Shown: one piece after another, positions 1 to 64,000 of the stretch | Numbering within the stretch: position 1 is the first letter of the stretch | How the letters are laid out: every line of letters begins with the position of its first letter | Assembly: GCA_016291435.1 (NCBI GenBank) | Contig: JAEEXH010000006.1 | Span: forward strand, 1-64,000 | DNA from: Oscillospiraceae bacterium | Lineage (GTDB): Bacteria; Bacillota; Clostridia; Oscillospirales; Ruminococcaceae | Length of the DNA stretch: 64,000 bases | Reading direction: 5' to 3' | Notes under the pieces: model-generated | Told to the model about the DNA's origin: nothing | What the model saw: only the letters and a program-made list of their open reading frames with translations | The model's database searches: none | Position numbers and translations under genes: made by a program

Positions 1-1
1 G

Positions 2-121
2 TGTACAACTGCAACGCTGAAAGCTGTTTACCAGCACACTTTCTCTGACGAACGCAGACATGTGGACGAAAAAATCGACGGATTCTTTGAAGGTCTATTG
101 GGGGTTTCTGCATCTCGCTAA
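2..121 (+). CDS. Tyrosine recombinase/integrase, C-terminal fragment (cut by window edge)
   Basis: Reading from base 2 gives about 39 residues ending in TAA at 119-121. The peptide contains AVYQHTFSDERR followed by VDEKIDGFFEGLLG, which is typical of the last helix of phage/ICE tyrosine integrases; the Tyr of VYQHTF would be the nucleophile that attacks the att site. The rest of the gene lies outside the window. An att-like tRNA 3' end follows about 90 bp downstream, which is the usual order at the integrase-proximal end of an integrated element. Family assignment rests on this short tail alone. Confidence 0.72.
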   Translation, partial: CTTATLKAVYQHTFSDERRHVDEKIDGFFEGLLGVSASR

Positions 122-138
122 AAAAGACCGATTTTTGT

Positions 139-171
139 GGTTCCCACGAGTTCCCATTTCAGCGGTTCCCA
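139..171 (+). repeat. Three GTTCCCA direct repeats, possible integrase/excisionase arm sites
   Basis: GTTCCCA occurs at 140-146, 150-156 and 165-171, between the integrase stop codon and the att-like site. Short direct repeats here are commonly arm-type binding sites for the recombinase or its directionality factor. The function is inferred from position. Confidence 0.45.
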
Positions 172-211
172 CAAATGAAACTCACGCAAATACGGCAATT
201 TCACACGTTTT

Positions 212-238
212 GAGGGTGTTCGAATCCCTCTCTTTCCG
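212..238 (+). other. att-like site: 3' end of a tRNA-Ser-like gene (element right border)
   Basis: The stretch has a T-arm (GAGGG, a loop containing TTCGAAT, CCCTC) followed by TCTTTCC and a G in the discriminator position, as at the 3' end of tRNA-Ser. No tRNA body lies upstream: no matching GGAAAGA acceptor strand is visible, and the T-loop has two extra bases. This is expected where an element integrated into a tRNA 3' end and left a duplicated core at its far border. The terminator at 246-290 would then belong to the original tRNA locus. Confidence 0.5.
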
Positions 239-243
239 CTTTT

Positions 244-290
244 GAAAAGCACCGCGGATACGATGAGAATGCGTATCCGCGGTGCTTTTT
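244..290 (+). terminator. Rho-independent terminator
   Basis: AAAGCACCGCGGATAC pairs with GTATCCGCGGTGCTTTTT across an 11-nt loop. It closes the element/tRNA-end region before the feo promoter. Confidence 0.85.
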
Positions 291-459
291 CTATGTGCCG
301 GCTTTCCGCTTACGGCAGCGTATATAACCTGGAAAACTGATTGCTGCATCAGGTGTTCGGAATCACTTTCAGGAATTGTCAAACGATACAAAATCAGCAG
401 TAAGCATATGCAAACTGTTATGAAAGCGCACGAAATTGCATTTTTCTCTATCTGAAGCC

Positions 460-488
460 TTGACAAATCAAACTGCAAGTGCTACAAT
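460..488 (+). promoter_or_regulatory. Sigma-A promoter of the feo operon
   Basis: TTGACA (460-465), 17-bp spacer, TACAAT (483-488). The predicted start near 495 falls at the first GTTAG-N6-CTAAC palindrome, so a repressor bound there would block initiation. Confidence 0.85.
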
Positions 489-495
489 ATAACAG

Positions 496-545
496 GTTAG
501 CAGAAACTAACAATTTGCTGTGTCATAATGTTAGACGCAACTAAC
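496..545 (+). promoter_or_regulatory. Two GTTAG-N6-CTAAC operator copies before feoA
   Basis: Identical half-sites GTTAG/CTAAC separated by 6 bp lie at 496-511 and 530-545, between the -10 box and the feoA ribosome binding site. The second halves read AACTAAC in both. The spacing and TTAG/CTAA arms resemble DtxR/IdeR boxes. A third copy lies before feoB. The regulator at 3788-4159 is the obvious candidate ligand; this is inference. Confidence 0.7.
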
Positions 546-561
546 AGAAGGTGAGGAATGT

Positions 562-774
562 ATGATGCCGCTCAGTTTTGCAGATGCCGGCACGCCGCTG
601 ACCATTCGGAAAGTCGGCGGAAATCCGGCGCTCAGGCAACATCTTGAAAATCTCGGGTTTACCGTCGGCGAAACGGTCACGCTCATCAGCAATCTCGGTG
701 AAAATGTGATTGTCAAAGTCAAGGAATCCCGCGTTGCAATCGGCGCGGATATGGCAAGAAAAATCATGGTGTGA
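562..774 (+). CDS. feoA: FeoA family protein (first copy)
   Basis: 70-residue SH3-like FeoA protein, the small cytosolic accessory of the FeoB ferrous-iron transporter. The motif LENLGFTVGETVTL followed by a strand ending KVKESRVAIGADMARKIMV is typical. GGTGAGG lies 5-8 bp ahead of tandem ATGs at 562 and 565; either could be the start. It is first in an operon with a second feoA (13-bp gap) and feoB, downstream of operator-like palindromes that suggest iron-responsive repression. Confidence 0.93.
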   Translation: MMPLSFADAGTPLTIRKVGGNPALRQHLENLGFTVGETVTLISNLGENVIVKVKESRVAIGADMARKIMV

Positions 775-787
775 GGAGGAATTACAG

Positions 788-1009
788 ATGAAAACGCTCA
801 GGGAAATCCCGATCGGCGGCAAAGCGAAGGTCGTGAAGCTGCACGGCGAGGGCGCGATCAAGCGCCGTATTATGGATATGGGCATCACGCGCGGAACGGA
901 GATCTATGTTCGTAAGGTCGCGCCGCTCGGCGATCCGATCGAGCTGAATGTGCGCGGCTATGAGCTGTCGCTGCGCAAGGCGGATGCCGAACTGATTGAG
1001 GTCGAATAA
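788..1009 (+). CDS. feoA: FeoA family protein (second copy)
   Basis: 73-residue FeoA paralogue with MKTLREIPIGGKAKVVKL at the start and the conserved RRIMDMGITRGTEIYV segment, ending in a GYELSLRKADA strand. The ATG at 788 follows GAGGAATTACAG; an upstream in-frame GTG at 710 would overlap the first feoA by 65 bp and is unlikely. Tandem feoA genes are common in Clostridia. The two may have different roles in FeoB assembly or nucleotide turnover, but the sequence does not show which. Confidence 0.93.
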   Translation: MKTLREIPIGGKAKVVKLHGEGAIKRRIMDMGITRGTEIYVRKVAPLGDPIELNVRGYELSLRKADAELIEVE

Positions 1010-1025
1010 TTTATCATAGCTACGA

Positions 1026-1041
1026 GTTAGGTAAACCTAAC
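1026..1041 (+). promoter_or_regulatory. Third GTTAG-N6-CTAAC palindrome, immediately before feoB
   Basis: GTTAGGTAAACCTAAC has 7-bp arms (GTTAGGT/ACCTAAC) around a 2-bp centre, the most symmetrical of the three feo palindromes. It lies between feoA and the feoB Shine-Dalgarno, with no clear -35/-10 pair next to it, so it may act as a roadblock or as an auxiliary site. Confidence 0.65.
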
Positions 1042-1055
1042 TAGAGGAAGGAAGC

Positions 1056-3560
1056 ATGAATATGGATATCCGCATTGCGCTTGCCGGAAACCCCAACTCC
1101 GGCAAGACCACCCTGTTTAACGCGCTGACCGGCTCGAACCAGTTTGTCGGAAACTGGCCGGGCGTCACCGTTGAAAAGAAAGAGGGCAAACTCAAAGGTC
1201 ATGACGGCGTGACGATCACCGACCTGCCCGGCATCTATTCGCTTTCGCCGTATACGCTGGAGGAAGTTGTCGCCCGAAACTATCTGATCGGCGAGCGCCC
1301 GGATGCAATTCTCAATATTATCGACGGTACGAATCTGGAGCGCAATCTCTATCTGACGACACAGCTTGTCGAGCTCGGTATTCCGGTCGTCATTGCGATC
1401 AACATGATGGATGTTGTCAAAAAGAACGGCGACAAGATCAACACAAAGGAACTCAGCCGCCAGCTTGGCTGCGAAATCGTGGAGATTTCCGCGCTGAAGG
1501 GCGCCGGTGTGCAGGAAGCAGCGGAGGCTGCAATCAAAGCAGCGAAAGAGACCAAAACAATTCCGCAGCACACATTCTCCGGACCGGTTGAACACGCGAT
1601 TGCACATATCGAGGAAGCGGTTGTTCACGATATGCCGGAGGAGCAGCAGCGCTGGTATGCGATCAAGATTTTTGAGCGCGATGACAAGGTGCTGGAAAAG
1701 CTGGGCATTCCCGCATCAACGCTGAAACACGTTGAACAGGACATTGCAGCGGCGGAGAAAGAGCTTGACGATGATGCGGAGAGCATCATCACAAATGAGC
1801 GATATGTTTACATCGCGTCGATTATCAAGGCTTGCTATAAAAAGCATGACGCAGGAAAACTCACATCTTCCGATAAAATCGACAAGATCGTAACGAACCG
1901 GATTCTCGGCCTGCCGATCTTTGCGGTGATTATGTTCCTTGTGTATCTCATTGCCATGATGGGACCCGGCGCATGGGCGACCGACTGGACGAACGACAAT
2001 CTGTTCGGTGACGGCTTCCATCTGCTCGGCATCGGCTCTGCGGATTATGAAGAGAAAGCCGGCGAATATGAGGATGCTGCAAATGCGGTCAGCGCTTATT
2101 ATGAGCTGGACACTGAGGCGGAGGATTTCAATGCAGATGCTGTCCTCGCAGAGATGAAGGAAGTGACCGGCGAGGAATCTGCGGTGATTGCCATTGAAGA
2201 TGAAGAAACACTCGAAATGATTGAAAAGACGGTGTATTATGAGTCTGTGCCGGACGGTGCGGATGAGGAAGAAACCGTTGGCGTATCCTACAAAGAAGCG
2301 GTTGCATATTTCGAGGAAAATGGCTTTGAGGAACCCGATCCTGCTGAGTACGGCGTGTTTGTGCCGGGCATTCCGGCGCTGGTCGAAAGCGGTCTGGATG
2401 CGGTCGGCGCAGCGGACTGGCTCAAAGGTCTGATCCTGGACGGCATCGTTGCCGGTGTCGGCGCGGTGCTGGGCTTCGTTCCGCAGATGCTGGTGCTGTT
2501 CCTGCTGCTGGCATTTCTTGAATCCTGCGGCTACATGGCGCGTATCGCATTTGTGCTGGACAGAGTGTTCCGCAAATTCGGTCTGTCCGGCAAATCGTTC
2601 ATCCCGATGCTGGTCGGCACGGGCTGCGGCGTTCCCGGCATTATGGCGAGCCGCACGATCGAAAACGAGCGTGACCGCCGCATGACAATTATCACAACAA
2701 CATTCATTCCCTGCGGTGCAAAGGTGCCGTTCATTGCAATGATCGCAGGCGCGATTTTCGGCAACTCTCCGTGGATCGCAGTCTCCGCATATTTCATCGG
2801 CATGGCTGCAATCATCATCTCCGGCATCATGCTGAAAAAGACAAAGCTGTTCGCAGGCGAGCCTGCGCCGTTCGTCATGGAGCTGCCTGCATACCATATG
2901 CCGACGCTCGGCAATGTGCTCCGCTCGATGTGGGAGCGCGGCTGGTCGTTCATCAAAAAGGCCGGCACGATCATTCTGCTCTCCACGATCTTTGTCTGGT
3001 TCACCTCGTATTTCGGCTTCACGGACGAAGGCTTCCGGATGCTTTCTGAGGATGAGCTTGACCTCTCGATTCTCGCAAAAATCGGCAGCGGCATCGCATG
3101 GATCTTCGCACCGCTCGGCTGGGGCAACTGGCAGGCGGCAGTCGCATCGTTCACCGGACTTGTCGCGAAGGAAAACATCGTCGGAACAATGGGCATTCTG
3201 TACGGCGGCGGCGATCTGACAGTCTGGCAGACGCTGGCTGCGGCATTCACAGGCGTAACAGGCTTCTCCTTCCTCGTATTCAACCTGCTCTGCGCTCCGT
3301 GCTTTGCTGCAATCGGCGCGATCAAGCGCGAAATGAACAACGCAAAATGGACATGGTTTGCAATTCTTTATCAGTGCGGATTTGCGTATGCGATCTCGCT
3401 GATGATCAATCAGTTCGGCGGCTTGTTCACGGGCGATGTCAACCCGCTCGGACTGATCTTTGCAATCCTGATTCTGGCACTTATGGTCTATATGCTGTTT
3501 ATCAAGAAGTACAAGGAATCCACAACGCTGACTGAAAAACTCAGAACGCAGGGGAGCTGA
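1056..3560 (+). CDS. feoB: Ferrous iron transporter FeoB
   Basis: 834-residue inner-membrane Fe(II) importer. The N-terminal G domain shows G1 GNPNSGKTT (about residues 11-19), G3 DLPG and G4 NMMD. A helical insertion follows, then a polytopic membrane region with gate motifs including GTGCGVPGIMASRT and IPCGAKVPF. Residues of about 325-432 form an unusual, very acidic extracytoplasmic segment rich in Glu/Asp between the first and second membrane segments, which lengthens the protein. GAGGAAGGAAGC is the ribosome binding site; ATG 1062 is an alternative start. A Cys-rich small membrane protein follows after 5 bp. Confidence 0.97.
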   Translation: MNMDIRIALAGNPNSGKTTLFNALTGSNQFVGNWPGVTVEKKEGKLKGHDGVTITDLPGIYSLSPYTLEEVVARNYLIGERPDAILNIIDGTNLERNLYLTTQLVELGIPVVIAINMMDVVKKNGDKINTKELSRQLGCEIVEISALKGAGVQEAAEAAIKAAKETKTIPQHTFSGPVEHAIAHIEEAVVHDMPEEQQRWYAIKIFERDDKVLEKLGIPASTLKHVEQDIAAAEKELDDDAESIITNERYVYIASIIKACYKKHDAGKLTSSDKIDKIVTNRILGLPIFAVIMFLVYLIAMMGPGAWATDWTNDNLFGDGFHLLGIGSADYEEKAGEYEDAANAVSAYYELDTEAEDFNADAVLAEMKEVTGEESAVIAIEDEETLEMIEKTVYYESVPDGADEEETVGVSYKEAVAYFEENGFEEPDPAEYGVFVPGIPALVESGLDAVGAADWLKGLILDGIVAGVGAVLGFVPQMLVLFLLLAFLESCGYMARIAFVLDRVFRKFGLSGKSFIPMLVGTGCGVPGIMASRTIENERDRRMTIITTTFIPCGAKVPFIAMIAGAIFGNSPWIAVSAYFIGMAAIIISGIMLKKTKLFAGEPAPFVMELPAYHMPTLGNVLRSMWERGWSFIKKAGTIILLSTIFVWFTSYFGFTDEGFRMLSEDELDLSILAKIGSGIAWIFAPLGWGNWQAAVASFTGLVAKENIVGTMGILYGGGDLTVWQTLAAAFTGVTGFSFLVFNLLCAPCFAAIGAIKREMNNAKWTWFAILYQCGFAYAISLMINQFGGLFTGDVNPLGLIFAILILALMVYMLFIKKYKESTTLTEKLRTQGS

Positions 3561-3565
3561 TCTGT

Positions 3566-3736
3566 ATGATGGCATGGCTGGCAGACAATCTCGGAACGAT
3601 TGTCATTTCACTGATTCTGACCGCAGTTGTGGCAGCAATCATCATTTCGATGGTCAGGGATAAGAAGAAGGGAAAATCGTCCTGCGGGTGTGACTGCGCG
3701 CATTGCGGCTGCTGCGGTTCATGCCATAAGCAGTAA
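3566..3736 (+). CDS. FeoB-associated Cys-rich membrane protein
   Basis: 56 codons from ATG 3566 (or 3569). One N-terminal membrane helix (LGTIVISLILTAVVAAIII) is followed by a KKKGK anchor and a tail with eight Cys in about 15 residues (CGCDCAHCGCCGSC). This is the FeoB-associated Cys-rich family, presumed to handle iron on the cytoplasmic face of FeoB. It starts 5 bp after feoB and is clearly in the operon. The exact role of the family is unknown. Confidence 0.88.
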   Translation: MMAWLADNLGTIVISLILTAVVAAIIISMVRDKKKGKSSCGCDCAHCGCCGSCHKQ

Positions 3737-3787
3737 GACAACCGGGCGGCAGATCGGTATTTGCCGCCCGGTTTCAGGAGAATGATG

Positions 3788-4159
3788 ATGGAAATAAATG
3801 AGAAGCTCACCGCTGCGAATATTCGCTATTTGCTGACGATGCAAGCGATTGCAGATGCGGGCAGGCAAATCCGCAATGCCTATCTGGCAGAGTATCTGCA
3901 CATTAAGAAATCAAGTGTTCACTCGATGCTCAAATCACTCGTTTCGCTCGGAATGATTCGGAAAGATGATGATAATGTCATTTACCTGACTGAAAAGGGT
4001 GCTGAAACAGCAATGCGCTATCAGCAGTATTACAGAAAACTTGTCAGCATGATGCAAAAATGCTTTCCTGAACTCGGTGAAAACGAAAACGCAGTCCTTG
4101 CATTGCTCTCTGAAATTCCTGAACAGAGTTTACAGCAGCTGCTTCAACGAAATGAATAA
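3788..4159 (+). CDS. Short DtxR/MntR-like winged-helix regulator
   Basis: 123 residues. An N-terminal winged helix (LAEYLHIKKSSVHSMLKSLVSLGMIRK, then the wing VIYLTEKG) precedes a short helical dimerisation region (about 70-123). No SH3-like C-terminal domain is present, so the size is MntR-like. The usual His/Glu metal ligands of MntR/DtxR are not obvious: the segment after the wing reads RYQQYYRKL rather than a His-containing version. AGGAG at 3776-3780 serves three tandem ATGs (3782, 3785, 3788). As last gene of the feo operon it is the likely binder of the GTTAG palindromes and so an autoregulator. An alternative reading is a MarR-like protein. Confidence 0.8.
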   Translation: MEINEKLTAANIRYLLTMQAIADAGRQIRNAYLAEYLHIKKSSVHSMLKSLVSLGMIRKDDDNVIYLTEKGAETAMRYQQYYRKLVSMMQKCFPELGENENAVLALLSEIPEQSLQQLLQRNE

Positions 4160-4323
4160 AGACGGCGCAGGAATCGAAAGAATGATCATCCGCCGGAAAA
4201 ACTGCCTGACAAACAAATGATTTTGTGATATGCTGCATGCAGCGCATAGGATCCGCATGTCGTCCCGACGGTATCGGAAATAGAATCATTGCAGCAGATC
4301 GGGCACTGCGGTCTCCGCTCTGA

Positions 4324-4368
4324 AAAAAACATCCCGGATACGGCGAAAAACGTATCCGGGATGTTTTT
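4324..4368. terminator. Bidirectional terminator between convergent operons
   Basis: AAACATCCCGGATACG pairs with CGTATCCGGGATGTTTTT around GCGAAAAA. It serves the feo operon on the plus strand and the partner-switching operon on the minus strand. Confidence 0.85.
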
Positions 4369-4396
4369 CATATGGTACAGTCCGCTGAGCCTGTGC

Positions 4397-5125
4397 TCAG
4401 GCCGTGATCACCAGCACATTGAAGCCGAGATAGCGGCGATAGAAAAACTGCTTTGCCTTTTTCTTGACCATCAGGATGCCGATTGCATCAAGCCCCTCTG
4501 TGTTATTCGCATCGAGGATGCGCTTTGTCACCATGTCAAAGGGATTGAAGCTCTTTGCGTTATCACGCAGATGCAGCTCGAAATCTCCGTTCTCCCGTGC
4601 GACCAGCGTGAGCTGGATGTAGTTTTGTTCGTTGAGCCGGTTCTGCTTGCCGAAGGCGTTTGCGATGATCGCCGAGCAGATTTCTTCGACTGTCAGCGTG
4701 ACATAGTAGCTTTGCTTCATGCTTGCATCCCATGCACCGCAGAATGCCTCTGCCGCTTCGATGGCATTTCCGATTTCCGCAGGATCGCTGCCAAGCTCGG
4801 TGCGGAAGATCCGCTTGCTTTCCGTAACTTTGAAAAAGCGGCTCTTTCGGAGCTTCAGCGCCGCAAACCAGATGCCCATGCTCAGGATCTCCGCCGCAGG
4901 GTACATCCACCAGAGGGCGGACAGCTTTCCGAACAGACTGAACAGGATCGGAAGTGTCAGGCTGACAGCCGCAAGACCGCTTTCCTGCATCCGCTGCCCG
5001 ATGACCAGCGAATCGACGATGTTGCTGAGCGAGAGGAAGAAAGAAGCCGTGAGCGACGGGATCAGGAAGCGGTAAAACCTTTTTCGGGTAAACCGGGTTT
5101 CGGCTGTTTGCTGATTGATAAAACG
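4397..5125 (-). pseudogene. Remnant MATE transporter fused to HATPase (RsbW-like) domain
   Basis: The open frame from 5125 down encodes RFYRFLIPSLTASFFLSLSN..., the N-terminal helices of a MATE exporter, then jumps after SLTLPI to what looks like the last MATE helix (ALWWMYPAAEILSMGIWF). The final ~130 residues form a GHKL ATPase domain (VEEICSAIIANAFGK, LRDNAKSFNPFD, GLDAIGILMVKKKA). The middle of the transporter therefore seems deleted. The frame also has no start codon before ATG 4990: a GTG at 5129 would fit only if one T of a T4 run (5120-5123) were removed. ORF 4397-4990 could still give a 197-residue HATPase protein. Last gene of the operon. Confidence 0.6.
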
Positions 5126-5161
5126 TCACCTTCTGCGGGAACCGCGCAGCCGGGGATAAGA

Positions 5162-7126
5162 TCAGGTTCCGTTGTATTCGATACAGAGCATGGTCAGATT
5201 ATCGAACTGCTCTGCATCCTTTACAAATCCGCTGACAGCGCCGCGGACATTGTAGAGGAGCTGTTCGGGCTTTGCATCCGGTTCAGCGTTCAGCGCATCG
5301 AGCATGCGGTCTGTGCCGAACATGCCGTTTTCCGCATCGGTCGCCTCGGGGACGCCGTCCGTGTAGAGGAACAGCTTGTCGCCCTTTTCAAGCTGAAGTA
5401 TATATTCCTTGTAGCGGATGCCCTCCATGCCGCCGACCGCGAAGCTGTGCTTATCCTTGAGAAGCTCAAAGGTGCCGCCGGCTTTTTTCAGCACGGGATA
5501 TTCGTGACCTGCATTTGCACAGGTCAGCTTGCCGGTCGAGATCTCCAGAATGCCGAGCCAGACGGTCACAAACATCTCGACCTGATTGTTGGAGCAGAGT
5601 GCCTCATTTGTCTTTGTGAGAATCTCCCCTGCGGGGATGCCGAGCATCGCGCAGCTTTGCAGGATCGTTTTGGAGATCATCATAAACAGTGCTGCGGGGA
5701 TGCCCTTGCCGGAAACATCTGCCATCGTGAGGCAGAGGTGGTCATCGTCGATGAGGTAGAAGTCGTAGAAATCGCCGCCGACCTCACGCGCCGGCTCCAT
5801 CATCGCGAAGACATCGAACTCATGGCGGTCAGGGTAGGGCGGGAAGATATGCGGAAGCATAGCGCCCTGGATCTGCGTTGCAAGCGAGAGCTCGGTGCTG
5901 ATGCGCTCCTTCTCCGCCGTAATCGCTGTAATGTCCTTGACATATTTCCGTGCCTTCTTGGAAAGATCGTCAAATGCCTTGGCCAGTACCTCGATCTCAT
6001 CGCCGGTGCTGTACAGTTTCGTCATCTCAAACTGTTTTCCGGTCCTTGCGCCCTCTACGATGTCATCCGTCATGGATTCGATCGGCTTGACGATTCTGCC
6101 GGCGACAAACTGCGAGATCAGGATGCCGAGCAGCAGCACCAGGATGACCACAGCGAATGTCTGTCTGTCGAGCTTCCTGGTGGCGGCGCTGTATTCTGCG
6201 CTTGCCTTGTCGTTGATTTCATCATATGCGCGGATGAGTTCCTGCGCCGGCTGTTCGGTCACGCTCTTTTCAATCACGGAGACCACTGCCCAGCCGACGG
6301 TTTCCATCGGCGAGCCTGCCATATAGTATTCCGTTCCGTTGACCTTCACGGTTTGCAGCCCGGTCGATTCCGTCAGCGCCTTCTGCACGAATGCGGAGAG
6401 CCCGGTGTTCGCCGATGCCCGCAGATCCTCGGAGTCCTCATACATCTTGACCTGAAACAGCGGATTGTCCTGCGGGGCAAAGATCACCTGTCCCTTGTCG
6501 CTGATGAGGCAGATGAACCCGCCGTTTTTCGTGGATTCGTTGACATATTCCTCTATGGATTCAAGGAACATATCGACGGCGACCACGCCGATCAGTTCGC
6601 CGTTCGCATAGACAGGGGCAGAGCAGGTCACGCACGGCGTTTTGAGGTAGGTATCGGGCATCACGCCGGAGAAGCAGAGCTGTCCGCTTTCCGCAGCGTT
6701 TGTGTACCACGGTCTCTGCCGCACGGGAATCGTGATGATGTCGCCGTTCCCGTCATACTTGTTTTCCGGGTGCGGGTCGATCATGAAGAATGTACCGTCT
6801 GCAAGACCGATGTAGCAGTTATACATATAATCCGTGTTGGCACACATCGCCGTCATTGTGTCGCCCATGTGTGCTGCGGTTCTGAGCAGCTCCGACTCTG
6901 TGTAGTCAACGCCGTCCTCATAGAGCACCTGCGCGGTATACTGTCCTGCACGCTTGGGATCCGGCAGGGAATAGGGCACATCCTCGAAGCGGTCTTTGTG
7001 TTCAAAGATTCCCTTTGCGAGCGACTGCAGCGTCATCACATCGGAGCGGATATCCGAGAACATGTCGTCTGCGATATATGCCTGCAAAGCGTTGGTCTTC
7101 GTCATGGATACCTCGATGCTCTGCAT
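5162..7126 (-). CDS. PP2C-type (SpoIIE/RsbU-like) phosphatase with sensor and HAMP, main frame
   Basis: 654 residues. A dCache-like extracytoplasmic sensor (about 1-275, with RQRPWYTNA and GVVAVDMFLE) precedes a membrane helix (FAVVILVLLLGILISQFVAG), a HAMP domain, a coiled linker and a PP2C/SpoIIE domain (about 430-654: GGDFYDFYLIDDDHLCLTMADVSGKG, YTDGVPEA). Such phosphatases dephosphorylate STAS antagonists in partner-switching pathways. The ATG at 7126 is not a convincing start: the missing N-terminal membrane helix lies in another frame at 7127-7316, so the gene appears frameshifted near 7127-7137. Neighbours are its expected partners, a STAS protein and an RsbW-like kinase. Confidence 0.85.
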   Translation of the reverse strand: MQSIEVSMTKTNALQAYIADDMFSDIRSDVMTLQSLAKGIFEHKDRFEDVPYSLPDPKRAGQYTAQVLYEDGVDYTESELLRTAAHMGDTMTAMCANTDYMYNCYIGLADGTFFMIDPHPENKYDGNGDIITIPVRQRPWYTNAAESGQLCFSGVMPDTYLKTPCVTCSAPVYANGELIGVVAVDMFLESIEEYVNESTKNGGFICLISDKGQVIFAPQDNPLFQVKMYEDSEDLRASANTGLSAFVQKALTESTGLQTVKVNGTEYYMAGSPMETVGWAVVSVIEKSVTEQPAQELIRAYDEINDKASAEYSAATRKLDRQTFAVVILVLLLGILISQFVAGRIVKPIESMTDDIVEGARTGKQFEMTKLYSTGDEIEVLAKAFDDLSKKARKYVKDITAITAEKERISTELSLATQIQGAMLPHIFPPYPDRHEFDVFAMMEPAREVGGDFYDFYLIDDDHLCLTMADVSGKGIPAALFMMISKTILQSCAMLGIPAGEILTKTNEALCSNNQVEMFVTVWLGILEISTGKLTCANAGHEYPVLKKAGGTFELLKDKHSFAVGGMEGIRYKEYILQLEKGDKLFLYTDGVPEATDAENGMFGTDRMLDALNAEPDAKPEQLLYNVRGAVSGFVKDAEQFDNLTMLCIEYNGT

Positions 7127-7316
7127 CAGCGTATGAGCGCTCCTTGATCGCAGCCTGCTGATCGTCCCTTGTCTCGCTCACAATCGCGGAAAGATATTTC
7201 GCCTTGACCGCCGTGATGCCGATTGTGCAGGCGATCGCCGCAGCAAACACGATCAGCACAATGTTCAGGATCTTATGCTGAAGACCGCCGAATTTGAAAC
7301 CGAATATTTCTTTCAT
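7127..7316 (-). pseudogene. N-terminal part of the PP2C phosphatase gene, out of frame
   Basis: From ATG 7316 the frame encodes MKEIFGFKFGGLQHKILNIV and a membrane helix (VLIVFAAAIACTIGITAV), then SETRDDQQAAIKERS, which would join directly onto the LMQSIEVSMTK start of the downstream frame. At GAGCGCTCATACGCTGATG a net change of one base (or a lost pair) breaks the reading frame. Read as one gene, 5162-7316 gives a normal two-helix sensor phosphatase of about 717 residues. Confidence 0.7.
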
Positions 7317-7326
7317 GCGGTGTCCC

Positions 7327-7734
7327 TCACAGATTCTTTTTCAGCGTCAGGATATTGCTCCCGTTGACATATTCATAGCGGATATCGTCCATTGTTTTCT
7401 TGACAAGGAAGATGCCGAGCCCGCCGATCGCTCTGTCTTCGGCGGATTCCGTAATATCGGGGTCTGCCTTTGCGAGCGGATCGTAGGGCACGCCGTGGTC
7501 GATGAATGTGATGCGCACGGCGGTCTTGTCCGGATCAACTTCAACGCGCACGGTCGCAGGACCGGTCTCAGGATTGTAGGCATAATTTGCAATGTTGACG
7601 AAGATCTCCTCGACGGCAAGGCCGATCTGCATCTGGATCTTCATCGGGCATTCTGCCTCCTCCAGCTCTCCGTCAACAAATTCCATGACCGTATCCAGAT
7701 TGTCGGTCAGCGCCTCGATCACAAGTTCCTTCAT
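7327..7734 (-). CDS. RsbW-like anti-sigma/serine kinase (HATPase_c)
   Basis: 135-residue GHKL ATPase with VEEIFVNIANYAYN (N box), FIDHGVPYDP (G1 box) and GGLGIFLVKKTMD (G2 box), the pattern of RsbW/SpoIIAB-type serine kinases. The start at 7734 is chosen because GAGAGG lies 9 bp upstream; the in-frame ATG at 7755 would overlap the STAS gene. It sits between the STAS antagonist and the PP2C phosphatase, completing a kinase-antagonist-phosphatase set. It is the only gene of the four without a visible lesion. The target (sigma factor or other effector) is not in the window. Confidence 0.88.
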   Translation of the reverse strand: MKELVIEALTDNLDTVMEFVDGELEEAECPMKIQMQIGLAVEEIFVNIANYAYNPETGPATVRVEVDPDKTAVRITFIDHGVPYDPLAKADPDITESAEDRAIGGLGIFLVKKTMDDIRYEYVNGSNILTLKKNL

Positions 7735-7747
7735 GACTGTATACCTC

Positions 7748-8048
7748 TCATTCAATGGTCAGAATATCCGTGAATCCGGTGACTTCCAGGATGTCCATCA
7801 GATCGCTGTTTGCGTTCGTGACGGTCATTTTGCCCTGCTTGTTCATCCGCTTCTGCGCAATCAGCAGAATGCGCAGCCCCGCAGAGGAGATATAGGCAGT
7901 TTCCCTGAGGTCAAAGGTCAGCTCTGTCAGGTCTTCCAGCGCCTCCCGGACGGTCTGCTCAAGCTCCGGCGCAGTCTTGGTGTCGATCCTGCCTGCGATG
8001 TGCAGAGTCAGTTTGCTTCCGCTTTTTTTTCTGTGTGATTGTCATCAT
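7748..8048 (-). pseudogene. STAS-domain anti-anti-sigma factor, frameshifted in an A8 tract
   Basis: The frame ending at TGA 7748-7750 encodes LTLHIAGRIDTKTAPELE...AYISSAGLRILLIAQKRMN, a STAS (SpoIIAA/RsbV-like) domain with the SSAG segment that carries the phosphoserine. The only good start, ATG 8048 after AGGAAAGGA, is one base out of frame. Removing one A from the eight-base run at 8023-8030 would give MMTITQKKSGSKLTLHIAG and restore the gene. This is either a true lesion, transcript slippage, or a homopolymer sequencing error. Confidence 0.75.
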
Positions 8049-8102
8049 GCCGCTGTCCTTTCCTGTTGGCACCGGGCAGAGCACTGTGTCCCGCCGGCGT
8101 GC

Positions 8103-8147
8103 ATACTTATACATATTAAGTATAGCATGCTTTCGCCGAGAAGTCAA
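8103..8147 (-). promoter_or_regulatory. Promoter of the partner-switching operon with overlapping palindrome
   Basis: On the minus strand TTGACT (8142-8147), 17-bp spacer, TATACT (8119-8124). An inverted repeat ATACTTA-N7-TAAGTAT (8103-8123) overlaps the -10 and start region and could be a repressor site. Confidence 0.75.
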
Positions 8148-8149
8148 AT

Positions 8150-8525
8150 GCTGACCGGGCGGAAAAGAGCCGCTGTGCGGGGCTCGGCGAATCCTGCAAA
8201 GAGGCATGCCGGATTCGTGCGCCGCCGCGAAAGCGCTCCGTGCTTTTCCGTGCGGCGGGGCAGGGGAGAATGCCGTCTGCCGGAGCGGCGGATCTTGCTG
8301 CAATTTTGTTCATTTCTATGCCGCATCTGCGGGATTTTGTATGTGTTGTACAGGGAGGGGCAGATCTGTTTTGGGATCTGCATGCAAGCGGCCGGTCAGC
8401 CTGATACCGGCAGGGCAGCCGTGTGATAGTTGAAATCTACTTGTGCAAAGTGCATAATTTCAACACACATTTTTTGGCATAGGTCGCTTTTCCAGGTTTT
8501 TTTTGCCCCGTTTTTTCAAAACAAC
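8150..8525. other. Gene-free stretch between divergent operons
   Basis: No convincing coding frame or RNA gene was found. The only structure noted is an inverted repeat GTTGAAAT (8429-8436)/ATTTCAAC (8457-8464) followed by ACACA and a T6 run, which could be a terminator-like hairpin but has no gene reading into it. Confidence 0.5.
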
Positions 8526-8554
8526 TTGACAGTAACCGCTTTCTGTGTTAGAAT
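8526..8554 (+). promoter_or_regulatory. Sigma-A promoter of the polysaccharide operon
   Basis: TTGACA (8526-8531), 17-bp spacer, TAGAAT (8549-8554). It is the only strong promoter seen ahead of the ~24-kb co-directional gene block that ends at 32651. Confidence 0.8.
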
Positions 8555-8559
8555 ATATT

Positions 8560-8882
8560 TGTAGAAGAGCATATTTGCGCGTTTCTACGGCAGCATGACG
8601 CCGAAATACTGCGTTTTGCAGCAGCTGCGGAGCAGCGGAAAACAGTTCGGAAACGGTGTTGTTTTCCCCTCCCGGCAGCGGCGGCGTTCGGGCTGTCCTG
8701 CTTTTGCAGAACCGGCTGACCGGAGCTGAACGGCTCTGCCGGCGGGCTGCGGGCGGGGCTTGGGAATTTGAGAAATGTGCCGGGCGCTTCCTGACTGCTC
8801 TGCACGAAATAAGAAATGATGTTTGCGCAATGCGAATCCCCACGGTCTGACAAATAGAAAATTACAAAGCCGGAGGTTTATT
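8560..8882 (+). promoter_or_regulatory. Long untranslated leader of the polysaccharide operon
   Basis: About 325 nt separate the predicted start from rmlA. The leader is GC-rich with several possible hairpins (for example GCAGAACCGGCT with a downstream GGCTCTGC) and no credible coding frame. Leaders of this kind in long surface-glycan operons may host antitermination or attenuation control; no known RNA family is recognised. Confidence 0.4.
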
Positions 8883-9770
8883 ATGAAGGGAATCATATTG
8901 GCGGGCGGTTCCGGAACAAGACTCTATCCGTGTACGATCTCGGTCAGCAAGCAGCTCTTGCCGATCTATGATAAGCCGCTGATCTATTATCCGCTTTCTA
9001 TGCTGATGCTGGCAAAGATCCGTGATATCCTGATTATCTCCACACCGAATGACGTCGGCAATTATGAGAAGCTCCTGAAGGACGGCTCCCGCCTCGGTCT
9101 GCATATCCAGTATGCTGTGCAGGAGACGCCCAGAGGACTTGCGGATGCGTTCATCATCGGCGAAAAATTCATCGGCGATGACAGCGTGTGCCTTGTCCTC
9201 GGCGACAATGTTTTCTACGGTGCGAATATGTCCCGGATCCTCGAGCGCGCAATGGCTTCGATCGAGGGCGGCGGCGCCTCTATTTTTGGCTGCTTCATGA
9301 AGAACCCGCAGGAATTCGGCGTTGTCGAGTTCGATGAGCAGCGCAGAGTCATCTCCATTGAGGAGAAGCCGAAGAAACCGAAATCCAATTATGCGGTGCC
9401 GGGGCTGTATTTCTATGACAATCAGGTCGTGAACATCGCGAAGAATGTGCAGCCGTCTGCGCGCGGCGAACTTGAGATCTCGTCTGTCAACGAGGCTTAC
9501 CTGAATCTCGGGCAGCTCAAGGTCACGCTGATGGGCAGAGGCGTCACATGGTTCGATACCGGCTCGCCGAAGGGCATGCATAAGGCGAGCGGCTTTGTCA
9601 AGACGATCCAGGAGATGCAGGGCTTCTATATCTCCTGCATCGAGGAGATCGCGTGGCGCAAGCATTTCATTGATGACGAACAGCTCAGAAGATGCGGCGA
9701 GGAGCTCAAAAAGACCGAATACGGCAAATATCTTCTGTCGCTGCCGAAAAACGAGGAGGAACCGACATGA
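8883..9770 (+). CDS. rmlA: Glucose-1-phosphate thymidylyltransferase
   Basis: 295 residues, the usual RmlA length. It makes dTDP-glucose from dTTP and glucose-1-phosphate. The N-terminus [16 protein letters not shown] carries the nucleotide-binding G-x-G-T-R motif; [10 protein letters not shown] and [20 protein letters not shown] are diagnostic. ATG 8883 follows CCGGAGG by 10 bp. It is the first gene of the operon and overlaps rmlB by an ATGA junction. No rmlC or rmlD is present, so the product is unlikely to be dTDP-rhamnose. Confidence 0.96.
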
Positions 9771-10801
9771 CAATTATTGTGACGGGAGGCGCGGGATTCA
9801 TCGGCTCGAATTTCGTGTTCCATATGCTTTCTGCGTATCCCGATTACAGAATCATTTGTCTTGATAAGCTGACCTACGCAGGCAACCTTTCCACGCTGAA
9901 GGATGTGATGGATAACCCGAACTTCCGCTTCGTGAAGCTCGATATCTGTGACCGCGAGGGCGTGTACCGGCTGTTTGAGGAGGAGAAGCCGGATATCGTC
10001 GTCAATTTCGCTGCGGAATCCCATGTGGACCGCTCGATTGAGAATCCGGAGATCTTCCTGCAAACCAATATTCTCGGCACACAGGTGCTGATGGATGCCT
10101 GCCGCAAGTACGGCATCGTGCGCTACCATCAGGTCTCGACCGATGAGGTCTACGGCGATCTTCCGCTGGACAGACCCGACCTTTTCTTTACGGAGGATAC
10201 TCCGATTCACACCAGCAGTCCGTATTCCAGCTCGAAGGCAGGCGCAGACCTGCTCGTTCTGGCGTATCACCGCACCTACGGCCTGCCTGTTACAATTTCC
10301 AGATGCTCCAATAACTACGGCCCCTATCACTTCCCGGAGAAGCTCATTCCGCTCATGATCGCAAATGCGCTCGCGGATAAGCCGCTTCCGGTCTACGGTG
10401 AGGGGCTGAATGTGCGTGATTGGCTCTATGTCGAAGACCACTGCCGCGCAATCGACCTGATCATCCACAAGGGCAGAGTCGGCGAGGTCTACAATGTCGG
10501 CGGTCACAACGAGATGAAGAACATCGACATCGTGAAGCTGATCTGCCGGCTGCTCGGCAAGCCGGAGTCGCTGATCGTGCATGTCGAAGACCGCAAGGGG
10601 CATGACATGCGCTATGCGATCGACCCGACGAAGATCCACAGAGAACTCGGCTGGCTGCCGGAAACGAAGTTTGAGGACGGCATCCGGAAGACCATTGACT
10701 GGTATCTCAGCCACCGCGAATGGTGGGAGGAGATCATCTCCGGCGAGTATCAGAACTACTACGAGAAAATGTACGGAGACCGCGGATTGCTCCCGGTATA
10801 A
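9767..10801 (+). CDS. rmlB: dTDP-glucose 4,6-dehydratase
   Basis: 344-residue extended SDR enzyme converting dTDP-glucose to dTDP-4-keto-6-deoxyglucose. It shows the NAD motif TGGAGFIGS near the N-terminus, [10 protein letters not shown] and the catalytic Y-S-S-S-K at about residues 152-156. The start overlaps the rmlA stop (ATGA), implying translational coupling. With the aminotransferase that follows, it feeds an amino-deoxy sugar route. Confidence 0.96.
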
Positions 10802-10874
10802 AGGAATGATACGCCGCGGCGTGCCCGCAGCGGGATTTGAGGGAAAAGAAAACTGGTTGAAGGACGGGAAAGAA

Positions 10875-11975
10875 ATGAGCATTTATGTGACGCGCTCCTC
10901 TATGCCGGATTATGAGGAATACATCGAGGAGATCAAGCCGATTTTTGAGTCGCACCATCTGACGAATATGGGGCCGATCTACAAGAAGCTCCAGCATCAG
11001 CTGATGGCATATCTCGGCGTTCCGCAGCTTTCCATGTTTGTGAACGGCCATCTGGCGCTTGAGACCGTGATCCAGGCAATGGGACTCAAGGACTCGGAGG
11101 GTGAGGTCATCACGACGCCGTTTACCTTTGTATCGACGACCCATGCCATCACGCGGAACGGGCTGAAGCCGGTGTTCTGCGACATCAAGCCCGATGATTA
11201 CACGATGGATCCCGCGAAGATCGAGGCGCTGATCACCGATAAGACCGTTGCGATCGTGCCGGTGCATGTCTACGGCACGCTCTGCGACGTGGAGGCGATT
11301 GAGGCAATCGCGAAGAAGCACGGGCTGAAGGTGATTTACGATGCTGCACATGCGTTCGGCGTGAAGTATAAGGGCGTCGGCGTCGGCAATTTCGGCGATG
11401 CGGCAATGTTCAGCTTCCACGCGACCAAGGTCTTTAACACGATCGAGGGCGGCGCCATTGCGTTCAGCGATGAGACACTGCGCAAGAGCCTCCACAGCCT
11501 CAAGAATTTCGGCATCAAGGATGAGGAGTGCATAGACGAGGTCGGCGGCAATGCCAAGATGGACGAGTTCCGTGCGGCAATGGGCATCTGCAACCTCAGA
11601 AATATCGAAGCGTGCATCGCAGCAAGAGGTGCTGCGGCGGCACGGTACAACGAGCGCCTGAGCGGCGTGAAGGGCATTCAGCTCATGAAGACACAGGCGG
11701 ATGTCCAGCCCAATTACGCCTATTACGCTGTGCTGTTTGACGCAGAGCAGTTCGGCGAGAGCAGAGATGCGGTGTATGACCGCCTGAAAGCAAACGACAT
11801 CTATGCCAGAAAGTATTTCTACCCGGCAGTCAATGAGATGGACTGCTATGACAATACCAATGAGACCCCGGTCGCTGCGCGGATCTCGCGTCAGGTGCTG
11901 ACGCTTCCGATGTATGCAGACCTGACGGAAGCGGATGTTGACCGTATCTGCGACGTGATCCTTGAGAGAAAATAA
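10875..11975 (+). CDS. DegT/DnrJ/EryC1-family sugar aminotransferase (VioA-like)
   Basis: 366-residue PLP enzyme. The cofactor Lys is at about 185 in FHATKVFNTIEGG; VITTPFTFVSTTHAI and YDAAHAFGV are typical of sugar-nucleotide aminotransferases. The N-terminus (SMPDYEEYIEEI...HLTNMGPIYKKLQ) resembles VioA-type 4-aminotransferases, which make dTDP-4-amino-4,6-dideoxyglucose from the RmlB product. Position right after rmlA-rmlB fits. Whether C3 or C4 is aminated cannot be settled from sequence alone. GGGAAAG serves ATG 10875. Confidence 0.88.
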   Translation: MSIYVTRSSMPDYEEYIEEIKPIFESHHLTNMGPIYKKLQHQLMAYLGVPQLSMFVNGHLALETVIQAMGLKDSEGEVITTPFTFVSTTHAITRNGLKPVFCDIKPDDYTMDPAKIEALITDKTVAIVPVHVYGTLCDVEAIEAIAKKHGLKVIYDAAHAFGVKYKGVGVGNFGDAAMFSFHATKVFNTIEGGAIAFSDETLRKSLHSLKNFGIKDEECIDEVGGNAKMDEFRAAMGICNLRNIEACIAARGAAAARYNERLSGVKGIQLMKTQADVQPNYAYYAVLFDAEQFGESRDAVYDRLKANDIYARKYFYPAVNEMDCYDNTNETPVAARISRQVLTLPMYADLTEADVDRICDVILERK

Positions 11976-12043
11976 AAACTGCGCGTGAGCGGAATCACAC
12001 AGAGAAACAGACGGGTAAACGCAGGAAATAAAAGGTGAGGCAA

Positions 12044-12841
12044 ATGGACGAATATATCTCCAAAGAAACATGGCAGCAGCTCTCTGCGGAGGAAAAGCAG
12101 AAGATCGTTGAGGCGGTCGCACGCGTGCGGCGGGAGCGGGAGAACGGCGAGACTCCGAAGGTCTCGCTGCCGAAGTCCCTTTACGTCAGATACGGAAAGC
12201 GTATACTGGATATCATGATCTCGGGAGCGGCACTTCTTGTTACGCTCCCGATCAATGCAGGAATCCTTGTGATAACGTATTTCGATGTCGGCAAGCCGAT
12301 CCTGTTCAAGCAGGAGCGTGTCGGCAGAAATGAAAAGACGTTTTTTTTATGCAAATTCAGAAATATGACGAATGCGACCAACGAGCGCGGCGAGCTTCTG
12401 CCGCCCTCTGAGCGCGTGACAAAATGGGGGCAGTTTGTGCGGAAAACTTCGCTGGATGAGCTCCTCAATTTCTGGAGCATCTTAAAGGGCGATATGTCCG
12501 TGATCGGACCGCGCCCGATGCCGATCAAATATCTGGAGCGGTTCAGCGCCCGTCACAGACAGCGGCATCTGGTGCGCCCGGGTCTCGAATGCCCGTTCCA
12601 CGAGGAGCATTTGGGCTCCGAGGGCTGGCAGGGACGCTTTGAGAACGACATCTGGTATGTGGAGAATATCAGCTTCGGGACAGATCTCAGGATGGCATGG
12701 CTGCTCGTGAAGAAGGTGTTTTCGCGTGCGGAGCGCTCCGAAAGCGCATCGGGCAGCACGGGCGAATTTATCGGATACGGGCCGGACGGGAACGCAATGG
12801 ACGAAAACACGATCCCCGCGGAGTATCTGAAGGAACTGTAA
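12044..12841 (+). CDS. Initiating phosphoglycosyl transferase (PglC/WbaP C-terminal family)
   Basis: 265 residues. An N-terminal soluble helix precedes a membrane-dipping segment (RILDIMISGAALLVTLPINAGILVI) and the catalytic domain with KQERVGR, KFRNM and TSLDELLNFWSILKGDMSVIGPRP. This family moves a sugar phosphate from a nucleotide sugar to undecaprenyl phosphate, starting repeat-unit assembly. It lacks the four extra N-terminal helices of full WbaP, so it is of the minimal type. AAAGGTGAGG at 12031-12040 supports ATG 12044 over GTG 12035. Confidence 0.9.
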   Translation: MDEYISKETWQQLSAEEKQKIVEAVARVRRERENGETPKVSLPKSLYVRYGKRILDIMISGAALLVTLPINAGILVITYFDVGKPILFKQERVGRNEKTFFLCKFRNMTNATNERGELLPPSERVTKWGQFVRKTSLDELLNFWSILKGDMSVIGPRPMPIKYLERFSARHRQRHLVRPGLECPFHEEHLGSEGWQGRFENDIWYVENISFGTDLRMAWLLVKKVFSRAERSESASGSTGEFIGYGPDGNAMDENTIPAEYLKEL

Positions 12842-12859
12842 GATTTCGAGGTGAACGGT

Positions 12860-13615
12860 ATGGAACCGATGGAGAAGCTGCTGTATTCCGACGGGAAGAC
12901 CAGCCTGATCTTTGTGGCGCAGGCGGGCTTCATCCTGAAAAGCAGCAAGGGCACGACAATGGGCATTGACCTCTACCTGACAGACTGCGTGGAGCGCTAT
13001 GACGGCTTCAAGCGGCTGTCGCCGAAGGTGTTCCGCCCGGAGCAGCTGGAGCTTGACTATGTGGCTGCCACGCACTGGCATCTGGACCATTTCGATATTG
13101 ACGCGATGCCGCTGCTGATGGCAAACCGCAGAACAAAGCTGATCTGTGCGGAGGACTGCCGCATGCATGCGGAGAATCTCCGTCTCGACGGGAGCCGTGT
13201 GGAGTACATCCGAACCGGCTCGCATACAGTCTGCGATGACATTACGCTGGATGCGGTCTTCTGCGACCACGGCACCGGCGCACCGCTGGCGGTCGGTCTG
13301 GTGCTGACTGTTGACGGCCGGAAAATCTATATCGCGGGCGATACGGCGCTGCGTCTCGACAAGGCGCCCGAGGTCGCGGCATACGGTCCCTTTGATGTGA
13401 TGATCGCGCCGATCAACGGCGCATTCGGAAACCTCAACGAGGCGGAGAATGTCCGTCTCTGTGCATTCCATCGGCCGAAGCTGTCTGTTCCGTGCCATTT
13501 CTGGACATTCGCGGAGCAGCACGGCGATCCGGGCGTGTATATGGAGCTCATGCAGAAGGAGCTGCCGGAACAGAAATACTGCATTCCCGCACCCGGCGAA
13601 CAGATCTTTCTGTGA
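12860..13615 (+). CDS. Metallo-beta-lactamase-fold hydrolase (UlaG-like)
   Basis: 251 residues. The zinc motif THWHLDHFD is present near residue 75, and later ligands include FCDHG, AGDTAL and PCHFWTFAEQHGD. The layout resembles UlaG-like lactonases of the MBL superfamily. GAGGTG lies 6 bp before ATG 12860. Encoded between the initiating transferase and an ATP-grasp enzyme, it probably acts on a sugar or acyl precursor, but the substrate is unknown. Confidence 0.82.
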   Translation: MEPMEKLLYSDGKTSLIFVAQAGFILKSSKGTTMGIDLYLTDCVERYDGFKRLSPKVFRPEQLELDYVAATHWHLDHFDIDAMPLLMANRRTKLICAEDCRMHAENLRLDGSRVEYIRTGSHTVCDDITLDAVFCDHGTGAPLAVGLVLTVDGRKIYIAGDTALRLDKAPEVAAYGPFDVMIAPINGAFGNLNEAENVRLCAFHRPKLSVPCHFWTFAEQHGDPGVYMELMQKELPEQKYCIPAPGEQIFL

Positions 13616-13648
13616 AGAATATAACTGTGTGATTTAGGAGGCTTTACA

Positions 13649-14941
13649 ATGGCTAACAGAGAATTTGAAGGAAAGAAGCTGCTGATCCTCGGCGGCAATC
13701 CCGAGACTGTCCCGCTCGTTGAGATGGCGAACGGCATGGGCATCAAGACGATTGTTGCGTCTTCTGTCCCCGATGAGCCTGCAAAGCGCGTTGCGTGGAT
13801 GGGGTCCGACGTGGACGGCATGGATGTGCCCGGTCTGGTCGCGCTGGCACGCGAGCAGAAGGTTGACGGCGTGCTTGTCGGCGTCGCGGATATGCTGGTG
13901 CCTTCCTACTGCAAGGTCTGCGATGCGCTGGATCTGCCCTGCTATGCCACACAGAAGATCGTGGACGTCTTTGCGTTCAAGGATATTTTCAAGACGACCT
14001 GCGAGCAGTACGGCGTACACGGCATTCCGGAGTTCTATCTCGATGCGGATATGAAGGAAGAGGACATTGCAAAGATCCAGTTCCCGGTCATGGTGAAGCC
14101 TGTGGACAGCGCGAGCGGTCAGGGCATCGTCCGCTGCAACAATGCCGAGGAGCTGAAGAAGGCAGTGCCCTATGCACTTTCCTTCTCGAAGAAGAAGCGC
14201 TTTATCGTCGAACGCTATATGGAATGCGACGATATGGGCATGTATTACACCTTCAAGGACGGCAAATGCAGTGCCTCCTGTATTTATGACAGATACACCA
14301 CCGGCGAGCAGCCCGGGCTTGCGCGTGTCTGCCTCGGCGGCACCTATCCCTCCAAGCATCTGCCGGAGTATTTCGAGCGGATGCACAAGAATGCCCTCCG
14401 CATGTTCAAGGAGATCGGCATTGAGAACGGCGTGCTGATGCTCTCCGGCTTCTTTGAGAACGGGGAGTTCTATGTGTATGATACCGGCTTCCGTCTTCAG
14501 GGCGAAGCACCGCATCTCCTCATGAAGGCGATCCACGGCTTCGACCAGCGCGAAATGCTGATCCGCTTTGCACTGACCGGCAGTGAGGGCGATTTCGATT
14601 TGCTCGAAAAGGATGACACGAATCTCCGCGGCAAGAAGGCTGCGACGCTCTGGTTCGTGCTGAAGAAGGGCACGATCGCGAAGATCGAGGGCCTCGATGC
14701 ATGGAAGGACGATCCGTGCGCAGTCGAGCTCATCCAGAGAAAGTATGAGGGCGATGAGATCATCCCGCAGTGGATCGGCACGGAGAAGCAGGTGCTTGCA
14801 CGCCTGTATCTTGTCTGTGATACGAAGGAGCAGCTTGCAGAACGCCTGCATCATTACATGGATACCGTGAAGGTGACAGATACGAACGGCGGGCAGATGC
14901 TTCTGAAGGGCTTTGACGTCGAAAAGGCGCTTGAGCTTTGA
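13649..14941 (+). CDS. ATP-grasp ligase
   Basis: 430-residue cytosolic protein of the ATP-grasp superfamily (carboxylate-amine/thiol ligases). The N-terminal preATP-grasp fold begins KKLLILGGNPETVPLVEMA. The ATP-binding core has FPVMVKPVDSASGQGI and FIVERYMECDDMGMYY, and later GFFENGEFYVYDTGFRLQG supplies the metal/phosphate region. AGGAGG precedes ATG 13649. In this locus it might attach an amino acid or acid to the amino sugar made upstream; that is inference. Confidence 0.85.
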   Translation: MANREFEGKKLLILGGNPETVPLVEMANGMGIKTIVASSVPDEPAKRVAWMGSDVDGMDVPGLVALAREQKVDGVLVGVADMLVPSYCKVCDALDLPCYATQKIVDVFAFKDIFKTTCEQYGVHGIPEFYLDADMKEEDIAKIQFPVMVKPVDSASGQGIVRCNNAEELKKAVPYALSFSKKKRFIVERYMECDDMGMYYTFKDGKCSASCIYDRYTTGEQPGLARVCLGGTYPSKHLPEYFERMHKNALRMFKEIGIENGVLMLSGFFENGEFYVYDTGFRLQGEAPHLLMKAIHGFDQREMLIRFALTGSEGDFDLLEKDDTNLRGKKAATLWFVLKKGTIAKIEGLDAWKDDPCAVELIQRKYEGDEIIPQWIGTEKQVLARLYLVCDTKEQLAERLHHYMDTVKVTDTNGGQMLLKGFDVEKALEL

Positions 14942-14959
14942 TGCAGAGGAGATGGGACA

Positions 14960-15733
14960 TTGGGCATGAGTAAAAGACTGGAAGGCAAGGTTGTCGTTGT
15001 CTCCGGCGGCACGAAGGGCGTCGGACGCGCACTCGCGGAAAACTGCGGCATGGAGGGCGCGACGGTCATCATCGGCGGCCGCGACGAGAAAGCTGCGAAG
15101 GAAGCACTGCGCAATATCCGCACCTACGGCTCTGACGGCATGTTCGTGCATACCGATCTGCTGAAGGTCGATGACTGCAGAGCACTCTTCGACAGAGCCT
15201 ATGAGAAGTTCGGCAAGATCGACGGCTTCTTCAATTACGCAGGCGTGACGCCGGTCTCCCCGCTGGATACCTGCGATGAGAAAACCTTTGATTGGGTGAT
15301 GGATGTCAATTTCAAGGCGGCATTTTTCTGCTGCCAGCAGGCGATCAGATACATGCGCCTGAACGGCGGCGGCAGCATCGTTCTGACGGGCTCCGCACAT
15401 GCCTGGGGCGGACAGAAGGACCGTGCAGCCTATGCCTGCTCGAAGGGCGTCCTGCTGACGCTCATGGAGCATATCGCACATCAGTATGCAGCGGAGAATA
15501 TCCGCTGCAACTATCTGACGCTCGGCTGGACACCGACAGAGGGCGAGGTCGCGCTGCGCCGCTCGCAGGGTGAGACAGAGGCAGAGCTCAGAAAGCGTGC
15601 TGCGGATATCCTGCCGATGGGACGGATGTGCGAGCGCAACGACTATATGGAAGGGCTTGTATATCTGCTCTCGGATGCCAGCGCAATGATGACAGGCAGC
15701 GTGTTCCGCATCACCGCAGGCGAATATATTTGA
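14960..15733 (+). CDS. Short-chain dehydrogenase/reductase
   Basis: About 255-257 residues, classical SDR. The cofactor motif is VSGGTKGVGRALAE; NYAG and the catalytic triad Ser (VLTGSAHAW) and Y-A-C-S-K follow; the C-terminus SAMMTGSVFRITAGEYI is typical. AGAGGAG at 14945-14951 is 8 bp from TTG 14960 and 14 bp from ATG 14966, so a TTG start is plausible, with ATG 14966 the alternative. The substrate is probably a sugar or polyol intermediate of the locus. Confidence 0.87.
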   Translation: MGMSKRLEGKVVVVSGGTKGVGRALAENCGMEGATVIIGGRDEKAAKEALRNIRTYGSDGMFVHTDLLKVDDCRALFDRAYEKFGKIDGFFNYAGVTPVSPLDTCDEKTFDWVMDVNFKAAFFCCQQAIRYMRLNGGGSIVLTGSAHAWGGQKDRAAYACSKGVLLTLMEHIAHQYAAENIRCNYLTLGWTPTEGEVALRRSQGETEAELRKRAADILPMGRMCERNDYMEGLVYLLSDASAMMTGSVFRITAGEYI

Positions 15734-15754
15734 CCGCTTGAGAGGATGGGAAGT

Positions 15755-16939
15755 ATGACAAAAGATCTGATCAGCGTGATCGTTCCGATCTACAACATCG
15801 AGCCGTATGTCGGCTACTGCATTGAAAGCCTCATCAAGCAGACCTACCGGAATCTTGAGATTATACTGGTGGATGACGGATCGACGGACAGATCCTCTTT
15901 CCTCTGCGATCTCTACGCCTCCAAGGATGCCCGCATCAAGGTCATCCACAAGCCGAACGGCGGACTTGTCTCTGCGCGGAAAGCAGGCGCAGCGGCTGCG
16001 GAGGGCGAGTATATCGGATATGTGGACGGCGACGACTGGGTCGAGCCGACCTATTATGCTGCCATGTTTCAGGCGGCAAAGCGCTCCGGCGCGGATATTG
16101 TCTGCGCGGGGTACAGCAAGGATCTGTTTCATCAGCAGATCAAGTGCAGCGACCAGTTTCTGGACGGCATCTACGAGGGTCAGACGCTCGAAAAGCTCTG
16201 GCGCGGGATGATGTCCTTTGAGGATACATTTCAGGTCGGCATCACAACATATGTCTGGAACAAGCTGTTCCGTGCCGGGATTGTCCGCGATGTGCAGATG
16301 CGCGTGGATGAGCGGATCACGATCGGCGAGGACGGTGCAGTGACCTATCCGGCGCTGCTGCGTGCGAAATCCGTGTATGTCTGTGAGAATTCCGATTATC
16401 ATTACCGCCAGAGAGAGGGCTCGATGCTCAAGCAGCACAACGCCTTCCGTCAGGAGGCGGAGAAGCTGCGGGCGCTCTATGAATGCATCCGCAGCGCATT
16501 TGAGGAGGATCCCCGCAGGGATTATCTTCTGCCGCAGCTCACGGACTATGTGCTCTGCAACTGCATTATGCGCGCAGGCGGTCTGAACCGTGCGGTCTTT
16601 GAGCCGGATTTCCGCGGGAAGCGGGTCGCGATCATTCAGGCGGGCACATTCGGCCAGCTGATCTACGACAGACTGCTTGCCGCGAATTACTGCACAGTCG
16701 TCGGCTGGTATGACGAGGACTACTGGGAATACCGCAGATGCGGCATGAATGTGGATCCGCTGCCGGATCTTGTGCATACGGAGCTTGACTATGCAGTGAT
16801 CGCAAAGCTCGATCAGCGGGTGGTCGGAGAGATCCGCGAGTTCCTGCTGAAGATGGGCGTTCCGGCAGAGAAGATCCTGAGCGTCAGCTATCAGGCGCTG
16901 GACAGGCCGGCGCTGCTCAAAGAGTTCCTTTCTCAGTGA
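15755..16939 (+). CDS. GT2 glycosyltransferase with C-terminal Rossmann-like domain
   Basis: 394 residues. The N-terminal GT-A fold has SVIVPIYNIEPYVGYCIESL, VDDGSTD and the metal motif YVDGDDW. From about residue 290, GKRVAIIQAGTFGQLIYDRLL starts a small Rossmann-like domain often fused to capsule GT2 enzymes. GAGAGG abuts ATG 15746 and is 9 bp from ATG 15755, so the latter is preferred. It likely adds one sugar of the repeat unit on the cytoplasmic face. Confidence 0.88.
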   Translation: MTKDLISVIVPIYNIEPYVGYCIESLIKQTYRNLEIILVDDGSTDRSSFLCDLYASKDARIKVIHKPNGGLVSARKAGAAAAEGEYIGYVDGDDWVEPTYYAAMFQAAKRSGADIVCAGYSKDLFHQQIKCSDQFLDGIYEGQTLEKLWRGMMSFEDTFQVGITTYVWNKLFRAGIVRDVQMRVDERITIGEDGAVTYPALLRAKSVYVCENSDYHYRQREGSMLKQHNAFRQEAEKLRALYECIRSAFEEDPRRDYLLPQLTDYVLCNCIMRAGGLNRAVFEPDFRGKRVAIIQAGTFGQLIYDRLLAANYCTVVGWYDEDYWEYRRCGMNVDPLPDLVHTELDYAVIAKLDQRVVGEIREFLLKMGVPAEKILSVSYQALDRPALLKEFLSQ

Positions 16940-16998
16940 GTTGAAAAAAAGGAGAAGCCGCAGGCTGATTATCTGGAACAAGAAGGGTGTTTATTGAA

Positions 16999-17949
16999 AT
17001 GGGCATGAAAAAGCTGTATAAAGCATTCTCGCTGAAGAGCGGCAAGGTTTCTAAGGACATGAAGGTCATGACACAGGAGGAACTGCGTCAGCTGCATGCG
17101 GTGCTTCTGATGATCATGGACGATATTATGACAGTCTGCGATGAGGAAAAGCTGGTCTGCCTGCTGGGCGGCGGCTCCGCATTGGGTGCGATCCGGCATC
17201 ATGGCTTCATCCCGTGGGATGATGATATCGACATCAATATGCCGAGAGATTCCTTTGAAAAGTTCGTCCCTGCATTCCGTAAGAAATTCGGCGACAAATA
17301 CTGGGTGCATACGCCCGCTGAACATCCGGAGTACGGCACGCTGGTCACGAAGGTGCGCCTCAAGGGAACAAAGCTCAAAACGAACGGCAGCATCATCAAC
17401 GATTCGGAAGCCGGCATCTTTGTCGATGTGTTCGTGATCGAGAATGTGCCAGACAGCAAGATCCTGCGTGCGCTGCAGGGCAGTGCGGCAACTGTCAGCA
17501 AGGCGTGCTGCTCCTGCCGCAAGTTTTACCGCGACCGGAAGGATGTGCTGAAGTCGATGGGCGAGGAGAAATCGCCGAGCATGACAACGCGGATCCGCCT
17601 GGTGCTCGGCTTCCTTTGCTCCGTGATGTCGGTCGAGAAATGGACCGTGCTGACCGACAAGCTCTTCAAAATGTGCAAAAACAGGAAAACAAAGCTCGTG
17701 AATATCCCGTCCGGCAGATGGCATTATTTCTCCTCCTATCACATCCGCAAGGACTTCTGCCGCACGCACCGTGTCCCGTTTGCGGGCAGAATGTATCCGA
17801 TCTGCAACGGCATCGACGATTACATGAAGCTGCTCTACGGCGATACCTATATGCAGCTTCCGCCGGAGGAGAAGCGGGAGATCCATACCTGCTGGGAATT
17901 TGATTTCGGACAGTATGCCGATCTGTATAAGCGTGAGGAGAGCCGATGA
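16999..17949 (+). CDS. LicD-family phosphotransferase (first copy)
   Basis: 316 residues with the LicD signature GGGSALGAIRHHGFIPWDDDIDINMPR (about 55-82), containing the nucleotidyltransferase-fold Asp residues that bind metal. LicD enzymes transfer phosphocholine or related phospho-alcohol groups from CDP/CMP donors to glycans. AGAAGGGTG is 9 bp ahead of ATG 16999. The locus has two LicD proteins and phosphonate genes, so one may transfer CMP-activated phosphonate and the other a different phospho-alcohol. Confidence 0.9.
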   Translation: MGMKKLYKAFSLKSGKVSKDMKVMTQEELRQLHAVLLMIMDDIMTVCDEEKLVCLLGGGSALGAIRHHGFIPWDDDIDINMPRDSFEKFVPAFRKKFGDKYWVHTPAEHPEYGTLVTKVRLKGTKLKTNGSIINDSEAGIFVDVFVIENVPDSKILRALQGSAATVSKACCSCRKFYRDRKDVLKSMGEEKSPSMTTRIRLVLGFLCSVMSVEKWTVLTDKLFKMCKNRKTKLVNIPSGRWHYFSSYHIRKDFCRTHRVPFAGRMYPICNGIDDYMKLLYGDTYMQLPPEEKREIHTCWEFDFGQYADLYKREESR

Positions 17950-19082
17950 AGATTTGGGTGATCGGAAGGGACTATCCTTCATCGCAGAACAGGCTGCGCG
18001 GCTCCTTTGAGATCGAGCAGGCGAAGATGCTGGCACGCGGCGGACATGATGTGACCTATCTTTGTGTGTCGTTTCATCCGAAGCGGAAGATCCGGAACTG
18101 GGGCTATGCCTCCTGGAAGGAGGAAGGGATCACTGTCTGCGCCTTTTCGCAGATCTTCTTCCCGGAGCGGTTCCATATCCGTATGGACTGGCTGTGCAGC
18201 AGGGCATGGAAGAAGCTGCTCTCGCAGGCGGAGCAGACCGTCGGTCTGCCGGAGCTGATCCATGTGCATTATCCCGCGATGATTACCGATCCGAAGGCGA
18301 TTTTCGCCTATCAGAAGCAGGGGATCAGAATTGTCGTGACAGAGCACTGGACAAAGGTGCTCTCCAAGAAGCTCAATGCCGCGGAATCGGCGCAGCTCAG
18401 CGCATATACAGAGCATGCGGACGGTTTCATCTGTGTGGGTGAGCCGCTCCGGAAGTCGATTCTCGAGCAGACCGGCACCAAGCGTCCGCTGACGGTCGTG
18501 CCGAATGTCGTGGACAGCATTTTTCAGCCGCAGGAGACCGCACGCAGCGCAGACGAGCCCTATACCTTCGTGACTGCCGCTCGCCTTGTCAAGGTCAAAC
18601 AGATTGACAAGGTGATCGAAGCGGTCGCAGCGCTCAGAAAGCAGGGTGTGAAGCTGCGGTATCTTGTGATCGGCGACGGCACAGAGCGTGCTGCGCTTGA
18701 GGCACTGACACAGCGCCTCGGCATGCAGGATACCGTGCATTTTTACGGCGCACAGCCGAAGGAGCAGGTCGCGAAGATCGTGGCACAGTCAGACTGCCTG
18801 ATCTGTTACAGCAGTCTGGAGACCTTCGGCGTTCCGATTATTGAAGCCTGGGCAAGCGGCATCCCGGTCATTTCCTCGGACTGCCTCGGTCTCGCGGAAT
18901 ACTGGCAGGACGGCCTCGGATATATTGTCAGCTACAAGGATCTCTCCGAGCTGACTGACAGGATGAAGCAGATTATGACCGAGCCGGAGAAATATGACAA
19001 GCAGCGGCTCGCGGAATATGCACGCACGCATTTCTCGGAGTCGGTGATCCGCGGGAAGATCGAGAACGTATATAGGCAGTGA
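17946..19082 (+). CDS. GT4-family glycosyltransferase
   Basis: 378 residues, GT-B fold. The N-terminal half starts KIWVIGRDYPSSQNRLRGSF; the C-terminal donor domain has FVTAARLVKVKQIDKVIEA, LVIGDG and the E-x7-E type motif SLETFGVPIIEAWASGIPVI. It overlaps the LicD gene by ATGA. It adds a sugar from a nucleotide donor; donor and linkage are unknown. Confidence 0.9.
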   Translation: MKIWVIGRDYPSSQNRLRGSFEIEQAKMLARGGHDVTYLCVSFHPKRKIRNWGYASWKEEGITVCAFSQIFFPERFHIRMDWLCSRAWKKLLSQAEQTVGLPELIHVHYPAMITDPKAIFAYQKQGIRIVVTEHWTKVLSKKLNAAESAQLSAYTEHADGFICVGEPLRKSILEQTGTKRPLTVVPNVVDSIFQPQETARSADEPYTFVTAARLVKVKQIDKVIEAVAALRKQGVKLRYLVIGDGTERAALEALTQRLGMQDTVHFYGAQPKEQVAKIVAQSDCLICYSSLETFGVPIIEAWASGIPVISSDCLGLAEYWQDGLGYIVSYKDLSELTDRMKQIMTEPEKYDKQRLAEYARTHFSESVIRGKIENVYRQ

Positions 19083-19086
19083 GCGT

Positions 19087-20379
19087 ATGAAACAAACATA
19101 TAAGATCAGTCCGCGCTGGATCTTCTGCACACTTTGCTTTCTGATCCATTTCAGACCCGCGTCCTATGTGATTGGATTTACGCTGAACCGTCTGATGAAT
19201 CTCGCCGTGATCCTGCTGAGTGTGCTGCTCGCAGCGCTGGCAATCCAGAAGCGGGAGCAGGGCTACCGGATGAAGCAGCCGACTTTTCTGGCACTGCTGG
19301 TCTATTTCTGGATGCTGATCGGCTCCACGGTGATCAACCGGCTGCTGGGCAATTCCGTTGACTTTTCGGATGCCGTCATCAGCTTCTCGAACGCATTTTC
19401 GTTCATCATGCTCTGCGATCTCGGCATGTGGGAGTCGGAGCGGAAGCTGATGAAGAGCTTTTTGTATGCATCAGTGCCGATGACGCTTCTCAGCGCGCTC
19501 ACGTTCTTTGCGTTTTATAAATCGGGCGGCATGAACCACAATATCTCGGAGATCATTGACGGGCGCCGGATTGAGCTGACCTACTTTTTGCTGGCGCGTG
19601 ACAATGCGACCTATTTCTGGGTCTGGCCGGTGACGGTAATGCTGTGGCTCTATTATTACCGCTACTGTCAGAAGAAATCGTTTCTGATGATCACTGCGGG
19701 CTATACGCTGATACAGTCCGCAGCATTCCTCTATGTGCAGTCAGGTCTTGCCTCGGCAGCCTGCCTTCTGGTTCCGGCCGTGCTGTTTTATATGCGCCGC
19801 CGGATCGGAAACTTCTATCAGAAGCCGATGAAGCCGCAGCACAGAAGCCCGCTTGTCAATAACCTCTGGATCGGCGCGGTCGTGTTCGATGTCTGGCTCA
19901 CGGTGTTTGCACAGCTTGGCTGGGTGCAGCATATCGTGCAGGATGTGTTTCACAAAAACGCCACGCTGAGCGGAAGAACCACGATCTGGGCGCGCGCCTA
20001 TCGCTGCATCATCCAGTCTCCGATCTGGGGCTACGGCTGCGAGACGGCGGCTGTCACAGAAACAAAGCTCGGCATCAATCATGCACACAATATTTTTCTG
20101 GAGTGCCTCTACCGGGGCGGCGTGATCGGTCTGCTGCTGTTTGCAGTCATGCTGATCGTCCTGCGGAAAACGGCGGGCCCCTATCTCAGCAATCCGCTGT
20201 GCAAGTTCCTCTTTGTCTTTCTTGCACTGTTCTGGTTCTATTCTTCGGTCGAATTCGCGTTCTACCGGTATCATTATCTGATCCTGCTGGTGGCTGTGAC
20301 CAATCAGAGCCTGCTCAACGAGCGGCCGGAGGAGCAGATCTCGCGCGTGCTGCGGCTGAATATCGACCGTTCCACATGA
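19087..20379 (+). CDS. Wzy-like polysaccharide polymerase / O-antigen ligase family membrane protein
   Basis: 430 residues with about ten hydrophobic segments, and a large loop containing GRTTIWARAYRCIIQSPIWGYG followed by NHAHNIFLECLYRGGVIG, the conserved region of Wzy_C/O-antigen ligase proteins. It probably polymerises lipid-linked repeat units outside the membrane. It starts 4 bp after the glycosyltransferase stop. This is the only polymerase candidate in the locus. Confidence 0.85.
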   Translation: MKQTYKISPRWIFCTLCFLIHFRPASYVIGFTLNRLMNLAVILLSVLLAALAIQKREQGYRMKQPTFLALLVYFWMLIGSTVINRLLGNSVDFSDAVISFSNAFSFIMLCDLGMWESERKLMKSFLYASVPMTLLSALTFFAFYKSGGMNHNISEIIDGRRIELTYFLLARDNATYFWVWPVTVMLWLYYYRYCQKKSFLMITAGYTLIQSAAFLYVQSGLASAACLLVPAVLFYMRRRIGNFYQKPMKPQHRSPLVNNLWIGAVVFDVWLTVFAQLGWVQHIVQDVFHKNATLSGRTTIWARAYRCIIQSPIWGYGCETAAVTETKLGINHAHNIFLECLYRGGVIGLLLFAVMLIVLRKTAGPYLSNPLCKFLFVFLALFWFYSSVEFAFYRYHYLILLVAVTNQSLLNERPEEQISRVLRLNIDRST

Positions 20380-20401
20380 TCATCACTGAAAGAGAAAAAA
20401 C

Positions 20402-21478
20402 ATGAAAATAGGTATCCTGACATTTGTCAATACAAGCAATTACGGCGCAGCTTTGCAGGCGTTTGCGCTGCAGCATTATTTCAAGCGCTGCGGCGCCGAG
20501 TGCGACCTGATCCGCTATGACTGCAAGAGAGTGACACAGGCACATGACCCCGCATTTCTCTGGAAGCGGAAGGGACTCAAGAAGCTCTCTGCGCCGCTGC
20601 TCTATCCGATCTATAAGAAAAGACGGGCGCTGTTCCGAAAGTTTGAGGAGCAGTATCTCACCTTCAGCGCACCCTGCAATGCACAGAATGCGCAGGAGAT
20701 CCTCGCGCAGTATGACCGGATCGTGGTCGGCAGCGACCAGGTCTGGAATACGGACATCACGGGGAATGATCTCGGATTCTTCCTCGGGTCGCTGCGCGAT
20801 TCTGCCGGAAAATGCTCTTACGCTGCCAGCATCGGCAGATCCTATTTCACGGAGGCGGAGGAAAAGGTCTGTCTGCCGCTGCTCAAGCAGTTTTCGGTGC
20901 TCAGTGTCCGTGAGGAGAGCACCCGGGAAAAGCTCGCGGCGCAGCTTCACCGCACAGACATCAGCTGCGATCTTGACCCGACGCTGCTCTATCCGGATGA
21001 ATGGGCGCAGTTTATCAGCGAAAAGAATCCGAACGGCGATTACATCTTCATGTATCTGATCCCGGAAAAGCCGGAGCTGATGGCAAAGATCCGCGCATTT
21101 GCAGAGAAAGAACACTGCGGCCTGATCCTGCTGAAAAAGGGCATGGGCAGGCAGCCCGGCTGCCGCATCGTGAATGTTGCGTCGCCGGCCGATTTCCTGA
21201 ATTATGTATATCACGCGAAATATGTCATCTCGGGCTCCTTCCACGCGCTCTGCTTTTCCCTGATCTTCGAGAAGGATTTTTACATGACCTCCTCGATCCA
21301 GCCGGAGCGCAGCGCAAGAATGCGCGATCTGCTCACAAAGCTCGGGGCAGAGAACCGCATGATCTTCCCGCCGGAATATCAGATTGTGCCCGCAAAGCTC
21401 GACTATCCTGAGATCGGGCGGCGCCTTGCGGAGATGCGGCGCAGCTCGGAGGAAACGGCGCAGCGGATCCTGAAATGA
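20402..21478 (+). CDS. Polysaccharide pyruvyl transferase family protein
   Basis: 358 residues. The N-terminus KIGILTFVNTSNYGAALQAFALQHYFK and VVGSDQVWNTDITG are hallmarks of this family, which adds PEP-derived pyruvate ketals to sugars; GSFHALCFSLIFEKDF is the C-terminal signature. It lies 22 bp after the polymerase. Family members often sit beside FrhB-like iron-sulfur proteins, and one is encoded at 26183. Confidence 0.9.
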   Translation: MKIGILTFVNTSNYGAALQAFALQHYFKRCGAECDLIRYDCKRVTQAHDPAFLWKRKGLKKLSAPLLYPIYKKRRALFRKFEEQYLTFSAPCNAQNAQEILAQYDRIVVGSDQVWNTDITGNDLGFFLGSLRDSAGKCSYAASIGRSYFTEAEEKVCLPLLKQFSVLSVREESTREKLAAQLHRTDISCDLDPTLLYPDEWAQFISEKNPNGDYIFMYLIPEKPELMAKIRAFAEKEHCGLILLKKGMGRQPGCRIVNVASPADFLNYVYHAKYVISGSFHALCFSLIFEKDFYMTSSIQPERSARMRDLLTKLGAENRMIFPPEYQIVPAKLDYPEIGRRLAEMRRSSEETAQRILK

Positions 21479-21520
21479 CTGTGACGGCTCTGTGCAGCCG
21501 CCTTGCATTTGGAGGTAACT

Positions 21521-22570
21521 ATGGACCAGACGATACTCAATGAAAACAGCCGGAAGCTCGGCGCATTCCTGAAAGATAAGACCGTCATGATTACCGGTGC
21601 GGGCGGTCTGATCGGTTCCCGCATCGCGCAGTATCTCGATTATCTGAATGAGACTGAGGGCAGCCATATCCGTGCGGTGCTGCTTGACCTGCGCGAGGGC
21701 GCCTGCAAGCCGCTGCTCGAAAAGCAGACTGACCCGGAGGCATTCACCTTCGTGGCGTGCGATCTCGAAAAGGGCATTCCCTGCACCTGCCATGTGGATC
21801 ATATCATCCACTGTGCAGGCTTCTCCGGCGGCTCGAAGCTGCATCTGACAGACCCGATCAAGGTGTTCGATACAGGTCTGAAGGGCACAAGAGCTGCCCT
21901 CGATTATGCTGCGGCACACGGCTGCGCAGGCTTTCTGTATGTGTCAACCTATGAGGTCTACGGGCAGGTCTCCGGCGACAACAAGATCGCGGAGACACAG
22001 GTCTGCGATCTCGACACCTTTGAGCTGCGCAACTGCTACGCGGAGGTCAAGCGCCTCTGTGAATCGCTCCTCTGCGCGTTCTCCAAGCAATACGGGCTGA
22101 ATGTCTATGCGGCACGCCTGACCTCGACCTTCGGCAGCGGCGTGCGCTATCAGGACCCGCGCTTCTTTGCGGAATTTGCACGCTGCGCGATCGAGAACAG
22201 AGACATCGTCCTGAAATCGCACGGCAAGACGGTGCGGAGCTATCTGGACGCAGACGATGCGGCGATTGCATTCCTCTATATCCTGATGAACGGCGAAAGC
22301 TGCAATGCATATAACCTTGCCAACCGCAATAATGAGATTTCCATTCGGGAGATCGCCGAGCGGATCATCGCGCTCTCCGGCACAGAGTCGAAGCTGGTCT
22401 TCGATATTGCCGAGGATGCCGCAAAGCTCGGCATGCGGAAGGAAGGCAGAACTGTGATGGACACCGCCAAGATCGAGGCGATCGGCTGGCGTCCGGTCTA
22501 CGATTTCGATGACACGCTGAACAAGCTGATCGGCTCGATGCGCGCATCAAAGGAAGCCGCGGCACAGTGA
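21521..22570 (+). CDS. NAD-dependent epimerase/dehydratase
   Basis: 349-residue extended SDR. TVMITGAGGLIGSRIAQYL carries the NAD motif; STYEVYG and NCYAEVKRLCE (Y-x3-K) supply the active site. GGAGG is 5 bp from ATG 21521. It acts on a nucleotide sugar or a cytidylyl-linked precursor; it is followed by a TagD-like cytidylyltransferase and an aldolase, which may form a sub-pathway. Confidence 0.88.
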   Translation: MDQTILNENSRKLGAFLKDKTVMITGAGGLIGSRIAQYLDYLNETEGSHIRAVLLDLREGACKPLLEKQTDPEAFTFVACDLEKGIPCTCHVDHIIHCAGFSGGSKLHLTDPIKVFDTGLKGTRAALDYAAAHGCAGFLYVSTYEVYGQVSGDNKIAETQVCDLDTFELRNCYAEVKRLCESLLCAFSKQYGLNVYAARLTSTFGSGVRYQDPRFFAEFARCAIENRDIVLKSHGKTVRSYLDADDAAIAFLYILMNGESCNAYNLANRNNEISIREIAERIIALSGTESKLVFDIAEDAAKLGMRKEGRTVMDTAKIEAIGWRPVYDFDDTLNKLIGSMRASKEAAAQ

Positions 22571-22594
22571 TACGGATATGAGGAGTGTTGGATC

Positions 22595-23038
22595 ATGAAA
22601 AAATATAAGGTCGGTTTTACAGTCGGAACATTCGATATGTTTCATGTCGGACACCTGAACCTGCTCCGGCAGGCAAAGGAATACTGCGAGCATCTGATCG
22701 TCGGCGTGCATTCGGATGAATGGGTGATGCACTGCAAGAACAGAGCTACGGTCATTCCCTACGAGCAGCGTGCGGAAATCGTTGCGGCGATCCGTTATGT
22801 CGATGAGGTCGTCAAGAATGAGACGCGCAGCAAGATGGAGCAGTGGGAAAACTATCATTTCGATGTTGCATTTATCGGCGATGACTGGAAGGGCACAGAG
22901 GTCTGGAATAAGATCGAAGCCGAGCTGAAGGCTGTCGGCTGCGATACGGTCTATATCGCATATACGGAGGGTATTTCCACAACACAGCTTCGGAAGAAGC
23001 TCGGAGACAAATCCGATAAGACTGAACAGAAGCAGTGA
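22595..23038 (+). CDS. TagD-like cytidylyltransferase
   Basis: 147 residues, close to the size of glycerol-3-phosphate cytidylyltransferase. GTFDMFHVGHLNLL carries the H-x-G-H nucleotide motif and EGISTTQLRKKL the C-terminal I-S-T-T motif. It would activate a phospho-alcohol with CTP, giving CDP-glycerol or a related donor. One LicD protein or another transferase in the operon may use it. The true substrate may differ from glycerol-3-phosphate. Confidence 0.87.
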   Translation: MKKYKVGFTVGTFDMFHVGHLNLLRQAKEYCEHLIVGVHSDEWVMHCKNRATVIPYEQRAEIVAAIRYVDEVVKNETRSKMEQWENYHFDVAFIGDDWKGTEVWNKIEAELKAVGCDTVYIAYTEGISTTQLRKKLGDKSDKTEQKQ

Positions 23039-23069
23039 AAACAATCATTTGACAGGAGGCGATCATAAC

Positions 23070-24641
23070 ATGCGGAAAATCAGTTTGCTGGACTGCACAC
23101 TGCGAGACGGCGGATATATCAATAACTGGAATTTCGGATTCTCGGTGATCAGATCCATGCTCGCCAAACTGTATGCCTCTAATGTGGAGCTGGTCGAATG
23201 CGGCTATCTTTCCGAGAAGAAGGGCGGCTCCAGGGATGCGACACAGTTTGCCGATTTCGATGCGATCCGGGCGGTCTTGCCCGAGAGCAGCGGAAAAACC
23301 AGAACGGCTGTGATGATCGACTTCGGGCAGTATCAGATCGACCATATCCCGGAGGCGGCGCCCGATGCGCCGATCATCCGTGTCTGCTTCCATAAGGAGG
23401 ACAGAGAGGCCGCGCTTGCATTCTGCGGCAGACTGATCGAAAAGGGATATTCCGTCTTCGTGCAGCCGATGGCCTCGCTGAATTATACCGACACGGAATT
23501 CATTGAACTGATCGAGAAGACCAATGCGCTGCACCCCGACTGCTTCTATATCGTGGACAGCTTCGGCGTGATCGAGATCCGCGATTTCACGCGGCTTCTG
23601 TTCCTGACAGACCGCAATCTCGCGGAGGGCATCCAGATCGGCTATCATGCACATAATAATTTGCAGCAGGCTTACGGCAATGCGAAGTTTATGATCGAGC
23701 AGAATCTGACGCATGACATCATTCTGGATGCGAGCGTCTACGGCATGGGCAGAGGCGCAGGAAACCTCAACATGGAGCTGTTTGCTTCGCATCTGAATGA
23801 GAATTACAGCAAGGCATACAATATCGACACCTTCCTGGAGATCATCGACGCTTACTTAAAGCCGATCTTTGTTGAGCATTACTGGGGCTATTCGCTCCCG
23901 TTCTATCTCTCGGCGGTCAATAACTGCCACCCGAACTACGCAGCATATTTCTCAGATAAGAACACGCTGACCAACCGCTCTATCCGGGAGCTGCTGGCAT
24001 CGCTGCCGGCGGATGTGAAGGATCATTATTCCCCGGAGCTCGCAGAGCGCTATTATGCCGAATATCAGGGACGGTATATCGACGACAGCGCAGCGATGGC
24101 AGAGCTGGGTACGGCGCTTGCCGGCAGAGAGGTGATGCTCCTTGCACCGGGTCGGAGCATCGTGACACAGCAGGAGCAGCTTGCGGCATACATCGCGGCG
24201 CATCATCCGGTCATCATCGCGGTGAACGTGATCCCGGAGGGGTATCATCCCGACTATATCTTCTGCGCAAATGAGAAACGCCTGCATGCGCTGGGCAGCG
24301 ATTTCAGCGGAAAGCTGATCATCAGCAGCAATATCAGCACAGACGGCGAGGCAATGCGCGTCAATTATTCCTCCTACACCGGCGGTGCCGGTCTGATCGC
24401 CGATAACCCCGCGCTTATGGTGATCCGCATGCTGATCGCACTCGGCATCACCGAGGCAGCGGTCGCGGGTCTCGACGGCTACGGCGCGGTCTCCGCAGAA
24501 AACTACTGCGACAGCAGTCTGGCGCTCGGCTCCAGTATCCATCTCAAGATCGAGCGGAATGAGCTGATCCGCAATGAGCTGAGCCGCCTGCAGGGGAACA
24601 TTGCCCTGCATTTCCTGACGCCGAGCAAATATCAGGCGTGA
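23070..24641 (+). CDS. DRE-TIM (HMGL-like) aldolase with unassigned C-terminal domain
   Basis: 523 residues. The first ~330 form an HMG-CoA-lyase/4-hydroxy-2-oxovalerate aldolase-type barrel: LLDCTLRDGGYINNW (catalytic R-D) and HAHNNLQQA (metal-binding H-x-H). The last ~190 begin REVMLLAPGRSIVTQQEQLA and look like a Rossmann-type domain I cannot name. AGGAGG is 10 bp before ATG 23070. In a capsule locus it may cleave or make a keto-acid/polyol unit, perhaps with the neighbouring epimerase and cytidylyltransferase. Confidence 0.8.
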   Translation: MRKISLLDCTLRDGGYINNWNFGFSVIRSMLAKLYASNVELVECGYLSEKKGGSRDATQFADFDAIRAVLPESSGKTRTAVMIDFGQYQIDHIPEAAPDAPIIRVCFHKEDREAALAFCGRLIEKGYSVFVQPMASLNYTDTEFIELIEKTNALHPDCFYIVDSFGVIEIRDFTRLLFLTDRNLAEGIQIGYHAHNNLQQAYGNAKFMIEQNLTHDIILDASVYGMGRGAGNLNMELFASHLNENYSKAYNIDTFLEIIDAYLKPIFVEHYWGYSLPFYLSAVNNCHPNYAAYFSDKNTLTNRSIRELLASLPADVKDHYSPELAERYYAEYQGRYIDDSAAMAELGTALAGREVMLLAPGRSIVTQQEQLAAYIAAHHPVIIAVNVIPEGYHPDYIFCANEKRLHALGSDFSGKLIISSNISTDGEAMRVNYSSYTGGAGLIADNPALMVIRMLIALGITEAAVAGLDGYGAVSAENYCDSSLALGSSIHLKIERNELIRNELSRLQGNIALHFLTPSKYQA

Positions 24642-24722
24642 CATCGCCGGGATCCGGACTGAAACAGCACAGCGGGATGTGTGATCATGCCCGCAGGAAG
24701 GATAAAGGAGTTCAATACACGA

Positions 24723-26144
24723 ATGAGCAGAGAGGGTAAGCTGGTCAAAAATACATTCATTATCTCGATCGGAACATTTTTGCCGAAGCTGGCAGCATTT
24801 ATCACACTTCCGATCCTGACAGGCTGTCTGGCGAAGGAAGAATACGGTGTATATGAGCTGATCATGGATATGGTCTCGCTGCTGCTTCCCACAGCAACGC
24901 TCCAGATACAGACAGCAGCGTTCCGTTTCCTGATCGACAGGCGCGATAAGACCGATGATGTGAAGAAGATCGTGACGAACATTTTTGTATTTATCGTGCC
25001 GATTGCTTTGCTCGCGCTGACGATCCTGTTCTTTGCAATGTTCTTTTTCCTCCCGAACGAACAGACGGGGATCAAGCTCCTGATCTGCCTGTATTTCTTC
25101 GCGGACATTCTGGTGAATGCGACCAGACAGATCGCGCGCGGCTTGAATAAGAACCTCTTTTACTCGGTCAGCGCGGTCGTCAGTGCAGTGTGCAAAATGC
25201 TCTTTGCTCTGCTGTTCGTGCAGTATCTCCAGATCGGACTCTTCGGCGCAGTGCTCTCGCTTGCGCTTGCATCGCTCGTCTCTCTGATTGTTCTGCTCAT
25301 CACCTCAAAGATCCACCGCTATATCGACCTCCGCAAGGTCAGCTGGGGGCAGATCAAGGAGCTGATCGGCTATTCCTGGCCGATGGTTCCGAACAGCATG
25401 TCGATGTGGGTCATGCGCCTTTCCGACCGCTTCGTGATCACCGGCTTTATGGGGCTCGCACCGGTCGCGGTGTATTCTGCGGCGAATAAGCTCCCCTCGA
25501 TGCTCACGCTCGCACAGACGACCTTTACGATGGCATGGCAGGAGAATGCCAGCATCGTTTCCAAAGACAAAGATGCCGGTGCGTATTACAGCTCGATGTT
25601 CCGCACCATGTTTGACCTCATGGCGGGCTTCATGGGTGTCCTGATCGCCGCAACGCCGATCCTGTTCAAGCTCCTGATCCGCGGCGACTACTCAGAATCC
25701 TACCCGCATATCCCGATTTTGTTCCTCGCGATGTTCTTCTTCAGCATGTGTGCGTTTCTGGGCGGCATTTATGTTGCCTACATGGACACGAAGAGCGTCG
25801 GCGTCACGACCGTTGTGGCGGCAATCTGCAACCTGGTGATCAATCTTGCAGCAATCAAGTTCATCGGCATCTATGCAGCATCCATTTCTACGCTGGTGAG
25901 CTATATCCTGCTTTATGTCTATCGCATGTTCCATGTCAGAAAGCTGGTCGAAATCCGCTATCAGCCGCTGCACATTCTCATCGTGATCGCGCTGCTGGTT
26001 GCGGAATGTACCCTCTGCTTCTTCCAGAACACCTATCTCAACCTGCTCAATGCGGTCATTGGCGTGACTGCATTTGTCATCCTGAATCAGCCGCTGATCA
26101 AGACATGCTGGAAAAAAGCGGCAAAGATGCTGAAACGCGCATAA
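24723..26144 (+). CDS. Wzx-type flippase (MOP superfamily)
   Basis: About 473 residues with 12-14 hydrophobic segments; LVKNTFIISIGTFLPKLAAFITLPIL and EEYGVYELIMDMVSLL are typical of polysaccharide flippases that move lipid-linked repeats across the membrane. AAAGGAG (24704-24710) points to ATG 24723 with a rather long 12-bp spacing; ATG 24687 and GTG 24681 in frame are alternatives with weaker sites. Together with the initiating transferase and polymerase it makes this a Wzx/Wzy-type pathway. Confidence 0.9.
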   Translation: MSREGKLVKNTFIISIGTFLPKLAAFITLPILTGCLAKEEYGVYELIMDMVSLLLPTATLQIQTAAFRFLIDRRDKTDDVKKIVTNIFVFIVPIALLALTILFFAMFFFLPNEQTGIKLLICLYFFADILVNATRQIARGLNKNLFYSVSAVVSAVCKMLFALLFVQYLQIGLFGAVLSLALASLVSLIVLLITSKIHRYIDLRKVSWGQIKELIGYSWPMVPNSMSMWVMRLSDRFVITGFMGLAPVAVYSAANKLPSMLTLAQTTFTMAWQENASIVSKDKDAGAYYSSMFRTMFDLMAGFMGVLIAATPILFKLLIRGDYSESYPHIPILFLAMFFFSMCAFLGGIYVAYMDTKSVGVTTVVAAICNLVINLAAIKFIGIYAASISTLVSYILLYVYRMFHVRKLVEIRYQPLHILIVIALLVAECTLCFFQNTYLNLLNAVIGVTAFVILNQPLIKTCWKKAAKMLKRA

Positions 26145-26182
26145 AGCCCGAATGAATCCGAAACGCAAGGGAGTGAGAACCG

Positions 26183-27421
26183 ATGCCGGAACAGTATACG
26201 CCGCATACATCGACCCGTTACTGCCGCACAGCGGAGCGGCAGTCCGAAAAGCCGCTGCCGGAGCTCTATGCTTCGCGGGAGCAGTGCTGCGGCTGCACAG
26301 CCTGTGAATCGGCATGCCCGGTCAAAGCGATCCGCATGACGCCGGATGCAGAGGGCTTCCTCTACCCGGAGGTGGACGCCGCGCTGTGCATCGGCTGCGG
26401 AAAATGTACGAAGGTCTGTGCATTCAAGCCCGATCAGCAGAAGCGCGCAGAGGGCGGCAAACCCGATCATGAGCCTGCGGTCTATGCCGTCAGGCATAAG
26501 GACGAAGCGATCCGTGCAGCGTCCCGCTCCGGCGGCATCTTCACGGCGCTCTCCGATCTGTTTCTGTCAGAGGGCGGGGCAGTCTACGGCTGTGTGCTGA
26601 CGGAGGATTTCCGTGCGGTGCATGTCCGCGCAGAGGACGCAGCCGGGCGCGACCGGATGCGCGGCTCCAAGTATATCCAGAGTGATCTGCTGGACTGCTT
26701 CCGGCAGGTGCAGGCAGATCTCCGCGCAGGGAAAAAGGTGCTGTTCAGCGGCACCTCCTGTCAGGTTGCCGGGCTGCGCAGCTTTCTCGGAAAGCCGGAC
26801 AGCAATCTTTTTTGTGTGGATATCGTCTGCCACGGAGTCCCGAGCCCGCTGGTCTGGCGCAGGTATCTTGCATGGCAGACGGAACAGCACGGCAGCCGCG
26901 TGACGGCCGTGGATTTCCGCAACAAGCAGCGCTTTGGCTGGCGCGCACATGTGGAGACGATCTGCTTTGAGGACGGCACGGAAACGGACAGTCAGATCTT
27001 CAAGACGATGTTTTATTCGCACAGCATCCTGCGCCCCTGCTGTTATCATTGTCCCTATAAATCCACCCTGCATCCCGGCGATATTTCCATTGCGGATTAC
27101 TGGGGGATTGAAAAGGCAGCGCCGGGTTTCAGCGACAACAAGGGCGTTTCGCTGGTGCTGATCAATACAGAAGCGGGACAGCAGTGTTTTGACCGGGTCC
27201 GGGATGCACTGGCTTGCGTGCAGACAAAGCTGCAGGACAGCTTGCAGCCGCCGCTGATCGCGCCCTTTCCCGCACCCGCAAACCGCACAGCATTCTGGGA
27301 GGACTTTTATCGGATGCCGTTTGCGGACATTGCGAGGAAATACGGCAGAAAGCCGTTCATGCAGAGAGTCAAGGCGTTCCTGCGCAAAAAGCTGCGCAGG
27401 ATGCTTCAAAAACAGAAATAG
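26183..27421 (+). CDS. FrhB-like iron-sulfur protein (coenzyme F420 hydrogenase/dehydrogenase beta subunit family)
   Basis: 412 residues. Two [4Fe-4S] motifs near the N-terminus (CCGCTACESACP and CIGCGKCTKVC, about residues 34-80) are followed by the FrhB N and C domains (SRSGGIFTALSD; FSGTSCQVAGLRSFL; DIVCHGVPSPLVWRRYL). It probably binds flavin and acts as an oxidoreductase. Such proteins recur next to polysaccharide pyruvyl transferases in Firmicute and Bacteroidete glycan loci; the reaction there is not established. Confidence 0.85.
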   Translation: MPEQYTPHTSTRYCRTAERQSEKPLPELYASREQCCGCTACESACPVKAIRMTPDAEGFLYPEVDAALCIGCGKCTKVCAFKPDQQKRAEGGKPDHEPAVYAVRHKDEAIRAASRSGGIFTALSDLFLSEGGAVYGCVLTEDFRAVHVRAEDAAGRDRMRGSKYIQSDLLDCFRQVQADLRAGKKVLFSGTSCQVAGLRSFLGKPDSNLFCVDIVCHGVPSPLVWRRYLAWQTEQHGSRVTAVDFRNKQRFGWRAHVETICFEDGTETDSQIFKTMFYSHSILRPCCYHCPYKSTLHPGDISIADYWGIEKAAPGFSDNKGVSLVLINTEAGQQCFDRVRDALACVQTKLQDSLQPPLIAPFPAPANRTAFWEDFYRMPFADIARKYGRKPFMQRVKAFLRKKLRRMLQKQK

Positions 27422-27438
27422 GAGGACAGGAAATCATT

Positions 27439-28371
27439 ATGACTGAAACCGAGAGAATCGTGGCGCAGGGCATTGTGGATGCTGATTTTCTGAAGCCCGA
27501 GGTGCGGGACGAATATGAAGTGACTGCGGAGGCAAAGAAGATCTGGGCGATCGAGATCGACCTGCTCCGCAAGTTTGACGAGGTCTGCCGCAAGCACGGT
27601 CTGCGTTACTGGGCGGGCTTCGGCACGATGCTGGGCGCAGTCCGGCATCACGGCTTCATTCCGTGGGATGATGACGTGGATGTCTGGATGCCGCGTGAGG
27701 ATTACAACAAGCTGCTGAAGCTGCCGCAGAGTGAATTCGGCGCACCGTTCTTTTTGCAGACAACGATGAACGACGATGATTATTACAGCGCCTTTGCACG
27801 CCTCAGAAACAGCAATACGACCGGCATCCTTGTTTCCAAGTATAACAAGTGCAACAACGGCATCTATATGGATATTTATCCGCTGGACGGTCTGCATCCG
27901 AACAAAAATCTGCAAATGGTGAATTCCTACAATGTGCGGGTCCGGAACCTGATGGCGCATGCGTATATGTTCAATATCAACCCGCGGCTCATCACCCGCA
28001 TCATCTCGAAGGTTCTGCGGTCGGGGATCATCCCCTTCAATCACCGCAAGACCTATCAGAAGGTCAACCGCATCGCAATGAAGCGGAAATGGGCGGATGC
28101 CTCGGAGGTCGGCATCGTCGTCTTCTGGCCGTATGCCTATGCGCATAACCACTTCCGCAAGGATGCGTTCCAGGATACGGTCTATCTGCCGTTTGAGCAT
28201 ATCAGTGTCCCTGTGCCGAGCGGATATAAGCATGTTCTGCGCGTGCTTTACGGGGATTTCATGAAATTCCCGCCGGTGGAGCAGCGCGGGCAGTGGCATG
28301 ATTTCTTCTTTGAGCCGGATGTGGATTACAAGACGTATTGCAGTGAGCATTACGGAACCAAATACCAATAA
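27439..28371 (+). CDS. LicD-family phosphotransferase (second copy)
   Basis: 310 residues with GFGTMLGAVRHHGFIPWDDDVDVWMPR (about 55-81), the LicD core. AGGAGG precedes ATG 27439. It is directly upstream of the phosphonate genes, with only 17 bp between its stop and the pepM ATG, so it is the best candidate to transfer a CMP-activated phosphonate to the glycan. That substrate assignment rests on context alone. Confidence 0.9.
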   Translation: MTETERIVAQGIVDADFLKPEVRDEYEVTAEAKKIWAIEIDLLRKFDEVCRKHGLRYWAGFGTMLGAVRHHGFIPWDDDVDVWMPREDYNKLLKLPQSEFGAPFFLQTTMNDDDYYSAFARLRNSNTTGILVSKYNKCNNGIYMDIYPLDGLHPNKNLQMVNSYNVRVRNLMAHAYMFNINPRLITRIISKVLRSGIIPFNHRKTYQKVNRIAMKRKWADASEVGIVVFWPYAYAHNHFRKDAFQDTVYLPFEHISVPVPSGYKHVLRVLYGDFMKFPPVEQRGQWHDFFFEPDVDYKTYCSEHYGTKYQ

Positions 28372-28388
28372 TGGAAAGGAACGATACA

Positions 28389-30407
28389 ATGAAAGCGTTG
28401 ATCCTGAACTCCGGGCTTGGCTCCCGGATGGGTGTTCTGACAAGTGAGCATCCGAAATGTATGACAGAGATCTCTGCCCGGGAGACGATCCTGAGCAGAC
28501 AGCTCACGATGCTTGCCGAAGCGGGCATCACCGAGGTCATCATGACGACAGGCGCATTCGACGGCGTGCTGGTCAGCTATTGTAACAGCCTTGATCTTCC
28601 GCTGCATATCACCTTTGTGAAGAATCCTGTCTACGACAAGACCAACTACATCTATTCGATCTACTGTGCCCGCGATTATCTGAAGGATGAGGATATCATC
28701 CTGATGCACGGCGACCTCGTTTTCGAGAACACCGTGTTCGATCAGGTCATCGCTTCTGAGACAAGCTGCATGACCGTCAGCTCGACGCTTGATCTGCCGG
28801 AAAAGGATTTCAAGGCGGTCATTGCAGAGGGCAGGGTGCAGAAGGTCGGCATCGAGTTCTTCAATGAGGCAATGGCGGCACAGCCGCTCTACAAGCTCCT
28901 CAAGGAGGACTGGAACAAGTGGCTCTCCGGCATCATCGCATTCTGCGAATCCGGCGAGGAGGCAAAGAGAAAGTGCTATGCGGAAAACGCACTCAACGAG
29001 ATTGCTGATAAGAATATCGCGGCACTCGATGTGCAGGACATGCTCTGCGCAGAGATCGACAATCCCGAGGATCTGGCGGTTGTCTCCGCAAAGCTCAGAG
29101 AGATCGAGAACCGCACCGTTTACATGTGCTTTGCAACGGACATGATCCACAGCGGGCATATCGCGATCATCAAGAAGGCGAAGCGCCTCGGCAAGCTGAT
29201 CATCGGTGTGCTCTCCGATGAGGCAGTCTGCAGCTACAAGCGTTTCCCGCTGCTGCCCTTCGCAGAGCGCAAGGCGATGTTTGAGAACATTGCAGGCGTC
29301 TGGAAGGTCGTGGAGCAGAAGGAGCTGAGCTATAAGGAGAACCTCGAAGCCTACCGCCCGGATTTCGTTGTCCACGGCGATGACTGGCAGACCGGCTTCC
29401 AGAAGGTCATCCGCGATGAGGTTACCTCGATTCTCGCGTCCTACGGCGGCAAACTCGTCGAGTTCCCGTATTCCAAGGATGAGAAGTATCAGGAGCTCGA
29501 GAACCGCGCCAGAGCAGATATGTCGATGCCTGACATCCGCAGAGCAAGACTTAAGAAGGCAATCGCCATGAAGGGCACGATCACTGCGATCGAGGCACAC
29601 AGCGGTCTGACCGGCCTGATCGCGGAGAACACCGTGGTCTATCAGGACGGCGGCGCAAGACAGTTCGATGCCATGTGGATTTCCTCCCTCTGCGATTCCA
29701 CCGCAAAGGGCAAGCCGGATATCGAGCTGGTCGATATGACATCCCGTTTCCGCACGATTGACGATATCATGGAAGTCACCACCAAGCCGATCATCTTCGA
29801 CGGAGACACCGGCGGGCTGACCGAGCACTTTGTTTACACGGTCCGTACCCTCGAGCGCATGGGCGTTTCAATGGTCATCATCGAGGATAAGACGGGTCTG
29901 AAGAAGAACAGCCTGTTCGGCACCGAGGTGCAGCAGACACAGGCTGCGATCCCGGATTTCTGCGAGAAGATCCGGGCAGGCAAGAAGGCGCAGAAGACGA
30001 AGGACTTTATGATCTGCGCAAGAATTGAGAGTCTCATTCTCGAGCAGGGCATGGAGGATGCGCTGGAGCGTGCATTTGCATTCGCAGGTGCAGGCGCAGA
30101 CGCGATCATGATTCACTCCAGAAAGAAGGATCCGGCAGAGATCTTCGAGTTCGTTGAGAAGTTCCGCGCACAGGATCCGACCACGCCGATCGTTGTCGTC
30201 CCGACCTCGTTCAACATGGTCACCGAGGAGGAATTCAAGGCGCGCGGCGTCAATGTCGTGATCTATGCGAACCAGCTGACCAGAACCGGCTTCCCGGCCA
30301 TGCAGAACGCCGCAAAGATGATCCTGGAGCATCACCGCGCAAAGGAATGCGATGACATCTGCATGCCGTTCAAGGATATTATCCGTCTGATCCCGGAGGA
30401 AGTGTAA
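28389..30407 (+). CDS. pepM: Trifunctional nucleotidyltransferase / cytidylyltransferase-like / phosphoenolpyruvate mutase
   Basis: 672 residues in three parts. Residues 1-235 are a LicC/PntC-like NTP transferase (MKALILNSGLGSRMG, EHPKCM, LMHGDLVFE). Residues 240-390 are a cytidylyltransferase-like domain (FATDMIHSGHIAII, VVHGDDWQTG), as in AepX-type PEP mutases. Residues 394-672 are PEP mutase (AHSGLTGLIAE, FDGDTGG, EDKTGLKKNS), which converts PEP to phosphonopyruvate. AAAGGA is 8 bp from ATG 28389; ATG 28371 overlaps the licD stop and is less likely. A PntC-like domain would activate the finished phosphonate with CTP. Two nucleotidyltransferase folds ahead of one mutase is an unusual architecture. 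Confidence 0.92.
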   Translation: MKALILNSGLGSRMGVLTSEHPKCMTEISARETILSRQLTMLAEAGITEVIMTTGAFDGVLVSYCNSLDLPLHITFVKNPVYDKTNYIYSIYCARDYLKDEDIILMHGDLVFENTVFDQVIASETSCMTVSSTLDLPEKDFKAVIAEGRVQKVGIEFFNEAMAAQPLYKLLKEDWNKWLSGIIAFCESGEEAKRKCYAENALNEIADKNIAALDVQDMLCAEIDNPEDLAVVSAKLREIENRTVYMCFATDMIHSGHIAIIKKAKRLGKLIIGVLSDEAVCSYKRFPLLPFAERKAMFENIAGVWKVVEQKELSYKENLEAYRPDFVVHGDDWQTGFQKVIRDEVTSILASYGGKLVEFPYSKDEKYQELENRARADMSMPDIRRARLKKAIAMKGTITAIEAHSGLTGLIAENTVVYQDGGARQFDAMWISSLCDSTAKGKPDIELVDMTSRFRTIDDIMEVTTKPIIFDGDTGGLTEHFVYTVRTLERMGVSMVIIEDKTGLKKNSLFGTEVQQTQAAIPDFCEKIRAGKKAQKTKDFMICARIESLILEQGMEDALERAFAFAGAGADAIMIHSRKKDPAEIFEFVEKFRAQDPTTPIVVVPTSFNMVTEEEFKARGVNVVIYANQLTRTGFPAMQNAAKMILEHHRAKECDDICMPFKDIIRLIPEEV

Positions 30408-30408
30408 T

Positions 30409-31524
30409 ATGCAGCAGATTCTGACTGCAAGTGCGGATTACGCCGAACTGGACGAATATTTCGTTCAGTCCGGCGCAGAAAGCATCTTGCTTGTATGTGA
30501 CAGCGCCTTTGGGTTCCTGCGCATCAGGGATTACTTTGAGACACTCGAAGCACGCAGGGGCATCCGCGTTGTCAGGTTCTCTGATTTCCAGCCGAATCCG
30601 CTGTATGAATCGGTGGTCAAAGGCGTGGAGATCTTTCATGAAAATGGCTGCGGTCTGATCGCAGCAGTCGGCGGCGGCAGCGCCATCGACGTTGCAAAGT
30701 GCATCAAGCTGTATTCCAATATGGACAGCAGCGAAAACTATCTCAAACAGCAGATCGTGCCGAATGATGTGCCGCTGCTTGCTGTCCCGACAACCGCGGG
30801 CACCGGCAGCGAGGCGACCCGCTACGCCGTCATTTACTACAACGGCGCAAAGCAGTCCGTCACCGATTACAGCTGCATTCCGTCCACGGTTCTGTTTGAT
30901 GCAAGTGCCCTCAAAACCCTGCCGGTGTATCAGAAGAAGGCGACCATGATGGATGCGCTCTGTCATGCGATTGAGTCCTTCTGGTCGGTCAACTCCAATG
31001 CGGAGAGCATGGGTTATTCGCAGCAGGCGATTGAAATGATCGTTGCGAACAAGGCAAGCTATCTTGCCAACGAGGAAGCAGGCAACGAAAAAATGCTGAA
31101 AGCCGCGAACATTGCGGGCAAGGCAATCAATATCACGCAGACAACGGCAGGGCATGCAATGTGCTACAAGCTGACGAGCCTTTACGGCATTGCGCACGGC
31201 CACGCGGCGGCGCTCTGCGACAAAGCACTGATTCCCTTTATGATGCAGCATCCGGAGGCATGTATTGATCCGCGCGGCGAGCAGCATCTGAAGCAGGTGC
31301 TCGGCAAAATCGCGGCGGCATTCGGCTGCAAGCCGGAGGCGCTCGCAGAATGTTTTGCAGCGCTCGTCGATTCGCTCGAATTGCCGGTACCGGAGGTCAG
31401 GTCGCCGGAGGATATCGACACGCTCAAGATTTCGGTCAATCCGGACCGTCTGAAGAATCATCCGGTCAAGCTGACCGCGGAGACCATTGAAAGCCTTTAT
31501 AAGCAGATTTTGAGACAGGAGTAA
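30409..31524 (+). CDS. Iron-containing alcohol dehydrogenase, likely phosphonoacetaldehyde reductase
   Basis: 371-residue group III Fe-ADH. The NAD motif is GGGSAIDVAKCIK; the metal region has TTAGTGSEATRYAVIY, MMDALCHAIESFWS and GIAHGHAAALCD. It lies one base after pepM and 5 bp before the decarboxylase gene, where other pathways place an aminotransferase. This suggests reduction of phosphonoacetaldehyde to 2-hydroxyethylphosphonate, as in PhpC/FomC-type enzymes. Substrate is inferred from context. Confidence 0.88.
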   Translation: MQQILTASADYAELDEYFVQSGAESILLVCDSAFGFLRIRDYFETLEARRGIRVVRFSDFQPNPLYESVVKGVEIFHENGCGLIAAVGGGSAIDVAKCIKLYSNMDSSENYLKQQIVPNDVPLLAVPTTAGTGSEATRYAVIYYNGAKQSVTDYSCIPSTVLFDASALKTLPVYQKKATMMDALCHAIESFWSVNSNAESMGYSQQAIEMIVANKASYLANEEAGNEKMLKAANIAGKAINITQTTAGHAMCYKLTSLYGIAHGHAAALCDKALIPFMMQHPEACIDPRGEQHLKQVLGKIAAAFGCKPEALAECFAALVDSLELPVPEVRSPEDIDTLKISVNPDRLKNHPVKLTAETIESLYKQILRQE

Positions 31525-31529
31525 GAAAA

Positions 31530-32651
31530 ATGAAAGTTGGAAGTCTTGTTCAGATCATCGGCGCGGATTTCTATACCGGTGTGCCGGATTCGCAGCTCAA
31601 AGCGCTCTGCAACTACCTGATGGATACCTACGGGATTGATCAGAATCATCATATCATCGCGGCAAACGAAGGCAACTGCACCGCTCTCGCTGCGGGCTAT
31701 CATCTGGCTACCGGCAAGGTTCCGGTTGTCTATATGCAGAACTCCGGCGAGGGCAACATCATCAATCCGGTCGCCTCGCTGCTGAATGACAAGGTCTACG
31801 CAATCCCGATGATCTTCATCGTCGGCTGGCGCGGTGAGCCGGGCGTTCACGATGAGCCGCAGCACATCTATCAGGGCGAGGTCACGGTCAGGCTGCTCGA
31901 AGATATGGACATCAAGACCTTTATCATCGGCAAGGATACGACCGAGGACGAGCTCAGAGCTGTCATGGAAGATTTCCGCAAGGTGCTCGCTGCCGGCAAA
32001 CAGGTCGCATTTGTTGTCCGCAAGGGCGCACTGACCAACGCACCGGAGGTCGAATACAAGAACAGCAACAAGCTGATCCGTGAGGAGATCATTCAGCATA
32101 TTGTCAAGGCAGCAGGGGAGGATCCGATCGTCTCCACGACCGGCAAGCCGAGCCGTGAGCTGTTTGAAACCCGTGCCGCAAACGGTCAGAGCCACAAGTA
32201 TGACTTCCTGACAGTCGGCTCGATGGGTCACACTTCTTCGATTGCACTCGGCATCGCGATCAACAAGCCGGAGCAGAGAATCTGGTGCGTGGACGGCGAC
32301 GGTGCGGTGCTGATGCACATGGGTGCGATGGCGGTGCTCGGTGCAAACAAGCCGAAGAACCTTGTGCATGTGGTCATCAACAACGGCGCACATGAGACTG
32401 TCGGCGGCATGCCGACCGTTGCGGCGCAGATTGATCTGGTCGGCATTGCAAAGGCGTGCGGCTATCCGAATGCAGTCTGCGTCGATCAATTCGCCGATCT
32501 CGACCGCGAGCTTGCGGCGGCAAAGGGCAGAAATGAGCTGTCTCTGATCGAGGTGAAGTGTGCCATCGGTGCGCGTGAAGATCTCGGCAGACCGACTACG
32601 ACTGCGCTCGAAAACAAGCAGAACTTCATGGCATATCTTGCGACACTCTGA
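31530..32651 (+). CDS. aepY: Phosphonopyruvate decarboxylase
   Basis: 373-residue ThDP enzyme that decarboxylates phosphonopyruvate to phosphonoacetaldehyde, pulling the unfavourable mutase reaction forward. The N-terminal half has FYTGVPDSQLKAL and NEGNCTALAAGYHLATG; the C-terminal half has the ThDP motif GDGAVLMHMGAMA ending VINN. Length and order match Ppd/AepY. It is the last gene before the operon terminator. Confidence 0.95.
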   Translation: MKVGSLVQIIGADFYTGVPDSQLKALCNYLMDTYGIDQNHHIIAANEGNCTALAAGYHLATGKVPVVYMQNSGEGNIINPVASLLNDKVYAIPMIFIVGWRGEPGVHDEPQHIYQGEVTVRLLEDMDIKTFIIGKDTTEDELRAVMEDFRKVLAAGKQVAFVVRKGALTNAPEVEYKNSNKLIREEIIQHIVKAAGEDPIVSTTGKPSRELFETRAANGQSHKYDFLTVGSMGHTSSIALGIAINKPEQRIWCVDGDGAVLMHMGAMAVLGANKPKNLVHVVINNGAHETVGGMPTVAAQIDLVGIAKACGYPNAVCVDQFADLDRELAAAKGRNELSLIEVKCAIGAREDLGRPTTTALENKQNFMAYLATL

Positions 32652-32667
32652 TCAATGAAAACAGGAA

Positions 32668-32703
32668 CAGCCCGCTGCGTTTGATTCAGCGGGCTGTATT
32701 TCT
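32668..32703 (+). terminator. Terminator of the polysaccharide-phosphonate operon
   Basis: CAGCCCGCTG pairs with CAGCGGGCTG around CGTTTGATT, followed by TATTTCTT. It ends the ~24-kb transcription unit and faces the convergent esterase gene. Confidence 0.8.
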
Positions 32704-32766
32704 TGGAAAAGCGGTTTCTCTGTCAGGCTGCCAGCATGCACACAGCGCTGCGCGGATTTGATCCGT

Positions 32767-33969
32767 TCACTTCATCAGGAGCCGTTTCAGCAGCGTCAGA
32801 TCCTTTGCGTTGATATGCATATTGCTGTCAAGGTCAGCAGCGATCATCTGCGCATCCGTGAGCGTCCCCTTGCCGACCAGGAATTTTTGCAGCAGCACTG
32901 CATCTGCGAGCGCCGCAGCGGCGTCTCCGTCCACATCGCCCGTGACAGGCAGCAGCGGCGTGTGCCCCGTTACATTTGTCACGGTGGTTGTGGACGTTGT
33001 AGTGGTTGTGGTGGTTGTCGAGGTCGTAGTGGTTGTGGACGTTGTCGAGGTCGTAGTGGTTGTGGACGTTGTCGAGGTCGTAGTCGTTGTGGACGTTGTC
33101 GCATCTGTCTGCTGCACGGCACCGCTCAGATACTGCGTCAGCTGTTCTGTCCAGTAGGCGCCCATGCGTGCATAGCCCGCGTCATTCGGATGCACACCGT
33201 CTTTCAGCTGCGCATCCAGATCCGTGAGCGTACTGTTCACATGGCAGAGGGAGATGTTGTCAAACTCCTGCATCAGCTTGCTGACATTCTCCGTCAGCTT
33301 CTGATTGTAAAGGTCAAACCCAGCCTTGACCAGCGCCGCCGTTTCCGCGTCGGAGCGCTCCTCCCATGTTTCGGAGTAGCGGTAGCCGTTGAACCAGGTG
33401 TATACATCGCTGCGGTTCGGCTGCACATCCGGAATCTCCGTGACAAAAAGCTGTGCGCCGTCGGGCAGCTCCCCGAGGATATAGCGGATGAGCACCTCCA
33501 GCCGTTCTCCCGCCGTGCTGAGCTCGTGATTGTCGATGGCGTCGTTCGTGCCGATCTGGAGGATCACGATATCCGGCTGATATTTCGCAAGGCAGTCAGA
33601 GCTTTTGATCTGCTCATAGATGCCGGATCTGCCGTTGTAGCTCAGGATGCTGTAACCGCTGTGCCCGGAATGATCGTCGTCATACTGAAAGCTTACACCG
33701 TCCGCATCGGTATAGGTCGAGAAATATGAGCCGTTCTCACCGGAATCGCCGGTCATCTCGACGCTGTAACCGTTTTCCGTGAGTCCGTGATAGAGAAACT
33801 TCCGATATGAGCCGGCGGTTCCGTAGCCGTCGGTGATGGAGTCGCCGATGCACATGACCGTGACATGATTTTCCGCGGCGCCGGTCTGCGCAGGGAGCGC
33901 ACCGCCCGCAAAGCCTGCCGCAGTCAGGGCAGCAGCAGTGATTGCCGAAAAGACATGCTGTGTTTTCAT
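32767..33969 (-). CDS. Secreted SGNH/GDSL esterase with C-terminal dockerin
   Basis: 400 residues. A signal peptide (about 1-30) precedes an SGNH hydrolase domain (CIGDSITDGYGTAG with the Ser nucleophile; QIGTNDAID; DGVHPNDAGYARM with the Asp/His pair). A ~45-residue Thr/Ser linker follows, then a dockerin with two Ca-binding repeats (GDVDGDAAAALADAVLL and ADLDSNMHINAKDLTLLKRLLM). It probably deacetylates plant polysaccharides as a cellulosome component. GAGGGGG precedes ATG 33969. The linker DNA contains a 27-bp tandem repeat. Confidence 0.93.
   Translation of the reverse strand: MKTQHVFSAITAAALTAAGFAGGALPAQTGAAENHVTVMCIGDSITDGYGTAGSYRKFLYHGLTENGYSVEMTGDSGENGSYFSTYTDADGVSFQYDDDHSGHSGYSILSYNGRSGIYEQIKSSDCLAKYQPDIVILQIGTNDAIDNHELSTAGERLEVLIRYILGELPDGAQLFVTEIPDVQPNRSDVYTWFNGYRYSETWEERSDAETAALVKAGFDLYNQKLTENVSKLMQEFDNISLCHVNSTLTDLDAQLKDGVHPNDAGYARMGAYWTEQLTQYLSGAVQQTDATTSTTTTTSTTSTTTTTSTTSTTTTTSTTTTTTTTSTTTVTNVTGHTPLLPVTGDVDGDAAAALADAVLLQKFLVGKGTLTDAQMIAADLDSNMHINAKDLTLLKRLLMK
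33017..33097. repeat. 27-bp tandem repeat, three copies, in the esterase linker
   Basis: A 27-bp unit beginning GTCGAGGTCGTAGTGG repeats at 33017, 33044 and 33071, the last with one change. It encodes nine-residue Thr/Ser linker units, so copy-number change would alter linker length without a frameshift. Confidence 0.85.
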
Positions 33970-34020
33970 ATCAATACCCCCTCGGAATATGGATGCAAGA
34001 TATTTCACATCTGCAATATA

Positions 34021-34049
34021 ATTGTATCACATTTGCTGCGGAATGTCAA
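34021..34049 (-). promoter_or_regulatory. Promoter of the dockerin SGNH esterase
   Basis: Minus strand TTGACA (34044-34049), 17-bp spacer, TACAAT (34021-34026), about 50 bp ahead of ATG 33969. Confidence 0.8.
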
Positions 34050-34059
34050 CATGATATGC

Positions 34060-34095
34060 AAAAAAAGACCGAAGCTGTGCGGCTCCGGTCTTTTG
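34060..34095 (-). terminator. Terminator of the pilin-like gene
   Basis: On the minus strand AAGACCGGAGCC pairs with the GCTTCGGTCTT arm, followed by a run of T at 34060-34066. Confidence 0.75.
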
Positions 34096-34109
34096 CATTC
34101 AGTTTACGG

Positions 34110-34763
34110 TCAGGTGAAGCTGAAGGTTGTGTTCCATGCGCTGCTGATATAGCTTTCCAGCGCTGTCAGATTCGTGGCAACCGTGGTATCGCTGATCGAG
34201 CCGAGCGTCTCATCCTCGCCAAGCCCCTCACGCTCGACAAATTTTGTCGGATATGCACCGATGTAATCCGTTGAGGCGGTGGTTGCGCAGAATGCTGCAC
34301 GCACCTGATAATCCTGAATGACCAGCAGCCAGCAGATTTCATTGTTCTCCAGGAAGAGTCTGCCGAGGCGGCCGCGGAAGGAAGATGAGGTATCCTGATT
34401 GAGCCGTGCACCCGGCTGGGTTGTGTCGGTTCCGAAATCAGCATTGAACGGCGTGACGGTCATCGCGCTGCTGAACTCCGGAGAGTAGATGATGAGCCGG
34501 CCGGTGCTGTTTGCGCCGTAGAGCGCAGATTCAGCCGCAGAGCGATCGGTGAACTCGAATTCCTGGCAGATGGTCTGTGCGGAATTAAAGAGCACCTTTG
34601 CATTGCTGTTTGCGGCGTTGAGGCGGCTTCGGGTCATGTAGCCGGTGATTGCCGGGACAAAGACCGTCAGAAGAATTGCGATGATCGCAAGGACAATGAC
34701 CATTTCGATCAGGGTAAAACCGCGCAGTGTGCTGCGCTTTTCCTGCTGTTTGCTTGTATTCAT
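34110..34763 (-). CDS. Type IV pilin-like protein (prepilin N-terminal methylation motif)
   Basis: 217 residues. The leader ends at LRG/FTLIEMVIVLAIIAILLTVFVPAI: the class III prepilin cleavage site with Glu5 and the hydrophobic N-terminal helix. The rest is a pilin-like globular domain without a recognised fold. AAGGAG is 6 bp from TTG 34769 and 12 bp from ATG 34763, so the start could be either. No peptidase, ATPase or other pilus gene is nearby. In ruminococci, pilin-like proteins have been linked to fibre adhesion, which would suit this fibre-degrader context. Confidence 0.88.
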   Translation of the reverse strand: MNTSKQQEKRSTLRGFTLIEMVIVLAIIAILLTVFVPAITGYMTRSRLNAANSNAKVLFNSAQTICQEFEFTDRSAAESALYGANSTGRLIIYSPEFSSAMTVTPFNADFGTDTTQPGARLNQDTSSSFRGRLGRLFLENNEICWLLVIQDYQVRAAFCATTASTDYIGAYPTKFVEREGLGEDETLGSISDTTVATNLTALESYISSAWNTTFSFT

Positions 34764-34842
34764 AATCAATCACAGCTCCTTTTCTGCTTACAGCGAAGCG
34801 GGATTGGCATCAGATAAACCAAATGCTCAATATACCACTCTC

Positions 34843-34871
34843 AGTATACCATAATCGCAGAAAATTGTCAA
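34843..34871 (-). promoter_or_regulatory. Promoter of the pilin-like gene
   Basis: Minus strand TTGACA (34866-34871), 17-bp spacer, TATACT (34843-34848). Confidence 0.8.
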
Positions 34872-34958
34872 GAGAAAATGAACAAATTGTGAAGAGCAAA
34901 GCCACCAAAACGACTGTGCGGCTTTCGTGCAATCTGCCAAAAACGCGTACAATCCGGC

Positions 34959-36044
34959 TCAGAAGAAGCGTGCGGAAATCAGCTCCGAGAGCAGGACATG
35001 CGCGAGGGAATTGCGGCTTCCGGCATAACGAAGCACGGAAGCGTGCAGCTCCAGATACGGCGCATCCCCGGTGAACGGCGGGAAGATCAGGCGGGCGATA
35101 CAGCCGTTTTTCTGCTTGCCGAGGGTGTACGATGTGCCGAATGCAGCGCAGAAGCGTTCGAGCAGTGCGTCATCTGCGAGCAGCGTGCCGTCGCGGATCA
35201 CGCGTGTGCGGAACGGGATTTCTCGTGCGGGCGGCGCATCTGCGGCAGAGAGATGCATCGTGAGGCAGGCGCCGTCTGATTCCGTGCGCTCTGTTCGGAC
35301 GGTAAGCACGGATGCACCGGCGATCTGCTCCTGCATTTGCAGGAAGAGCAGCAGCATGGCAAAATGCAGCCTGCGCGGCTCTGCAAGCACAGAGAGCCCG
35401 GGCTCCAGGTCATCTGCCGTGATCTGTACGGCTTCCTTTGCAGCCTCTCCCAGCTCTGCGGCAAACTGTGTGACGACCGCACTGAGATCGGCAGCCGCAA
35501 AGAGCGCGGCGGGCTTCTCACTCCGCAGCCGCTCATACCATACCAGCTCGTTGATGCGCGCAGAACGGTTCAGCATCGCATAGCACGGCTCCAGCACAAG
35601 ACTGCCGATCAGACCGGCCTCGGCACTCTCCGGGCGAACGCTTTTCTGCATCTTTCTGCCGTATTGCAGCAGCGACAGGATGCTCTGCGAATCCGCGGAG
35701 GCTTTCGCTGCAAGCAGTGCGCGGATCTCTGCGGGATCGAGACTGCGGTGCAGCGGGCAGGGGAGGAACCGCAGCAGATAATAGGGCGTGCCGTCCTCGG
35801 AGAGCTGCTGGATCTGAACGCGCACAGGCGGCACTGCGGTTCGCAGCAGGTAGGAGTCATCGGGCGGGAGCAGGAGCGTTCTGCCGGAATCGGCGCCGCC
35901 GAGCTCCGCGCCGAGCAGCATGACGAGCTCCGCCGCACGGCCGTCTTTGCACCAGAGCAGCGAGAGATCTTCCCCGACCGCGCAGACCGGCTCTTCCGTG
36001 CTGCCGTAAAGCAGCGCCAGTGCACGTCTGGTTTCATCCTTCAT
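34959..36044 (-). CDS. Unknown protein with degenerate histidine-kinase-like layout
   Basis: 361 residues with no signal peptide or membrane helix. Residues 130-260 form helices resembling a dimerisation/ATPase linker (SILSLLQYGRKMQKS, LNRSARINELVWYERL, DLSAVVTQFAAELGEAAKEAVQI), followed by a region shaped like a HATPase domain, but no clear N, G1 or G2 box is visible. AGGAGGTGAGG lies 4 bp before ATG 36044; upstream in-frame extension to 36170 looks non-coding. It is divergent from gap. A role in signalling is possible but not shown. Confidence 0.65.
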   Translation of the reverse strand: MKDETRRALALLYGSTEEPVCAVGEDLSLLWCKDGRAAELVMLLGAELGGADSGRTLLLPPDDSYLLRTAVPPVRVQIQQLSEDGTPYYLLRFLPCPLHRSLDPAEIRALLAAKASADSQSILSLLQYGRKMQKSVRPESAEAGLIGSLVLEPCYAMLNRSARINELVWYERLRSEKPAALFAAADLSAVVTQFAAELGEAAKEAVQITADDLEPGLSVLAEPRRLHFAMLLLFLQMQEQIAGASVLTVRTERTESDGACLTMHLSAADAPPAREIPFRTRVIRDGTLLADDALLERFCAAFGTSYTLGKQKNGCIARLIFPPFTGDAPYLELHASVLRYAGSRNSLAHVLLSELISARFF

Positions 36045-36232
36045 CCTGTCCTCACCTCCTGTTGTGCAGCCATTTTGATGTTTATTACACATATTATACA
36101 CGATGGCGGGACGAATCGCGACCCTTTTCGCATAGTTTTGGAAAATTGCACAAGAATACACCTGCAACATTATACATAGTCAACAAAATCAACCAGAGAT
36201 AGAAAGAATCCGTTATTTTTTTGTCAAAGTGC

Positions 36233-36261
36233 TTGCAATTTGAGAAAAAATGGTGTAAAAT
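36233..36261 (+). promoter_or_regulatory. Promoter of gap
   Basis: TTGCAA (36233-36238), 17-bp spacer, TAAAAT (36256-36261), with TTAGGAGGT further down as a strong ribosome binding site. Confidence 0.75.
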
Positions 36262-36291
36262 AGAAGTATCAAAATTTAGGAGGTAATTCCC

Positions 36292-37332
36292 ATGTCTGTT
36301 AAAGTTGCTATCAATGGTTTCGGCCGCATCGGTCGTCTGGCATTCCGTCAGATGTTCGGCGCTGAGGGCTACGAGGTCGTTGCAATCAACGATCTGACCA
36401 AGCCTTCCATGCTCGCACACCTGCTGAAGTACGACACCGCGCAGAAGGGCTACTGCGGCGTGATCGGCGAGAACAAGCACACTGTTTCCGCTGATGACGA
36501 GGCAGGCACCATCACTGTGGACGGCAAGACCCTGAAGATCTATGCTGAGAAGGATGCAAAGGATCTTCCGTGGGGCGAGCTCGGCATTGATGTCGTTCTC
36601 GAGTGCACCGGCTTCTACTGCTCCAAGGAGAAGTCCCAGGCTCACATCGACGCAGGCGCAAAGAAGGTCGTTATCTCTGCTCCGGCAGGCAACGATCTCC
36701 CGACCATCGTCTTCTCCGTCAACGAGAACACCCTGACTGCTGCTGATACCATCATCTCCGCAGCTTCCTGCACCACCAACTGCCTCGCTCCGATGGCAAA
36801 GGCTCTGAATGACTACGCTCCGATCCAGTCCGGTATCATGAGCACCATTCACGCTTACACCGGCGACCAGATGATCCTCGACGGTCCGCACCGCAAGGGT
36901 GACCTCCGCCGTGCACGCGCAGGCGCTGCAAACATCGTTCCGAACTCCACCGGTGCTGCAAAGGCAATCGGCCTGGTCATCCCTGAGCTGAACGGCAAGC
37001 TCATCGGCTCTGCACAGCGCGTGCCTGTTCCGACCGGCTCCACCACCATCCTGACCGCTGTTGTCAAGAAGGCCGGCCTGACCAAGGAAGGCATCAATGC
37101 TGCAATGAAGGCTGCTGCAAACTCCGCTTCCTTCGGCTACAACGAGGATCCGATCGTTTCCTCCGATGTCATCGGCATGACCTACGGTTCTCTGTTCGAT
37201 GCAACCCAGACCATGGTCGCTCAGATCGCTGACGATCTCTACGAGGTTCAGGTTGTGTCCTGGTACGACAACGAGAACTCCTACACCAGCCAGATGGTCC
37301 GCACCATCAAGTATTTCGCAGAGCTCGGCTAA
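36292..37332 (+). CDS. gap: Glyceraldehyde-3-phosphate dehydrogenase, type I
   Basis: 346 residues, cytosolic glycolytic enzyme oxidising G3P to 1,3-bisphosphoglycerate with NAD. The N-terminus [19 protein letters not shown] binds NAD; the active-site Cys is in [21 protein letters not shown] and YDNENSY are conserved. Codon use is visibly more biased than in its neighbours (many GCT/TCC/GTC repeats), as expected of a highly expressed gene. It is monocistronic, with its own promoter and terminator. Confidence 0.98.
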
Positions 37333-37360
37333 TCGCTGAAGCGATACGATATGCACTGAG

Positions 37361-37398
37361 AACGCCCGCTGTATGCCTTATACAGCGGGCGTTTTTTT
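37361..37398 (+). terminator. Terminator of gap
   Basis: ACGCCCGCTGTA pairs with TACAGCGGGCGT, followed by T7. Confidence 0.88.
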
Positions 37399-37478
37399 GT
37401 CTTCGCGCATACGCTTGCCAAATCGCACAAATATATATTGCCATAATGATAGAAAACGCCCAAATTTCGTGTGAACAG

Positions 37479-37507
37479 TTGAAATCCGGGCGGAAATGTG
37501 ATATACT
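37479..37507 (+). promoter_or_regulatory. Promoter of cdaA-cdaR
   Basis: TTGAAA (37479-37484), 17-bp spacer, TATACT (37502-37507). Confidence 0.8.
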
Positions 37508-37549
37508 ATTATTTTGGATAGGAACGTAAATATGAAAGGAGTGCGGGAT

Positions 37550-38485
37550 ATGTTTTTCGACCTGATCCGAAATGCGTGGCAGTCGCTGATGAACGTCATC
37601 CAGTCGATCGGCATCGTTGATGTGGTCGATATCCTGCTGCTCACTTACATCGTATATCTCGTCTTAAAGCTCGTCCGCGAAACAAGAGCCGGTCAGCTCC
37701 TCAAGGGCATCATTTTGCTGGTCGCCGTGTTCTTCATCAGCGATTTCGTCGGGCTCAAGGCGATCCGCTTCATTATTGTCAAGGTCATGAGCGCGGGCCT
37801 TGTTGCCGTCATCGTGCTCTTCCAGCCGGAGCTCCGCCGTGCGCTGGAGCGCTTCGGTCAGACGACCCTGCGGCTCTCCCGGTTCACCATCGGCGAGAGC
37901 GAGGATGTCGTGCAGCGCTGGGAGAAGGCGATCCCCGCGATCTGCGAATCGGCTGCACAGCTCTCCGCGACCTGCACCGGCGCGCTGATCGTCATTGAGC
38001 GCGGCACCAAGCTCGGCGAGCAGATTCTGAACGGCACTGTCATGAAGGCAGAGCCGACCGTCGAGCTCTTCGGCAACATCTTCTACCCCAAGACCCCGCT
38101 GCACGACGGCGCGGTCATTATGCGCGACGGCATCATCTGGGCGGCAGCCTGCTTCCTGCCGAAGCCGCAGAAGGAGGAGCTCATCGACAAGCACCTCGGC
38201 TCGCGGCACCGCGCTGCCATCGGCATGAGCGAGAATTCCGATGCGCTTGTCATCGTCGTTTCCGAGGAAACCGGGCAGATCTCCGTCGCACAGAACGGCG
38301 TCATCACCCGCAACTATACAAAGAAAACGCTTGAGGAACTGCTCCGCAGCACGCTGATCCCGCAGGAGCGTGACTCCTGGCGCAACAAGACCGTCAAGCT
38401 GCCGTTCCTGCGCCGTCTCCAGCTCGGCAGGAAGGCTTCTCCTGCGCAGCAGACAGAGCAGCCGAAGGATAAGGAGGGTGCCTGA
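37550..38485 (+). CDS. cdaA: Diadenylate cyclase CdaA
   Basis: 311-residue membrane enzyme making c-di-AMP from two ATP. Three N-terminal helices (about 10-90) precede a DAC domain with the catalytic D-G-A (about 185) and R-H-R (about 218) motifs. A short charged tail follows. GGAG is 8 bp from ATG 37550; the in-frame TTG at 37514 lacks a better site. The gene overlaps cdaR by one base, the standard pair in Firmicutes controlling osmolyte and cell-wall homeostasis. glmM, often third in this operon, is not adjacent. Confidence 0.96.
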   Translation: MFFDLIRNAWQSLMNVIQSIGIVDVVDILLLTYIVYLVLKLVRETRAGQLLKGIILLVAVFFISDFVGLKAIRFIIVKVMSAGLVAVIVLFQPELRRALERFGQTTLRLSRFTIGESEDVVQRWEKAIPAICESAAQLSATCTGALIVIERGTKLGEQILNGTVMKAEPTVELFGNIFYPKTPLHDGAVIMRDGIIWAAACFLPKPQKEELIDKHLGSRHRAAIGMSENSDALVIVVSEETGQISVAQNGVITRNYTKKTLEELLRSTLIPQERDSWRNKTVKLPFLRRLQLGRKASPAQQTEQPKDKEGA

Positions 38486-39873
38486 TGGAAAAAAACAAAT
38501 CGTTTTCCGCAGTGCGCACATGGCTTCGGAAGCTCTCGACGAAAAATGTGCTGCTGCTGATTGTCTCGTTCCTGATTGCGCTCTTTGCATGGGCATATAT
38601 CGCCTCGTCGATCTCGACGGAATATTCCAAATCCTTCAGTAATATTCCCGTGACGCTCGACACCGCCGGCACCAAAGCCGAGGAGCTCGGGCTGAGCGTG
38701 CTTGATCCCCCCGAAAAGGAGCTTACGGTCAATGCGACCGTCGCCGGAAACCGTACCGACATCGGCGGCCTCAATAAGTCTGAGCTGGTCGCCTATGTCG
38801 ATTACAGCAACATCACGGACACGGTCGGCACGCAGACCTTCCCGATCCGTCTCCGCACGGTCGGCGGGACAGCGCTCGGCAATTCCGTCTCGCTCTCGAC
38901 CGGCAGCATTGAGCTCACGATGGACCGCTTTGAAACGCGGGAATTCAATGTCACCGATGTGTCGCATGCAAATATCTCCGGCTCCAACGAAGAAGTCATC
39001 ATCAATGAGGAGGACATCGTCTGCGAGCCCTCGACTGTCTCTATCTACGGTCCGACCTCGCAGCTTCAGCTCATCGACCATATCCGCGTGAATCTCAGTG
39101 ATAGGGAAAGCATCAGCAAGACGAAGTACTATACCGATGTCACCGATATCACGCTCATCAGCGCTGACGGCAATGCGATCTCCGATACCGCATTCCAGAT
39201 CGGCGCGACCCGGTTCTCCGTCAAGGTGCCTGTGCTCTATAAGCACAAGCTCCCGCTCACGGTCGGCATCGCCAATCCCCCGAGCGGCTTCGATACCGAT
39301 TCCGTGATGAGCCGGCTCCGGCTCATCTCCGACAAGGAATATTCCCTGCCGGGCTACGGGGACGACAATCTCGTGATCACCGTCGAGACGGATGACCCCG
39401 ACAAATATGCGCAGCTCGCTGATCTGCCCGCGTTGAACATTGATGAGATTCCGCTTTCGTCGCTCTCGACCAACATGAAGCCCATCGAAAAAGCTGTGAC
39501 ACTGGATGAGGGCTTCACCAACACCTCCAATATTGACACGGTCTCCGTTTCGCTGAATGACTCCGATCTGGTCGCCGTGCAGCGGTGGATTCCAAACAGT
39601 TCCATCGGACTGATCAACGGTGCTTCCAATTTCAACTACGAGATCCAGTCCGGCAGAACGAGCATCACGCTCATCGGAACGACCGAGGAGGTCATGCAGA
39701 TCAGTACGGATGATCTTCAGGCAACGGTCAACCTCTTCAACGCTTCCATTTCCGACGAAGGCACCTATTCGCTCGGAATCACCGTCACGCTCCCCGATAC
39801 CGTCAGCGGTGTCTGGGTCAGCCCCACGCCGCAGGTCAACGTCACCGCGACCTTTGCGGAGGAGGAAGAATAG
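38485..39873 (+). CDS. cdaR: CdaA regulator with YbbR repeats
   Basis: 462 residues. One N-terminal membrane helix (NVLLLIVSFLIALFAWAYIASS) anchors an extracytoplasmic chain of YbbR domains, recognisable from repeated IPVTL/VNATV-type strands and the 'FSVKVPVLYKHKLPL' segment. CdaR-type proteins bind and modulate CdaA. Translationally coupled to cdaA (TGATG). Four YbbR units fit the length. Confidence 0.92.
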   Translation: MEKNKSFSAVRTWLRKLSTKNVLLLIVSFLIALFAWAYIASSISTEYSKSFSNIPVTLDTAGTKAEELGLSVLDPPEKELTVNATVAGNRTDIGGLNKSELVAYVDYSNITDTVGTQTFPIRLRTVGGTALGNSVSLSTGSIELTMDRFETREFNVTDVSHANISGSNEEVIINEEDIVCEPSTVSIYGPTSQLQLIDHIRVNLSDRESISKTKYYTDVTDITLISADGNAISDTAFQIGATRFSVKVPVLYKHKLPLTVGIANPPSGFDTDSVMSRLRLISDKEYSLPGYGDDNLVITVETDDPDKYAQLADLPALNIDEIPLSSLSTNMKPIEKAVTLDEGFTNTSNIDTVSVSLNDSDLVAVQRWIPNSSIGLINGASNFNYEIQSGRTSITLIGTTEEVMQISTDDLQATVNLFNASISDEGTYSLGITVTLPDTVSGVWVSPTPQVNVTATFAEEEE

Positions 39874-39882
39874 AAATGGCAG

Positions 39883-39920
39883 CTGCGGAAATGTCGCATA
39901 CACGCATTTCCGCAGTTTTT
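39883..39920 (+). terminator. Terminator after cdaR
   Basis: CTGCGGAAATG pairs with CATTTCCGCAG, followed by T5. The next gene starts 20 bp later, so some read-through is possible. Confidence 0.8.
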
Positions 39921-39939
39921 ATAGGAGGAATCCGAATTG

Positions 39940-41034
39940 ATGTGGCTTGTGTTATTTATTGTGCTGATCGTGCTCTCGGTCGGCGGCATTGTCTATCTGC
40001 TGACGCGGATCCGCCGTTTCTCGTTTATCCGAAAGCTCGCAGAGAAGCATAAGCTGCTCTCATGGCTTGTCTGCCTCATCCCCCTGCTGGCGGTCGGCTG
40101 CTTTTATTTCGTCAATGTGTTCGCAGTGATCGTCGCGCTGCTGCACCTGTTCATCATCTGGGTGTTCTGCGATTTCATCGCGTGGATCATCCGCAAATGC
40201 GCAAAAAAGGAACGCACGCGCAATTATGAGGGCGCTGCGGCGATCGTGCTCACGGCGGCTGTGCTCTGTGCGGGCTGGTTTCTTGCACATCATGTCTATG
40301 AGACCGATTATCAGCTTGAGACCGCGAAGCCGCTCCCGGACGGCAAGCTGCGCATCGGCATGGTCGCAGACTCGCACCTCAGCATCACGCTCACCGGCGA
40401 GGATTTTGCGCGTGAGATGGAGAAGCTCCGGAAGACGGAGCCGGATGCAGTTGTCATTGTCGGCGATTTTGTCGATGACGACACCGAGAAGTCGGACATG
40501 CTCCGCGCCGCAGATGCACTCGGCGATCTCAGCACAAAATACGGCGTGTTCTTCGTTTTCGGCAATCACGACAAGGGCTATTACCGGTACCGCAATTTTA
40601 CATCGGATGAGCTCAGGGACGCGCTCACGAAAAACAATGTCACGATCCTGGAGGATGAGAGCGCAGTGATCGGCGGCTGTGTCCGGCTGATCGGGCGGCA
40701 GGATAAATCGAATCCTGACCGCGCTGCAATGGCGGATCTCCGTGCGCAGATGGATGATGCGCAGTATCAGATTGTGCTCGACCACCAGCCGAATGACTAC
40801 GCAAATGAAGCGGCGGCGCACGCGGATCTCGTGCTCTCGGGTCACACGCACGGCGGACATATCTTCCCCGCCGGGCAGATCGGCTTGCTGATGGGTGCGA
40901 ATGACCGCATCTACGGCACAGAAACACGCGATGACACGACATTTATCGTGACATCCGGCATCTCCGGCTGGGCGATTCCCTTCAAGACCGGCACAATCTC
41001 GGAATATGTCGTGATCGACGTGACGCAGAAATAA
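39940..41034 (+). CDS. Membrane-anchored metallophosphoesterase
   Basis: 364 residues. Four N-terminal helices (about 1-120) precede a calcineurin-like phosphoesterase domain: MVADSHLSI (D-x-H), VIVGDFVDDDT (G-D), FGNHDKGYY (G-N-H-D), and the C-terminal SGHTHGGHIFP (G-H-T-H). AGGAGG lies 11 bp before ATG 39940 and 8 bp before TTG 39937. The family includes UDP-diacylglucosamine pyrophosphatase-like and YkuE-like enzymes; substrate unknown. Confidence 0.9.
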   Translation: MWLVLFIVLIVLSVGGIVYLLTRIRRFSFIRKLAEKHKLLSWLVCLIPLLAVGCFYFVNVFAVIVALLHLFIIWVFCDFIAWIIRKCAKKERTRNYEGAAAIVLTAAVLCAGWFLAHHVYETDYQLETAKPLPDGKLRIGMVADSHLSITLTGEDFAREMEKLRKTEPDAVVIVGDFVDDDTEKSDMLRAADALGDLSTKYGVFFVFGNHDKGYYRYRNFTSDELRDALTKNNVTILEDESAVIGGCVRLIGRQDKSNPDRAAMADLRAQMDDAQYQIVLDHQPNDYANEAAAHADLVLSGHTHGGHIFPAGQIGLLMGANDRIYGTETRDDTTFIVTSGISGWAIPFKTGTISEYVVIDVTQK

Positions 41035-41081
41035 CGGGGTGCCCGGGCAGTTTGTCCTGCAAAATTTATATCCCGCACCCA

Positions 41082-41110
41082 TTGCACTTTTCGATAGAAT
41101 ATGATATAAT
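41082..41110 (+). promoter_or_regulatory. Promoter of mreB
   Basis: TTGCAC (41082-41087), 17-bp spacer, TATAAT (41105-41110). Confidence 0.8.
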
Positions 41111-41175
41111 AGAATTGCTCATGAGATTGAGCGGAAACAGAAAAAGCAGAACACATACAGATAAAGGAGCAGCAA

Positions 41176-42195
41176 ATGTTTACCAGACAAATCGGCATTG
41201 ATCTGGGTACCGCCAATACCCTGATATATGTACGCGGCAAGGGCATTGTCCTCAGAGAGCCCTCCGTTGTTGCCGTGAATACCCGCACCGATCAGGCAAG
41301 CTCTGTCGGCAAGGAAGCGAAGGAGATCATCGGCAGAACGCCGGGCTCCATGATCGCCGTACACCCGCTGAAGGACGGCGTCATCGCAGATTTTGATATT
41401 GCCGCGACCATGCTGCAGGAGCTGATCCGCAAGGCACTGAAGGGCACGCTCTTTTCGCGTGCGCGTGTGCTGATCTGCATTCCCTCCGGCGTCACAGCCG
41501 TTGAGCGGCGTGCGGTCAAGGAGGCTGCGGAGAAGGCGGGCGCCAGACCCGTACAGCTCGTGCTGGAGCCGATCGCGGCAGCCCTCGGCGCAGGTCTCAA
41601 AATCATGGAGCCCGCCGGAACGATGATCGTGGACATCGGCGGCGGCACCAGTGAGGTCGCCGTGATCTCGATGGGCGGCATCGTGGCGTCACGCTCCGTG
41701 CGCACGGCAGGCGACGCATTTGATATGGCAATCGTGAACTATGTCCGCAGAAAATACAATCTGCTGATCGGTGAGCGCACCGCAGAAGCTGTGAAAATCG
41801 GCATCGGCTCTGCGTTCCCGGAGACAACCGTCAGCACGATGGAGCTGCGCGGCAGAAATCTGCTGAACGGCCTGCCGGAGAATATCACCGTCAATTCCGA
41901 GGAGGTGCGTGAGGCGCTTTCGGAGCCGCTCGGAAAGGTGCTGGAGGCGATCCGCGAGACATTGGCTGACACGCCCCCGGAGCTCTCTGCTGACATCCTT
42001 GAGCAGGGCATCACCCTTGCAGGCGGCAGCGCCTTGCTGCGCGGCATGGATAAGCTCATCAACCGCGAGACGGGCATGCCGGTCTATGTTGCGGAATATC
42101 CGCTGGACTGCGTGGCAGAAGGCACCGGCAGGATCATGGAGAATCTCGGGCAGTATGAAGAGCTGCTCGCGGAAGAAATCCGATATTATGTATAA
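41176..42195 (+). CDS. mreB: Rod-shape-determining protein MreB/Mbl
   Basis: 339-residue bacterial actin. IGIDLGTANTLIYVRGKGIVL (phosphate 1), VDIGGGTSEVAVISMGGIV (phosphate 2) and ITLAGGSALLRGMDKLI (adenosine region) are diagnostic. It polymerises under the membrane and guides lateral wall synthesis. No mreC or mreD follows and it has its own terminator, so it may be an Mbl-type extra copy rather than the mreBCD-operon gene. Confidence 0.95.
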   Translation: MFTRQIGIDLGTANTLIYVRGKGIVLREPSVVAVNTRTDQASSVGKEAKEIIGRTPGSMIAVHPLKDGVIADFDIAATMLQELIRKALKGTLFSRARVLICIPSGVTAVERRAVKEAAEKAGARPVQLVLEPIAAALGAGLKIMEPAGTMIVDIGGGTSEVAVISMGGIVASRSVRTAGDAFDMAIVNYVRRKYNLLIGERTAEAVKIGIGSAFPETTVSTMELRGRNLLNGLPENITVNSEEVREALSEPLGKVLEAIRETLADTPPELSADILEQGITLAGGSALLRGMDKLINRETGMPVYVAEYPLDCVAEGTGRIMENLGQYEELLAEEIRYYV

Positions 42196-42198
42196 ACA

Positions 42199-42234
42199 AA
42201 GAATCCCCCGATACACCGTATCGGGGGATTCTTG
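42199..42234. terminator. Bidirectional terminator between mreB and the phosphoribosyltransferase-like gene
   Basis: AAGAATCCCCCGATAC pairs with GTATCGGGGGATTCTT. It lies between convergent genes. Confidence 0.85.
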
Positions 42235-42245
42235 CTGTTTGAAGT

Positions 42246-42875
42246 TTACAGCTTGGAGTAGCCGAAGCTGTTGACCAGTGCATCGACCTTGACGCCGTTT
42301 TTGCACATCGGGCACTCGTTTGCCGGATAGTTGTCATAGTGCGGAAGATCGTCCTCCGTGAAGAGTGCATTGACGCGGATGCCGCCGACCTCTTCGATTG
42401 CGGAGAAGATCGCGCCGGTGCCGACCAGATCACCGCTGTAATACTGGAGGCAGTCCATTGCGCGGAGGATGCTCTTGCCCGTCGAGGCGGAGCTGATGAG
42501 CAGCAGCACCTTCTTGTTCCAGATCTTGTTCTGCGTGTTGTCGCGGAAGATCATCTGGTTGACCGCGTTGAGCTCCGGCGTGACAAGGCTGATATCCTTG
42601 CCCTGATTGATGCCGCTCTGCGCGAGCTGATCTGCGAGGAAGGCGCCGAGGATCTCGGTCCCCTCAAGGCAGATGATCGTGTCGATGAAGGTATTTGCGT
42701 AATCACGGCTGAGCTCGCCCGCTGCTTCCTTTGCCATGCGGGAGCTCGTCTTGATCGCGGTCATATCAACATAGTAGTTGACATGCGAGTGGTTGGTGGC
42801 GTAATGCCCGGGGATGATGCCGATGGAAATGCGCTTGTTCTTGCGCGATTCGACCGTCTGCATTCTGCTTTCCAT
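42246..42875 (-). CDS. Phosphoribosyltransferase-like protein (orotate PRTase type) with C-terminal Cys pair
   Basis: 209 residues. The middle carries a PRTase-like core (DTIICLEGTEILGAFLADQL; KVLLLISSASTGKSILRAMDCLQYY), where the PRPP-loop acidic pair of typical enzymes is replaced by ISSASTGKS. The C-terminus has ECPMCKNGVKVDALVNSFGYSKL, a possible metal-binding C-x2-C. GGAGG precedes ATG 42875. It may be a non-canonical PRTase or a regulator derived from one; it is distant from pyrF in this window. Confidence 0.75.
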   Translation of the reverse strand: MESRMQTVESRKNKRISIGIIPGHYATNHSHVNYYVDMTAIKTSSRMAKEAAGELSRDYANTFIDTIICLEGTEILGAFLADQLAQSGINQGKDISLVTPELNAVNQMIFRDNTQNKIWNKKVLLLISSASTGKSILRAMDCLQYYSGDLVGTGAIFSAIEEVGGIRVNALFTEDDLPHYDNYPANECPMCKNGVKVDALVNSFGYSKL

Positions 42876-42920
42876 TATTCATTCCTCCTGACTGTATGGC
42901 AGATGCCTGAAAACAAACCT

Positions 42921-42949
42921 ATTATACCATATTCCGCTGAAAAATGCAA
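42921..42949 (-). promoter_or_regulatory. Promoter of the phosphoribosyltransferase-like gene
   Basis: Minus strand TTGCAT (42944-42949), 17-bp spacer, TATAAT (42921-42926). Confidence 0.8.
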
Positions 42950-43009
42950 TGGTACAGTATGATTTTTTCACAGAATCGTTACCGAACGGAAACAAATTGC
43001 CGGAATCGC

Positions 43010-43038
43010 TTGCATTTTTCCGGCGCTTGTGCTATAAT
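43010..43038 (+). promoter_or_regulatory. Promoter of the GlsB-like gene
   Basis: TTGCAT (43010-43015), 17-bp spacer, TATAAT (43033-43038). Confidence 0.8.
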
Positions 43039-43082
43039 ATGGCAGTAAGCACATCCGCTTTTACTGAATAGGAGGTAAGAAC

Positions 43083-43325
43083 ATGCTTATCAAACTGATT
43101 GTTGAAATCGTACTGGGCGCACTGGCAGGCTTCATCGCAGGCAAGATCATGGAAAGCGGCGAAAAGAGCTTTCTGATGAACGCGATCCTCGGTATCGTCG
43201 GCGGCTTTGTCGGCGGCCTGATCGGCAATATCCTGGGCATCGGCGGCGGCTGGATCACCGGTCTGATCCTGGCGGTCATCGGCGCATGCCTTGTGATCTT
43301 CATTGTGCGCAAGCTCAGGAAATAA
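43083..43325 (+). CDS. GlsB/YeaQ/YmgE-family small membrane protein
   Basis: 80 residues with three hydrophobic segments and Gly-rich repeats (GALAGFIAGKIMESG; LGIVGGFVGGLIGNILGIGGG), characteristic of the transglycosylase-associated/GlsB stress family. AGGAGG lies before ATG 43083. The gene is monocistronic with its own promoter and terminator. Family members are induced by envelope stress; their mechanism is unknown. Confidence 0.9.
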   Translation: MLIKLIVEIVLGALAGFIAGKIMESGEKSFLMNAILGIVGGFVGGLIGNILGIGGGWITGLILAVIGACLVIFIVRKLRK

Positions 43326-43345
43326 CCTGCCCTTAAAAAAAGCAA

Positions 43346-43386
43346 AACGCCTTCGGTTTCAAAACACTGACCGAAGGCGTTTTTGT
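43346..43386. terminator. Bidirectional terminator
   Basis: AACGCCTTCGGT pairs with ACCGAAGGCGTT followed by TTTGTG. It separates the GlsB-like gene from the convergent GH43 gene. Confidence 0.8.
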
Positions 43387-43388
43387 GT

Positions 43389-46300
43389 TCAGCCCTTGAA
43401 CAGATAGCGCACGAACGTATACATATGCGGACGGATGGATCTGCCGACATGGTCGCCGCCCTGCACCAGATGCCAGACATGATCGACGCCGTTCTTCGCG
43501 AGCAGATCGTGATAGGTGCCGGGGGTGTTGTAAACCACTGTATCATCCGTGCCGCCGGTGATCATCAGCAGATAGGGTTTCTGACCGCCAAAGCGGAAAT
43601 CGTTTTCACTGATCATACCGGGTGCCACGCCGGGCGCCGGGCACATCGCACCGATGTAGCCGAAGAGGTCGGGGCGCTTGAAGCCGATATACAAGGATTC
43701 TCTGCCGCCCATCGAGCCGCCGGTGATCGCGGTGTTTTCGGGACCCGTCTTGATCGAATAGTTCTTCTCCATGAAGGGCATGATCTCCTTCACGAGCAGA
43801 TTGATGAAGTTGTCGTAGGCTGCGTTGTTGGCGGCATCCATGCCGGAGCACTTGTCCTGCGTCGCGCTCGCGTAGACATCGGGGAAGACAACGATCATGT
43901 CCTCTGCTTCGCCTGCCGCGATCGCATTGCCGACGATGAAGCGGATGCGCAGGGACGCATCGCCCATCTCCGTCATCGTGAACTCATCGCCGCCGTAGCC
44001 GTGGAGCACATAGAGCACGGGATATTTCTTCTCGGGGGTGTAGCCTGCGGGGAGGAGCACATGGAAGCTCTTATTGCGCTTGCAGACATCGGAATAGATG
44101 GTCTCGCGCTTGTAGGTGCCGTACTTTACGCCGGGGTTCTCCGCAGTGGAGGACTGCGGCTCAACATGGATCAGATTGCTGCGCACTGCCTGCATGAGCT
44201 CAGCAGGGGAGGCAAACTGCTTTGCGCTTTGGCTCTCCTGTGCCTGCATCAGCAGACGCTTCAGGAGCGTGAGATCTGCGGCATTCAGTCTGCCGTCGCC
44301 GGTCATATCGGCAGCTTCCGGGTCTGCGACAGTCGCCGCATCGGTCATCAGGAACTTGTGAAGCGCGATCACATCCGCGAGATCCGCAGTGCCGTCTGCA
44401 TTGACATCGCCTTTGATTTTCGCTGCCGGGAGCAGGCGGAACTTCTGTCCGTCGCCGCCCCAGTATTCCCACTGGCAGATATTCGCGCCGGGCTCGGTGC
44501 TGATATTGTAAACATCCGCCGCACGCACGCCGCCGGAAGCAGCCGTCAGGAACGCATATACATCGCCCTCCTGCACGACGCGGAACTTCTGCGCGGTATC
44601 GCCCGTGAGGTCTGCGAGCACGATGTCTGCGCCGTCCTCTGCGCTGCCGCCCGCAACGGTCAGTGCCTTGCCCGCTGCGTTCTGAATGGTATACCAGCCG
44701 TCGCCGGTCTGGGTGAAGGTCCAGTTCTGCGCGGTGCGGTCCTGATCGGCGCTCTGCGCAAAGTTCGTGTGAAGATAGAGATTGCTGTTGACATTCTGCA
44801 CGGTATAGGTTCCGTTTTCGACCGGCGTGAGATTCACAACATCCGATGCGCGGTCATATGCCTTCTTCCTGCTGCCCCAGACGCAGGTGTTGTTGCCGGT
44901 TGCAGTGAAGGTCATGCGCTGTGTCATCGCCTGCGATTCGTCCGCCTGCACAAGGAATGCGCCCTTGTAGGTCACGCCGCCGAAGGTGATGCTCATATAC
45001 GGCGAGCCGCCGCGCATCACCCATGTGCCGGTGACAGCGCCGGAAACAGTGCCGTCTGCGTTCAGGGAGATCGTCTTCGGCTTCTCGACATCTGCGGATT
45101 TCTCATTCTCGAAGCGCTGATTCAGCGTGTGGAAGATGAAATCATATTCGCCGGTGACCGCCGCTGCGGCATGACCCTTTTCCGCGAGCGATTCGCCCGC
45201 GTACTCATACGGCGCCGCAGTAATCCAGCCGTCCTCGTTCATGATGAGCTGATGCACGCGCACCTCATGGAAGCCGTAGGCATCGTCAAACTTCGTGTGA
45301 TAGACAACATAGAGCTTGCCGTCGGAATCCATCAGCGCGGAGTTGTGTCCCTGCGCCTTGAACGGACGGTCATTGCACGCCCACTGATAATTGCTCATGA
45401 GACGCTCGCCGGTCGTGCCGCCGATGTTGTCGCCGCCGCGCGGGAAGACCGCGCTGTTGCCGTTTTGGTCGGTGTAGGGACCGGTCGGGTTTTCGCTGCG
45501 GAACACGCGCATGTTGTAGCCGCCGTTGGAATTGAAGAAGCCGTAGGAGACAAAGAGATAGTAGTAGCCCTTGTCGGAGCCCGGTGCCTTCATATATTCG
45601 ATATACGGGCCCTCGCCGGAGACATAGTTGCCGCCTGCGACCTTCTTGCCCATATAGGCATCGGAGACATTTGCCTTTGTCTCATACTTTACATTGTAAT
45701 CGCGGAGACCTGTCTGCTCGTCGAGCTCCAGCATGTAGATGCCGCCGAACCACGAGCCGTAGACCATATGCAGATTGCCGCTTTCATCATAGAAGACTGC
45801 CGGGTCGATGGCGTTGGTGCCGTAGGAAGCGTTCCAGGCGCCGTTCGAGAGATAGCGTCCGATGTCGGGATTCTGCCCGAGCACACGCGGCACATCGGTG
45901 TCGTTCACATTGTTTGTGCGGCCGTTCGTGAAGCCGGAATAGACGATCGCACCCTGATAGGTATAGGGGCCGTCGATCTTGTCGGCGGTGCAGAGCACGA
46001 CCGAGGAGTTCCAGACCTGTCCGTTGACAGAGAGATACATGCAGTATTTGCCCATCTTCGGATTGTAGATAATATCCGGCGCCCACATATTGCCTGCGAG
46101 ATTGTAGCCGTCTGTCGTGTTTGACCATTTCTCCGGGATCGCGAGATCCTTGTAGATGTCGCGGAAGAAGGTCGTGCGGGTCGATCCGAGCTCGGAGTTC
46201 GCGGCATTCTGCCAGTTCCGGAGATCGGCAGAGCGTGCGGCGCCGAGATGGGAGCCGATGATGTAGTAGCCGCCCTCCTCGAGCTTCACGACCGACGGGT

Positions 46301-46412
46301 CGTGCACCGAGACGCGGGAGAAATTCCCGGCGGAGGCGGTCATGGCGGGGATGCTGCTGAGGAGCATTGCTGCCCCGAGCATCGCGGAGAAGGATCGCTT
46401 CATTTTTTTCAT
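43389..46412 (-). CDS. Modular arabinan-degrading enzyme: GH43, CBM13, internal dockerin, CE1 feruloyl esterase
   Basis: 1007-residue secreted enzyme. Signal peptide about 1-28. A GH43 five-bladed propeller (VHDPSVVKLEEGGYYIIG with the catalytic Asp; MWAPDIIYNPKMGKYCMYLS; SGEGPYIEYM with the acid) and a C-terminal beta domain extend to about 510. A ricin/CBM13 trefoil covers about 530-660, and a dockerin (KGDVNADGTADLADVIAL; ADMTGDGRLNAADLTLLKRLLM) about 668-725. A CE1 esterase completes the protein (GGSMGGRESLYIG near 897). It would cut arabinan and release feruloyl groups. AGGGGGT precedes ATG 46412. The dockerin is internal, not terminal. Confidence 0.93.
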   Translation of the reverse strand: MKKMKRSFSAMLGAAMLLSSIPAMTASAGNFSRVSVHDPSVVKLEEGGYYIIGSHLGAARSADLRNWQNAANSELGSTRTTFFRDIYKDLAIPEKWSNTTDGYNLAGNMWAPDIIYNPKMGKYCMYLSVNGQVWNSSVVLCTADKIDGPYTYQGAIVYSGFTNGRTNNVNDTDVPRVLGQNPDIGRYLSNGAWNASYGTNAIDPAVFYDESGNLHMVYGSWFGGIYMLELDEQTGLRDYNVKYETKANVSDAYMGKKVAGGNYVSGEGPYIEYMKAPGSDKGYYYLFVSYGFFNSNGGYNMRVFRSENPTGPYTDQNGNSAVFPRGGDNIGGTTGERLMSNYQWACNDRPFKAQGHNSALMDSDGKLYVVYHTKFDDAYGFHEVRVHQLIMNEDGWITAAPYEYAGESLAEKGHAAAAVTGEYDFIFHTLNQRFENEKSADVEKPKTISLNADGTVSGAVTGTWVMRGGSPYMSITFGGVTYKGAFLVQADESQAMTQRMTFTATGNNTCVWGSRKKAYDRASDVVNLTPVENGTYTVQNVNSNLYLHTNFAQSADQDRTAQNWTFTQTGDGWYTIQNAAGKALTVAGGSAEDGADIVLADLTGDTAQKFRVVQEGDVYAFLTAASGGVRAADVYNISTEPGANICQWEYWGGDGQKFRLLPAAKIKGDVNADGTADLADVIALHKFLMTDAATVADPEAADMTGDGRLNAADLTLLKRLLMQAQESQSAKQFASPAELMQAVRSNLIHVEPQSSTAENPGVKYGTYKRETIYSDVCKRNKSFHVLLPAGYTPEKKYPVLYVLHGYGGDEFTMTEMGDASLRIRFIVGNAIAAGEAEDMIVVFPDVYASATQDKCSGMDAANNAAYDNFINLLVKEIMPFMEKNYSIKTGPENTAITGGSMGGRESLYIGFKRPDLFGYIGAMCPAPGVAPGMISENDFRFGGQKPYLLMITGGTDDTVVYNTPGTYHDLLAKNGVDHVWHLVQGGDHVGRSIRPHMYTFVRYLFKG

Positions 46413-46506
46413 ACGATTACCCCCTGATCTGTTTCCTGGGTTTTACCGGCAGAGGTGCGGAGTGCGTCTTTGCGCGCCGGCATCTTTCTATTTATCCTCT
46501 GGCTTG

Positions 46507-46535
46507 ATTATAGCAGACCCATTTGGAAACCGCAA
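46507..46535 (-). promoter_or_regulatory. Promoter of the GH43-CE1 gene
   Basis: Minus strand TTGCGG (46530-46535), 17-bp spacer, TATAAT (46507-46512). Confidence 0.78.
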
Positions 46536-46615
46536 TGCCTATTTCTCCCAAAAACATTACGGATTGTACTTTTCGCACTTGCGCAAATTCTGCATGATTT
46601 TGGTGCAAATCATCA

Positions 46616-46644
46616 TTGCAAATTGCAGCGGATTATGGTATGAT
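46616..46644 (+). promoter_or_regulatory. Promoter of the SGNH-GH26 gene
   Basis: TTGCAA (46616-46621), 17-bp spacer, TATGAT (46639-46644). It is divergent from the GH43-CE1 promoter, about 80 bp apart. Confidence 0.72.
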
Positions 46645-46680
46645 AATAAAAACGCCAATAGGCGAAAAGGGGAAAATCGC

Positions 46681-49416
46681 ATGAAAAGAACCATCGCCGG
46701 GCTGCTTGCAGTCCTGATGCTTACCGCGGGCGGCACGGTGCTGCCGGCATCCGCACCGCAGTCTGCGGCAATGACTGCCTTTGCGGCAGAGCAGAGCGCA
46801 TCTGCGAATCCGATCATCAGCCGCAAGGTGCCGGCTTACTCCGGCGGCGGCACCGCCTCGAACGGCAACGACGACGCCTACTGGACGGCGTGGCAGTCGA
46901 ATGCGCCGGATTACCTTGCCTATGATCTCTCCGGTGTGCCCGCGTCGCAGCGGAAACAGGTCATTGCTGTGTGGTACAATGACAGTACCTATGACAACAT
47001 CGGCGGCTATGTCAACAAGGGCGAGGAGCCGATCGACTATGTGATCGAGGTCAATAAAGCAGCGGGCGGCAGCTTCCCGTCCGACGGCTGGGAGACCGCT
47101 GTGACCGTCTCCGGGAATACACTCAGCTCGCGGCAGCACCTCGTCAGGACGGAAGGATACAACTGGATCCGCATCCGCGTGACGAAAGCTGAAGGCAATC
47201 AGATCAAGTTCAATTTTGACATCCACGATGCCTCGAACGGCGTGCAGGACAGCTGGGTCTTCTTCGGCGATTCCATCACCGCGGGCGGCATGGGCAACAG
47301 CTGGGGCACGAGCTTTGCAGCCTATATCAACCGGCTCGATTCCCGCTATTATCCTGTTGCGCAGAACGGCGGCATCGGCGGCATTCTGAGCTCACACGGC
47401 AAGGCTGCGATCGACGGCTGGCTGGAGGACAGCCCCGTGAAATATGTCAGCATCGCCTACGGCACGAATGACGGCTGGAACAATCCCGGCAATCTCGACA
47501 GCTACTATCAGAATACCAAATACATGATCGACGCAGTGCTGAAGCTCGGCAAGGTTCCTGTCCTGCCGACGATTCCCTATGCGTCCGATCCGAGCGCGGG
47601 CAAATATACCGCGGAATACAACAAGAAGGTCTCGCAGCTTTACAGTGAGTACGGCAGCAAGCTCCTGCACGGTCCCGATTTCTATGCGATGTTCAAGGCG
47701 AATCCCTCGCTGCTCAGCTCAGACGGTGTCCACCCGAGCTCTGACGGCTACGAGGCCATGCGCAAGCTCTGGGCAGAGACGATGTATGAGACCGTCTACA
47801 AGAATCTGCCTGCGGAGATCACGCCTTCTGTCCTCACCGGCGATCTGAACGGCGACAGCAGCGTGAATCTCGCGGATGCCGTGCGTCTGATGCAGCATCT
47901 CCTGCGCGAGACGGAGCTCACCGAGGAACAGGCAGCGGCAGCCGATCTTGACGGAAACAAGCGCATCAATGCCGCCGACCTGACGCTTCTGAAGCGCCTG
48001 CTCATGGCCGAAGAAACGCCGCCTGTCACCGAGAGCTTCTCGCAGGTGTATGAAGCGGAAAAGGCACAGGTCAACGGTGCAAACAGCATCCAGAACGATT
48101 CCGGCGCATCCGGCGGTGCGGCGGTCGGCAATTTCGCAGACAACGCCGATACTGTCGCGTTCACGGTCGATGTCCCCGCAGACGGCATCTACCAGCTGAC
48201 CGTCACCGCAAAGGGCATCGGCGGCGGCAAGACAAACAATGTCTCTGCGGACGGGCAGTCGGTCGGCAGCTTTGACAGCAGCAGCGACGGCTACACCGAT
48301 GCATCGCTCAAAGGCGTGATGCTCACTGCCGGCAAGCATACGATCACGGTTTCCAAGTCATGGGGGTGGATCCTGCTGGACAAGATCAGGATCGAGTCAG
48401 ACGCGGGCATCTCCAAGTCGGTCTACAATGTGTCAAATAAGCTCATCAATCCGAATGCAGACGCAGCGACACAAAAGGTGTTCAATTATCTCTGCGAAAA
48501 TTACGGCAAATATACGCTTGCCGGGCAGGTCTGCGATTACGGCATGGACGGCCCGGAGTTCAAGTCGATCTATGAGGTCACGGGGAAATATCCGGCGATC
48601 TGCGGGCTCGATTTCATGGACTATGCCCCCTCCCGTGCAGCACGCGGCGCAAAGGGCTTCTCCGTGGACACGGCAATGAAGATCCATCAGGCAGGCGGTC
48701 TCGTTACCTTCTGCTGGCACTGGAACGCGCCGGACAAGTATCTGAAATCCGGCAATGATGCTTCGGGCAATCCGCGCTGGTGGCAGGGCTTCTCCACCTC
48801 AAACACCGACTTCGACATTGCCGCTGTGATGAACGGCAAAGATCCCGAGGGCAAGGCGCTCATCGACGCCGATATTGCCGCAATCGCAAAGCTCATCAAT
48901 CAGATGGGCGCTGCTGGCATCCCGATCCTCTGGCGCCCGCTGCATGAAGCATCCGGCGGCTGGTTCTGGTGGGGCGCAAAGGGCGCTGAGCCGTACAAGC
49001 AGTTCTGGAAATATCTCTACGATCAGTTCACGAATGTCTATCACTGCAACAACCTGATCTGGGTCTGGAACGGACAGGCGGCAGACTGGTATCCGGGCGA
49101 CGAATACGTCGATGTGATCGGCGAGGATATCTACGCAGATGCACATTCCTACGGCGCACAGAACGCGAAATTCGCGGAGCTGCTGGAATATCCGGGCACA
49201 AATAAGATCACTGCACTCACAGAAAACGGCGTGGTGTTCGATATCGACAATGTGGTCGCATCGAATGCAAGATGGATGTGGTTCGGTACATGGTGCGGCA
49301 GCTTTGTCACAGAAAACGGCAAGTATTCCTCCGCATATACCGAAGCGGACATCATGCGCAAGACCTATCAGAGCGAATATGTCATCACGCTCGACGAGCT
49401 CCCCGATTTCTCATAA
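46681..49416 (+). CDS. Modular mannan-degrading enzyme: SGNH esterase, internal dockerin, CBM35, GH26
   Basis: 911-residue secreted enzyme. Signal peptide about 1-36; an N-terminal beta domain (about 45-185); SGNH esterase (FFGDSITAGGMG near 195, DGVHPSSDG near 348); dockerin (about 384-441: GDLNGDSSVNLADAVRLMQ and ADLDGNKRINAADLTLLKRLLM); CBM35-like module (about 453-573). The GH26 mannanase (about 596-906) has the acid Glu in WRPLHEASGGW near 754 and the nucleophile Glu in TALTENGVV. It would deacetylate and cut mannan. AAAGGGG precedes ATG 46681. The dockerin sits between the two catalytic units. Confidence 0.93.
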   Translation: MKRTIAGLLAVLMLTAGGTVLPASAPQSAAMTAFAAEQSASANPIISRKVPAYSGGGTASNGNDDAYWTAWQSNAPDYLAYDLSGVPASQRKQVIAVWYNDSTYDNIGGYVNKGEEPIDYVIEVNKAAGGSFPSDGWETAVTVSGNTLSSRQHLVRTEGYNWIRIRVTKAEGNQIKFNFDIHDASNGVQDSWVFFGDSITAGGMGNSWGTSFAAYINRLDSRYYPVAQNGGIGGILSSHGKAAIDGWLEDSPVKYVSIAYGTNDGWNNPGNLDSYYQNTKYMIDAVLKLGKVPVLPTIPYASDPSAGKYTAEYNKKVSQLYSEYGSKLLHGPDFYAMFKANPSLLSSDGVHPSSDGYEAMRKLWAETMYETVYKNLPAEITPSVLTGDLNGDSSVNLADAVRLMQHLLRETELTEEQAAAADLDGNKRINAADLTLLKRLLMAEETPPVTESFSQVYEAEKAQVNGANSIQNDSGASGGAAVGNFADNADTVAFTVDVPADGIYQLTVTAKGIGGGKTNNVSADGQSVGSFDSSSDGYTDASLKGVMLTAGKHTITVSKSWGWILLDKIRIESDAGISKSVYNVSNKLINPNADAATQKVFNYLCENYGKYTLAGQVCDYGMDGPEFKSIYEVTGKYPAICGLDFMDYAPSRAARGAKGFSVDTAMKIHQAGGLVTFCWHWNAPDKYLKSGNDASGNPRWWQGFSTSNTDFDIAAVMNGKDPEGKALIDADIAAIAKLINQMGAAGIPILWRPLHEASGGWFWWGAKGAEPYKQFWKYLYDQFTNVYHCNNLIWVWNGQAADWYPGDEYVDVIGEDIYADAHSYGAQNAKFAELLEYPGTNKITALTENGVVFDIDNVVASNARWMWFGTWCGSFVTENGKYSSAYTEADIMRKTYQSEYVITLDELPDFS

Positions 49417-49423
49417 CGCAAAA

Positions 49424-49460
49424 GCAGCCCGCGGTACGGAAACAGTACCGCGGGCTTTTC
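49424..49460. terminator. Bidirectional terminator between GH26 and pectate lyase genes
   Basis: AGCCCGCGGTAC pairs with GTACCGCGGGCT, followed by TTTT. Confidence 0.88.
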
Positions 49461-49483
49461 TGTGCCTGTATCGCTCTGACGGA

Positions 49484-52381
49484 TCACGGCGTGATCGGCA
49501 TTTGCGAATTCTCGTAGATGCCGGCGCAGAGCTGGAGAATGACGCGCAGATCGTTGCTGTCGATCGTGCCGTCTGCGTAGAGATCGCTGTTCGATCTGCC
49601 TCTGACGGTCAGCTCGGTGCCGTCTGTGCCGGATGCCGCCTTCGCCAGCAGCACGCAGTCCGCGAGCTCAAAGAGTCCGCTGCAGTCTGCGTCGCCCCAG
49701 ACAGTATGCTGCGGGGTGATGCCCGTCACATTTGTCACAGTGGTCGTGGTCGTAGTGGAGGTTTCGGTGGCGGTAGTTGTGGTGGTTGTTGTTGTCGTGG
49801 TTTCCTCGGGTTGCTCCGTGACAAATACCATGTAGCTCACAACGCCGGCGCTCTCGCCGTTTGTGCCGAGCGTGATATGATCGCCTGCGGAGAAGTTTGC
49901 CTGATAGACTTCCATTGTCAGCTCATTCGAGGTCTGCACGGTCAGATTCGTCTTCTGATAGGCAGAGAGCCATGCCGGGACATTCGGCACGCGGCTGTCG
50001 AGCGCCACAGAGACGGTGATATCGGCGCCTGCGGTGAAGTCTGCGAGGTCGCCGTCATAATACTTGGAGTCGCATGCGGTGATGATGCGCTCTGCGCCGT
50101 TCAGCTCCGCCGGGAGCGCAGTGATCGTGAAGTCGCGGTCGCCGAAGACGGTCTGCGCGTCATCGCGGATGCCGTAGCTTGCGGCATGCTCGGTGTCGGT
50201 GACATTCAGCGCCTTGACAAGTCTGCCGTTCAGCGGGAGCACGGCAGGGATCAGCTCCCAGTCCTGGCAGTTGTAGCCGTTCATCGTCCACTGCTGGACA
50301 TTCGCGCCGGATTCCGCGCTGCCGTTTTCGATCTCGATGACAGATGCGTCGCCGGAGATCTTCGTGTAGATCTTATAGGAGCCGTCGTCATTTTTGACGA
50401 ACTTGAACTGCTGGTTGTCGCCGCCGTTCTGCTGATAGAGGTCGATGTTCGTGCCGTCATCTGCCTTTCTGCCGGCAACATCGAGCGCATAGGTTTTGCC
50501 GTCGCCGAGTGCGGAGTAAATGTAATAGTAGCCCTCGGTCTCAGCCGCATAGAGCCGCCAGACATTCCATTCGCCCTCGCCGTTTTTGCCGGATCCGGCA
50601 GCGCCCCACTGCTGGATGTTCTCACCGTTTGCGCCGTTGCCGTCCTTGACCTCCATGAAGAGACCGCTGTTGACATTTTTGAACATGAATGCGGTGCCGT
50701 CTGCAAAGCTCTCGGCGACAACGCCGTTCGGGGCTTCATTATAGCCCGCGCTCGGCACGCCGGGGTTTGCAAAGCGGAGATAGCTCATCTTGCTGCTCTG
50801 GCTTTGGCATCCGCTGTAAGCGGAGCAATAGCTCTTTGCGTCTGCTGCGGATTTGCTGATATAGCTGTAATTGGTATTCGGGCGCCAGGAGCTTGCCTTG
50901 GAGTAGCTCGGATTCGAGGAAGTGCCCTGCCCCTGCACGGTGCGGTTGCAGCCGGAGAAGGTCGAGCCGCTCTCTGCATAGGCGCCTGCGTAGGTGATGG
51001 AGTTCCAGTCGCAGATGACATTGCCGCCGTTTTCGTAGACACAGTTTTCTGCGTAAATATCGCAGCCGCTGTGTACGGTGTATGCCATGCTGAAGGTGTT
51101 GACATAATTGCAGAGGGAGTGGAAGTAGCCCCAGCGCATCAGTCCCGGACCGCGTGTCAGGGTCTTGTAGAACTTGTTGCTGACGAGCGACATGCGCGGG
51201 AAATTGTCATACTGCTTCTGGATCTCTGCGGTGTCATCGGGGTAGCCGAGGATCAGACCGTACTCATGCAGTCCGAAGGAGCAGTCGGAGACGGTGCAGT
51301 AATCGGCGTTGTAGCAGCAGGCGAAGAACTTGTCGTAATCCGGGAGCCCGGTCGATGCCTTGTTGTAGTCAGAGTGACCTGTGAAGGTGCAGTGATCGAG
51401 CCAGAGATTCTGTCCGCCGCTGAAATAGACGGTGATATTGTCGTTGCCGTTTGCGTCGACGGCATGCTGGAAGTCAAAGTTCTTGATAATGATATTGTTG
51501 CAGGTCGAGCTGTTGCGGTTGGTGAGCAGCGCGACATTGTTCAGCGTGTGATTGGAATAGCTGCCGACGATGGTTTTCTGTCCCTCGACATAGATTCTGC
51601 CGTCCGGGCAGTAATATCTGCCGGAGCTGTCCTTTGTGAGACTGGACACGCTGATATTGCCGGTGACAACGATGGTATAGGGTGTCGTGGAGGTCGCATA
51701 ATTCTTGAGCTCCGAGAAGCTTTTTGCCTCGACGACTTCGCCGAAGAGACCGCCGATATCCGCCGCCTTGACTGTGGCGCCGCCGGAGGAGGGATTGTCA
51801 TCGGAGCAGTAGCCCGCGAAGCCCTGATCGCCGTCGGGGTTCAGCAGCCAGAGCTGGGAATCCGCGCCGGAATAGCTTTCGAGCGTCATGCCGTTTGCGC
51901 CGCGGGTGAGCGCCAGAGAGGCATCGCTGTAATTGACGATCTTGTAATAGAGATTGTTGCCGAGATGATCCTTGGAGACCGGCACGACATACCAGTGCTG
52001 GCATTCCTTCGATTCGCTGCCGTACATGATGACGGCATTGCCGGATCTGACGCTGTAGCTCTGCGGCGTGAGCAGTCTGCCCGATTCGGCATTGCAGAGC
52101 TTGAAGAAGGTGCCGGTCGAGTTCGCGCCGACGCGGTCAAAGCGCCAGGACGGTGCAAGCGTGCTGCCGAGCGCCTTTGCGGAGAGCGTGGAGCCGTCCG
52201 ATTTGCCGTTTTCGGTGAGGACAGATGCATTGTCCTTCGCGGCAATGTTCATGAGGACAGGCGGGTAGTCTGTGGAGACTGCGGAAACCGGTACACCGCC
52301 GCTGACCGGGAACACTGCGAGTGAGGAGAGCAGTGCTGCCGCCGTCACGGAGCTGAGCAGTCTCTGTGCGAGCTTTTTCAT
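49484..52381 (-). CDS. Secreted PL1-family pectate lyase with CBM13-like domains and divergent dockerin
   Basis: 965 residues. Signal peptide about 1-35; an N-terminal ricin-like domain (about 60-205); PL1 beta-helix (about 225-540, with NLWLDHCTFTGHSDYN near 327 and VHSGCDIYAENCVYENGGN); a second ricin/CBM13 domain (about 558-720, QQF and QDW-type repeats); a beta domain; a Thr-rich linker. The C-terminal dockerin (about 890-963: GDADCSGLFELADCVLLAKA; YADGTIDSNDLRVILQLCAG) differs from the other dockerins here in spacing and in carrying Cys. It cleaves polygalacturonate by beta-elimination. Start ATG 52381 follows GGGGGT. Confidence 0.92.
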   Translation of the reverse strand: MKKLAQRLLSSVTAAALLSSLAVFPVSGGVPVSAVSTDYPPVLMNIAAKDNASVLTENGKSDGSTLSAKALGSTLAPSWRFDRVGANSTGTFFKLCNAESGRLLTPQSYSVRSGNAVIMYGSESKECQHWYVVPVSKDHLGNNLYYKIVNYSDASLALTRGANGMTLESYSGADSQLWLLNPDGDQGFAGYCSDDNPSSGGATVKAADIGGLFGEVVEAKSFSELKNYATSTTPYTIVVTGNISVSSLTKDSSGRYYCPDGRIYVEGQKTIVGSYSNHTLNNVALLTNRNSSTCNNIIIKNFDFQHAVDANGNDNITVYFSGGQNLWLDHCTFTGHSDYNKASTGLPDYDKFFACCYNADYCTVSDCSFGLHEYGLILGYPDDTAEIQKQYDNFPRMSLVSNKFYKTLTRGPGLMRWGYFHSLCNYVNTFSMAYTVHSGCDIYAENCVYENGGNVICDWNSITYAGAYAESGSTFSGCNRTVQGQGTSSNPSYSKASSWRPNTNYSYISKSAADAKSYCSAYSGCQSQSSKMSYLRFANPGVPSAGYNEAPNGVVAESFADGTAFMFKNVNSGLFMEVKDGNGANGENIQQWGAAGSGKNGEGEWNVWRLYAAETEGYYYIYSALGDGKTYALDVAGRKADDGTNIDLYQQNGGDNQQFKFVKNDDGSYKIYTKISGDASVIEIENGSAESGANVQQWTMNGYNCQDWELIPAVLPLNGRLVKALNVTDTEHAASYGIRDDAQTVFGDRDFTITALPAELNGAERIITACDSKYYDGDLADFTAGADITVSVALDSRVPNVPAWLSAYQKTNLTVQTSNELTMEVYQANFSAGDHITLGTNGESAGVVSYMVFVTEQPEETTTTTTTTTTATETSTTTTTTVTNVTGITPQHTVWGDADCSGLFELADCVLLAKAASGTDGTELTVRGRSNSDLYADGTIDSNDLRVILQLCAGIYENSQMPITP

Positions 52382-52512
52382 GTGGATACCCCCAATTCTT
52401 TCTGTGCGCTGTGCATGCGGCACAGCAGGCTGTCTGCTGTTCATTGCAGGTATGGCTTTCCTTATAGTCAGACGGAAAGCGCATAATTCCTGAATGATAC
52501 TTCGGTGTTTTT

Positions 52513-52541
52513 AGTATAACGCAAAATTACATGAGATGCAA
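52513..52541 (-). promoter_or_regulatory. Promoter of the pectate lyase gene
   Basis: Minus strand TTGCAT (52536-52541), 17-bp spacer, TATACT (52513-52518). Confidence 0.78.
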
Positions 52542-52676
52542 GAGCAGATCGGAAATTTCGGCGCTATGGATAAAGCACAGAATCGCTTTTTGTGCAATAC
52601 GCAGAATAATCAATGTTGAAATTTGTGCAGATATACACAGCAGGCGACAAAAAGTAAGCTGATGCTTTCACGCGAA

Positions 52677-52706
52677 TGCATATTTTAGCGCAGATACGCA
52701 TATACT
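52677..52706 (+). promoter_or_regulatory. Possible forespore-type promoter of spoVAD
   Basis: GCATA (52678-52682) and CATATAC (52699-52705) are 16 bp apart and loosely resemble sigma-G/sigma-F boxes; no good sigma-A pair is seen. Fits a forespore-expressed gene, but the -10 match is imperfect. Confidence 0.35.
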
Positions 52707-52740
52707 TGATGCAGCATATCAGCGAAAGAAGGCGGATTAT

Positions 52741-53760
52741 ATGATCGAATATGAATCGCTGCTCCGGCTCGATGCGCCGCCCTCGGTGTCGGCATGGGCA
52801 AGCATTGTCGGGAAAAAGGAAGGCGAGGGACCGCTCGGCGCCTGCTTTGACATTGCCGTGCCTGACCTGCATCTCGGCATGGACACATGGGAGCAGGCGG
52901 AGAGCGAGCTTCAGCGCCGTGCGCTGCTGCTGCTCATGCAGAAGGAGCAGTGCCGTGCGGAGGATATCCGCTGCCTGCTCGCGGGCGACCTCATCAATCA
53001 GTGTACCAGCTCGACCTACGCGATGCGCAGCTTCGGCATCCCGTTCCTCGGGATTTACGGTGCCTGCTCGACCTTCGCGGAGGGGCTGCTGATCGGCGGG
53101 GCGCTGGTCACGGGCATCGGATTTGACCGCTGTGCCGTCGTGACCTCCTCGCATTTTTCGAGTGCGGAGCGGCAGTATCGCTTCCCGCTCTCCTACGGCG
53201 GACAGCGCACGCCGAATGCGCAGTGGACATGCACTGCCGCCGGTGCCGCGATGCTCACACCTGACGGCGCACCGCCCTATCTGCGCGGCATGCTGATCGG
53301 CAGGATCCGCGATGCGGGCATCACCGATGCAAACAACATGGGCGCTGCGATGGCACCCGCTGCCGCCGACACGCTGCTCAGATGGTTTTCCGCTACGGGG
53401 ACATCGCCCGGTGATTATGACGCCGTTGTGACAGGCGATCTCGGGGTGGTCGGCTCGGAGCTGCTCTATGCGCTGCTGGAGCGCGAGGACTGCGACATCC
53501 GTGCGGTTCACAGGGACTGCGGCAAGATGATCTTCGAGGGCGGCACGCAGGATACCCACGCGGGCGGCTCGGGCTGCGGCTGCTCGGCAAGCGTGATCTG
53601 CGGATGGTTTCTGCCGCAGCTCCGCAGCGGTGAAATGAAACACATTCTCTATGCAGCAACGGGCGCACTGCTCACACCGATGCGCAGTCAGCAGGGGGAG
53701 AGCATCCCGTCGATCTGTCATCTGGTGCATCTCTCGCATGAAAGGAGCGGCAGAATATGA
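52741..53760 (+). CDS. spoVAD: Stage V sporulation protein AD
   Basis: 339 residues, the usual length. Thiolase-like fold with LLAGDLINQCTSSTYAMR, IPFLGIYGACSTFAEGL, TSSHFSSAERQYRFPLSYGGQRTP and TQDTHAGGSGCGCSA, all conserved in SpoVAD. The protein is part of the SpoVA channel that loads dipicolinic acid into spores and releases it at germination, and itself binds DPA. It overlaps spoVAE by ATGA. spoVAC is not adjacent upstream. Confidence 0.95.
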   Translation: MIEYESLLRLDAPPSVSAWASIVGKKEGEGPLGACFDIAVPDLHLGMDTWEQAESELQRRALLLLMQKEQCRAEDIRCLLAGDLINQCTSSTYAMRSFGIPFLGIYGACSTFAEGLLIGGALVTGIGFDRCAVVTSSHFSSAERQYRFPLSYGGQRTPNAQWTCTAAGAAMLTPDGAPPYLRGMLIGRIRDAGITDANNMGAAMAPAAADTLLRWFSATGTSPGDYDAVVTGDLGVVGSELLYALLEREDCDIRAVHRDCGKMIFEGGTQDTHAGGSGCGCSASVICGWFLPQLRSGEMKHILYAATGALLTPMRSQQGESIPSICHLVHLSHERSGRI

Positions 53761-54110
53761 CGTATTTCTGGGCATTTACAGTCGGCGGGCTGCTCTGCGT
53801 GATCGGGCAGCTCCTGATCGACTATACAAAGCTGACGCCTGCGCGCATTTTGGTCGGCTATGTGGTCGCGGGGGTGGTGCTCGGCGCACTCGGGATCTAT
53901 CCGAAGCTCACGGAGCTTGCGGGTGCCGGTGCGACGGTGCCGCTCTGCGGTTTCGGCAATCTGCTTGCGCAGGGCATCCGGGAGGATGTGGCGGAGCACG
54001 GCCTGCTCGGCATCCTGACGGGCGGGCTTTCCTCTGCGGCGGGCGGCATCACGGCGGCGATGCTCTTCGGGCTGCTGGCGTCGGCGGTGTTCCGCCCGAA
54101 GGAGAAGTGA
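53757..54110 (+). CDS. spoVAE: Stage V sporulation protein AE (SpoVAEB type)
   Basis: 117 residues with three to four hydrophobic segments (AFTVGGLLCVIGQLLIDY; ARILVGYVVAGVVLGALGIY; GGLSSAAGGITAAMLFGLLASAVF). This matches the small membrane SpoVAE/EB subunit of the dipicolinate channel. It is coupled to spoVAD and followed by a terminator. Confidence 0.92.
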   Translation: MTYFWAFTVGGLLCVIGQLLIDYTKLTPARILVGYVVAGVVLGALGIYPKLTELAGAGATVPLCGFGNLLAQGIREDVAEHGLLGILTGGLSSAAGGITAAMLFGLLASAVFRPKEK

Positions 54111-54123
54111 AGCGGAAAATATA

Positions 54124-54165
54124 TGCCCCTGAGCGTTCCGAAGCGCTCAGGGGCATTGTGTTTTA
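54124..54165 (+). terminator. Terminator after spoVAE
   Basis: GCCCCTGAGCG pairs with CGCTCAGGGGC around TTCCGAAG, followed by ATTGTGTTTT. Confidence 0.8.
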
Positions 54166-54201
54166 TGCGGCTCTGAGATAAATCAGAGTTTGGCACGGGA
54201 A

Positions 54202-54290
54202 GTTGCCTCCGGCGGATTGATAATGGTGCGCTGCCCCATGCGAAAGCAGTCCATCGACAAACCCCGCTGGGTCAGCGGTCCCCGGACCCC
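54202..54290. repeat. Dispersed intergenic repeat, copy 1
   Basis: Contains GATAATGGTGCGCTGCCC and ends GGTCAGCGGTCCCCGGACCCC. The same two blocks recur at 62692-62768, implying a mobile or REP-like family. It is followed by ATTGC-(gaa/gcaa)-GCAAT mini-hairpins (54312-54361). Confidence 0.6.
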
Positions 54291-54385
54291 GTTGTATTGA
54301 TTCCGTCAGGATTTCATTGCGAAGCAATTTCATTCGCAGAATTTCATTGCGCAAGCAATTTCTTTCTCATTTCTGCTCATTATGA

Positions 54386-54416
54386 TGAAAGCCTCCCCAT
54401 CCCCGGAGAGGCTTTT
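54386..54416. terminator. Terminator-like hairpin
   Basis: AAAGCCTC pairs with GAGGCTTT around a GC-rich centre, followed by TGTTG. No gene reads directly into it. Confidence 0.5.
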
Positions 54417-54424
54417 GTTGAAAA

Positions 54425-54464
54425 GGTATCGCCGGCGCAATGAATTCAGAATGCGGTCGCTCCC
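54425..54464. repeat. Partial third copy of the dispersed intergenic repeat
   Basis: GGTATCGCCGGCGCAATGAATT and the following GCGGTCGCTCCC closely match the first part of the copy at 62692. Confidence 0.5.
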
Positions 54465-54566
54465 CAATATCAATCCATCGGAAACACATTATCTGCAAAT
54501 CGAGAGACGGCATTGCCCGTCTCTTTTCTTTGTGCCGGATGCTTCCGTGAGTTGGTGTTTTTGCTG

Positions 54567-54595
54567 TTGCCTTTTTTTTGAGAATATGCTATAAT
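54567..54595 (+). promoter_or_regulatory. Promoter of the second glycan locus
   Basis: TTGCCT (54567-54572), 17-bp spacer, TATAAT (54590-54595). Confidence 0.72.
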
Positions 54596-54638
54596 AGAAA
54601 TAGTAGCCTTTTTACAGAGAGAAAGGAGCAGAATCCCT

Positions 54639-57062
54639 ATGGAACCTGCAGAACGCGAAAAAAGAATCCGATCCGTCCATGCGCTGCGCGAGAGCTTTGT
54701 CATCGCAGCGCCGAACGGCAAATACAAATTCGTCAAGCGGCTCGGCAGAAAGCTGACCTTCTGGTATATCCGTCCCTTCGGCGACGCGCAGAATCAGTTT
54801 AACGATGCCGCCGCCGGTGCGATCACCGGGATCAACGAATCCCTGACCGCGCTGGAGCAGCGGGTCGCGGAGCTCGAGCAGCAGACCGCCCGCAGCATCT
54901 CCGATTTCACCCGCGAGCAGCGGCAGACCCTCGCCCGTGTGCAGACCGCACAGCAGGAGGCATTCAGCGCGATGCGCACAGAGCAGGCGGAAACGCTCTC
55001 TGCCAGCGAAAAGGTGCAGGCAGCGGCGCTCGGTGCGCTCTCGGAGGATGTCGCAAGGACGCTCCTCTATGCCGCGCCCGAAAGCCGCCCAGATGCCGGC
55101 GTGCAGCCGCTCACCGCACTCGATCCGCATGTTCCCGCACCGCTGCATGATGCGCTGCGTGCCGTCGAGCAGGCAGCGGATGATGCCGCAAAGCAGACCG
55201 CCCTCGATGCCCTCGAACAGCGTTACACCGCCTATTTGCAGGACACGCTCCGCAGCACCCGTACTGTCCGCCGCGAAATCGCGATCGTCTGCCGGCTGTT
55301 TGCCTCCGGAGATGGCATGGAAGCCATCCGAAACGAGGTCTGGGATCTTTATCGCCTGATGAAGCGCGCCAGCCGCTATCCCGTCTGCATCGTCTCGATC
55401 GAAGCGGCAGGCGGTGCCGTTACACAGCAGGGCGATGTGCATTATGTCCCCGAGGATCACCTCGCCGACTGGATGAAGCAGCATGATCCCGCTCTGCTCA
55501 TTTTCTGCGAGAGCACAACCGAAATCATCAACGCCGGCGCACAGTGCATGATCCTCAGAAACAGCCTTGTGCGGCTGAGCTCCCAGAATCCCGCGCAGAC
55601 GCTCGGCGGCAGCAATATGCAGGAGCTGCTCCACCTCTGCGATCACGGGCTCCAGCACTATGTCACGGCCTCGAAGACGGCAGCCGACACGATGGAAAAC
55701 CTCGGCTTCCGCAGACCGCGCGTGCTGTATCCTTATATCGACACGGAAAAGCCGCTTTTCTGCCGCAGACCGCGCATCTTTGATCCCGCGCAATTCACGG
55801 TCGGCTTTGCATCCTCTCCGATGCAGCCCGAGCAGTCCGATTCACGCGGCATCCCGGCACTCTGCGAGGTCGTCGCACAGAATCCCGATATGCAGTTCAT
55901 TGTCCTCTGGCGCGACGCCGAAGCGGTGCCTATGCCGGAAGCGCTGAAGGACGCCGCAAACTGTGAGGTGCGGTGCGGCAGAGAGGATATGGCAGCCTTT
56001 TACAGCGAGATTGACTGCGTGCTGATCCCCTATGCCGATGCAAATTACAATCACGCCTGCTCGCTCTCGGCAGCAGAGGGCATGCTCATGGGCATCCCCG
56101 CGGCTGCCACACCCGCAGCGGGCATCTCGGAGCTCATCTCCGTATGCGGCATCGGTGAGACCGCGGCAGACACGACCGCGGAAGCACTCGGCGATGCGCT
56201 GAAAGCGATCCGTGCGCAGTATCCGGCATACGGTGCTGCATGGCGGCTCGAAAAGCTCCGCACGATGCTCAGCGGCAATGCCTTCGTGCAGTATGCGGAG
56301 GAATGCGCGGAGAATGCCATGCCTTACGGCATCTGCACGCTCTATGAGTGGGACCGCAGACTGAAAACGCAGAATCATCATCTGGTGCGCGGTGCGGCAG
56401 CGCTGAAAGCCTATTACCAGCGGCAGGATGTCGCGAAAAACTACACAGAAACGCGGTTCCTGTCATATCCGCAGAGCTGCTTTGACCGCATGGAGCGGAG
56501 CTCTGTGCCCGTACTGATCGACACGCTCTGCCCGCAGAAGGACAGCGAACGCACACTGCTCGATCTCGCATGCGGCAACGGACGCATTCTGCAAATGCTC
56601 CTGCCGCTCGGAAGCTGCACGGCAGGCGATGCCTCCCCCGCAATGCTTGAGGAGATGCAGCGCAAATTCCGGGAGGCGGAAAATCTCACGCTGCGGCAGC
56701 TCGATCTGCTCTCGGATGCCCTCCCTGCACAGTATGATGCAATCACGATCTTCCGCTTCATCCGGCATTATGAATACAGCGTGCGGCGGGAGCTCTGGGC
56801 AAAGCTCCGGGGCGCACTCAAACCGGGCGGCGTGCTGCTCTTTGATGTGCCGAATGCGTATTTTGAGATTCCGCACAGGCAGCGCACGGGCTGGGAGAAA
56901 TACCCGATCTACGATGTTTTCTGGACGCCGGATTCGATTCGGCAGGAGCTGCTGGACAACGGGCTCGAGCTGATGGCGCTGGTGCCGGTCGGCGAGGGAC
57001 TGTATCCCGATGCGCAGCATAAGCCGATGACATGGACAGCAGCAGCAAGAGCAATGATCTGA
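54639..57062 (+). CDS. Glycosyltransferase-methyltransferase fusion protein
   Basis: 807 residues. An N-terminal basic segment and a coiled coil (about 60-125: TALEQRVAELEQQ...) precede a GT-B-like glycosyltransferase half (about 210-560, with VLIPYADANYNHACSLSAAEGMLMGIPAAAT). A class I SAM methyltransferase completes it (about 610-800: LLDLACGNGRILQMLLPLGSCTAGDASPAML, YDAITIFRFIRHYEY, LKPGGVLLFDVPN). Its likely role is adding and methylating a sugar on a surface glycan or glycoprotein. AAAGGAG precedes ATG 54639. First of four co-directional genes. Confidence 0.82.
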   Translation: MEPAEREKRIRSVHALRESFVIAAPNGKYKFVKRLGRKLTFWYIRPFGDAQNQFNDAAAGAITGINESLTALEQRVAELEQQTARSISDFTREQRQTLARVQTAQQEAFSAMRTEQAETLSASEKVQAAALGALSEDVARTLLYAAPESRPDAGVQPLTALDPHVPAPLHDALRAVEQAADDAAKQTALDALEQRYTAYLQDTLRSTRTVRREIAIVCRLFASGDGMEAIRNEVWDLYRLMKRASRYPVCIVSIEAAGGAVTQQGDVHYVPEDHLADWMKQHDPALLIFCESTTEIINAGAQCMILRNSLVRLSSQNPAQTLGGSNMQELLHLCDHGLQHYVTASKTAADTMENLGFRRPRVLYPYIDTEKPLFCRRPRIFDPAQFTVGFASSPMQPEQSDSRGIPALCEVVAQNPDMQFIVLWRDAEAVPMPEALKDAANCEVRCGREDMAAFYSEIDCVLIPYADANYNHACSLSAAEGMLMGIPAAATPAAGISELISVCGIGETAADTTAEALGDALKAIRAQYPAYGAAWRLEKLRTMLSGNAFVQYAEECAENAMPYGICTLYEWDRRLKTQNHHLVRGAAALKAYYQRQDVAKNYTETRFLSYPQSCFDRMERSSVPVLIDTLCPQKDSERTLLDLACGNGRILQMLLPLGSCTAGDASPAMLEEMQRKFREAENLTLRQLDLLSDALPAQYDAITIFRFIRHYEYSVRRELWAKLRGALKPGGVLLFDVPNAYFEIPHRQRTGWEKYPIYDVFWTPDSIRQELLDNGLELMALVPVGEGLYPDAQHKPMTWTAAARAMI

Positions 57063-57077
57063 AAGGAGCGATCCACA

Positions 57078-57641
57078 ATGGAAGAACGGTTCCCGCTGGG
57101 GCTTGATGTGGAAGCCTATCTGGACAAGGCGCTCGAAGCGCTGCGTGAGACATACCCCTGGGCAGAGCGGCAGCAGTTCCGTAAGGAACGGCGCTATGCC
57201 ATTGAGGAGACCGCGGACGGCCCCCGCTTTGTGACCTATTTCAGATGGTCGGACGGCTCTGTCGAGCGGGAAGTGCTCGGCTGCGATGCAGGCAAATTCA
57301 TCGAAACCGTCATCTCGCAGAACAGAGACTGGATCGAAGACGCGAATCCTGAAACAGAACGCTTCGATGTTCCCCTCCGCGGCGGCATCGACGCACACGG
57401 CTGGCTGCTCGAACAGTATACCTTTGCAAAGCATGAGCTCGGCGGCTATTCGGTCACGGTGACTGCCGGCAACCGAAGTGCAGGCGGCTCGCGGACATTT
57501 TTCATCCCGCCGGAATTCTTTGCGGGGAGCTACGACGATTTCCTCGCGCAGTACGCAGAACTGGTGCCCGCCTATGCGTTCGGGCTTGATACAGATTACC
57601 TTGCAGAGACCGAAGGGCTCAGAGCATTCCTCGGATTCTGA
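57078..57641 (+). CDS. Unknown cytosolic protein in the second glycan locus
   Basis: 187 residues, no signal peptide or membrane helix, rich in aromatic and acidic residues (ETYPWAERQQFRKERRYAIEE; VTYFRWSDGSVEREVLGCDAGKFIETVI; FFIPPEFFAGSYDDFLAQYAELVP). No family is recognised. AAAGGAG precedes ATG 57078, 15 bp after the fusion gene, so it is in the operon. It may be an accessory protein of the glycosyltransferases. Confidence 0.75.
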   Translation: MEERFPLGLDVEAYLDKALEALRETYPWAERQQFRKERRYAIEETADGPRFVTYFRWSDGSVEREVLGCDAGKFIETVISQNRDWIEDANPETERFDVPLRGGIDAHGWLLEQYTFAKHELGGYSVTVTAGNRSAGGSRTFFIPPEFFAGSYDDFLAQYAELVPAYAFGLDTDYLAETEGLRAFLGF

Positions 57642-57672
57642 CGATACTATAAAAGATTGTGAAGTGATAGAA

Positions 57673-58164
57673 ATGAAACAGACGCCGGAAGCACTCCGCA
57701 GCCGCATTTACAAGCTCGCGGAATCGCGCATCGAAGCAGCCAGGGCAAAGATGCCCTGCTCGGCAGCGCTCTTTGAAGCCCTCGCGGCACAGCGTCCCGA
57801 TTCTGTGGACTACACACTGCTGAAAGATCTTGACAACCGTGATTTTATCGAAGCTGTGTTTTCTCTGCTGCTCGGCCGCCCGCTCGATGATGCGACAAGG
57901 GCAGCATGGCAGGATCGCACAGACAGCATGCCGCAGGAGCAGTTCCGGACGGCAGTGCTGCGGTCTGTCCTGCGCTCGGCGGAATATCAGAGAAGAATGA
58001 CACCGCTCTGCCGTTGTCCCCTGCCTGTGGCTGAGGAGAGCGGGCAGATCAATGTGCAGGTCGCGCCGCAGCAGATGCCTGACCGCCTGATGCGTGTCTA
58101 CCGCAAGCTCCCTGCGCCGATGAAAAAGCTCGCGAAAAAACTCGCCGGGAAGGAGGACGCCTGA
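57673..58164 (+). CDS. DUF4214-like small protein
   Basis: 163 residues. The centre (DFIEAVFSLLLGRPLDDATRAAWQDRTD...FRTAVLRSVLRSAEYQRRM) matches the DUF4214 pattern, a helical repeat found in surface proteins and next to glycosyltransferases. The C-terminal tail is basic (MKKLAKKLAGKEDA). Start ATG 57673 has only a weak GAAGTGATAG site; GTG 57664 is possible. It overlaps the next gene by one base (TGATG). Confidence 0.7.
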   Translation: MKQTPEALRSRIYKLAESRIEAARAKMPCSAALFEALAAQRPDSVDYTLLKDLDNRDFIEAVFSLLLGRPLDDATRAAWQDRTDSMPQEQFRTAVLRSVLRSAEYQRRMTPLCRCPLPVAEESGQINVQVAPQQMPDRLMRVYRKLPAPMKKLAKKLAGKEDA

Positions 58165-60557
58165 TGACACATGTGTATATCGACCTCTCGCGCCTCTGTC
58201 TCACGAAATTTACCACGGGTATCCAGCGCGTGGCGCGTGAAATCGTCCTGCGCATGCTCAAGGATCCCTCGCTGGAGGTCACGCTGCTGGCGGACATGCC
58301 CTCGCATACAGAATGGCGTGTTCTGCCGCATGACGCCTTCACTGAATTCTATACCAAAGGAACCGGCTCCCCCTACGGCACCGGCAAAACTGTCATCGTC
58401 CGCCCGCGTGAGATCGAATCGGGCGCAGTGTTCTTCGATATTGACAGCGCATGGAATATGCCGATGCACCGCTCCTGGCTCTTCCCGATTCTCAGAGAGC
58501 ACGGCGTCACGGTCGTGCCGCATCTCTATGATCTCATCCCGGTGACGGAGCCGCAGTTTTTTTACAGTGAGACAACCCGGCAGTTCCTTGTCTGGGTGAC
58601 TGCCGTGCTGCAAAATGCAAGTCACATCATCTGCAATGCCGAAGCGACAAAAGCCGCGCTTGCAAAGCTCTGCGGCGAGCTCGAATGCGATATACCGCCC
58701 TGCACGGTCATCCCGCTCGGCGCCGATTTCAAGCAGGGCGGCAATGCGGAACAAGCACCGCTGCCCGAAGGTCTCACGCCGGAGAAATATGTGCTGATGG
58801 TCGGCACGATCGAGCCGCGCAAGAATCATGCGCTGCTGCTCGATGCCGTGAAGCCCCTCTCGGAGCGCGGCATCAAGGTTGTCTTCGCCGGACGCATCGG
58901 CTGGAATATGGATGCCTTCCAGAAGAAAATGGCGGCACACCCGCAGAACGGCACCGATTTCTTCTTCTTTGAGGGACCCACCGATGCCGTGATCCGGGCG
59001 CTCTATGCCAATGCGCTCGCGGTCGTCTTCCCGACAATGAACGAGGGCTTCGGGCTCCCGGTCATCGAGGCATATCAGCACGGCACGCCGGTGCTCGCCT
59101 CGGATATTCCGGTGCTGCGCGAGGTCGGCGGAGAGCTCGCGGATTATTTTGACAACACCTCTGTTGATTCGCTGGTGGCGGCTGTGGATCGTCTGCTGGC
59201 AGGCGATACCCGTGCGAAGAAAAAGGAAGCCATTGCAGCCTATCGCCCGCGCACATGGGATGCGGCCGCTGCGGATATGGCGGCTGCACTCGCAGGCTTC
59301 TCGCAGAAGACGGGCACTGTCCCCGCGGAGACGCGCATCTCACAGATGGTCGTGCTCACCGCACGCAATGACGATCTGCTGCGCACGCTTCCCTATCTTG
59401 ACGCATTCCTGCCGTTCATCGAGCGGCTGCTCGTCTGCTGCCCTGAACGGAATATCGCGGAGCTGCGTGAAAAATGGCACGGGCGCATTCAGCTCTCCTT
59501 CTTCACCGACGAGGAGCTTCTGGGCGGTGCGCCGCTCCCGAAGGATCACACGCGCCGCAATTTCTTCCTGCGCTGTCTGCTGATGGAAAAGGCACCGCTT
59601 GATGATGTATTCATCATGACAGACGACGACTACCGCCCGCTGCTGCCGCTCACACAGGAATTCTTCCTGAAGGACGGCAGAATGCGCGGCTATTACTGCT
59701 ACGATCTGCGTGAATGGTACGGCACACAGGGCAATTATACCTCCTATGACCTCAGCATGTTCCGCACACGCGATTTCCTCACTGGAGAGGGCCTGCCCGC
59801 ATTGCAGTATTCCGCCCATCAGCCGCAGATCATCGACCGCCGCATCTATCTGGAAATGCTCGCGAAATACCCGCACATCTCCGGCGACGGTCTCGACGAA
59901 TGGAGCACTTATTTCAATTACGGCATCGCAGTGCATCCCGATCGGTTTGCAGCAGTGCCCTACACCTCGATCGGCTGGCCGGGCGCGATCACAGACTGGA
60001 CGCTCTGGTGTCAGCCCTCCGGGTTATGCTTTGAGAATTTCTATGATGCGCTCTATGAAAACGGACGCATTTTCGCGGATTTCAGCCGGGAATACAATGC
60101 GGAAACCATTGTTTCGGAGAACATGGAAAAGGTACAGCGCTGGAGAACTGAGCTCGGAAAGCAGCAGCAGACAGCCGCCGCACTTGCAATGTTCCGCTCT
60201 GTCTATCACAGCCAGTATCACATGATGCCGGAGCTGAGCCTCTGCGAAGGCGAGGACGGTGCGGCGGTGTTCCGTCTGCCGAAGCTCATCTGTATTCCGG
60301 CGGGGGCATTCGTCCGCCTGCGGCTGCTCACGGATGATGCACTGCGAAAAAAAGGCGCGGTGCTGCGCTACGGCGTGCAGAATACAGAGGGCAGATTCGT
60401 GATTCCGCAGCAGGAGATCCGGCTCGCCGATCTGGACAGCAAGCTGCATCCCGAACTGGTGCTGCCGGCTCCCGCAGGTCTCCTGAACGGCGCGCTCGTG
60501 CTGGAGTATGACTGCGGCGAGATCGTCCGCGGCAGCACGGCATGTCTTGTGCGGTAA
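58164..60557 (+). CDS. Large two-part glycosyltransferase (GT4 domain plus second transferase-like domain)
   Basis: 797 residues. Residues 1-380 are a GT4 enzyme (TKFTTGIQRVAREI; MVGTIEPRKNHALLLDAV; FPTMNEGFGLPVIEAYQHGTPV). Residues 390-640 resemble a second GT-A-like or Stealth-like unit (MVVLTARNDDLLRTL; VFIMTDDDYRPLLPLT with a D-D-D cluster; DEWSTYFNYGIAVHP), followed by a beta-rich C-terminal segment. It probably adds two sugars, or a sugar and a phosphosugar; the second activity is inferred. Coupled to the upstream gene. Confidence 0.82.
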   Translation: MTHVYIDLSRLCLTKFTTGIQRVAREIVLRMLKDPSLEVTLLADMPSHTEWRVLPHDAFTEFYTKGTGSPYGTGKTVIVRPREIESGAVFFDIDSAWNMPMHRSWLFPILREHGVTVVPHLYDLIPVTEPQFFYSETTRQFLVWVTAVLQNASHIICNAEATKAALAKLCGELECDIPPCTVIPLGADFKQGGNAEQAPLPEGLTPEKYVLMVGTIEPRKNHALLLDAVKPLSERGIKVVFAGRIGWNMDAFQKKMAAHPQNGTDFFFFEGPTDAVIRALYANALAVVFPTMNEGFGLPVIEAYQHGTPVLASDIPVLREVGGELADYFDNTSVDSLVAAVDRLLAGDTRAKKKEAIAAYRPRTWDAAAADMAAALAGFSQKTGTVPAETRISQMVVLTARNDDLLRTLPYLDAFLPFIERLLVCCPERNIAELREKWHGRIQLSFFTDEELLGGAPLPKDHTRRNFFLRCLLMEKAPLDDVFIMTDDDYRPLLPLTQEFFLKDGRMRGYYCYDLREWYGTQGNYTSYDLSMFRTRDFLTGEGLPALQYSAHQPQIIDRRIYLEMLAKYPHISGDGLDEWSTYFNYGIAVHPDRFAAVPYTSIGWPGAITDWTLWCQPSGLCFENFYDALYENGRIFADFSREYNAETIVSENMEKVQRWRTELGKQQQTAAALAMFRSVYHSQYHMMPELSLCEGEDGAAVFRLPKLICIPAGAFVRLRLLTDDALRKKGAVLRYGVQNTEGRFVIPQQEIRLADLDSKLHPELVLPAPAGLLNGALVLEYDCGEIVRGSTACLVR

Positions 60558-60571
60558 AATATCATTCCTGT

Positions 60572-60608
60572 AAAAAAGACCCGCGCCTGAAACAGACGCG
60601 GGTCTTCT
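60572..60608 (+). terminator. Terminator of the second glycan locus
   Basis: AAGACCCGCG pairs with CGCGGGTCTT around CCTGAAACAGA, followed by CTGCATTTT. Confidence 0.8.
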
Positions 60609-60858
60609 GCATTTTCCGCAAAAAAGAAAAGCGGCCCGCAAACGCGAGCCTCAGAAAGCAAAATCAATACAGATGGGAATAGGGAAATAAGAAATTGGGA
60701 AATGGGGCTTGAAATCAAGCTGAAGCGCCTGTGCCATGCGGCACGTTTGCTTCACTGTCTATAAGATAGCACGCAAACATTAAAATAACCTGAAAGAATT
60801 TCAGATTCGCAAAAAATCTCACATTTACACCTGTGCAGCGAAATTTCGGGGAAAAGGC

Positions 60859-60887
60859 TTGCTTTTTTCGTGCGAATATGCTATACT
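60859..60887 (+). promoter_or_regulatory. Promoter of the TerB-like gene
   Basis: TTGCTT (60859-60864), 17-bp spacer, TATACT (60882-60887). The upstream stretch 60609-60858 holds no gene or clear structure. Confidence 0.75.
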
Positions 60888-60936
60888 GAGCATAGGGCAT
60901 TCCGCCCGGGAGTCTGAATTGAAGGGAGAACCGGAA

Positions 60937-61362
60937 ATGTTTTTACATGAATTTGACCGCATCGAAGCAGAAGCCTTCCTGACCCTCGCCTCTGAGCTCA
61001 TCGAGGACGACGGCATCATCACCGCGGACGAAGACGCGATGCTCGCAGAATACGCTGCTGCACTCGGTGTCTACGATTTTGTATATGATGCTGCTGCATG
61101 TGCAGCTGCCCGCGATACGCTTGCACAGCTCAATGAGGTCAGCAAGCGCAAGGTCTACATGGAGATGTATTCTTTCGCGGTCTGCGACGGCTTTGAGGAT
61201 CCGACCGAGCGCCGTTCGCTCAATATGCTGCGCGAATGCCTTGAGCTGGATTCGCATATCTGCACGCTGCTTGAGACCGGCGTCCGCGATCTTTACGGCG
61301 TCTATGAGCAGATCGAAGCAGCACTCGGCGCAGAGCCTGCACCCGTCAAGGTCGAAGGCTGA
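60937..61362 (+). CDS. Small acidic all-helical protein, TerB-like
   Basis: 141 residues, acidic, with no membrane segment. ASELIEDDGIITADEDAMLAEYAAALGV resembles the acidic first helices of TerB-type proteins, which bind metal ions, followed by a second helical unit (VYMEMYSFAVCDGFEDPTERRSLNMLRE). GAAGGGAG lies before ATG 60937. The call is tentative; function unknown. Confidence 0.6.
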   Translation: MFLHEFDRIEAEAFLTLASELIEDDGIITADEDAMLAEYAAALGVYDFVYDAAACAAARDTLAQLNEVSKRKVYMEMYSFAVCDGFEDPTERRSLNMLRECLELDSHICTLLETGVRDLYGVYEQIEAALGAEPAPVKVEG

Positions 61363-61425
61363 ATCTGCAAATCTGAAGCCGTACACTCCTTTTAACGATT
61401 CGTATATTTTTGTGAAAATTGCCCC

Positions 61426-61454
61426 TTGTGAAATTGTTGCTTTTGTGGTATAAT
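61426..61454 (+). promoter_or_regulatory. Promoter of the CarD-like gene
   Basis: TTGTGA (61426-61431), 17-bp spacer, TATAAT (61449-61454). Confidence 0.75.
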
Positions 61455-61500
61455 AATAAGTAACGTCATAATCGGCATCGTATAGAGAGGAGTGTGAAGC

Positions 61501-62025
61501 ATGGCGTATGAAGCAGGAATGCATGTTCGTTACGGAAGCACAGGAATCTGTCTGATTGAATCTCTGACTGAAGTTCCCTTTCCCGGGCAGACCGCGCCGC
61601 GGCGATGTTATGTACTGCGGCCGGTGCGTAACCGCAGTATGGAGATTACCGTCCCGGTGGATAATGAGGCGCTCTGTGCCAAGATGCGCCCGCTTCTCAC
61701 AAAGGCGGAGATCGACGAAATGCTCGATACTGCTGTGAAAACTGACGCAATCGAATGGATCGAGGACCGCAAGCTCAGGCGTGCGGAATTCCGCAGGCTC
61801 ATTGCAACGGGGGACGCACAGACGCTTTTGCAGCTCATTCACTGCATCTTAAAGCATCGCGCACTGCTCGCGGAAAGCCGCAAGCATCTTTCTTCTGCGG
61901 ATGACAACACCCGCAAGGATGCGGAGCGGATGCTCGACGAAGAATTTGCGTTTTCGCTGGGAATCACCCCCGAGGAAGCCGGGGCTTACATCTGTGACCG
62001 GCTCCAGGTGCCTGTCAACAAATAA
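61501..62025 (+). CDS. CarD-family transcription regulator
   Basis: 174 residues. The N-terminal CarD/TRCF RNA-polymerase-interacting Tudor-like fold (GMHVRYGSTGICLIESLTEV, CYVLRPVRNRSMEITVPVDNEAL) precedes a helical C-terminal domain (LRRAEFRRLIATGDAQTLLQLIHCILKHR, DEEFAFSLGITPEEAGAYI) expected to contact upstream promoter DNA. Such proteins bind the RNA polymerase beta subunit. GAGAGGAG precedes ATG 61501. Confidence 0.92.
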   Translation: MAYEAGMHVRYGSTGICLIESLTEVPFPGQTAPRRCYVLRPVRNRSMEITVPVDNEALCAKMRPLLTKAEIDEMLDTAVKTDAIEWIEDRKLRRAEFRRLIATGDAQTLLQLIHCILKHRALLAESRKHLSSADDNTRKDAERMLDEEFAFSLGITPEEAGAYICDRLQVPVNK

Positions 62026-62032
62026 AATGCGA

Positions 62033-62076
62033 CCGTCTCTGCGGATGACTCCGCGGGGGCGGCTGCCGTTTTTTGC
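62033..62076 (+). terminator. Possible weak terminator after the CarD-like gene
   Basis: CCGTCTCTGCGGA can pair, with several G-U pairs, with TCCGCGGGGGCGG, followed by CTGCCGTTTTTT. The distance between stem and T-run makes it uncertain. No manganese riboswitch motif was recognised before mntP. Confidence 0.4.
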
Positions 62077-62110
62077 GGCAAAAATCCATGATGTGAAAAG
62101 GAGATCAATT

Positions 62111-62689
62111 ATGCTGCTGTGGTTTCTGAACAGTGTGCTGCTGGGCGCCGGGCTTGCGATGGATGCGTTCACGGTCTCGCTGGCAAACGGTCTGCACGAG
62201 CCGGGGATGCGGCGCGGGAAGCAGCTGAAAATCGCGGGCGCCTTCGCCGGATTCCAGACGCTGATGCCGCTGCTCGGATGGGTCTGCGTGCATACGGTCG
62301 TGCAGCTGTTCTCCGCATTTGAGAAGCTGATCCCGTGGATCGCGCTGATTCTGCTCTGCGTGATCGGCGGTAAAATGGTGTTCGGCGGCATCAAAGCGCG
62401 ATGTCACCCGGAGCAGGCGGAGAACGCACAGACCGTCGGCGCGGGGGCACTGCTCGTGCAGGGCATTGCGACCTCGATTGACGCGCTTTCGGTCGGCTTC
62501 ACGATTGCAGAGGATCCGTGGTATAAGGCGGGGGCTGCGGCGCTGCTGATCGGCGCAGTGACCTTCGGCATCTGCTTTGCCGGTGTGCGGCTCGGCAGCC
62601 GTGCGGGCATGAAGCTCGCGGACCATGCGGCAATCGTCGGCGGGCTGCTGCTGATCGGCATCGGCATCGAGATCTTTGTGACGCACTGA
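62111..62689 (+). CDS. mntP: Manganese efflux pump MntP
   Basis: 192 residues with six helices. GLAMDAFTVSLANGL and GIATSIDALSVGFTI each carry the Asp-containing membrane motif of MntP (two repeated halves), which exports Mn(II). AAAAGGAG lies before ATG 62111. It is followed by a dispersed repeat and a terminator. Confidence 0.95.
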   Translation: MLLWFLNSVLLGAGLAMDAFTVSLANGLHEPGMRRGKQLKIAGAFAGFQTLMPLLGWVCVHTVVQLFSAFEKLIPWIALILLCVIGGKMVFGGIKARCHPEQAENAQTVGAGALLVQGIATSIDALSVGFTIAEDPWYKAGAAALLIGAVTFGICFAGVRLGSRAGMKLADHAAIVGGLLLIGIGIEIFVTH

Positions 62690-62691
62690 GC

Positions 62692-62768
62692 GGTATCGCT
62701 GGCGCGATGGATTTATAATGAGGGCGCTGCCCTCAAACTCCTGCCGGGGACAGCGGTCCCCGGACCCC
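62692..62768. repeat. Dispersed intergenic repeat, copy 2
   Basis: GGTATCGCTGGCGCGATGGATT, TATAATGAGGGCGCTGCCC and GGGGACAGCGGTCCCCGGACCCC in a row. The last block is a near-palindrome (GGGGAC/GTCCCC). It shares blocks with 54202-54290 and 54425-54464. Confidence 0.65.
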
Positions 62769-62784
62769 TGCTTTTTTACATGTT

Positions 62785-62817
62785 GAGCCGGAACGCGGAA
62801 GGTTCCGGCTTTTTTAT
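62785..62817 (+). terminator. Terminator of mntP
   Basis: AGCCGGAAC pairs with GTTCCGGCT around GCGGAAG, followed by a T run. Confidence 0.85.
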
Positions 62818-62862
62818 ATTTTCCCGCGCTGCGGACGCACGCATCTTTTTTCCGATTTTCCC

Positions 62863-62892
62863 TTGACGCTGCGGCGCTTTCTGTGGTATAAT
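62863..62892 (+). promoter_or_regulatory. Promoter of pyrF
   Basis: TTGACG (62863-62868), 18-bp spacer, TATAAT (62887-62892). Confidence 0.8.
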
Positions 62893-62963
62893 ATACTTGC
62901 GGGAGTTTGGGCGCATATCGCTTTGCTCCCCGACTTATCTCAAATGACTGGAGGCATCTGATC

Positions 62964-63887
62964 ATGTCCTTTGACCGTTTGCTGGCGAAGATCGCCGCGA
63001 TGAAAAATCCGACCGTTGCAGGTCTTGACCCGAAGCTCGACTATGTGCCGGAGTATCTCCGCAAGAGCCATCTCGATGAAGACGGCGAGACCCTCAAGGC
63101 TGCCGCAAAGGCAATCTATCAGTTCAATGTGCTGCTGATCGACGCGCTCTGCGATATTGTTCCTGCGGTGAAATTGCAGGCTGCATATTATGAGATGTAC
63201 GGTCACCACGGCGTCAAGACGATGGAGCGCACCATCCGCTACGCAAAGCTGCGCGGGATGTATGTCATCACCGACGGCAAGCGCAACGACATCGGCGCGA
63301 CCATGCAGGCATATGCCGCGGCGCACCTCGGCTCCTGCGAGATCGGCTCCTGCACCTATGAGCCCTTCGGCGCGGATGCACTGACTGTCAACGGCTATCT
63401 CGGCACCGACGGCATCACCCCGCTGCTCGATGTATGCCGCGAGCGCGACAAGGGCATCTTTGTCCTCTGCAAGACCTCGAATCCCTCCTCGGGTGAATTT
63501 CAGGATATGCTGATCGACGGCGTGCCGCTCTATGCAAGAATGGGCGACAAGTGTGAGGAATGGGGCGCAGATACCGTCGGAACCTACGGATACAGCGCGG
63601 TCGGTGCTGTGGTCGGCGCGACCTATCCCGAGCAGCTCACCGAGCTCAGAAAGCGTCTCCCGCACACAATGTTCCTCGTGCCGGGCTACGGCGCACAGGG
63701 CGGCGGTGCCGCAGGCATCGCAGGCGGCTTTGACGAGAACGGCCTCGGCGCTGTGGTCAACAGCTCCCGCGCAATTCTCTGCGCGTATAAAAAGGAAGGC
63801 TGCGACGAGCGCGACTTTGCAGGCGCCGCAAGACGCGAAGCGCTGCGCATGCGTGAGGACCTGACATCCTATATCGCACTCAAATGA
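62964..63887 (+). CDS. pyrF: Orotidine 5'-phosphate decarboxylase (long, PyrF type 2)
   Basis: 307 residues, the longer type-2 subfamily. TVAGLDPKLDYVP, the catalytic D-G-K-R-N-D segment VITDGKRNDIGAT and FLVPGYGAQGGGAAG are diagnostic. It makes UMP from OMP. CTGGAGG is about 10 bp before ATG 62964; the in-frame start at 62907 lies too close to the promoter. It overlaps the next gene by ATGA. Confidence 0.96.
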   Translation: MSFDRLLAKIAAMKNPTVAGLDPKLDYVPEYLRKSHLDEDGETLKAAAKAIYQFNVLLIDALCDIVPAVKLQAAYYEMYGHHGVKTMERTIRYAKLRGMYVITDGKRNDIGATMQAYAAAHLGSCEIGSCTYEPFGADALTVNGYLGTDGITPLLDVCRERDKGIFVLCKTSNPSSGEFQDMLIDGVPLYARMGDKCEEWGADTVGTYGYSAVGAVVGATYPEQLTELRKRLPHTMFLVPGYGAQGGGAAGIAGGFDENGLGAVVNSSRAILCAYKKEGCDERDFAGAARREALRMREDLTSYIALK

Positions 63888-64000
63888 CGGACGATCCGCT
63901 GCCGCACACCCGCCGCATTCATGCCGTAATCCGGCAGGGCGGGAAATTTCTGATGCTGTACAGCAAAGTATACAGCTATTACAAATTCCTGCACGGCGAA
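63884..64000 (+). CDS. Nudix-hydrolase-like protein, N-terminal part (cut by window edge)
   Basis: 39 residues from ATG 63884, overlapping the pyrF stop. RRIHAVIRQGGKFLMLYSKVYSYYKFLHGE has the shape of the first strands of a Nudix domain, where F-P-G-G-G normally follows. The Nudix box itself lies outside the window, so the family is a reasonable guess. Confidence 0.6.
   Translation, partial: MTDDPLPHTRRIHAVIRQGGKFLMLYSKVYSYYKFLHGE

Follow-up and report, generated by a model that had tools for sequence, protein, structure and literature searches.

The phosphonate cassette considered here lies inside a surface-polysaccharide operon of a gut Ruminococcus, which raises the question of which phosphonate is made and to what it is attached. 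The window, the whole stretch of DNA analysed, is 64,000 nucleotides long. The operon probably directs the synthesis of a surface polysaccharide of the Wzx/Wzy type and its decoration with 2-hydroxyethylphosphonate (HEP), a rare C-P compound less familiar than its amino counterpart. In the proposed route PEP mutase would convert PEP to phosphonopyruvate, Ppd would decarboxylate this to phosphonoacetaldehyde, and the Fe-ADH, for which this is the predicted substrate, would reduce it to HEP. A Fom1-like domain, possibly with a PntC-like domain, would form CMP-HEP, the division between the two NTase domains being putative. HEP would then be transferred to a repeat-unit sugar, before or around Wzx export, by a LicD, the likeliest being LicD2, whose gene immediately precedes pepM; both substrate and acceptor are predicted. 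Support at the level of sequence comes from gene families, intact catalytic motifs, an HEP-type signature, and the conserved linkage of pepM, ADH and Ppd.

Gene content and end signals

Twenty-one genes, all on the plus strand, form a run at 8883–32651 in the ORF layout of the window (Table 1). After starts had been set, the gaps between them range from −4 to +73 nt (n = 20). LicD2 and pepM overlap by 1 nt, and spacings of 1 nt and 5 nt separate pepM from ADH and ADH from Ppd. The promoter-like site has a TG preceding its −10 element and was the top score of a scan that returned 17 sites on both strands, versus 7.8 ± 2.9 in shuffles. It is followed by a leader of approximately 325 nt, and no Rfam match at E ≤ 1 was found in region 8300–9100. 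At the other end, positions 32645–32720 fold at −25.4 kcal/mol (z −2.8), with 2 of 200 shuffles equally good. The hairpin there has an imperfect T-run and was not listed by the terminator scan. Spacing and end signals lead us to infer that the 21 genes form one transcript. These features agree with the single tight operon described in the earlier note, and family searches and coordinates bear out its placing of pepM, Fe-ADH and Ppd last, with two LicD genes 5' of them. Matches to PF02397, PF01943 and PF04932, the families used to recognise a Wzx/Wzy-type system, all exceed Pfam cut-offs within this one operon.

Table 1. Features of the operon, with positions in the window and the matches on which assignments are based.
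Feature	Positions	Strand	Basis
Sigma-70-like promoter, TTGACA-17-TAGAAT	8526..8554	+	11/12 matches, consensus match only
RmlA-like nucleotidyltransferase	8883..9770	+	PF00483 237.7 bits
RmlB-like dTDP-glucose 4,6-dehydratase	9767..10801	+	PF16363 299.8 bits
DegT/DesI-like sugar aminotransferase	10875..11975	+	PF01041 331.4; TIGR04427 313 bits, below its 650 cut-off
Initiating sugar-phosphate transferase	12035..12841	+	PF02397 157.8
Metallo-beta-lactamase-fold protein	12851..13615	+	PF12706
ATP-grasp ligase	13649..14941	+	PF07478/PF02786
Short-chain dehydrogenase	14960..15733	+	PF13561
GT2 glycosyltransferase	15746..16939	+	PF00535
LicD1 phosphotransferase-family protein	16987..17949	+	PF04991 111.6 (cut-off 22.6)
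GT4 glycosyltransferase	17946..19082	+	PF00534
Wzy/O-antigen ligase-family polymerase	19087..20379	+	PF04932 59.8 (cut-off 31.7)
Polysaccharide pyruvyl transferase family	20402..21478	+	PF04230 102.9
NAD-dependent epimerase/dehydratase	21503..22570	+	PF01370
Stand-alone TagD-like cytidylyltransferase	22595..23038	+	PF01467 78.1; TIGR01518 92.4, below 165.4 cut-off
HMGL/4-hydroxy-2-oxovalerate aldolase-like, extra C-terminal region	23049..24641	+	PF00682; NF006049 87.5, below 229
Wzx flippase	24681..26144	+	PF01943 103.1
Ferredoxin/FrhB-like protein	26183..27421	+	PF04432, Fer4
LicD2, candidate HEP transferase	27439..28371	+	PF04991 154.7 (cut-off 22.6); stop overlaps pepM start
Triple fusion NTase/CyTase/PEP mutase (pepM)	28371..30407	+	Pfam, NCBIfam, PDB matches
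Fe-ADH, proposed phosphonoacetaldehyde reductase	30409..31524	+	PF00465/PF25137
Phosphonopyruvate decarboxylase (Ppd)	31530..32651	+	TIGR03297 464.9 (above 312.5); PF02775/PF02776
Intrinsic terminator hairpin	32667..32697	+	11-bp GC-rich stem, then ATTTCTT; by reading sequence and folding

The triple fusion and its cytidylyltransferase signature

The pepM product combines a MobA/LicC/PntC-like NTase (aa ~7–245), a Fom1-like cytidylyltransferase (CyTase; ~248–388) and a PEP mutase (~394–677). The PEP mutase domain scores 397 bits against TIGR02320 (equivalog cut-off 319.6). Its EDKX5NS motif (E505, D506, K507, N513, S514), the CyTase HxGH motif (H260, G262, H263) and the active-site columns of the fusion are invariant in 36/36 aligned copies. 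PF12804 (36.0, cut-off 27) and PF01467 (53.4, cut-off 21) both match this Ppm protein, which is the fusion by which the Pnt pathway is recognised. The predicted structure has a model pLDDT of 84; a sequence match links aa 8–136 of domain 1 to 6pd1 (E = 5.5e-4), and by fold the whole model also matches 6pd1 and 6pd2. The middle domain is 52% identical over 122 aa (E = 1e-38) to PDB 5x3d, which we take to be Fom1 of fosfomycin biosynthesis, and shares with it the HxGH motif and K/D/Q at positions 290/338/344. Unlike Fom1, the window protein adds an N-terminal PntC-like domain and stands in a glycan context. According to PMC6697681 and PMC8976061, Fom1 makes HEP-CMP. The earlier note did not mention this second, Fom1-like domain.

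A close known system is the Pnt pathway, as presented by Rice et al. (2019, PMC6697681). The likenesses are a Ppm that has EDKX5NS and carries PF12804 and PF01467 domains by fusion, the proximity of LicD-like and glycosyltransferase genes, and the logic of CMP activation. The difference is that characterised PntCs prefer 2-aminoethylphosphonate (AEP), whereas the window has an Fe-ADH in place of the AEP transaminase and an HEP-type CyTase. Triple fusions were counted in the same source, at 42 of 1485 Ppm proteins. The PntC-AEPT fusion (6pd1/6pd2) likewise joins an NTase to the next pathway enzyme, but the partner is CyTase-PepM in the window and, for the PntC-like NTase of three genomes (G030, G476, G357), an Fe-ADH rather than a transaminase. 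A literature search, thin on subscription journals, returned no account of an NTase-ADH fusion or of Ruminococcus HEP glycans.

Residues 290/338/344 of the CyTase differ between the two kinds of loci. They read K/D/Q in 73 of the 82 Fe-ADH loci, as in 5x3d and the window, and N/N/E in 6/6 AEP-transaminase loci; the transaminase rows behind this contrast belong to a single clade that branches from within the ADH rows (support 1.0). Across 97 loci, CyTase identity to the window is 49–100% in Fe-ADH rows (n = 82) and 40–43% in transaminase rows (n = 6); for identity to 5x3d the ranges are 44–63% (mean 50) and 36–42% (mean 38). Residue 344 is hydrophobic in a third group, in which neither branch enzyme was found nearby. 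New loci came from the family of G860, which gave 43 matches, less five exclusions: G726, G840, G860 and G881, already training rows, and the partial G1008. The count among these 38 was at first 25/25. After removal of L225, which duplicates training row L080, the signature was correct in 24/24 decidable loci out of 37, a set phylogenetically non-independent of the training rows. The G860 family also supplied ADH row L080 and no fewer than four (L190, L191, L192, L195) of the six training rows with a transaminase, and a single genus (g478) accounts for 12 of the 16 correct transaminase calls. The signature was undecided in nine of the 38 (two with ADH, seven with neither enzyme), and four others carried it with no branch enzyme in the stretch. 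KEL and KNL stand in two of the new ADH rows. Because the test set is not independent, we rate the main explanation as probable and no higher. By its signature the middle domain appears to be of the HEP type rather than the AEP type, an assignment that we consider supported. The KDQ/NNE contrast, together with the NTase-ADH fusions, suggests a route to predicting HEP versus AEP from sequence.

The pepM-ADH-Ppd cassette in other loci

The top NCBIfam model for the Fe-ADH is TIGR03405 (PsrA), at 142.9 bits far below its cut-off of 423.7. The protein carries D182, H186, H249 and H263, presumably metal ligands; in 19 of 82 relatives the second of the four is Q (DQHH). Its placing with the PhpC/FomC-type reductases, suggested in the earlier note, is putative. 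Neighbouring ADH and Ppd genes in 80 related loci were found by tblastn, since greedy ORF calling picks antisense ORFs in GC-rich loci and left 7 of the 80 without a pepM ORF. An Fe-ADH lies directly 3' of pepM in 73/80, and in one locus (L066) a transaminase-like gene sits between pepM and ADH. The same gene order, which the earlier note had proposed to look for in other Ruminococcus genomes, was mostly not found: among the 80 loci LicD2-pepM-ADH-Ppd is kept only in L003, a 99%-identical record whose contig is also listed as L107 of G021. The other loci retain pepM, usually with ADH and Ppd, amid different neighbours, and, as judged by eye, housekeeping genes surround several cassettes. The cassette recurs widely beyond the window. 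HEP synthesis and CMP activation are the well-supported part of the proposed route.

Proposed attachment to the glycan and alternative readings

Two LicDs were found in the draft genome, both inside this operon. In the genus (30 genomes), LicD relatives occur in 7/8 genomes with the triple fusion and 4/22 without (Fisher P 0.001), or 5/6 versus 4/22 without the two same-operon genomes (P 0.007), by tests that ignore shared ancestry. The LicD1 query matches the same 11 genomes, and therefore co-occurrence does not single out LicD2. A pepM-specific clade for LicD2 was rejected: among 150 relatives its nearest distinct full-length matches are 26–34% identical, in genomes with and without pepM. 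A 52% local match in L135, absent among these relatives at E ≤ 1e-20, was discarded. In fetched stretches of the 80 cassette loci, LicD was found in 23, TagF-like genes in 20 and neither in 41, counts that rest on called ORFs from contigs of unequal length, many short, and may be low. Mutual exclusivity of LicD and TagF-like genes was likewise not upheld, with both in 4/80 loci, not fewer than chance (P 0.24). Because 41/80 have neither and several cassettes lie among housekeeping genes, the glycan link of the cassette is not universal. For this operon we infer LicD-mediated attachment of HEP to its glycan. The location of both LicDs and the Fom1-like CyTase favour the earlier proposal of a CMP-activated phosphonate meant for a surface glycan. 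The earlier note assigned both LicDs to the phosphonate, whereas the presence of a second CTP-transferase and of an aldolase would also allow for two different substituents. This stand-alone cytidylyltransferase and aldolase (22595–24641), a pair absent from the earlier note, may serve a second substituent.

Four other readings were weighed against HEP decoration of this glycan. CMP-activated HEP might go to a different acceptor (a wall teichoic-like polymer, lipid or protein), the cassette being merely co-regulated with the glycan genes. The many cassette contexts, including the loci with neither LicD nor TagF-like neighbours and those among housekeeping genes, are consistent with this, but we think it unlikely, given that the cassette shares one gene run with Wzx, Wzy and both LicDs detected in the genome, and that 0 PF04464 (TagF-like) proteins were found in the draft genome. 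HEP could also be converted further to another phosphonate, perhaps a secreted small molecule; it is an intermediate in the fosfomycin and argolaphos pathways (PMC6697681, PMC8976061). A parallel is the pepM-ppd-adh1 cluster of Methanocorpusculum vombati, which according to PMC10035134 has the same three enzyme functions, a gut habitat and a proposed horizontal transfer, and which its authors read as possibly antibiotic-producing; it differs in being archaeal and is likened by function only. Pfam scans of the operon point instead to glycan machinery with no oxygenase or methyltransferase family, one ATP-grasp protein apart, and this role for HEP seems quite improbable.

A decoration with AEP, made through an unlinked transaminase, would fit the view in PMC6697681 that most bacterial phosphonate capacity serves surface tailoring with AEP-like molecules, and a triple fusion can adjoin a transaminase-like gene (L066). 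We give it very little credence: no TIGR03301 match exceeds the cut-off in the 92.7% complete draft genome (best 35 of 360.8 bits), pepM is adjoined by an Fe-ADH where the Pnt scheme of AEP production expects a transaminase, and the CyTase carries KDQ and falls on the Fom1 side. The preference for HEP over AEP in the earlier note is thus sustained by these points, by the Fe-ADH linkage and by the NTase-ADH fusions. It is equally hard to credit that the phosphonate is a substrate of the aldolase and the stand-alone cytidylyltransferase and is turned into a longer one. In G044, CyTase-PepM is followed by an aldolase, a TPP enzyme resembling acetolactate synthase, an Fe-ADH, a single CyTase and a pair of LicDs, and L010 and L032 also contain an aldolase relative (39–40%). 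Against this, pepM went unmatched in 20/25 genomes where the aldolase had a match, on which ground a place for the aldolase in the HEP route of the window was rejected, and elsewhere the aldolase often adjoins a KdsB-type CMP-sugar synthase and HAD hydrolases, as a separate module.

Among gut bacteria, Bacteroides fragilis is known to carry AEP on its surface, on CPS-B (PMC12413058). An HEP group would be negatively charged, with a C-P bond, whereas AEP is zwitterionic, and different effects on phage, immune and enzyme recognition would be expected. Phosphatase resistance of the glycan, named in the earlier note, would be a further predicted property. A broader and doubtful proposal is that gut Firmicutes widely share a transferable system for HEP tailoring, distinct from the one for AEP. 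It would comprise a KDQ-type CyTase-PepM, Fe-ADH, Ppd and a PntC-like domain, with LicD receiving CMP-HEP in some glycan loci and a TagF-like (PF04464) transferase doing so elsewhere; with the latter partner, the free HEP hydroxyl could permit chain growth into a phosphonate-linked teichoic-acid-like polymer. On the same proposal the two LicDs of this operon would add different groups, one being HEP and the other derived from the aldolase. A substrate switch could involve residue 344, which is Q with HEP, E with AEP and hydrophobic in the third group, and genomes could therefore be scored for their coating phosphonate. The exopolysaccharide of Glycomyces bears HEP, a likeness in having HEP on a polysaccharide, with the difference that Glycomyces is an actinomycete. 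Carriers of the cassette include the named isolates Hungatella hathewayi DSM 13479 (L052) and Ruminococcus sp. FC2018 (L010).

Operon layout and host genome

The operon runs on the + strand from RmlA (start 8883) to phosphonopyruvate decarboxylase (Ppd; end 32651) and comprises 21 genes, with intergenic gaps of -4 to 73 nt. Pfam searches identified an initiating sugar transferase, GT2, GT4, Wzy, Wzx, a pyruvyl-transferase-family protein and two LicDs, together with RmlA, RmlB and DegT homologues, which would form a set for a dTDP-4-amino-4,6-dideoxyhexose. The window is almost all of contig C16 (64,686 nt) of a draft genome with a completeness score of 92.7%, and the named record closest to it is L003 (99%), a MAG of an uncultured Ruminococcus. 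LytR-CpsA-Psr proteins are the usual glycan-to-wall ligases; the genome encodes three, outside the operon.

The leader ahead of rmlA is long, about 325 nt, and had zero matches in Rfam. Judged by eye, the convergent gene beyond the operon encodes a secreted, GDSL-like protein that has a long linker rich in Thr/Ser and a C-terminus resembling dockerin. A 49% identical relative of the metallo-beta-lactamase-fold protein occurs in L078, a pepM-bearing locus labelled Bacteroidales.

Features in and around the operon, in window coordinates
Feature	Position	Strand	Basis or content
Promoter match TTGACA-17-TAGAAT	8526	+	Consensus match
Leader	8555-8882		
Metallo-beta-lactamase-fold protein	12851-13615		
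LicD1	16987-17949		
Stand-alone TagD-like cytidylyltransferase	22595-23038	+	In operon
Aldolase	23049-24641	+	In operon
LicD2	27439-28371		Directly upstream of pepM
Triple fusion (pepM product), 678 aa	28371-30407	+	MobA-like NTP transferase, cytidylyltransferase-like, PEP mutase domains
11-bp hairpin, then ATTTCTT	32667-32697	+	Sequence, folding
GDSL-like protein	32767-34008	-	

The triple fusion and the choice between HEP and AEP

The PEP mutase domain of the triple fusion scores over the TIGR02320 cut-off, and the operon's final gene over that of the Ppd model TIGR03297. The motif alignment (36 aligned copies out of 81) has G15-x-G17-x-R19...P28-K29 and H113-G114-D115 invariant in domain 1, H260-x-G262-H263 in domain 2 and EDK...NS in domain 3; because these residues never vary, each of the three sites looks active. 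In sequence, LicC (1jyk, E 2.4e-7) comes closest to domain 1, and PntC-AEPT (6pd1, E 5.5e-4) is a further match. Fold matches of a model of the whole protein (pLDDT 84) are led by PEP mutases, with 6pd1/6pd2 further down. Domain 2 matches 5x3d (E=1e-38), which is filed as phosphoenolpyruvate phosphomutase and which we take to be the Fom1 cytidylyltransferase domain. Fom1 cytidylylates 2-hydroxyethylphosphonate (HEP) according to PMC6697681 and PMC8976061. Copies of both nucleotidyltransferase domains from Fe-ADH loci are more like the window's than copies from transaminase loci are, and either domain could form CMP-HEP.

The Fe-ADH, the proposed phosphonoacetaldehyde reductase, starts ≤150 nt from pepM in 73 of 80 related loci, and the exact pepM-ADH-Ppd spacing recurs in 55 of the 69 with ≥2400 nt downstream. 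The seven loci in which the Fe-ADH does not start this close to pepM are L006, L026 (just 123 nt of sequence remaining), L061, L066, L068, L077 and L078. A model of the transaminase for 2-aminoethylphosphonate (AEP) found zero proteins over cut-off in the draft genome (92.7% complete).

The cytidylyltransferase domain was tabulated for 97 rows (the window plus the 80 loci and another 16): 82 have an Fe-ADH, six an AEP transaminase, one both and eight neither. Relative to the window's domain, ADH rows are 49-100% identical and transaminase rows 40-43%. Of the six transaminases, two were compared with NCBIfam, both scoring over TIGR03301. At residues 290/338/344, 73 of the 82 ADH rows read K/D/Q (R/D/Q in six, other in three), as do the window and 5x3d, and all six transaminase rows read N/N/E. 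Among 38 additional loci from the family of G860, a related genome, this rule was correct in 25/25 rows where signature and enzyme were callable (9 ADH, 16 transaminase; 13 unscorable), or 24/24 without L225, the same record as L080. The test is non-independent: no fewer than four of the six training rows with a transaminase come from that family, and one genus accounts for 12 of the 16 transaminase calls. The comparison shows that the signature predicts the enzyme well, over few evolutionary events. In the tree the transaminase rows and two rows with neither enzyme form one clade (support 1.0) that lies within the ADH rows; 5x3d groups with ADH rows L140, L184 and L185. K/D/Q may just be the ancestral state.

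Several loci differ in signature or in enzyme set. L138, L139, L237, L243, L245, L248 and L249 carry a third signature, N/N at 290/338 with position 344 being L, M, I or A, and neither Fe-ADH nor AEP transaminase was found in their fetched stretches; the same applies to L246 and L247 (Y/R/W). In L066 (12031-13945) an AEP transaminase-like gene lies between a K/D/Q triple fusion and an Fe-ADH. The 270 aa tested score 348.6 for TIGR03301, slightly below 360.8, and 376.7 for NF010006, above 296; perhaps this locus makes both HEP and AEP. The triple fusion of L077 (10001-17741) is succeeded by a short-chain dehydrogenase, a second PepM-cluster ORF, the N and C halves of a transketolase-like enzyme (judged by eye) and then Ppd, with no Fe-ADH found.

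Transferases and a possible second activated group

Searches of the window's own genome found two LicDs, both inside the operon, and zero members of the CDP-glycerol glycerophosphotransferase family. Home-made profiles detected LicD in 23 of the 80 loci, TagF-like proteins in 20, both in four and neither in 41; the five TagF-like examples checked (L010, L013, L025, L058, L065) are all PF04464. Across the genus (30 genomes), relatives of LicD2 (E≤1e-20) occur in 7/8 with the triple fusion versus 4/22 without (P 0.001, kinship ignored), or 5/6 versus 4/22 (P 0.007, kinship ignored) once two same-operon genomes are removed; among 150 relatives the counts are 9/12 versus 26/138 (kinship ignored). 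LicD and pepM are on different contigs in several of these drafts. A LicD1 query matches the identical 11 genomes of the genus, so the co-occurrence supports LicD as a family, not LicD2, which is favoured over LicD1 by position alone.

A TagF-like protein comes after the cassette's Ppd in L025 (checked as PF04464), L027 and L059, a possible further acceptor system. A member of one and the same cluster comes next in L025 and L027; its L025 member is a YidC-like/sulfatase two-domain protein.

The aldolase has matches (E≤1e-20) in 25 of the 150 relatives. Since 20 of these 25 lack a pepM match (E≤1e-60), the aldolase and lone cytidylyltransferase are probably outside the HEP route. In fetched neighbourhoods the aldolase often adjoins a KdsB-type CMP-sugar synthase (L123 over TIGR00466, L126 PF02348, five others by eye) and HAD hydrolases, an arrangement suggestive of a CMP-activated 2-keto-3-deoxy acid. 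The TagD-like enzyme occupies the synthase's place in the window, and a candidate second activated group handled by LicD1 is therefore plausible.

In L135 (7382-17128, genome G044) a phosphonate block after DegT-RmlA-RmlB contains CyTase-PepM, then an aldolase, an acetolactate-synthase-like TPP enzyme, an Fe-ADH, a lone cytidylyltransferase and two LicDs, possibly an undescribed phosphonate branch.

Distribution, known pathways and NTase-ADH fusions

The triple fusion is patchily distributed. A pepM match (E≤1e-60) is present in 17 of the 150 relatives, own genome counted (12 full-length), and in 14 of 398 genomes of a phylum survey, with a single full-length fusion only in the window genome and G288. 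Named isolates among the 80 loci include Ruminococcus sp. FC2018, [Clostridium] symbiosum ATCC 14940, Hungatella hathewayi DSM 13479 and Ruminococcus flavefaciens ND2009, whose fetched stretch showed no ADH. MAGs, possibly misbinned, account for the records labelled Bacteroidales, Kiritimatiellae or Selenomonas. Cassette neighbours vary widely between loci, as expected of a mobile cassette.

PMC6697681 tallied triple fusions in 2019 (42/1485 Ppm proteins) and proposed CMP activation for surface phosphonates; PMC10035134 describes a gut methanogen with a pepM-ppd-adh1 cluster. A HEP-type signature, an NTase-ADH fusion or the assignment of HEP to a Firmicutes capsule operon of this kind was not met in the part of the literature that was covered. 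AEP production is a feature of the Pnt pathway as described; because the operon lacks it, the operon is not an AEP-Pnt member, although it would work like one with HEP in place of AEP. It is filed as a Pnt-pathway variant in which HEP replaces the AEP step.

In genomes G030 (from the 150 relatives), G476 and G357 a domain-1-like NTase is joined to an Fe-ADH and adjoins CyTase-PepM and Ppd; both domains are above Pfam cut-off in 3/3. This parallels the PntC-AEP transaminase fusion, the partner here being Fe-ADH. The fusion would tie NTase, ADH and glycan work together, given a predicted activity of the fused ADH. With the G030 protein as query, the full-length fusion was found in 2/391 genomes of the class. 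In G476 the open frame continues into a GT2 glycosyltransferase, and LicD is the next gene.
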